The notes beneath the pieces are model-generated. The model was given only the letters and a program-made list of their open reading frames with translations, had not been told where the DNA came from and did not search any database. A program made the translations under genes and the position numbers. This document shows, piece by piece, positions 1 through 23,572 of a stretch of 23,572 nt of DNA. Source of the DNA: a virus; IMG/VR virus record IMGVR_UViG_3300042398_001708, positions 1 through 23,572 of that record, one strand, 5' to 3'. Each line of letters starts with the position of its first letter. Within the stretch, counting starts at the first letter, position 1.

Positions 1-2437
1 CTTCCGGTGTATTATTACGCTCATCGCAGACGATAAGATAATCATATAGACCATCCGCTACTTTTACTCTCTCGAAGAACGGCGCAAGAGTGTTAACAAC
101 TTGCGTTCTTGTAAAGAGTGTGTTATTTTCGAAAATAAAGAACTTCATTACTGACTTAGTTGCTTTTTCAAGATATAAGAAGTTTCTTCTTACATTAATA
201 CGATCAAACGCACTTGGCTTCTTAAGCAACGTCTTTTGACCGAAGAAAACAATGCCTTGATCGGGGAACGTTGTAATAGGGTTTAAGCTAACTGTATAAA
301 GATCATCACGCTGTCTTTGGTTAGGTACAAGTGCAACATCAAGAGCATTTGTTACAATGCCTCTGTTAAATCCTGCTGGCGCGCCCCACGGACCGATATC
401 TGCGTCTGTTGAAACCATCTTCGCTGCAGCAAAGCCAGACGATGGAACATATGCGTAAATGCCCGCATTATCATCGTAAACTTTAAAGTAGTTTGCATAA
501 ACTGTAGCGTACGATGTATTAGCCATTTCAAATTGGTGTCTCAACGCCCAATAAATATCTACTGAGAAGTTCTTACTAGGATTATTAATTACCTTACTGT
601 CTTTACCTGAAACAAGAATCTGTCTGATAGGATCAGCAATATAAAGAATATCACCTCTACCACCGTCCTTAATAGGACCGGCGAAAGTTGCATATTTACT
701 AAAGATAGCGTTATAAGCATCACGCGCACTTGTATCTACTAACTCATTTGAAGTTCTAAGAGCTTCAATACCTGGAGTTGTTTTGGTATCGTCGAAGTAA
801 GAGCTCATTGAAGCAGCAGCTGTGTTAGTATAAGTCCAAATCGTACCTAACCCACCTTCAGCAATAATATCTATATCGAAAATATCGGAGTTTCTAACTC
901 TATCTAAAGCGCGTTGAAGTTTATTAGGGACATTACCGATTGTTTTTGCTGTTACTTTAGCTGGTCCGTATGCACCAAGCGGGAACAATGAATCGGCATA
1001 ACCAATTTGATACGCAGCTGCAGAAAGCTGTGTTGTATGAATACCAAAAGAGTTAAACGCTGCTGTTTGATTATTCTCAATAGTAACATACGCCGATGAG
1101 AGAGTGGACCTTGCTGCTTGATAAGCAGTGTTTCTAACTGCTTCAGCGTCCGCACTCAGTGCTACAGAGGTTAGTGATAGATTGTAAGTTGCTAAAGCGG
1201 CAGCTGACGCAGCTGTTGCTATAGTTAACGCACCTGCTGAAGCTACGTTAGCTGTAGTAGTAACAGCAGAAAGCGCTGTTTCGAGTTGTTTTGAAATAAT
1301 TCTTACTTTATTCTTTGGTGTGCCATCATCATTTAACAATACACCGTCAAATTGATTTGACATATAAGGATTTACCAAAATATCGATATTTCTCGAATTA
1401 TTTTCAAGATTCTCGAGGAAGAAGTTTATTGCTTCACCACCTCTTTCGTTGCTAATTTTTCTGTTATAGCCAATAGAGCCGTTAAATCCTTCTTCAAGAA
1501 TAGCACCAAGAGAACTAGCATCAGTTCCAAATACCGATGATCTAAGCTTAAACAAGCCGAGATTTAAAGTATCATTGAAAGAATTATTAGCGATATTATA
1601 ACCTGTTATTTTTTCTTCCATTATTTGCGAGATAGAATCTACAGCAGGGTTATCGCCAGCGGCTGATGTAGCAGATAAAGCGAAATCAAGGCGTGATTTC
1701 GGTATTGCTACGAAAGATGTTAACGGTGTTGTTGAATTTGCAGATTGTGCAACAGTTACAACACTTCTAACTGCATCAAAGTTTGTAGCAGGGTTAATAT
1801 TTGTATTGTCTGCTAGGCCAAGATAATACCCGCCAAAGCGATCATCAATTGTTGTTTGGCCTTTATTTACAACAATAATACCTGCACTACCAAGGCTAGA
1901 AATAGCTGTAAATGCTGTAGCAGGTGTGTTAGACCAGTCAAATGCTTGACCGTTCATTATCTTTAAATACTCATCAGGCGTTACACTAAATTGGGTTGGT
2001 TTACCGATGAGATAAGTAGCACCAGCTGTACCATTTGTAAACGTTGAGCTACTTCCCGAACCAGTTAACGCCTCAGACAATGTACTATTTGCTGAAGCGC
2101 TTTTAAAAACACTAACAGGGTAAGCAAGAAGACCTACAGATGAACCAAAGCCTTCGCCGCAATCACAACCATATGGCAATCTGTTAACTAAGAGTTTCGA
2201 TTGCGAATCAAGAATTGCTTTTACAGTGTGGAAAAAGTATCTTTCAGCTGCTGATTTCGGCGTACCGTAGATACGTTCGAATTCTGTTAAACTTGAAATT
2301 CCAAGCACTTCATCAGTAGGTCCTTGATCAGAAAACCCTGTTGTGTAAACTGTTGTGCCTGCTGGTGTAGGAACTCTCAAAGAGAGATCTCTTTCTTGGA
2401 TTTCAACCCCCGGTGATTGTATAATGCGTTTAGCCAT
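1..2437 (-). CDS. gp18: Contractile tail sheath protein (T4 gp18-like), 3' end cut by window
   Basis: Forms the contractile sheath around the tail tube. The frame runs open from ATG at 2437 to the window edge, giving more than 812 residues against 659 in T4 gp18, so the C-terminus is missing. The start reads MAKRIIQSPGVEIQERDLS, the usual sheath opening (S/P-G-V-E-x-x-E-x-D). Near the C-terminal side are PWGAPAGFNRG and VCDERNNTPE, both hallmarks of T4-like sheaths. Residues about 380-490 (bases about 965-1300) are an Ala/Ser/Thr-rich stretch that looks like an extra domain. The ATG lies exactly 5 bases after a late promoter octamer CATAAATA, and no Shine-Dalgarno sequence is visible. The gene follows the tube gene on the same strand after a short gap. 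Family call from motifs; no alignment was run. Confidence 0.93.
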   Translation of the reverse strand, partial: MAKRIIQSPGVEIQERDLSLRVPTPAGTTVYTTGFSDQGPTDEVLGISSLTEFERIYGTPKSAAERYFFHTVKAILDSQSKLLVNRLPYGCDCGEGFGSSVGLLAYPVSVFKSASANSTLSEALTGSGSSSTFTNGTAGATYLIGKPTQFSVTPDEYLKIMNGQAFDWSNTPATAFTAISSLGSAGIIVVNKGQTTIDDRFGGYYLGLADNTNINPATNFDAVRSVVTVAQSANSTTPLTSFVAIPKSRLDFALSATSAAGDNPAVDSISQIMEEKITGYNIANNSFNDTLNLGLFKLRSSVFGTDASSLGAILEEGFNGSIGYNRKISNERGGEAINFFLENLENNSRNIDILVNPYMSNQFDGVLLNDDGTPKNKVRIISKQLETALSAVTTTANVASAGALTIATAASAAALATYNLSLTSVALSADAEAVRNTAYQAARSTLSSAYVTIENNQTAAFNSFGIHTTQLSAAAYQIGYADSLFPLGAYGPAKVTAKTIGNVPNKLQRALDRVRNSDIFDIDIIAEGGLGTIWTYTNTAAASMSSYFDDTKTTPGIEALRTSNELVDTSARDAYNAIFSKYATFAGPIKDGGRGDILYIADPIRQILVSGKDSKVINNPSKNFSVDIYWALRHQFEMANTSYATVYANYFKVYDDNAGIYAYVPSSGFAAAKMVSTDADIGPWGAPAGFNRGIVTNALDVALVPNQRQRDDLYTVSLNPITTFPDQGIVFFGQKTLLKKPSAFDRINVRRNFLYLEKATKSVMKFFIFENNTLFTRTQVVNTLAPFFERVKVADGLYDYLIVCDERNNTPE

Positions 2438-2442
2438 AAAAT

Positions 2443-2450
2443 TATTTATG
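2443..2450 (-). promoter_or_regulatory. T4-type late promoter octamer for the sheath gene
   Basis: CATAAATA on the minus strand, 5 bases (ATTTT) before the sheath ATG at 2437. By T4 geometry transcription would start at the A of the ATG, giving a leaderless mRNA. Confidence 0.75.
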
Positions 2451-2468
2451 GCTAGCTTAATTATTTTT

Positions 2469-3047
2469 TTAGTAATTTATAAGTTTAGTGTGAAGCTGCG
2501 AATAAACAAACGTAAACGATGATTGTATCTCTTCTGCTTCTCTGTAATTATAATTTATACCGCCTAAGATAGTGGGAAAAGCACGCTTATATGTAAATTG
2601 CACACGCTTGTTATCATATTCATCGAGACCAAAGACTGTTAGATCAGCTTGATAATCTTTAAATCTATCATCTGTTATTAAATTGCGCTTATCAAAAGTA
2701 CCTGTTTTTTCATCGTGAAGTAAATTTAACCAGCTGTATATTACCCAGTAATTATTATAAGAGTTATCTACAGTAAAATTTACAGTTACAGGTGGGAAGG
2801 GGCTTCTCGAATGAGTAGAATTATATAAAGTACTACCACCGTAGCGTATCTCAAGAGCTGGCACTGTTAGCTCTGGAACCACGGTACCGTAAATAGAAAA
2901 TTGAATAGCATCTTGTATTACTGTGCTACTTTTCCTATCTGTATGTGTATTAATTTTTTGTAAAGCAGGTGGTAGAGTAAAAACCATCTTAAACTTATCT
3001 ACACGTGATTTATTAAGTGTAGATTGTTGTAACGCATTAGTAGCCAT
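2469..3047 (-). CDS. gp19: Tail tube protein (T4 gp19-like)
   Basis: Probable major tail tube subunit, 192 residues from MATNALQQSTLNKSRVDKFK (T4 gp19 is 163). A β-rich protein with the tube-family pattern: an N-terminal strand KFKMVFTLP, a central VVPELTVPALEIRYGG segment, and a C-terminal half ending in KRAFPTILGGINYNY then SSFTFVYSQL, resembling the conserved 'aFPt...i.....F.y' end of gp19/gp54-type proteins. I place the start at 3047, not the longer ATG at 3074, because the octamer AATAAATA (3060-3053) lies between them, exactly 5 bases before 3047. The 3074 start would lie upstream of the predicted transcription start and overlap the terminase. Position between terminase and sheath supports the role. 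A gp54-like tube-cap protein is the main alternative. Confidence 0.75.
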   Translation of the reverse strand: MATNALQQSTLNKSRVDKFKMVFTLPPALQKINTHTDRKSSTVIQDAIQFSIYGTVVPELTVPALEIRYGGSTLYNSTHSRSPFPPVTVNFTVDNSYNNYWVIYSWLNLLHDEKTGTFDKRNLITDDRFKDYQADLTVFGLDEYDNKRVQFTYKRAFPTILGGINYNYREAEEIQSSFTFVYSQLHTKLINY

Positions 3048-3052
3048 AAGTA

Positions 3053-3060
3053 TATTTATT
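3053..3060 (-). promoter_or_regulatory. Late promoter octamer for the tail tube gene
   Basis: AATAAATA on the minus strand, spacer TACTT, then ATG at 3047. The terminase stop codon TAA (3058-3056) is embedded in the octamer, so the two genes share bases. Confidence 0.72.
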
Positions 3061-4762
3061 GTAGTCGCATCCAACCTTCAGCCTGTAGATCGGCTATATC
3101 GTCTATCGCGCTTTCCTCACCCATACCAAAAACAATAGCTGGTACGTAGTTTGAACCTATCCCCATAATTTCATTATCAAGATATATAGACGTTGACTGC
3201 TCGAACATTGCGACTCCGAAATCCATCGGCTCGATTAATATCGGCTTGCCCTGCTCATCTAATTCTACAACATCAAAATACCGCTCTGTCAATTCTTTTT
3301 CAAGAATATAGAGAGCATATATTAAAGACATAACTCTATCATCATGCGTGGTACCCTTAGCTCTCCACACTCCGTTTGGATACCGTACAAAATCTTTAAG
3401 CTCTTTTAATGTTTCTATATCTCGAAATTGTACCGCCTTAACCTCATTTACAAAATAACGCATATTTAATACGCCCTTATACTTAGTGTTTGTATGCGCG
3501 ATCATGCCCATCTGAGGCCTCTGCCTATTAGCGACTTTAGCACCGTACGATACTACCTTTTCATACCCCATATCAAAAGCTAGTCTATCTACTACCTGAG
3601 CGCCGCAATTATTACGTTCGATAAGAGCAAGGGGAGATCCCCAATTTCTTAAAACACTGTATACCTTATTTGCAAACTCTAGCGGTGGCATTACTCTAGT
3701 GTGGTAAACAGCTACCTGTTTAATAGCTCTAATATCAGTTATATCTAGAATCTGTATAACAGAAGCATCAATCCCTACTCCTTCAGATATATCCACCCCG
3801 GCTACATAAATTCTAGACGGATCTGGCTCTTCCCATATTTTATAATGCCCGTCATCTAAAATAATTTTCGCTGGAGTACACTGCTGCGATAAATTATAAA
3901 ATAACTCTTCATCGATAGATGAATCTCCAAGCGAGAGAAATTGACATTCATACTCTTGCAAGAAAGACTCCATACTGCCTAAAGCTTTAAGCTGTTCTTG
4001 CTTCCATCGCTCATCTCTACCTGGCACCTCTGACCAGATGACCTTTTCACAAACAAATCCATTCTCATTCCTATCAGCACCATCTACCAACTTGTAAAAG
4101 AGATTACCTGTACCGTTAGGCGTTGATGCTATTAATACTTTTGATTTTTTAGATCGTGAGATAGTAGGGAATACCGATCTCCAGAAATCCTCGAGTATGG
4201 ATTCTGGTTCGATGAAAGCCATCTCATCAATAATAATACAATTGATAGAGGCACCACGAGCTGCAGATCCGGTAGTGGTGCTGATGCTTATACGTGATCC
4301 ATTTTCAAATTCGCATGAAGTCTTGCCATACTCTTTAACACCTGGTTTCAGCCAGTTAGGTAATTCTTCATATGCTAGTCTTATTCTCCTAAAAATTTCT
4401 ATAGCTGTTGCTTCTTTATTAGCTACAATAACTATATTTTGATAATCATTAAAGCATGCAATCCAAAGCGCGTATATAGTAAGTACAGTAGTCTTACCTA
4501 CCTGTCTACTTGCAAGTAATATAGCTTTTCTGTTATCTCTTATAGTTCTTAAGCATCTTTTTTGATAAGGGAACAACTCAATACATACTTTACCAGCATC
4601 TGGATCAATAATATAGAAAAAATTCTCAGCAAAATGTAAAAGGTTTTGTTTACTCTTTTTAAGATGATTAATCATCTCTTTCGTATACTCATCCTTCCAG
4701 TGCTTATTTGGAAGATTAGGATTACCTAAATAAAATTCGTTTTTTGTAGATTTAGCAGGCAT
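3056..4762 (-). CDS. gp17: Terminase large subunit (T4 gp17-like packaging ATPase/nuclease)
   Basis: DNA-packaging motor that translocates and cuts phage DNA at the portal; 568 residues (T4 gp17 is 610). N-terminal ATPase: Walker A-type SRQVGKTT at residues 85-92, Walker B CIIIDE at 175-180 and coupling motif STPNG at 213-217. C-terminal RNase H-like nuclease: acidic residues in AGVDISEG (D324), LIERNNCG (E382) and THDDR (D474/D475). All expected catalytic elements are present, so it looks functional. It is divergent from the gene at 4779, with only 16 bases between the start codons, and its stop overlaps the tube promoter. No octamer sits at the standard spacing. A CATAAATA on the minus strand at 4827-4820, inside the divergent gene, is a possible but weak promoter that would give a leader of about 50 bases. 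Confidence 0.97.
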   Translation of the reverse strand: MPAKSTKNEFYLGNPNLPNKHWKDEYTKEMINHLKKSKQNLLHFAENFFYIIDPDAGKVCIELFPYQKRCLRTIRDNRKAILLASRQVGKTTVLTIYALWIACFNDYQNIVIVANKEATAIEIFRRIRLAYEELPNWLKPGVKEYGKTSCEFENGSRISISTTTGSAARGASINCIIIDEMAFIEPESILEDFWRSVFPTISRSKKSKVLIASTPNGTGNLFYKLVDGADRNENGFVCEKVIWSEVPGRDERWKQEQLKALGSMESFLQEYECQFLSLGDSSIDEELFYNLSQQCTPAKIILDDGHYKIWEEPDPSRIYVAGVDISEGVGIDASVIQILDITDIRAIKQVAVYHTRVMPPLEFANKVYSVLRNWGSPLALIERNNCGAQVVDRLAFDMGYEKVVSYGAKVANRQRPQMGMIAHTNTKYKGVLNMRYFVNEVKAVQFRDIETLKELKDFVRYPNGVWRAKGTTHDDRVMSLIYALYILEKELTERYFDVVELDEQGKPILIEPMDFGVAMFEQSTSIYLDNEIMGIGSNYVPAIVFGMGEESAIDDIADLQAEGWMRLQ

Positions 4763-4765
4763 TTA

Positions 4766-4773
4766 TATAAATA
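4766..4773 (+). promoter_or_regulatory. Late promoter octamer for the acidic scaffold-like gene
   Basis: TATAAATA, spacer ATTAT, then ATG at 4779. It lies in the 16-base gap between the divergent terminase and scaffold-like genes. Confidence 0.75.
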
Positions 4774-4778
4774 ATTAT

Positions 4779-5738
4779 ATGTCAAGTATGAAAAAGAAAG
4801 ACATAAATAGTCTAGGTGCTATTTATGGCGATATCCTCAATAACATTAAAAAGAACCTAGTAAAAGAATCTAAAGTAAAAGAAGAGATAGGTGAAGCTCC
4901 TCTACAAAAAGGAGGTCCGCAAGAAACAGCAGGTTATAAGCCTACTAAAGTAGACAGACGTAAAATGTCTAAAAAGGAGCTCGAAGATAATCTCTATAAT
5001 ATTAAAGATCTCTCTGAAGAAGATGAAGAAACAGCGAAGAAAGCTAAAAAATCTAAAAAAGATTACGATAAAGATGGTGTTGTAGAAACCCCTGAAGAAG
5101 AATATAAAGGCTCAAAAGATAAAACTATAAAAACAACTTTACAAAAAGAAAGTAATAAAGAAAGTAGAAAAATTGCACGGAGAAGCCTAAATAATTTTAT
5201 GAGAAAAAAATCTATTTTTGACAAACTTTATGAAAATGTAATGTTTGACGGTCCGCAGCAAACTAGCGGTGAAGATGATCTTAATGCACTTGGCATTGAT
5301 GATGCTACTCCTGACGATGAGCTAGGCAGCGAAGGTGAAGACGAAGTAACGATCACACTTGATCGCGACACAGCAATGAAACTTTATGAAGTTCTCGGAG
5401 CATGCTGCGGTGAGACCGGCGAAGGTGAAGACGAAATGGGCGGTGAAGACGAAATGGGCGGTGAAGACGAAAGTGGATTCGGTAGTTATGGTGATAACGA
5501 AGAAGACGAAGAAAACCTCGGTAATGCTTCTACCTTCTCAAAAACTATTGATTATGGTAAGAGCAACAAAGTAGGTAACCTAAGACCATCAGGCGGCACT
5601 GCATCATCAGCTGTAACTGATAAAGTAGGCAACGACGGTGAACACGGCCATGCTCTTGTTAATGGCAAAAAGCCTGATATGGGTAAAAATAACAAAGTCG
5701 GAAACCTCAAAACAGGTCAAGTAGCTTTTCAACGCTAA
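4779..5738 (+). CDS. Acidic, low-complexity phage protein with EF-hand-like loop; scaffold/prohead-core candidate
   Basis: A 319-residue protein of unknown function. The N-terminal half is Lys/Glu-rich and probably helical or disordered. Residues 95-106, DYDKDGVVETPE, fit the canonical EF-hand loop DxDxDGxxxxxE. A strongly acidic segment follows, with a tandem GGEDEM repeat encoded by an 18-base DNA repeat (5424-5470). The C-terminal part carries KVGN three times (SNKVGNL, TDKVGN, NNKVGNL), each in a Gly/Asn-rich setting. Charge, low complexity and position between terminase and neck genes suggest a prohead core/scaffold or other capsid-associated protein, which is inference. The start is fixed by a late octamer 5 bases upstream; a second ATG at 4788 is less likely. 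A strong terminator follows the stop. Confidence 0.85.
   Translation: MSSMKKKDINSLGAIYGDILNNIKKNLVKESKVKEEIGEAPLQKGGPQETAGYKPTKVDRRKMSKKELEDNLYNIKDLSEEDEETAKKAKKSKKDYDKDGVVETPEEEYKGSKDKTIKTTLQKESNKESRKIARRSLNNFMRKKSIFDKLYENVMFDGPQQTSGEDDLNALGIDDATPDDELGSEGEDEVTITLDRDTAMKLYEVLGACCGETGEGEDEMGGEDEMGGEDESGFGSYGDNEEDEENLGNASTFSKTIDYGKSNKVGNLRPSGGTASSAVTDKVGNDGEHGHALVNGKKPDMGKNNKVGNLKTGQVAFQR
5424..5470 (+). repeat. 18-base tandem repeat in the acidic gene
   Basis: GGTGAAGACGAAATGGGC occurs at 5424-5441 and 5442-5459, with a partial third copy at 5460-5470. It encodes GEDEMG units in frame, so copy-number change would lengthen or shorten the acidic tract without a frameshift. Confidence 0.9.
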
Positions 5739-5756
5739 TACAACTTAAATAAAAGT

Positions 5757-5791
5757 AAAAAAAGCCCAGTAGCTAGCTACTGGGCTTTTTT
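5757..5791 (+). terminator. Strong intrinsic terminator (perfect palindrome, A and T tracts)
   Basis: Seven A's, then GCCCAGTAGCT and its exact reverse complement AGCTACTGGGC with no unpaired loop in the 22-base palindrome (5764-5785), then T's to 5791. The flanking A tract makes it bidirectional in principle. It ends the acidic gene, and the next late promoter starts two bases later. Confidence 0.92.
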
Positions 5792-5792
5792 G

Positions 5793-5800
5793 TATAAATA
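5793..5800 (+). promoter_or_regulatory. Late promoter octamer for the 123-residue gene
   Basis: TATAAATA, spacer ATAAT, then ATG at 5806. It directly abuts the upstream terminator, forming a terminator-promoter cassette. Confidence 0.78.
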
Positions 5801-5805
5801 ATAAT

Positions 5806-6177
5806 ATGATTAGCTTTAAAGAGTATCTATTAGAATACGCGACAAAGCAGAATAGCCGGTTTTTTGGTATATCTAAACTTAGAGCAGGTAACAATGGTAA
5901 ATTGTTAGATGATCCTCATGATAGGAAAATAAAAACTTCTTTCCCTCAAGTTTACAACCACAAGCACCCTATAATTAATAATATATGCCAAGGTAAAGCA
6001 AATAATGTACAAATGTCAGGTGCGCCTTTACTATCTATCTTAAATCTATATAACACACAGTTTAAACCTGGTGTCAAAACGTTAGGAAACTCAGATGTTG
6101 AAATAGAAATGTATGAAGATGAGGAAGGTCAGCAAAGAGGAATTCTAAGGAATAGAAAGAATAAAAATGGCTTGTAA
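5806..6177 (+). CDS. Small late protein with capsid-targeting-like N-terminus, unknown function
   Basis: A 123-residue basic protein that I do not recognise as a whole. It begins MISFKEYLLEY, close in pattern to the capsid-targeting leader of T4 internal proteins (for example MKTYQEFIAE), and shares that pattern with the DUF5661 protein at 22439. This suggests, as inference, a virion-packaged or prohead-associated protein. The C-terminus is rich in Arg, Lys and Asn. The gene has its own late octamer 5 bases before the ATG. Its last 11 bases overlap the start of the neck protein gene in another frame, so the two are likely co-transcribed and translationally coupled. Confidence 0.8.
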   Translation: MISFKEYLLEYATKQNSRFFGISKLRAGNNGKLLDDPHDRKIKTSFPQVYNHKHPIINNICQGKANNVQMSGAPLLSILNLYNTQFKPGVKTLGNSDVEIEMYEDEEGQQRGILRNRKNKNGL

Positions 6178-6940
6178 TACTTATAGGAACTGTTCTCCTG
6201 AAAACGTTTTCGCGGGTGTATCTAAACCAGAATGTGCACAATTTTTTAACCCCGGTAACTTCCAAGCTGAACAATTAATATACGATTCTGCTTATAGTGA
6301 TTTAATTAATAGTTATGGTATACCTATTAACTATTACGTCAATACCTTTAATTTACTCTCAGCTGATCTGTTCTATGGAGAAGAACCAACAAAAACATTC
6401 AAGGGTCCATATGAATTGCAAATGTATATCGAACTTACAGAAAATGCAATTAATTTATCAAAATTCGGTTTTGCGTCAGATGATGAACTGACTGGTTATC
6501 TACATATTCATACATTTACAACAACAATGAGCAGCTTGGTTAATTACGCTGCTTTTAATCAAGTTATAGAGCCAAAATCAGGTGATATTATAGAGCTCTC
6601 CATTTTGGGATGTGATAGACCAAATGGCCGCGGTCCAAAGTGGTTTGAAATCACAGAGCGCGTTGAGCAAGATGTAGCACAATTAAATCCGCTTCTCGGT
6701 CACTATGTTTACCGTGTAAAGGCTAAGAGATACGAGCATTCGTTCGAACCTGGATTATCAGGCGAAAAACAAAATCAACAAGTATACGAGAATTCATTCT
6801 CTGGTGTTATTTCGTCAAATATACCTGGGGTTAGCGCGTCAGAAGCTAAATCGTATAATTTTGATATCGATAACGAGTCAAAGAATAAGGTATTGGATAT
6901 GTCTGTAAATAATACCGATATATACGGCAGTTATTATTAA
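6167..6940 (+). CDS. gp14: Neck protein (T4 gp14-like head completion protein)
   Basis: Predicted neck component that closes the filled head and accepts the tail; 257 residues against 256 in T4 gp14. The N-terminal third aligns by eye with gp14: a helix-like LIYDSAYSDLINSYGI, then INYYV, then LFYGEEPTKTF, then YELQMYIE and LSKFGF. A later PKSGDIIELSI block matches gp14 PKEGDLIYF, followed by strands ending YVYRVKAKRYEHS. Translation starts inside the preceding gene. A purine-rich stretch (AAGGAATAGAAAGAAT) precedes the ATG but is too far away for a classical Shine-Dalgarno. The stop TAA shares the TTAA palindrome with the stop of the convergent subtilase gene, and I see no terminator there. 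Confidence 0.82.
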   Translation: MACNTYRNCSPENVFAGVSKPECAQFFNPGNFQAEQLIYDSAYSDLINSYGIPINYYVNTFNLLSADLFYGEEPTKTFKGPYELQMYIELTENAINLSKFGFASDDELTGYLHIHTFTTTMSSLVNYAAFNQVIEPKSGDIIELSILGCDRPNGRGPKWFEITERVEQDVAQLNPLLGHYVYRVKAKRYEHSFEPGLSGEKQNQQVYENSFSGVISSNIPGVSASEAKSYNFDIDNESKNKVLDMSVNNTDIYGSYY

Positions 6941-9900
6941 GTATTAGTTACTGGGTATTTAGTATAGCTCGTTCTCTTATACACCCGACCCTCAAAATTG
7001 ATAGTTTCAGAATCGTTATCTGCAATAATATATTTTTTAGGGTAAGGCTGTAAAAGTAAGTTAGGTGAGTTATAGATATTATGTCCATTAATAAATATAT
7101 TTTTATTATACTTTACATGTTCTGCAGTTATATTAGAATCGCCATCTTCAAAGTCTGTAGAGTTAATTCTAAAAGTTACAAATCTTGCTGTTTTTGGTGA
7201 TGTATGTATGCTTTGATAATCAGTTGGCAAGCTCTCATTAGCATATAAAATAGAGAATGTTGTGCTATCATGAAAACAACATCTCACAGGGGACGAGCCG
7301 TAGAAATTATTAAAGTTACCATCACCCACGCCATTTAAATACGACGCAGTTATAACCGGCCATCTTGAGCACATGAACGGATATTGATTAGTAAATCCAT
7401 GTAAAATTGTAAATGTCTTATAACCTGTCTCGCTCGTGTTATCAGGTACAGAAAAATATACCAGCCCGGTGCTTTCTTCTACCTCCAGTATATTCCCCGA
7501 CTCATTATGTTTAGCAATATACGTTATTGATCTACGATCAAACCATTGTTTATCGTTATATGCAATCCTGATATTCCAATTTTCATGATTAATCATACCT
7601 GTATATAAATTTACCACCGGTATTGTATGAGTACGAGGAGTTTTTATTGTCGTTGTGCCGATACCTCCGCTAGCGTGTAGGTTGATCGTATAGCCATATC
7701 CATTAAGATCTTTATATGTTGGAGCTATCGATACTGCACCAAACATCGGGCTTAAAGAGTAGTACTCTGTAGATGCTACTAAGTGGTATATTTGACCACC
7801 TCCATTAAATGTGTAATTATAATTACGCATAATTCCATTATCTAAAGAAAAGATATTGTTATTATTTTCGTAATAATTATAAAAATGATTTGTAAAGTTT
7901 CTCTGTTGCTTAAAATTTGATGCATATAATTCATATCCAGGCGGGGCGCCAACAAAGTCAGCCCAGTACTGTGAAAATCCTGAACCGCAAAAATAGGATG
8001 TATTTGTTATAGCGCTAGTACCAATTACAAATGAGGTATCAGCTTTGTAAGAGGTAGGACCAGAAACTATATTATTATCTAGCTCGTAAATTTCAAAATG
8101 ACCACCATCATTACCCCAAAATGGCCAAACCTGCTCTACATTGCCTCTGCTTCCTGAAATTGTTTGAGTTTCTATAACACCCATTGCATAATAACTGAGA
8201 TATAAAGCACTATTACCACTAAAAATACAATGTGTATTTTTCGAATTATTATTGTAGCCGATAAATGATGAGAGAGTCCTATTCGCGTTTCCTATCGTGT
8301 CTGCTGCGCTTAAAGCATAACTGGTTTGTAGAGTAGATAATAATTTATACGTAGTATTATCACGTCTATAAAGCGCGGTAACGCTACCTGTTCCATAATG
8401 CACATCAAATATAAACGAATTACCGTCATACTTATTGACATCCAATAAAGCAGATAAAGGCACAGTTACGCCTCTACTAAGAGCAAACCCCGAGAGAGTA
8501 GCGTTGCGTGATAGATATGATCTTTTTGTATAGCCATGCATAGGTATAGCGAGATATTCGCCATTTTCCGATAGTGCTATCTTACCCGCTCTCCTTCTTC
8601 CAAATCCGCGAAATATATCTGAATATTTTAGAATGTTAGGGTACTGTCGTTCATGCTCTGTATAATAATCTACAATATCATCTTGTAATTCTAATGACGA
8701 GATTACCTGTGTAAGTGTAAACTTATCGTTTTGATCTTTATTATAAATATACCAACAATCAGTACCAGCATCACCAACAACAAGAGTATTGTTTTTAAAC
8801 GTAATATGACAAGAGCTTACAAAATTTTGTGTATTAAGAGTCTCATCCTCATTTAATATATCTGTCCAGCGTTGTTGACCTAGGCCACCTACTAGCGGCA
8901 TAGCTACCTTTCTTGCTGATGGTGCTGTAATTGGACTATAACGATAAGTCTTAGGTACTAACACATCGCTATTAATAATATTTCCTGGATGTGGTATAGA
9001 GGTTAAATACACCAGAGCTGTACTGTGTTTTTTAAACACGCGTATTTCGTTACCTATGTAATTTGGATTTTGTAAGTAATAAGAATCTACTATAGGTAGA
9101 GGCAATACACTGTTTGAAAGTTTCCACCAATATTCATAGACAAATGAACTTAGGTCGTAATATGGTGTATTATAATTATTCCAATTATATCCCACGGTAT
9201 CTGGATTTGCGAAAGAAGATATATGAAATACAGCGCTTGCTTCTCTATTATAAACAGGCATACTGAACGAATAAATATGCAAAGCTGGCAAGAAAACATA
9301 CCCATCTGATTCATGCCAGGCAGAGTTTAACTTCCAATCATAAATCCAAGGTAACTGAACAGCTGTTGTTGTGTTGAGTATAGTAACATTATTATATCCG
9401 ATATCGTTATATACCTCATCAAAGTAATTATTGTAATTTTTAATTAATGGTAGTTTAAAAGATGTTAAATTAGCTGTATTAGAGCCGCTAAAAAGCGCAG
9501 TAGTTGATCTAACGGTCTTTGTGTTATCAAATTCTGCAATTCTACCTGAAAGAGCATTAGCATAAAGCCAATCTTTACAATCTGTATATGTAGCGTTTAA
9601 ATTATCATTTAAGTACTGTACTAAACACCCAACAACTTGAGGACATGCAAAAGAAGTACCAGACGCAACACCATATTTATCATTAAGAGCATTATACCAG
9701 GTCATATCACTGCCAGTAGCTGTCGCACCAATTACATTATAACCACATGCATACAAATCAATTGTTTCACCAAAGTTACTGTATTCTGACTTAATAAACA
9801 ATGAACCACGCTCACCGCGGTTAAGGCATCCGCTTTTTTCATTTATAATTTTATTTTCATGATAAAACCCAAAATTATTTTCCGGAAACACACACCCCAC

Positions 9901-11517
9901 ATTTATAACCGGTGATTCGCGCTGCGTGTTAAATGCACTGAGCGTGTTAGGAGACCAGCCAGCGTAACTTTCCTCTGTAAAATATTGATAGCTTGATGTA
10001 GGGGGGTTAGTAGAAAAGAAATTTTCTAAAGCTTTAACATTGCACACAGGCCCTGGAAGCTCAATAAAATTAGAGGGCCACGTTGAAGTTCCACTCCACG
10101 AACGTAAATGCAAGGTAGGTATATTAATTTTATCTTTCGGCAAAACATTACACTTATTAAAATTACCAGCTGCTCTAACCATTATGCCGCCCTCTCTAAT
10201 AATTTCATCCACTAAGCTATTAACAGAAACAACAGTTGCATCGAGCAATGTAGCGTATTGATAAGCTGCTTCAAACCAACCCCCGTAAATATCTGAAGTA
10301 TGATTTTTCCACCATGGAGAAGGACTCCTAATATATCCCCAACTATTATTAATAATAGTTGGTCGATTTATACCAAGCTGCTTTTTGCGCTTAATAAAAG
10401 CTTTAATAAGCTTAAGTGCCTGTATTACAGTAATACCATCTTTTGTATAAGTTGTAATGCTTTTTAATGAATATATCCTACACCCCGGCGCCCATCCACA
10501 CGTATTGCCTCCAATAATTGATGCACAAAACGTACCGTGCCCATCTATGTCGGAATAATAATTTGGTGGTAATGTACTTACTATTTTTTTATTCGAATCA
10601 TCAACATATGTTGTCCAATCTTCTCGTATAACGCGACTCGTGCCGTCAGGGTTTAAAAATTCTGGGTGATTTAACTCTACACCTGAATCTAGTACTATTA
10701 CATCAACATTTTCGCCTATATTTTTTGACGAAAGATCAAATCCTAAACTATATGGATATGTGTTCGTATCACCAGCAACAGGGGTAAAATGAGTATATAG
10801 TCCATAATTACGAGCTTTTGCTCCTGTGTAAGTGCTAAGAGGCAAGCAATAGCTTGCCAATTCATTAAGATCGTAAAATATCGTTCCGTCTACTTTAAAA
10901 TCGCCATATGATATATCATTTAACCATGTTGCATATATCGGTGGTAAAATACCAAACCTACTTTTTCCAATCGCAGGATATATTTTACGGTCTAGCGCTA
11001 ATTTGACACCTTCTTGTATTTCATCTTCAAGCTCCACGCACACGACGCTTTCGAGAGAATTTATAGATAAAGCTTGCTCACCTGTTACATCTAAAAATAA
11101 AAGATTGGTATCGTGGTAGAAATTAAACTCGTCTATAGGCTCCTTAATACAATCATCTAGTTCATCGCAATAATTACAAAGTTTATCGCGCACCTCGCAC
11201 TTGCAATCGCCGCGTACTGTAACTATTGCTCTGCGCTTATCTGTAAAATTATACTTGTTGTTTAGTGTATCTAATTTAAATTGACTGCTAGTAACGGTGT
11301 GTTGCGAGGGCAGTATAGCGGTGTGAAATGTATTAAAACTGTTTGATAGGTTACTATTAACGTTCATTGTAATAGGCTCTATATCTGTAGAACCCATTCC
11401 TGTCTTTTGCGGTTTGTATATGAATGGACTTAGAGGTAAGGCTTGTGCTAACGAGTTATTAATTAAATCATTATTAAAAGCACTCTTTCTAGGCAGCATA
11501 TTTTGATAATCAAGCAT
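6937..11517 (-). CDS. Giant subtilisin-family serine protease (S8) with long C-terminal extension
   Basis: A 1526-residue protein with a complete subtilase triad: Asp277 in VIVLDSGVELNHPEF, His327 in DGHGTFCASIIGG and Ser622 in ASGTSFACPQVVG, with oxyanion Asn452 in VRAAGN. Residues about 95-170 resemble an I9-like propeptide (two β-α units ending SVVCVELEDEIQ) and contain a Cys cluster (C105, C107, C114, C117, C123). After about residue 650 there are nearly 900 aromatic- and Asn/Ser/Thr-rich, probably β-structured residues that I cannot assign. No signal peptide is evident, fitting an intracellularly made virion protein rather than a secreted enzyme. It is third in a cluster with a fibre-like protein and a trypsin-fold protease. 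A late octamer at 11548-11541 predicts an 18-base leader. Role, possibly cutting host surface or phage structural proteins, is inference. Confidence 0.93.
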   Translation of the reverse strand: MLDYQNMLPRKSAFNNDLINNSLAQALPLSPFIYKPQKTGMGSTDIEPITMNVNSNLSNSFNTFHTAILPSQHTVTSSQFKLDTLNNKYNFTDKRRAIVTVRGDCKCEVRDKLCNYCDELDDCIKEPIDEFNFYHDTNLLFLDVTGEQALSINSLESVVCVELEDEIQEGVKLALDRKIYPAIGKSRFGILPPIYATWLNDISYGDFKVDGTIFYDLNELASYCLPLSTYTGAKARNYGLYTHFTPVAGDTNTYPYSLGFDLSSKNIGENVDVIVLDSGVELNHPEFLNPDGTSRVIREDWTTYVDDSNKKIVSTLPPNYYSDIDGHGTFCASIIGGNTCGWAPGCRIYSLKSITTYTKDGITVIQALKLIKAFIKRKKQLGINRPTIINNSWGYIRSPSPWWKNHTSDIYGGWFEAAYQYATLLDATVVSVNSLVDEIIREGGIMVRAAGNFNKCNVLPKDKINIPTLHLRSWSGTSTWPSNFIELPGPVCNVKALENFFSTNPPTSSYQYFTEESYAGWSPNTLSAFNTQRESPVINVGCVFPENNFGFYHENKIINEKSGCLNRGERGSLFIKSEYSNFGETIDLYACGYNVIGATATGSDMTWYNALNDKYGVASGTSFACPQVVGCLVQYLNDNLNATYTDCKDWLYANALSGRIAEFDNTKTVRSTTALFSGSNTANLTSFKLPLIKNYNNYFDEVYNDIGYNNVTILNTTTAVQLPWIYDWKLNSAWHESDGYVFLPALHIYSFSMPVYNREASAVFHISSFANPDTVGYNWNNYNTPYYDLSSFVYEYWWKLSNSVLPLPIVDSYYLQNPNYIGNEIRVFKKHSTALVYLTSIPHPGNIINSDVLVPKTYRYSPITAPSARKVAMPLVGGLGQQRWTDILNEDETLNTQNFVSSCHITFKNNTLVVGDAGTDCWYIYNKDQNDKFTLTQVISSLELQDDIVDYYTEHERQYPNILKYSDIFRGFGRRRAGKIALSENGEYLAIPMHGYTKRSYLSRNATLSGFALSRGVTVPLSALLDVNKYDGNSFIFDVHYGTGSVTALYRRDNTTYKLLSTLQTSYALSAADTIGNANRTLSSFIGYNNNSKNTHCIFSGNSALYLSYYAMGVIETQTISGSRGNVEQVWPFWGNDGGHFEIYELDNNIVSGPTSYKADTSFVIGTSAITNTSYFCGSGFSQYWADFVGAPPGYELYASNFKQQRNFTNHFYNYYENNNNIFSLDNGIMRNYNYTFNGGGQIYHLVASTEYYSLSPMFGAVSIAPTYKDLNGYGYTINLHASGGIGTTTIKTPRTHTIPVVNLYTGMINHENWNIRIAYNDKQWFDRRSITYIAKHNESGNILEVEESTGLVYFSVPDNTSETGYKTFTILHGFTNQYPFMCSRWPVITASYLNGVGDGNFNNFYGSSPVRCCFHDSTTFSILYANESLPTDYQSIHTSPKTARFVTFRINSTDFEDGDSNITAEHVKYNKNIFINGHNIYNSPNLLLQPYPKKYIIADNDSETINFEGRVYKRTSYTKYPVTNT

Positions 11518-11540
11518 AATTTGTAGTTAGTTCTTATTGT

Positions 11541-11548
11541 TATTTATA
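11541..11548 (-). promoter_or_regulatory. Late promoter octamer for the subtilase gene
   Basis: TATAAATA on the minus strand, 23 bases before ATG 11517. This is the exception to the 5-base rule and would give an 18-base leader without an obvious Shine-Dalgarno. The upstream protease stop codon TAA (11546-11544) lies inside the octamer. Confidence 0.65.
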
Positions 11549-13289
11549 CGAGGCTGTATACAGCGTTAAATAAAGGAGGCACAGGTATAGTAGAAAGAGG
11601 GAAACTACTCACTGTATAGCCTGTTTGCGCACTCAATCTACCCATCGCAATAGCGTTAGCATCAGCTGCTGTAATTAGTTGATTAATTGTATATGGGTCT
11701 GCTGGCCTGAAACCAAACTCCGCGAAAATCATTATACCGGTGAGATAGACCGTACTATCAATATTAAGAAAAACCGGTGTGCCTGAATCTCCATCCCATA
11801 CATAATATCTAAAGCTCGATAGTGGATGTGCATATGGCTGCGGAGAAATATGCAGCATTATATCATTATATAGTGGGTATTTACTTATTGGGTTGGGTGG
11901 GATAGTGTTTGTACGTCTTCCCGCGCCTTGAGATACAGCTATATATGGAGTAGATAGCCCCGTAGTCGCAAAGCTAGTAAGCTCCAAAAAATCCATCACG
12001 CCCCCCCTGTACGAACTTTCAAGATTCGTAGCCCACATAGTTTTCTCATGCAACCGATCGAGTATAGGCGTCACATGCAAACCTAAAGCTTCCATATCAC
12101 GATCTAACACCGCTACAGCTAAATCTGCTCTAGGGTCAGAAGCTTGGTGAAGTTGTGTACAGCTTACAGGTATATTATTCGAAGTAACAAACGTTAAATC
12201 GCACTGTGCGTTTAGATTTGGCGGCCATGTGCCTTTAGCTTGCGGATGCGCATGCTGACAATATAGAACATGTCTTGGCGTTATTAATACACCACCATAC
12301 GACTCATACGAAAACGTTTTATATACCACACATCCAGTAAATTGCTCTGTCAGGTCTGGTAGTGCGTCTCTTTCCCCACACCATAAATTTGGATTACGTA
12401 CATATGTTCTAGTATTATGATTCTTTACCGTGAACATATTCATACTCGCTGAACCGCCAGGTTGATTAGTAGTTCTTGCTAAAATCTCCTGACACGCGTT
12501 TGCAGCATAACGATACCCAGATAGTGTAATGTATAAAGGCGGAGACGTATAACTTTCTACACCTCTATGATTTTGTGCCGATATAGAGAACTGTATGAGA
12601 CAATTATCAGCAGTCGGTGTATAGGTAAAAGTATTAGCTGTATTAGGTATTGGTACTCCGTTTTGCAACCACAGTGCACTTAGCGGTTGTGGAAAAAGAG
12701 GTTTATTTAAAACAGAATCCTTTACATTCGCAAACAATTCTCTGTCAAAAGTGTGTTGTAAAGAACTAAACGCTATCCTGAAAGTCGTGCCTGGTTGATT
12801 TAGACCGTCATTATTAAAAGGTGCTAAAAATTGATCGCCATAACGAGTAAAGAGACCCTGTCCAGCACCAGGGCTAAAACTAGGCTTATCTGGGTACTGT
12901 AAAATCCTAACAGTTGATAGCGCCGTTGTTATGGGGTTAACAGCAATAAAATTATTTGCTGTTAACCCCCGAACATTAGTAACTACTTCCCTCCATACTA
13001 TAGTTCGGGGTCCGTGACTAAGATCAGGTGTAAATGTGAGAGTATTATCAAAGTACGGGAACTGTGTTGTCCACCACCCAGCTGATAGAGTTGTAATGAA
13101 TTTATTGCTTATATTATAGACCGGTCGTATACAAGAAAGAGTATCAACTTCAGGTAAAACAGCTCGTGGGAATATAACGTTATTTGTATCATCTCGACGA
13201 CGCAGCCAACCTGTAACAATAGCATTTTGTACCAAGACAGGCGGCTTTGATAGTAATTTTGAAATTTTATTTCTAGGTACAACTTTCAT
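11544..13289 (-). CDS. Trypsin-fold serine protease with Ig-like segment, virion-associated candidate
   Basis: A 581-residue protein with chymotrypsin/trypsin-family motifs near the C-terminus: GGVLITPRHVLYCQHAHP (His346, at the place of TAAHC), DPRADLAVAVLD (Asp389) and VWDGDSGTPVF (Ser502 in GDSG). A β-strand-rich region precedes it, including about residues 205-258 (WLQNGVPIPNT through LIQFSISAQN to PPLYITLSG), which looks like an Ig-like domain. I start it at 13289 (MKVVPRNK), four bases after the stop of the upstream gene. A longer frame to 13322 would overlap that gene by 29 bases. There is no promoter of its own, so it is likely co-transcribed with the 191-residue gene. No signal peptide is evident. 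Target and location are unknown; a tail-associated protease is my inference. Confidence 0.88.
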   Translation of the reverse strand: MKVVPRNKISKLLSKPPVLVQNAIVTGWLRRRDDTNNVIFPRAVLPEVDTLSCIRPVYNISNKFITTLSAGWWTTQFPYFDNTLTFTPDLSHGPRTIVWREVVTNVRGLTANNFIAVNPITTALSTVRILQYPDKPSFSPGAGQGLFTRYGDQFLAPFNNDGLNQPGTTFRIAFSSLQHTFDRELFANVKDSVLNKPLFPQPLSALWLQNGVPIPNTANTFTYTPTADNCLIQFSISAQNHRGVESYTSPPLYITLSGYRYAANACQEILARTTNQPGGSASMNMFTVKNHNTRTYVRNPNLWCGERDALPDLTEQFTGCVVYKTFSYESYGGVLITPRHVLYCQHAHPQAKGTWPPNLNAQCDLTFVTSNNIPVSCTQLHQASDPRADLAVAVLDRDMEALGLHVTPILDRLHEKTMWATNLESSYRGGVMDFLELTSFATTGLSTPYIAVSQGAGRRTNTIPPNPISKYPLYNDIMLHISPQPYAHPLSSFRYYVWDGDSGTPVFLNIDSTVYLTGIMIFAEFGFRPADPYTINQLITAADANAIAMGRLSAQTGYTVSSFPLSTIPVPPLFNAVYSLV

Positions 13290-13293
13290 TTTT

Positions 13294-13869
13294 TTAAATA
13301 AGATCCCAGTTATCATCACCAATGTATAACAACTGAGCAGTATTTTTTGGGTCTATAACATTAGCCGCATATGTATTATCGTAATTAATAACAACGTTAC
13401 TATCTAGCGGTAAAATGGTGAGCGCGCTAAGACCAGCGTTTCGTATAGTAATAGAAGCGCCTGGTGTGAAGTTGTTATTATCTGTAGGTACATAAATCGT
13501 ATGCACATCATTAAAAGATTTGCGTATATAACCTGAAAAATTTTCCGGCAGGATAGTATAATCCTGGCTATCAATGTTGTATATGTTGGTTATATTACCC
13601 GTCACACCCCAGGCAGCGCTGCTAGATTGCACTGTAGTGTTAAGTACTTGTAACGATGAGTCAATCTCATTAGCATACTCTATAGACGCGGAACCACTAG
13701 TCAGCTGCCCAAAAGAACTCGTAAGAGAGCGTGCAACATCTGTTGAAAGTGTATTTGTAATTGTAAATATAGTTGCTCTTCTTGTACGAACGCCATCATC
13801 TATAACGAGAAATTCATATCCATTTACTGTTGTAGCGATATCTAAGCTAGCTATTTTAATAGTTGGCAT
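13294..13869 (-). CDS. Tail-fibre-like structural protein (191 residues)
   Basis: The N-terminus (MPTIKIASLDIATTVNGYEFLVI through TRRATIFTITNTL) resembles the short attachment motif seen at the start of many phage fibres and in this window's large fibre (ISELPPNRLPYTGSEEFPLV...TRKGTL). The middle (residues about 55-85) is Ser/Thr/Ala-rich. The C-terminal half is β-structured with ASITIRNAGLSALTILP and ends AQLLYIGDDNWDLI, a typical fibre/structural C-terminus. It is probably a small tail fibre or baseplate accessory subunit, but the exact role is unknown. It is the first gene of a three-gene unit with the two proteases. A late octamer lies 5 bases before the ATG, immediately after a terminator. 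Confidence 0.82.
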   Translation of the reverse strand: MPTIKIASLDIATTVNGYEFLVIDDGVRTRRATIFTITNTLSTDVARSLTSSFGQLTSGSASIEYANEIDSSLQVLNTTVQSSSAAWGVTGNITNIYNIDSQDYTILPENFSGYIRKSFNDVHTIYVPTDNNNFTPGASITIRNAGLSALTILPLDSNVVINYDNTYAANVIDPKNTAQLLYIGDDNWDLI

Positions 13870-13874
13870 ATTTA

Positions 13875-13882
13875 TATTTATA
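13875..13882 (-). promoter_or_regulatory. Late promoter octamer for the fibre-like/protease operon
   Basis: TATAAATA on the minus strand, spacer TAAAT, then ATG at 13869. Its first T is the last base of the preceding terminator's T tract. Confidence 0.8.
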
Positions 13883-13916
13883 AAAAAACCGTTGATTCGT
13901 AGTGAATCAACGGTTT
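13882..13916 (-). terminator. Intrinsic terminator after the 81-residue gene
   Basis: On the minus strand AAACCGTTGATTC pairs perfectly with GAATCAACGGTTT across a 5-base loop (13916-13886), continuing into T's down to 13882. It would stop transcripts from 14187 before the next operon promoter. Confidence 0.88.
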
Positions 13917-13941
13917 GTATTATTACATATTTGTATAAAAA

Positions 13942-14187
13942 TTATGGCACTCTAAAATGTCTTTTAACAGCTTCTACTACATCTAAATTAGTCCACTCGC
14001 GAGGATTATCGTAATTGTCATCAGATAACTCTGATAGCTCTATTCGCTCGCTATCTACAACAGCGATTACCTTTTTCTCGCCCGGTAAATCAATAATTCT
14101 ACTAATTACAATTTCGGTTATAGTCTTTGTTACTTCTGGCTGGGTAACAATAACACGTGGTTCATCTAAGCTGATCTGTAAACTCAT
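13942..14187 (-). CDS. Small orphan late protein, 81 residues, unknown function
   Basis: Not recognised. It begins MSLQISLDEPRVIVTQPEVT, has a β-like middle (IVISRIIDLPGEKKVIAVVD) and an acidic stretch ELSELSDDNYDN, and ends WTNLDVVEAVKRHFRVP. The pattern suggests a small αβ or structural accessory protein. It is a complete transcription unit: a late octamer 5 bases before the ATG and a hairpin terminator 26 bases after the stop. Being real is supported mainly by that framing. It sits between the sulfotransferase gene and the fibre/protease operon. Confidence 0.75.
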   Translation of the reverse strand: MSLQISLDEPRVIVTQPEVTKTITEIVISRIIDLPGEKKVIAVVDSERIELSELSDDNYDNPREWTNLDVVEAVKRHFRVP

Positions 14188-14192
14188 AATTA

Positions 14193-14200
14193 TATTTATT
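14193..14200 (-). promoter_or_regulatory. Late promoter octamer for the 81-residue gene
   Basis: AATAAATA on the minus strand, spacer TAATT, then ATG at 14187. Confidence 0.75.
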
Positions 14201-14215
14201 CTCCCGCGTTATTTT

Positions 14216-15034
14216 TTAATACTTAAAGATATTATTATACCAGTTAAAATTATTATCTAACCAACCACAGATATCTTTACCAAGTATTTCATGAGGTTTG
14301 TTATCTGTGAATTGTATCTTAGGTCTTATCTTATGATCGCCGAATACGCCATATACAGAATCATCTTCTTGTGTGATTTGATCTATATATTGAAAATTAT
14401 GAAATTCGTAATTTGGTATCTCGAAATAGTTATATATTTGCTGTAGTGTTTTTTCAGGCGAACTACATAGATCTTCATATCTTACAAACATCATATTTTT
14501 ATTGAGACCCTGTCTAAAGATCTCCCCTACTCTCTCAATAGCTAAGCCTAGCGGTTGTGTTGCGAGATAATGGTCGACACGTTTCGGTGTCGTGGTGTTT
14601 CTTAATTCACTATGATTAACAATACCTGAATCAGTTTCTGGAGCTGTTCTAAACTTTTTCTCCATCGAAGCGACTATTTGTTTAATATCTCTTACCATAC
14701 AGATAATTTTAGGCGGCTCGTTAAGGACAAACTGTAGTAGGTCGTAATGTATCCCCCAGCCACGTGATTTTTCTAAAACAACAGGCTTATCTGTTATTGC
14801 ATCATAAAAGCCATGAAGACCCTTATTGCAAAAATTTTGAAATCCTTTTCTCATTAGCTCATTGTCCTGCGCTTTAAACGTAGGATCATTCGCATAGTTA
14901 GCACGAGCTCCATAAACCAACTCAAGAGTACCAGAAGTCGGCGTACAGTAGAAATTAGGATTTTGTGCAAAAATGTTTTGTAATAATGTTGATCCAGATC
15001 TAGGTAGAGACGAATTAAATAGTAGTTTCTTCAT
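14216..15034 (-). CDS. Sulfotransferase (PAPS-dependent family)
   Basis: A 272-residue protein predicted to transfer sulfate from 3'-phosphoadenosine-5'-phosphosulfate to a hydroxyl or amine. The N-terminal strand-loop LLFNSSLPRSGSTLLQNI is the 5'-phosphosulfate-binding loop (PRSGST, residues 11-16). IICMVRDIKQIVASM around residues 110-125 matches the 3'-phosphate-binding R-D...S motif. The C-terminal part (MMFVRYEDLCSSPEKTLQQIYNYFEIP) is the usual 'RYEDL...P...l..i..fLg' segment. The substrate is unknown. Its ATG overlaps the stop of the upstream glycosyltransferase by four bases (ATGA), implying translational coupling and a shared pathway. Together they may modify a glycan, perhaps on the host envelope or the phage fibres (inference). 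Confidence 0.9.
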   Translation of the reverse strand: MKKLLFNSSLPRSGSTLLQNIFAQNPNFYCTPTSGTLELVYGARANYANDPTFKAQDNELMRKGFQNFCNKGLHGFYDAITDKPVVLEKSRGWGIHYDLLQFVLNEPPKIICMVRDIKQIVASMEKKFRTAPETDSGIVNHSELRNTTTPKRVDHYLATQPLGLAIERVGEIFRQGLNKNMMFVRYEDLCSSPEKTLQQIYNYFEIPNYEFHNFQYIDQITQEDDSVYGVFGDHKIRPKIQFTDNKPHEILGKDICGWLDNNFNWYNNIFKY

Positions 15035-15918
15035 AATGTTTCAAGAATAGCATTAATATCAAATATTTGATTTGGAGCTGTAAAAGGACATTCATAGATA
15101 GCTCCGGTAAAGTTATAATCATGTAAGTATGAATCTACCGTACCTTTTGGAAATGATTCTGTTGAGGTAATATTTTTGTGTATTTTATAGCCGAAGATTT
15201 CAGGCTGTGTCGCTACCCAAACAACAGTTGAAGGTAGATTTAGAGCAGCAGCGGCGTGCTGCAATGATGAATCTATTAAGAGTCTTGCATGAGAATATTC
15301 TAAAAGACCAAATAGTACTTTCTTCTGTAAAATCTGATCAACTCTAACACAATTTTGTAATTGTGGGTGAAAATCGTAACACACATAAACTACATGATAT
15401 TTTTCACTTAATTTATCTACTAAAGTTTGAGCTACATCAGGGTGTATATCTCTCATCCAAGAGTAAGGTGTCTCTTGATATTCTTTACCTGGTCCGCCAA
15501 ATGGTTGAAAGATTAAAACAGGCTTACCTGTGGTGTTGTTTATAAGTTTAGCAGCTATTTCTCTTTCTCTAAAATTTAGCACTAATCTAGGTTTTTCACC
15601 ACCATATTCTATACCTATCATAGCGCACCATGATTCTATCAGATGACTCTTTTTAGTAATGTGAGAGGTAGTTTTATACGGCTCATGAGCGTAAATTTCG
15701 ACATCTTTATTTAAAATATAATCTCTATAAAAATACGGCACACTACCTAACTTATAAACACGCTCAACCGTGGGGTTATTAAGAAAGACCTCAGGCCACG
15801 CACATACAACTACCACTTTGGCATTAGGATTATTTTTTTTATAGCACTCCACTACAGCAGTAGCAGCTATATGCTTACCTATACCACCTTCTATATGAAA
15901 AACAGCAATTTTAGACAC
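15031..15918 (-). CDS. Glycosyltransferase, GT9/heptosyltransferase-like
   Basis: A 295-residue GT-B-like protein. The N-terminus (MSKIAVFHIEGGIGKHIAAT, then NPNAKVVVVCAWPEVFLNNP) follows the ADP-heptose:LPS heptosyltransferase pattern of a Gly-rich loop, an alternating helix and a second strand. The C-terminal half has PVLIFQPFGG, a strand VVYVCYDFHPQ, and SSLQHAAAALNLPSTVVWVATQPEIFGY, matching the nucleotide-sugar pocket region 'D...HlAaalg.P.v.lfG.t.P..........'. Sugar donor and acceptor are unknown. It starts with GTG at 15918, as no in-frame ATG gives the full N-terminal motif. I see no convincing late octamer. It lies 36 bases after the repeat-fibre gene and couples to the sulfotransferase. 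Confidence 0.82.
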   Translation of the reverse strand: MSKIAVFHIEGGIGKHIAATAVVECYKKNNPNAKVVVVCAWPEVFLNNPTVERVYKLGSVPYFYRDYILNKDVEIYAHEPYKTTSHITKKSHLIESWCAMIGIEYGGEKPRLVLNFREREIAAKLINNTTGKPVLIFQPFGGPGKEYQETPYSWMRDIHPDVAQTLVDKLSEKYHVVYVCYDFHPQLQNCVRVDQILQKKVLFGLLEYSHARLLIDSSLQHAAAALNLPSTVVWVATQPEIFGYKIHKNITSTESFPKGTVDSYLHDYNFTGAIYECPFTAPNQIFDINAILETL

Positions 15919-15954
15919 TTCTATAATTTAATATAGGTTTTGTAATTTGCAAGA

Positions 15955-18105
15955 TTAAGGTACTATATAAAGTTGATTACTTGTATTGCATCTCCATACA
16001 GATCCTGTACCTAATCCAGCAGAGGTAATAGGTACATTAGTAAGTACTATACATGGGGTGTACGCTGTATTAGCTGATAGAGCTATTATACTTGCCCCTG
16101 CTATAATAGAAGAGCATGTTGCTGTAGAGCGTATATCATTACAAGCGCCTCCAAGTATACTAGAAGCTCTACCACTCACTCTACCACTAAACCCACCCGC
16201 TATAGTAGAACAATCACCACTAGCTGTATTACAATAGCCACCAGCTACAGTAGAATAAGCACCATTTGCTGTATTACAATGACCACCACCAACGGTACTT
16301 ACAGTAATAGCTGTGTTACGAGTACCACCAGCTATAGTTGAGTTACCACAAGCTGTATTACGTAACCCACCAGCTACAGTTGCGTAACTTTCATAAGCTA
16401 TATTACATTGACCACCACCTATGGTAGCCATTTCTCCACTAGCTGTATTACAACAGCCACCAGCTATAATAGAATAATAACCACTAGCTGTATTATAGTA
16501 ACCGCCGCCTATAGTAGAGTATACACCACTAGCTGTGTTATTGGAACCACCACCTACAAAAGAACCCAGTTCACTAACTCTGCTACTAAATCCACCAGCT
16601 ATAGTAGATCGATTACCACTAGCTATATTACTTTGTCCGCCTCCTATAGTAGATCGATAACCACTTGCTGTATTACAGCGACCACCGCTCACAGTAGCGT
16701 CATCTTCACTAGCTATATTATTTTGTCCGCCTCCTATAGTGGTTCGATAGCTACTAGCTGTATTACAATAACCACCAGCTATAGTAGAGTATATACCACT
16801 AGCTGTATTACTTTGTCCCCCAGCTATAATAGAGGAAGTACCACTAGCTGTATTACTAAATCCACCAGCTATAACAGACCTAGGTCCACTAGCTGTGTTA
16901 TTAGAACCACCTCCTACAGTCGATGATTCAAGGAGATCTAATATTACTACACTAGCTGTATTACAACGACCACCGCCTACAGTAGAGTACATACCACTAG
17001 CTGTATTATAAGAGCCACCACCTATAAAGGAACTACCTCCACTAGCTCTACCGCTAAACCCGCCCGCTATAGTAGATCGATAGCCACTAGCTGTATTACT
17101 ACAACCACCTGCTATAGTAGTTCCATCATTATTAGATATATTACGACAGCCACCACCTATTGTAGAAAAAGAGCTACTAGCTCTACTACTAAATCCACCA
17201 GCTATAGTAGAGTAGTTACCACTAGCTGTATTACTTCTACCACCACCAATACGAGAGCCGATACCACTAGCAGTGTTGTCTAAGCCACCAGCTATATTAG
17301 AGTAGTTACCACTAGCTATGCTATCTTCACCTAAAGCTACTGAAGCTCTACCTGATGCTACTGATGAAAGACCGGTAGTAAACGAGCCTAATCCACTAGC
17401 TCTACCGCTAAACCCGCCTGCTATAGTAGATCGATTACCACTAGCTGTATTATTTAGTCCGCCTCCTATAGTAGAGTGATCACCACTTGCTGTATTACAG
17501 CGACCACCGCTCACAGTAGCATCATCTTCACTAGCTGTATTACAAACACCACCCCCAACAAAGGAACCCGCACCGCTAGCTCTACTACTAAATCCACCAG
17601 CTATAGTAGAGTAGTTACTACTAGCTGTATTAGTTAGTCCGCCTCCTATAGTAGATCGACAACCACTAGCTGTATTACAAATACCACCCCCAACAAAGGA
17701 ACCCACACTGCTAGCTCTACTACTAAATCCACCAGCTATAGTAGAGTAGGTACCACTAGCTGTATTACATTGACCACCACCTATAGTAGATCGACAACCA
17801 CTAGCTGTATTACAAAAACCACCACCAACAGTCGTGGCCGACCCACGGTACTCGCCAGGAAAGCCTAAAACAGATACTCCGCTAGCTGTATTGCAGAAAC
17901 CACCGCCTACAGTAGAGTGTACACCGCTAGCTGTATTATTTTCACCTAAAGCTACTGCAGCTCTACTTGATGCTGTTGATGAAACACCAATTACGTTAGA
18001 AAAAACTCCCGTATTGACCTGCGACTCGCCAATAGTGATACTACCTGTCGAGCTTAATATACCAGCTATTGTCTGGCTTCCTGTATCTGTTATATGTTTT
18101 GGCAT
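15955..18105 (-). CDS. Hep_Hag/YadA-head-like repeat fibre, 716 residues
   Basis: Predicted trimeric β-roll fibre. Almost the whole protein is 15-residue repeats of the form NTASGxxSTIGGGxx, with FSSRAS/FSGRAS variants, resembling trimeric autotransporter head (Hep_Hag) repeats found in adhesins and phage fibres. The N-terminus MPKHITDTGSQTIAGILSSTG looks like a short attachment segment. The C-terminus (SIIALSANTAYTPCIVL, ending GSVWRCNTSNQLYIVP) looks like a cap. No S74 intramolecular chaperone motif is seen. Cys is unusually frequent, typically just before the repeat Asn (FCN, QCN, RCN). It starts 9 bases after the larger fibre gene on the same strand, so they are probably co-transcribed. 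A host-recognition fibre is the likely role. Confidence 0.88.
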   Translation of the reverse strand: MPKHITDTGSQTIAGILSSTGSITIGESQVNTGVFSNVIGVSSTASSRAAVALGENNTASGVHSTVGGGFCNTASGVSVLGFPGEYRGSATTVGGGFCNTASGCRSTIGGGQCNTASGTYSTIAGGFSSRASSVGSFVGGGICNTASGCRSTIGGGLTNTASSNYSTIAGGFSSRASGAGSFVGGGVCNTASEDDATVSGGRCNTASGDHSTIGGGLNNTASGNRSTIAGGFSGRASGLGSFTTGLSSVASGRASVALGEDSIASGNYSNIAGGLDNTASGIGSRIGGGRSNTASGNYSTIAGGFSSRASSSFSTIGGGCRNISNNDGTTIAGGCSNTASGYRSTIAGGFSGRASGGSSFIGGGSYNTASGMYSTVGGGRCNTASVVILDLLESSTVGGGSNNTASGPRSVIAGGFSNTASGTSSIIAGGQSNTASGIYSTIAGGYCNTASSYRTTIGGGQNNIASEDDATVSGGRCNTASGYRSTIGGGQSNIASGNRSTIAGGFSSRVSELGSFVGGGSNNTASGVYSTIGGGYYNTASGYYSIIAGGCCNTASGEMATIGGGQCNIAYESYATVAGGLRNTACGNSTIAGGTRNTAITVSTVGGGHCNTANGAYSTVAGGYCNTASGDCSTIAGGFSGRVSGRASSILGGACNDIRSTATCSSIIAGASIIALSANTAYTPCIVLTNVPITSAGLGTGSVWRCNTSNQLYIVP
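16120..17960 (-). repeat. Array of 45-base repeats in the smaller fibre gene
   Basis: Degenerate 45-base units encoding 15-residue Hep_Hag-like repeats. On the plus strand recurrent blocks read CCACTAGCTGTATTAC and CCACCAGCTATAGTAGA. The period is a multiple of three, so unit gain or loss keeps the frame and also keeps antisense frames open. Confidence 0.93.
17330..17415 (-). repeat. 86-base direct repeat, copy 1 (smaller fibre)
   Basis: Identical by reading to 18515-18600 in the larger fibre gene. It encodes the GLGSFTTGLSSVASGRAS region. Such identity between otherwise diverged repeats points to recent recombination or gene conversion. Confidence 0.9.
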
Positions 18106-18114
18106 AAGTTTATA

Positions 18115-21100
18115 TTAAATTAAAGTTGTTGTAAGGGCTCCTAAATCTGTAACACGTATTCTCCATTTTGTACCATTTGGCGATTTAAGGATAATCCCGT
18201 TACTGCTATTAGTTACATCAATATCACCTGCTGCACTAACTGTCCCTTGTAGCGTCAAGCCTGATGTTTGTCCGATATTAAGCTGAGAAATTGTAGCTGT
18301 AAGTGCTGTAAGTGTCGAAGATGATAGATTTTGCGCTATGGTGTTTCTACCTATATAGACATCGCCTTGTGAGCTTAAGTTATTTACATATGTAAAGTTA
18401 GAGCTTAATGCAGTAATATTAGACCCTATGATAAATGCATTTGACCTCGTATTAGTATCATTACCAATACCGCCCGCTATAGTAGAATAATCGCCATTTA
18501 CTATGTTACCTTCTCCTAAAGCTACTGAAGCTCTACCTGATGCTACTGATGAAAGACCGGTAGTAAACGAGCCTAATCCACTAGCTCTACCGCTAAACCC
18601 ACCACCTATAGTAGATTGATAACCACTAGCTGTGTTATTGTAACCACCACCTACAGTAGAGGAACCACCACTAGCTGTGTTATTGTAACCGCTACCTATA
18701 AAAGAATAAGGTCCACTAGCTCTACCGCTAAACCCGCCTGCTATAGTAGAAAAATTACCACTAGCTGTGTTATCGAAACCGCTACCTATAGTAGATCCAA
18801 AGCCACTAGCTTTATTAATTTGTCCGCCTCCTATAGTAGATCGATAACCACTAGCTATATTACAGCGACCACCGCTCACAGTAGCAGCATCTTCACTAGC
18901 TATATTATTTTGTCCGCCTCCAACAAAGGAACAAACACCACTAGCTCTACTACTAAAGCCACCCGCTATAGTTGAATAGGTAGCATTAGCTATATTGCAT
19001 TGACCACCGCCTATAAAAGAACCAGCTCCACTAGCTGTATTACAGCCGCCACCAACCATAGCAGATCGATAACCACTTGCTGTATTAACTGCGCCACCAC
19101 CTATAATAGACAAATTACCACTAGCTGCATTCATCGTACCACCACCTATAGTAGAGTAATTACCGCTAGCCCTACTACTAAAGCCACCGCCAATAGTACT
19201 AAAATCATTATTAATACAATTGCTTTTACCACCTGCTATGATAGAACTTTCACCATTAACTGTATTTTGAAATCCTCCTGCTACTGTTGAGTATATTCCA
19301 GAAGCCGTACTGCTAAACCCACCGGCTATTGTCGTAAATGAATTATTCGCGCGATTTTCACGACCACCGCCTATATAACTACCGTTACAAAGTGCTAAGT
19401 TTTCTGCACCACCACCAACAGTTGAAACATAACCACACGCGCGGTTACCACTGCCACCTCCTATTGTAGCAAAAATATGATTTGCTACGTTATTATAACC
19501 ACCTCCGATAAACGAATGCTCACTATCACCGTAAATGCAGTTATCAGTACCACCTACTATTGCACCATATAAGCTTTCGACTGTGTTTAATGTACCCGAA
19601 CCAATAAACGTACCTTCGCCAAGCGCATCATTACATGTTCCATTCACAACGGTGGAATAATCGGCTGTTGCTCTGTTACTTAGACCGTTTACTATAGCCG
19701 AGTAACTGCCACTTGCTATATTACTATTACCGCCTACCGCAGCACTATAAATACCGGTAGCAAAATTACTAATACCATTAACAACTGTAGAATAATCACC
19801 GCAAGCAATATTGTAATATCCCTGTGCAATCATTGATGTAATACCTGTAGCAGTGTTATCATACCCACCACCTATGAAAGATTGATTAAGAGCGGTATTA
19901 CTTGTACCTGTTACTACACCTGCTGTTCCGTTAGCACAGTTTTGTGTACCACCACCTACAAATGAGTAATTACCAAACGCGCTGTTAGCAAACCCAGTTG
20001 TTACACCAGAGCAGTTACCCGTTGCGTAGTTATTTTCACCGCCAAGAACGCTTGCTTGGTTGCCAGTTACACGGTGATTTTTGCCTATAGCTATAGCTGG
20101 CTGGCAGCCGTTTTGCCAAACAATACCTGCAATATACGTACCATCGTTAAACACGCTTAATTGAGCCGTGGAAGTTGCTACCGTGTTAGTAACGAAAAGC
20201 GATCCACGAGCACTAATGCTACCTGTTGTAGTTATATCGCGCGTTGCATAAAGAGCTTCAACGTGTGTTGTGTTTGCTGATACAGATCTAATATTTGTTC
20301 CAATTATAAATGAATTATTGTGTGTAGCGCAGTTCGAACAACCACCGAGAATGCCTGTAAAGTTGCCAGATGCTGTATTGCGAAATCCGCTACTTATTGT
20401 CGAATAGCAGCCAGATGCTGTATTGCAAAACCCACTACCTATACTAGCACGGCAACCAGATGCTATATTACGGCTACCTCCACCTACGACAGAATCTCCC
20501 CCACTTGCACAATTGCAGTGACCGCCACCTACTGTAGAACATACACCATTAGCTGTATTGCGATCTCCACCACCTATAGTAGAATTACAACCACCTGCAA
20601 TATTTAAAACACCGCCGCCAACAGTTGTATGATAGCTACTAGCTGTATTACTACAACCACCTGCTATAGTTGAAAAAGAACAACAACTTACATTGTTACA
20701 ACCACCACCTATAAAGGTGCAGTTACCTACACTTCGGTTATTTTGACCTCCTACCACAGTGCTTGCATTACCTGCTGCTGTATTGCAAATACCCCCAACA
20801 GCGGTCGTACCGCCTCCACTAGCCACATTACACGCGCCTCCTAGTATACTTGAACTAAACCCACTAGCCTGCCCGCTAAACCCCCCAGCTACAGTGGAGT
20901 TTTGGCCAGAAGCGTTATTTTCTCTACCACCACCTACTACACTTGACGAGCTTGCTCTATTACAGTAACCACCAGCAATTGTTGCAAAGCATCCATTATT
21001 AATAATATTTTCAGCGCCACCGCCTATAACAGCATTACCGATAGGTAAATCTCCGCATATTTTATTACCCGCACCACCAACAATAGAGCTACAATTTACA

Positions 21101-21447
21101 TTAACATCATTTTGACACCCTCCACCTATAAAAGAACAACTACCACAAACTGTATTACAGCGACCACCGGCTATTGATGAGTCTATACCTGTGTTAGTAT
21201 GTCGTATACCAGCGATTAAATTACCACTAATTGTCTGTGATGTTGTAAAGAAGTTATCTTGCGTCTTTAGCGCAAAACGTCCACTTGTTGCCGCGAACTC
21301 TGAATCAGCAAATAACGCTCCAGTTAGATAATTTACAAAAGAACTTAATGTTCCTTTTCTTGTTTCTGTATTTTGAACTAAAGGAAATTCTTCAGAACCC
21401 GTGTATGGTAATCTATTAGGTGGTAGTTCGGAAATTTTAATACCCAT
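18115..21447 (-). CDS. Large Hep_Hag/YadA-head-like repeat tail fibre, 1110 residues
   Basis: The N-terminus MGIKISELPPNRLPYTGSEE and following PLVQNTETRKGTLSSF form a phage-fibre attachment motif. Residues about 80-370 and 460-985 are 15-residue GGG/NTASG repeats. Between them (about 370-460) is a non-repeat module with FIIGTNIRSVSAN and a β-domain (SVFNDGTYIAGIVWQNG). A second related module (FIIGSNITALSSNFTYVNNL) precedes the C-terminal cap, which ends SPNGTKWRIRVTDLGALTTT. The protein thus looks like two fused repeat-plus-cap units. Cys is frequent. It probably forms a long trimeric fibre for host attachment. A late octamer CATAAATA lies exactly 5 bases before the ATG. No S74 chaperone domain is seen. 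Confidence 0.9.
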   Translation of the reverse strand: MGIKISELPPNRLPYTGSEEFPLVQNTETRKGTLSSFVNYLTGALFADSEFAATSGRFALKTQDNFFTTSQTISGNLIAGIRHTNTGIDSSIAGGRCNTVCGSCSFIGGGCQNDVNVNCSSIVGGAGNKICGDLPIGNAVIGGGAENIINNGCFATIAGGYCNRASSSSVVGGGRENNASGQNSTVAGGFSGQASGFSSSILGGACNVASGGGTTAVGGICNTAAGNASTVVGGQNNRSVGNCTFIGGGCNNVSCCSFSTIAGGCSNTASSYHTTVGGGVLNIAGGCNSTIGGGDRNTANGVCSTVGGGHCNCASGGDSVVGGGSRNIASGCRASIGSGFCNTASGCYSTISSGFRNTASGNFTGILGGCSNCATHNNSFIIGTNIRSVSANTTHVEALYATRDITTTGSISARGSLFVTNTVATSTAQLSVFNDGTYIAGIVWQNGCQPAIAIGKNHRVTGNQASVLGGENNYATGNCSGVTTGFANSAFGNYSFVGGGTQNCANGTAGVVTGTSNTALNQSFIGGGYDNTATGITSMIAQGYYNIACGDYSTVVNGISNFATGIYSAAVGGNSNIASGSYSAIVNGLSNRATADYSTVVNGTCNDALGEGTFIGSGTLNTVESLYGAIVGGTDNCIYGDSEHSFIGGGYNNVANHIFATIGGGSGNRACGYVSTVGGGAENLALCNGSYIGGGRENRANNSFTTIAGGFSSTASGIYSTVAGGFQNTVNGESSIIAGGKSNCINNDFSTIGGGFSSRASGNYSTIGGGTMNAASGNLSIIGGGAVNTASGYRSAMVGGGCNTASGAGSFIGGGQCNIANATYSTIAGGFSSRASGVCSFVGGGQNNIASEDAATVSGGRCNIASGYRSTIGGGQINKASGFGSTIGSGFDNTASGNFSTIAGGFSGRASGPYSFIGSGYNNTASGGSSTVGGGYNNTASGYQSTIGGGFSGRASGLGSFTTGLSSVASGRASVALGEGNIVNGDYSTIAGGIGNDTNTRSNAFIIGSNITALSSNFTYVNNLSSQGDVYIGRNTIAQNLSSSTLTALTATISQLNIGQTSGLTLQGTVSAAGDIDVTNSSNGIILKSPNGTKWRIRVTDLGALTTTLI
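18465..21210 (-). repeat. Arrays of 45-base repeats in the larger fibre gene
   Basis: Two arrays, about 18465-20065 and 20330-21210, separated by a non-repeat module. The units encode the same 15-residue motif as the neighbouring gene. Those in the 3' half of the gene (lower coordinates) are most similar to the smaller fibre; those nearer the 5' end are more diverged. Confidence 0.9.
18515..18600 (-). repeat. 86-base direct repeat, copy 2 (larger fibre)
   Basis: Matches 17330-17415 base for base as read, starting CCTAAAGCTACTGAAGCTC on the plus strand and ending CCGCTAAACCC. Confidence 0.9.
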
Positions 21448-21452
21448 GTGAT

Positions 21453-21460
21453 TATTTATG
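21453..21460 (-). promoter_or_regulatory. Late promoter octamer for the large fibre gene
   Basis: CATAAATA on the minus strand, spacer ATCAC, then ATG at 21447. It would drive both fibre genes and possibly the glycosyltransferase and sulfotransferase, since no terminator is seen between them. Confidence 0.75.
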
Positions 21461-21478
21461 GATTTAGATAGGTTTTCT

Positions 21479-21484
21479 TATAAT
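21479..21484 (+). promoter_or_regulatory. Possible host-type -10 box for the nuclease gene
   Basis: TATAAT ends 9 bases before the preferred ATG at 21494, so the start point would fall about 3 bases before the codon. No good -35 box is visible at 17-18 bases. Weak call in an AT-rich region. Confidence 0.25.
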
Positions 21485-21493
21485 ATAAATTTA

Positions 21494-22195
21494 ATGATTA
21501 CCTTTGATCAAGACTCTCATACTTATACTAACTCTTCAACACAGGAAAAATATATTTCGGTAACTACTTTACTTGGTAAATACAAGCAACCGTTTGATAA
21601 GGAAAAGCATTCTCTACGTGTTGCAAAACGCGAAGGTATTTCGCAAGAGCTAGTACTAGAAATGTGGGATAAAGAAAATAAAAGATCGACAGACCGCGGA
21701 ACAAAAATACACAAGTTGATGGAAAATTATATTGACTTTGGTGAAAGGAAAGACGATTACAACTGGCTCTATAAATCATACGATAAAGCTGTTACACATA
21801 CAATAAGTAAGTTTAATAAGGTGTACAGTGAAAATTTGCTATATACACATAAATATAAGATCGCTGGAACAGCTGATTTAATTTACGATCACGGAGACTA
21901 CTTTACAATAGGTGACTTTAAAACAAATAAAAAATTTAACTATACGAGTGATTTTAATGAATACTTCAAAACACCAATAGACCATCTACCATATTGCGAA
22001 TTTAATAACTACGCACTGCAGATGTCATTATATGCGTATATGTATGAAGAGCTAACAGGTAAGAAATGTAAAAAAATCGTTGTTTTCTATTTGAATGAGG
22101 ACAAATGGCAATCAATTCACTGCAACTATCTTAAAAGCGACATACAAAAAATACTAACGCATTATTATGCAGATAATCTCATAATTTTAAATTAA
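21494..22195 (+). CDS. PD-(D/E)XK superfamily nuclease (phage exonuclease-like)
   Basis: A 233-residue predicted DNA nuclease. From the start at 21494 (MITFDQDSHTYTNSSTQEKY) the order is: the SVTTLLGKYKQPFD opening typical of these phage nucleases; RGTKIHKLMENYI (His73, Glu77); Glu113 before a strand; GTADLI (Asp128); IGDFKTNK (Asp141-x-Lys143, the D-x-K core); and a helix with ALQMSLYAYMYEE (Gln176). This is the RecB/Cas4/λ-exonuclease type of arrangement. A longer in-frame start at 21458 lies in the divergent fibre promoter and adds residues that do not look conserved, so I prefer 21494. Likely roles are recombination, DNA end processing or host DNA breakdown. It is divergent from the fibre gene. 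Confidence 0.88.
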   Translation: MITFDQDSHTYTNSSTQEKYISVTTLLGKYKQPFDKEKHSLRVAKREGISQELVLEMWDKENKRSTDRGTKIHKLMENYIDFGERKDDYNWLYKSYDKAVTHTISKFNKVYSENLLYTHKYKIAGTADLIYDHGDYFTIGDFKTNKKFNYTSDFNEYFKTPIDHLPYCEFNNYALQMSLYAYMYEELTGKKCKKIVVFYLNEDKWQSIHCNYLKSDIQKILTHYYADNLIILN

Positions 22196-22214
22196 TATAG
22201 CTTAAATAAAAACA

Positions 22215-22430
22215 ATGAAAAAGGAGACTCTTATTAAAAAATTTAACGCGCAGATTGACAAAATCCAGGATTGTATCGATGAAATTTCGACATTACTTGA
22301 AATAGAAAATGATGATGATGAACTTTCAGAAATGTCTGTAACGTTTAGGGAGCAGCTAGAAACGTGTCTAAGTGACAATGAAGAGTGTAATGCTAACGAT
22401 ATTGTCGAATATATTCGCGAGAATCTATAA
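22215..22430 (+). CDS. Small acidic helical protein, 71 residues, unknown
   Basis: Not recognised. MKKETLIKKFNAQIDKIQDC is followed by heptad-like helix and an acidic run (ENDDDELSE), then a second helix ending IVEYIRENL. It is probably a small helical or coiled-coil protein. A degenerate octamer CTTAAATA lies 6 bases before the ATG, so a weak late promoter is possible. Its stop TAA lies inside the late promoter octamer of the next gene. Confidence 0.7.
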   Translation: MKKETLIKKFNAQIDKIQDCIDEISTLLEIENDDDELSEMSVTFREQLETCLSDNEECNANDIVEYIRENL

Positions 22431-22433
22431 ATA
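22426..22433 (+). promoter_or_regulatory. Late promoter octamer for the DUF5661 gene
   Basis: TATAAATA, spacer TATGA, then ATG at 22439. An out-of-frame ATG at 22435 falls inside the spacer; the 5-base rule selects 22439. Confidence 0.75.
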
Positions 22434-22438
22434 TATGA

Positions 22439-22804
22439 ATGAAGGCATTTAAGTCATTCTTCAAAGAGGTTAATCCTGAAATCGATTACGACCCTGAAGA
22501 GCTAAAAAAGGGTATTGAAGTAGAACTAGAGCACACAAATTATAAAGCTATTGCTACTATAATAGCTAAACATCATTTAGCTGAAGACCCTGAATATTAT
22601 ATAAAGCTCGCAAATTGTGTAGAATCTAAGCCTAAGAGTGAAGATGCTGAAGATATTCATAAACCAGTGAGACCTGGTATTCTAAAAAGACAAGTATCTG
22701 GTAAAATGACTTGTACTAAAGCAAAATCTTTAAAATCAAAGCAAAAAAACAAAGGTAATAATACCGCTAAAGCTGCTCAACGATACCTTAATTATCACTG
22801 TTGA
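22439..22804 (+). CDS. DUF5661-like phage protein with capsid-targeting-like N-terminus
   Basis: A 121-residue protein. The core DPEELKKGIEVELEHTN, then AIATIIAKHHLAEDPEYYIKL, matches the DUF5661 pattern ('eel..GieVE.EHT...e.A..IA.dHLaE.p.YY..L'), a family common in phage genomes with unknown function. It is preceded by MKAFKSFFKE, similar to the start of the protein at 5806 and to T4 capsid-targeting leaders. The C-terminal third is strongly basic (KRQVSGKMTCTKAKSLKSKQ), which would suit DNA binding or packaging inside the head. A late octamer lies 5 bases before the ATG. A structural or internal head protein is inference; the family assignment is firmer. Confidence 0.82.
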   Translation: MKAFKSFFKEVNPEIDYDPEELKKGIEVELEHTNYKAIATIIAKHHLAEDPEYYIKLANCVESKPKSEDAEDIHKPVRPGILKRQVSGKMTCTKAKSLKSKQKNKGNNTAKAAQRYLNYHC

Positions 22805-22810
22805 TTTTTT

Positions 22811-23146
22811 ATGAGTGCATTTTATACTAAAGATAGTATGAGTGGTGAATTCCTTTCAATAAATGAATTGCATCCTATGGATGTGTTTACTATCGGCGAT
22901 GAAAAATTTCTTATAGTAAAGAATACGTGCAATACTGCAGCAAGTTATAAAGGCGAGTTTTACGATATAACAGGCTCAGGTATATTATCTTTTTACAATA
23001 ATGACGGGCAGCAATGCTCTATTGTTTGCTTGACTGATTTATCTATGGTGCCCCCAGCTTCCCTTAAAAAATATAAAATAGTTTTAGCTGGAAAATTTAC
23101 AGGTTTCAAATATAATAAGATTGAAACCGAACAAATAGATGAGTAA
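22811..23146 (+). CDS. Small hypothetical protein, 111 residues
   Basis: Not recognised. It begins MSAFYTKDSMSGEFLSINEL and is predicted mostly β, with strands around MDVFTIGDEKFLIVKN, ILSFYNNDGQQCSIVCL and KYKIVLAGKF. It follows the DUF5661 gene by six bases and overlaps the next gene by eight, so it is part of one transcript. Neither a Shine-Dalgarno nor a late octamer is seen before the ATG. Confidence 0.72.
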   Translation: MSAFYTKDSMSGEFLSINELHPMDVFTIGDEKFLIVKNTCNTAASYKGEFYDITGSGILSFYNNDGQQCSIVCLTDLSMVPPASLKKYKIVLAGKFTGFKYNKIETEQIDE

Positions 23147-23572
23147 TGTTTTAATTTTAGGAGCCGGGTATGTTGGAACTGAATTGTTTTGTCATTCAGC
23201 TAAAGAACACATTAATTATTATTTAAAGTCGAAAAAAGATCTAGACTACACCAATAATTTAGAGCTTAGAAAATTTATTCTCAACAACGACATTAGTTAT
23301 GTTGTTAACTGCTCTGGGTTTACGGGAAGACCTAATGTAGATGAGGGCGAGCTTAAAAAGAAAGAATGCTGGTATCTTAACGTTCTCTTACCTTTAAAAA
23401 TAAGTAAAATTTGTAAAGATGTTGGTATAAATTATATTCATATTTCATCTGGCTGTATATATTCAGGATACGAAAAAGAATTTACTGAACATGACGAGCC
23501 AAATTTCGGCTTATACGATCATTCATCTTTTTATTCTAAATCGAAGCATGCGTTTGAGACCTTAAACGATTA
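23139..23572 (+). CDS. NAD(P)-dependent sugar epimerase/dehydratase or reductase (RmlD-like), 3' end cut
   Basis: An open frame from ATG at 23139 to the window edge, 144 codons seen. It starts MSNVLILGAGYVGTELF, a Rossmann GxGxxG-type dinucleotide-binding loop. Then come VVNCSGFTGRPNVDE (as in RmlD-like reductases, where 'NaaayT.vd.aE' follows the cofactor site), WYLNVLLPLKISKIC, HISSGCIYSG (catalytic Ser/Thr region) and SFYSKSKHAFE with the YxxxK catalytic pair. It is therefore an extended short-chain dehydrogenase acting on a nucleotide sugar, possibly a 4-keto-6-deoxy sugar reductase such as in dTDP-rhamnose synthesis. Exact substrate unknown. Its start overlaps the previous gene by eight bases. 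Confidence 0.85.
   Translation, partial: MSNVLILGAGYVGTELFCHSAKEHINYYLKSKKDLDYTNNLELRKFILNNDISYVVNCSGFTGRPNVDEGELKKKECWYLNVLLPLKISKICKDVGINYIHISSGCIYSGYEKEFTEHDEPNFGLYDHSSFYSKSKHAFETLND

What the first reader, a model, noticed from the sequence alone, without database searches (positions are those of the whole stretch)
2435..22441. Late promoters at a fixed 5-base distance from the ATG predict leaderless late mRNAs
Eight genes (starts at 2437, 3047, 4779, 5806, 13869, 14187, 21447, 22439), on both strands, carry [TCA]ATAAATA with exactly 5 bases before the ATG. In T4 the octamer spans about -13 to -6, so +1 would be the A of the start codon. Shine-Dalgarno sequences are missing at these genes. 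The pattern suggests that a whole late regulon relies on leaderless translation initiation, unlike T4 itself.
Basis: partly seen in the sequence, partly recalled or inferred. Interest (0 to 1): 0.8.

Follow-up and report, generated by a model that had tools for sequence, protein, structure and literature searches.

The report
Leaderless genes in T4-related phages
This environmental T4-related phage and its relatives place their late promoters so close to the genes that the messages should begin on the start codon itself, with no leader for the ribosome to land on, and in several relatives the early genes look the same.

Summary
All eight octamer-5-ATG sites exist; 300 random sequences give a mean of 0.26, maximum 3. 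In ten related IMG/VR contigs, 99 of 171 octamer-to-start distances are exactly 5 (80 of 140 without G001 and G002, which carry the window's region). In T4, Syn9, S-PM2, phiM12 and phiM9 it is 0 of 66, with 59 at 15-40.

The base before the start codon is a pyrimidine in 91 of 94 such genes, and terminators abut some octamers, leaving no room for a leader.

Shine-Dalgarno motifs are near chance in the whole clade. Genes heading a run on one strand carry a promoter-like motif at the start codon in 145 of 170 cases, against 5 of 62 in five cultured T4-type phages. Part of these are sigma70-type promoters of early genes; that class is weak in some contigs and hardly seen in the window's own 74-kb parent contig.

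Verdict: leaderless late mRNAs very likely; whole-phage leaderless expression plausible. No RNA data; host unknown.

The parts
2435..2450 (-). late octamer CATAAATA (2443-2450) + 5 bases + ATG (2435-2437) of the tail sheath gene (2-2437, cut by the window edge)
   Evidence: sheath by tblastn
3045..3060 (-). late octamer AATAAATA (3053-3060) + 5 + ATG of the tail tube gene (2469-3047); the TAA in the octamer is the stop codon of the terminase gene (3056-4762)
   Evidence: tube = phrog_45, E 1.4e-19, terminase = phrog_2
4766..4781 (+). late octamer TATAAATA + 5 + ATG of a 319-aa gene (4779-5738), no PHROG family found
5793..5808 (+). late octamer TATAAATA + 5 + ATG of a 123-aa gene (5806-6177), no PHROG family found
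5758..5791 (+). intrinsic terminator; one base lies between its T-run and the octamer at 5793, so the gene at 5806 has no room for a long leader
   Evidence: (MFE -23.3 kcal/mol, z -5.5)
13867..13882 (-). late octamer TATAAATA (13875-13882) + 5 + ATG of a 191-aa gene (13294-13869); a second octamer (13869-13876) overlaps it
13886..13916 (-). intrinsic terminator hairpin directly upstream of the octamer at 13875-13882
   Evidence: (MFE -18.5 kcal/mol, z -5.9)
14185..14200 (-). late octamer AATAAATA + 5 + ATG of an 81-aa gene (13942-14187); GGGAG just upstream of the octamer
21445..21460 (-). late octamer CATAAATA + 5 + ATG of an 1110-aa gene (18115-21447), no match in the phage records and no PHROG family
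22426..22441 (+). late octamer TATAAATA + 5 + ATG of a 121-aa gene (22439-22804), no PHROG family
11541..11548 (-). exception: octamer TATAAATA 23 bases upstream of the ATG (11517) of a 1526-aa gene

Best explanation
The octamers are T4-type late promoters, recognised by a gp55-like late sigma factor, placed so that RNA polymerase starts on the first base of the start codon. Late transcription units therefore make leaderless mRNAs (0, sometimes 1-4, leader bases), which a ribosome must take up at a bare 5' AUG or GUG without a Shine-Dalgarno contact. In several relatives early genes are built likewise from sigma70-type promoters (TTG 22 bases before TATAAT, TATAAT 11-15 before the start). Genes further down a transcript mostly have neither promoter nor SD but overlap or abut the gene before and are probably translated by coupling. 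Shown from sequence: spacing, promoter classes, near-chance SD, start-site base preference, abutting terminators, gp55 and clamp genes in relatives. Inferred: the actual 5' ends, translation of leaderless mRNA, coupling, and a host that tolerates SD-less initiation. The confidence below is for the late genes; I give about 0.6 to the early part.
For: Spacing exactly 5 in 99 of 171 sites and 5-7 in 133 in ten contigs, 0 of 66 at 5 in T4, Syn9, S-PM2, phiM12, phiM9. HATAAATAN5ATG: 113 in 12 related records against 7 for the reversed pattern (94 against 6 without G001, G002); 26 against 0 in the 170,908-base relative G129, where ATAAATA stands at distance 5 in 29 genes and the 20 other permutations of the heptamer in 0.8 on average. 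Base -1: T 74, C 17, A 3, G 0 of 94; T 24, C 5 of 29 in G129. Terminators abut 13 of 185 octamer genes, 61 of 20,000 random places. Promoter-like motif at the start of 145 of 170 head-of-run genes in ten contigs, 5 of 62 in five cultured phages. SD-like motifs: 65 of 667 non-octamer genes, 52.5 expected; T4 124 of 188, 39 expected. Sigma70 class: of 339 non-octamer genes in six contigs 58 have a TATAAT-like hexamer at -13/-12, 32 of them TTG at -35 to -33. gp55 gene: TTG-TATAAT in 42 of 42 distinct upstream regions. Named octamer genes are mostly structural, named sigma70-class genes mostly replication and metabolism. gp55 and clamp homologues.
Against: No RNA 5' end is known. In the window one octamer is at 23 and one octamer gene has GGGAG upstream. 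gp55 was not found in the window, G001, G002, G003, G007, G010-G012; gp33 in 0 of 12 records. At distance 6 the pyrimidine step is missing (A at -1 in about 15 of 26); at the gp55 gene -1 is A in 37 of 42, so some messages may have 1-3 leader bases. The purine at the sixth base after the octamer is clear in T4 (82% of 23) but in Syn9/S-PM2 (79% of 33) no higher than at the first base (79%), and in eight phiM12/phiM9 sites other positions score higher. TTG at -35 to -33 is scarce among the -13/-12 class in G003/G010 (4 of 31) and G006 (5 of 26), and TATAAT-like matches also rise at -9 and -6. G001 has only 2 strict sigma70-class genes of 51. G006 has 3 of 7 octamers at 5. T4 has one raw pattern match and S-PM2 two. 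SD motifs are slightly above chance in G010 (7 of 40, 3.1 expected). Start codons come from my own gene caller; relatives are not independent.
Confidence: 0.86

Rival explanations
1. The octamer at -13 to -6 is not a promoter but an AU-rich translation-initiation element, kept at a fixed distance because the ribosome or protein S1 reads it; transcription comes from further upstream.
For: The clade has SD motifs near chance, and SD-poor hosts are known for A-rich upstream regions (recalled). The octamer sits where an SD would sit.
Against: A different pair of elements with a -35-like TTG occupies the same register at other genes, which is not a ribosome signal. The two classes split by gene function. 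Terminators abut some octamers. The -1 pyrimidine is a transcription-start signature.
Confidence: 0.05
2. These are T4-type late promoters, but the start point is shifted by a few bases in this clade, so messages carry short leaders or the true start codon is a later one.
For: A shoulder at 6-9 bases. gp55-gene promoters mostly one base further out.
Against: The pyrimidine-purine step falls on the start codon in 91 of 94 distance-5 genes, in the register in which T4 sites prefer a purine.
Confidence: 0.07
3. Chance or AT-richness: an AT-rich genome often yields ATAAATA before ATG.
For: The octamer total in the window is not above chance.
Against: Random sequences give at most 3 sites against 8. 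Reversed pattern 7 against 113 in relatives. T4, also AT-rich (GC 0.363 in the stretch measured), lacks the peak.
Confidence: 0.01

Closest known systems
T4 late transcription (gp55/gp33/gp45; TATAAATA promoters)
   Same: Octamer, register of the start site, structural genes under it, gp55 and sliding-clamp homologues in relatives.
   Different: In T4, 16 of 24 octamers lie 22-32 bases before the start codon and genes carry SD motifs. Here the commonest distance is 5, SD is near chance, and gp33 was not found.
Leaderless mRNAs of bacteria, archaea and phages (lambda cI recalled; mycobacteria, haloarchaea seen in the listings; PMC5312081 says in passing that phage transcripts are often leaderless)
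   Same: Message expected to begin at AUG or GUG with no SD.
   Different: Here the property appears to cover a whole late regulon and, in several relatives, early genes, from two kinds of promoter.
Pelagibacter phages HTVC008M and Mosig, methylophage Melnitz-3
   Same: Cultured T4-superfamily phages with 7, 5 and 4 octamers at exactly 5 (control 1, 0, 0).
   Different: In HTVC008M and Mosig most other octamers sit further away and genes keep SD motifs (86 of 146 and 92 of 155): possibly an intermediate state. Melnitz-3 was tested by the pattern only.

Membership tests
T4 superfamily | T4-type large terminase, tail sheath and tube | tested here: met
   terminase 33-38% identical to the listed cyanophage, phiM9, phiM12 and HTVC008M proteins; sheath and tube matches
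T4-type late regulon | TATAAATA-type promoter before structural genes | tested here: met
T4-type late regulon | gp55-like late sigma factor encoded | tested here: met
   3 of 12 related records (G004, G005, G006), E 1e-24 to 1e-26; G129 through locus L233; not found in the records that hold the window
T4-type late regulon | sliding clamp gp45 | tested here: met
   1 of 12 records (G006) by phrog_223; G129, G004, G005 by phmmer from it, not G003 or G001
T4-type late regulon | coactivator gp33 | tested here: inconclusive
   0 of 12 records at E up to 1; a small protein, and the records are fragments
Leaderless mRNA | 5' end at or within a few bases of the start codon | not testable with these tools
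   no RNA data; predicted
Leaderless mRNA | no Shine-Dalgarno at the gene | tested here: met
   SD-like motif in 3 of 133 octamer genes (distance 5-9) of ten related contigs, about 4 expected; in the window 0 of 7 tested, the eighth has GGGAG upstream of the octamer
Leaderless mRNA | AUG (or GUG) start | tested here: met
   ATG 85, GTG 9, TTG 0 of 94; weak evidence, since TTG is rare anyway (3 of 405 other genes)

The most novel reading that the evidence does not exclude
A large uncultured branch of the T4 superfamily has given up 5' leaders and Shine-Dalgarno sequences. Late (gp55-type), early (sigma70-type) and, in G006, a third AAACACTA-type promoter class all place the start of transcription on or within about 3 bases of the start codon, and the remaining genes are reached by translational coupling. 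Such phages presumably infect hosts whose ribosomes load without SD. (Probability lowered from 0.6 to 0.5 on checking, because the -35 element of the early class is weak in G003/G010 and G006.)
Probability: 0.5. Interest if true: 0.83.

Novelty: new variant of a known kind. Interest (0 to 1): 0.73.

Why it matters
T4 is the textbook case of a phage whose mRNAs carry leaders and SD sites. A lineage that keeps the T4 late-promoter machinery but moves the promoters onto the start codons would show that translation entry can be rebuilt across a regulon by a shift of about 20 bases. It would sharpen start-codon prediction in such phages, give a sequence signature for SD-independent hosts, and point to cultured phages (HTVC008M, Mosig, Melnitz) in which a partial form can be tested. 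Ten paper searches in open-licence PMC text listed no paper on leaderless late mRNAs in T4-type phages that I recognised from titles and abstract starts; subscription papers are mostly absent, and the Syn9 transcriptome paper was not held, so this is not proof of absence.

Tried and rejected
Host: a scan of GTDB genomes with a terminase alignment gave 2 relatives of 217 candidate stretches: one on a contig of a Verrucomicrobia MAG (45%, locus GC 0.54) and one of a Cyclobacteriaceae MAG (34%); genes on the second locus carry SD motifs in 15 of 20 cases, so it is not of this type. A TTG-TATAAT-6-ATG pattern in 115 genomes of the first MAG's phylum gave matches in 36, at most 5 in one genome, no stand-out. 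Host left open. No tRNAs in the window.

Artefact of start choice: one search counts any ATG that opens 50 codons, without gene calling, and gives the same peak (T4 60-110 kb: none of 16 ATG at 5; one GTG/TTG at 5).

Literature: PMC2988020, section 3 part 1 of 5 read. PMC2984593, transcription section read: NATAAATA in cyanophages, no spacing given. PMC5312081, passages: phage transcripts 'often leaderless', AR9 leaders 26-491 nt. PMC9004378, PMC3037559, PMC6024815, PMC7892883: passages only, no octamer-to-start spacing in what I saw. All other papers: search listings only.

Limits: G008 and G009 were not fetched; G010 and G012 were analysed over their first 40,000 bases. G001 and G002 carry the window's region, so their counts include the window's genes. 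In one search, 74 of 80 loci were evaluated (three with partial terminase left out, three too short downstream); 13 of the 74 need a later in-frame start than the first candidate. My notebook gave 109; the table sums to 113.
Full report
WHAT WAS CLAIMED AND WHAT IS THERE. The window is a 23,572-base IMG/VR virus record from a T4-superfamily phage: terminase, tail tube and sheath match T4-type families. The terminase is 33-38% identical to the best-listed cultured phages, so it is distant from them. All eight octamer-5-ATG sites are exact. Random sequences from a first-order Markov model of the window give a mean of 0.26 and at most 3 in 300. The octamer itself is not over-represented (18 against 14.0, sd 4.0); the distance is what is unusual. 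One further octamer stands 23 bases before the ATG at 11517.

Terminase relatives were fetched (111 found, best 80 kept). Twelve related records hold 113 HATAAATAN5ATG against 7 for the reversed pattern, 94 against 6 without G001 and G002, which carry the window's own region. With called genes in ten of them, 99 of 171 octamer-to-start distances are exactly 5 and 133 are 5-7. In T4, Syn9, S-PM2, phiM12 and phiM9, 0 of 66 are 5 and 59 lie at 15-40; HTVC008M is mixed with 7 of 20 at 5. The raw pattern does match once in T4 and twice in S-PM2. Without gene calling the picture is the same. The 170,908-base relative G129 has 26 pattern sites against 0 in the control; of 21 permutations of ATAAATA only the true one peaks at 5 (29, others 0.8 on average). 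G006 is the weakest for the strict octamer (3 of 7) but has TAAATA at -11 in 27 of 180 genes. At the gene after the terminase in 74 loci, TAAATA lies at -11 in 37 and at -12 in 17; 17 have none and 3 have one at -32.

WHERE TRANSCRIPTION SHOULD START. PMC2988020 numbers the first octamer base -13, so +1 is the sixth base after it. In T4 that base is a purine in about 82% of 23 sites and in HTVC008M in 85% of 13; in Syn9 and S-PM2 it is 79% of 33, no higher than at the first base, and in eight phiM12/phiM9 sites other positions score higher. In 94 clade genes at distance 5 (eight contigs), the base before the start codon is T 74, C 17, A 3, G 0, against T 233, A 114, G 33, C 25 in 405 genes without the motif; G129 gives 24 T and 5 C of 29; in the window it is T 6, C 1, A 1. 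This is the usual pyrimidine-purine start-site step (general knowledge), and it falls on the start codon. It is not seen at distance 6 (A in about 15 of 26). At 5806 and 13869 in the window a strong terminator ends just before the octamer; a third upstream region, that of 2437, has none. Over ten contigs this holds for 13 of 185 octamer genes (G000 and G001 share two) against 61 of 20,000 random places. At such genes a leader of 20 bases would begin inside a terminator.

NOT ONLY THE LATE GENES. SD-like motifs are near chance in non-octamer genes too: 65 of 667 against 52.5 expected in ten contigs (G010 slightly above, 7 of 40 against 3.1), while T4 shows 124 of 188 against 39 and HTVC008M 86 of 146 against 36. 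Among 339 non-octamer genes of six contigs, 58 have a TATAAT-like hexamer at -13 or -12, and 32 of these have TTG at -35, -34 or -33, with 0-2 at any other position scanned. T4, Syn9, S-PM2 and HTVC008M have 1-5 such hexamers each. In G003/G010 the TTG is scarce (4 of 31) and in G006 modest (5 of 26); TATAAT-like matches also rise at -9 and -6. The late-sigma gene (best 80 of 575 loci; relatives of the G005 protein) has TTG 22 bases before a TATAAT-like hexamer that starts 11-15 before the start codon in 42 of 42 distinct upstream regions, 31 of them at -13, with A before the start in 37; early leaders may therefore be 0-3 bases. In G001, the window's 74-kb parent contig, only 2 of 51 genes fall in the strict sigma70 class, so the early design is not shown for the window's own phage.

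WHICH GENES. PHROG scans covered 15 of 26 strict octamer genes and 10 of 17 strict sigma70-class genes of G005, and 3 of 27 and 2 of 7 of G004. Named octamer genes: tube, sheath (twice), tape measure, tail fibre, head-tail adaptor, head protease, and one weak exonuclease match. Named sigma70-class genes: primase, SSB, UvsX (twice), PhoH, QueD, QueE, dehydrogenase, aminotransferase. Eleven of the 30 had no family. The gp55 and clamp genes of G005 and the gp55 gene of G004 are also in the sigma70 class.

PROMOTERS HEAD THE RUNS. In ten contigs (window and G002 left out as duplicates), 145 of 170 genes that head a run on one strand have a promoter-like motif at the start codon when relaxed motifs are allowed; in T4, Syn9, S-PM2, phiM12 and phiM9 it is 5 of 62, in HTVC008M 3 of 6 and in Mosig 2 of 6. 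With strict motifs G129 alone has 19 of 36. In eight contigs, 384 promoterless genes with an upstream same-strand neighbour have a median gap of 2 bases and 165 overlap it; 173 octamer-type genes have a median gap of 22. In 27 of these 173 the gap is exactly 8, the geometry in which the TAA of the motif is the stop codon of the gene before, as at 3056 in the window. In G006 a box AACACTA lies at -22 in 25 of 38 genes that have it upstream, in front of a TATAAT-like element.

MACHINERY. A gp55 homologue is in G004, G005, G006 and G129 (L233); a clamp in G006, G129, G004 and G005. gp33 was not found in 12 records. The records holding the window lack gp55 in the part available.

CONCLUSION. The late messages of this phage are very likely leaderless. 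The same design probably extends to early genes in several relatives. How ribosomes load, the coupling of downstream genes and the host are inferred, not shown. The parts (T4 late promoters, leaderless mRNA) are known; the regulon-wide combination was not recognised in the papers listed by the searches made.

Noticed in passing
G006 contig (loci L106-L112), mostly about 87-137 kb: A third promoter-like design: AACACTA at -22 followed by a TATAAT-like element near -12, at this fixed distance from the start codon in 25 of 38 genes with the box upstream, all 38 on one strand; possibly an activator-dependent middle class.
   Followed up: partly
HTVC008M (KC465899), Mosig (MT647606), Melnitz-3 (MZ577098): Cultured phages with 7, 5 and 4 octamers exactly 5 bases before an ATG, while HTVC008M and Mosig otherwise use SD sites: a possible intermediate state.
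   Followed up: partly
window 3053-3060: The stop codon of the terminase gene is the TAA inside the late promoter octamer of the tail tube gene; the same geometry fits 27 of 173 octamer-type genes in eight contigs.
   Followed up: partly
L103:14506-14582 and L125:13571-13647: ARAGORN calls a tRNA with a four-base anticodon (aatg) inside a small tRNA cluster in two related contigs.
   Followed up: no
window about 5415-5475: The 319-aa protein of 4779-5738 has a short acidic tandem repeat visible in the DNA.
   Followed up: no
L196:825-2492: A related terminase (45%) on a contig binned to a Verrucomicrobia MAG, locus GC 0.54; a weak hint at hosts of distant relatives.
   Followed up: partly
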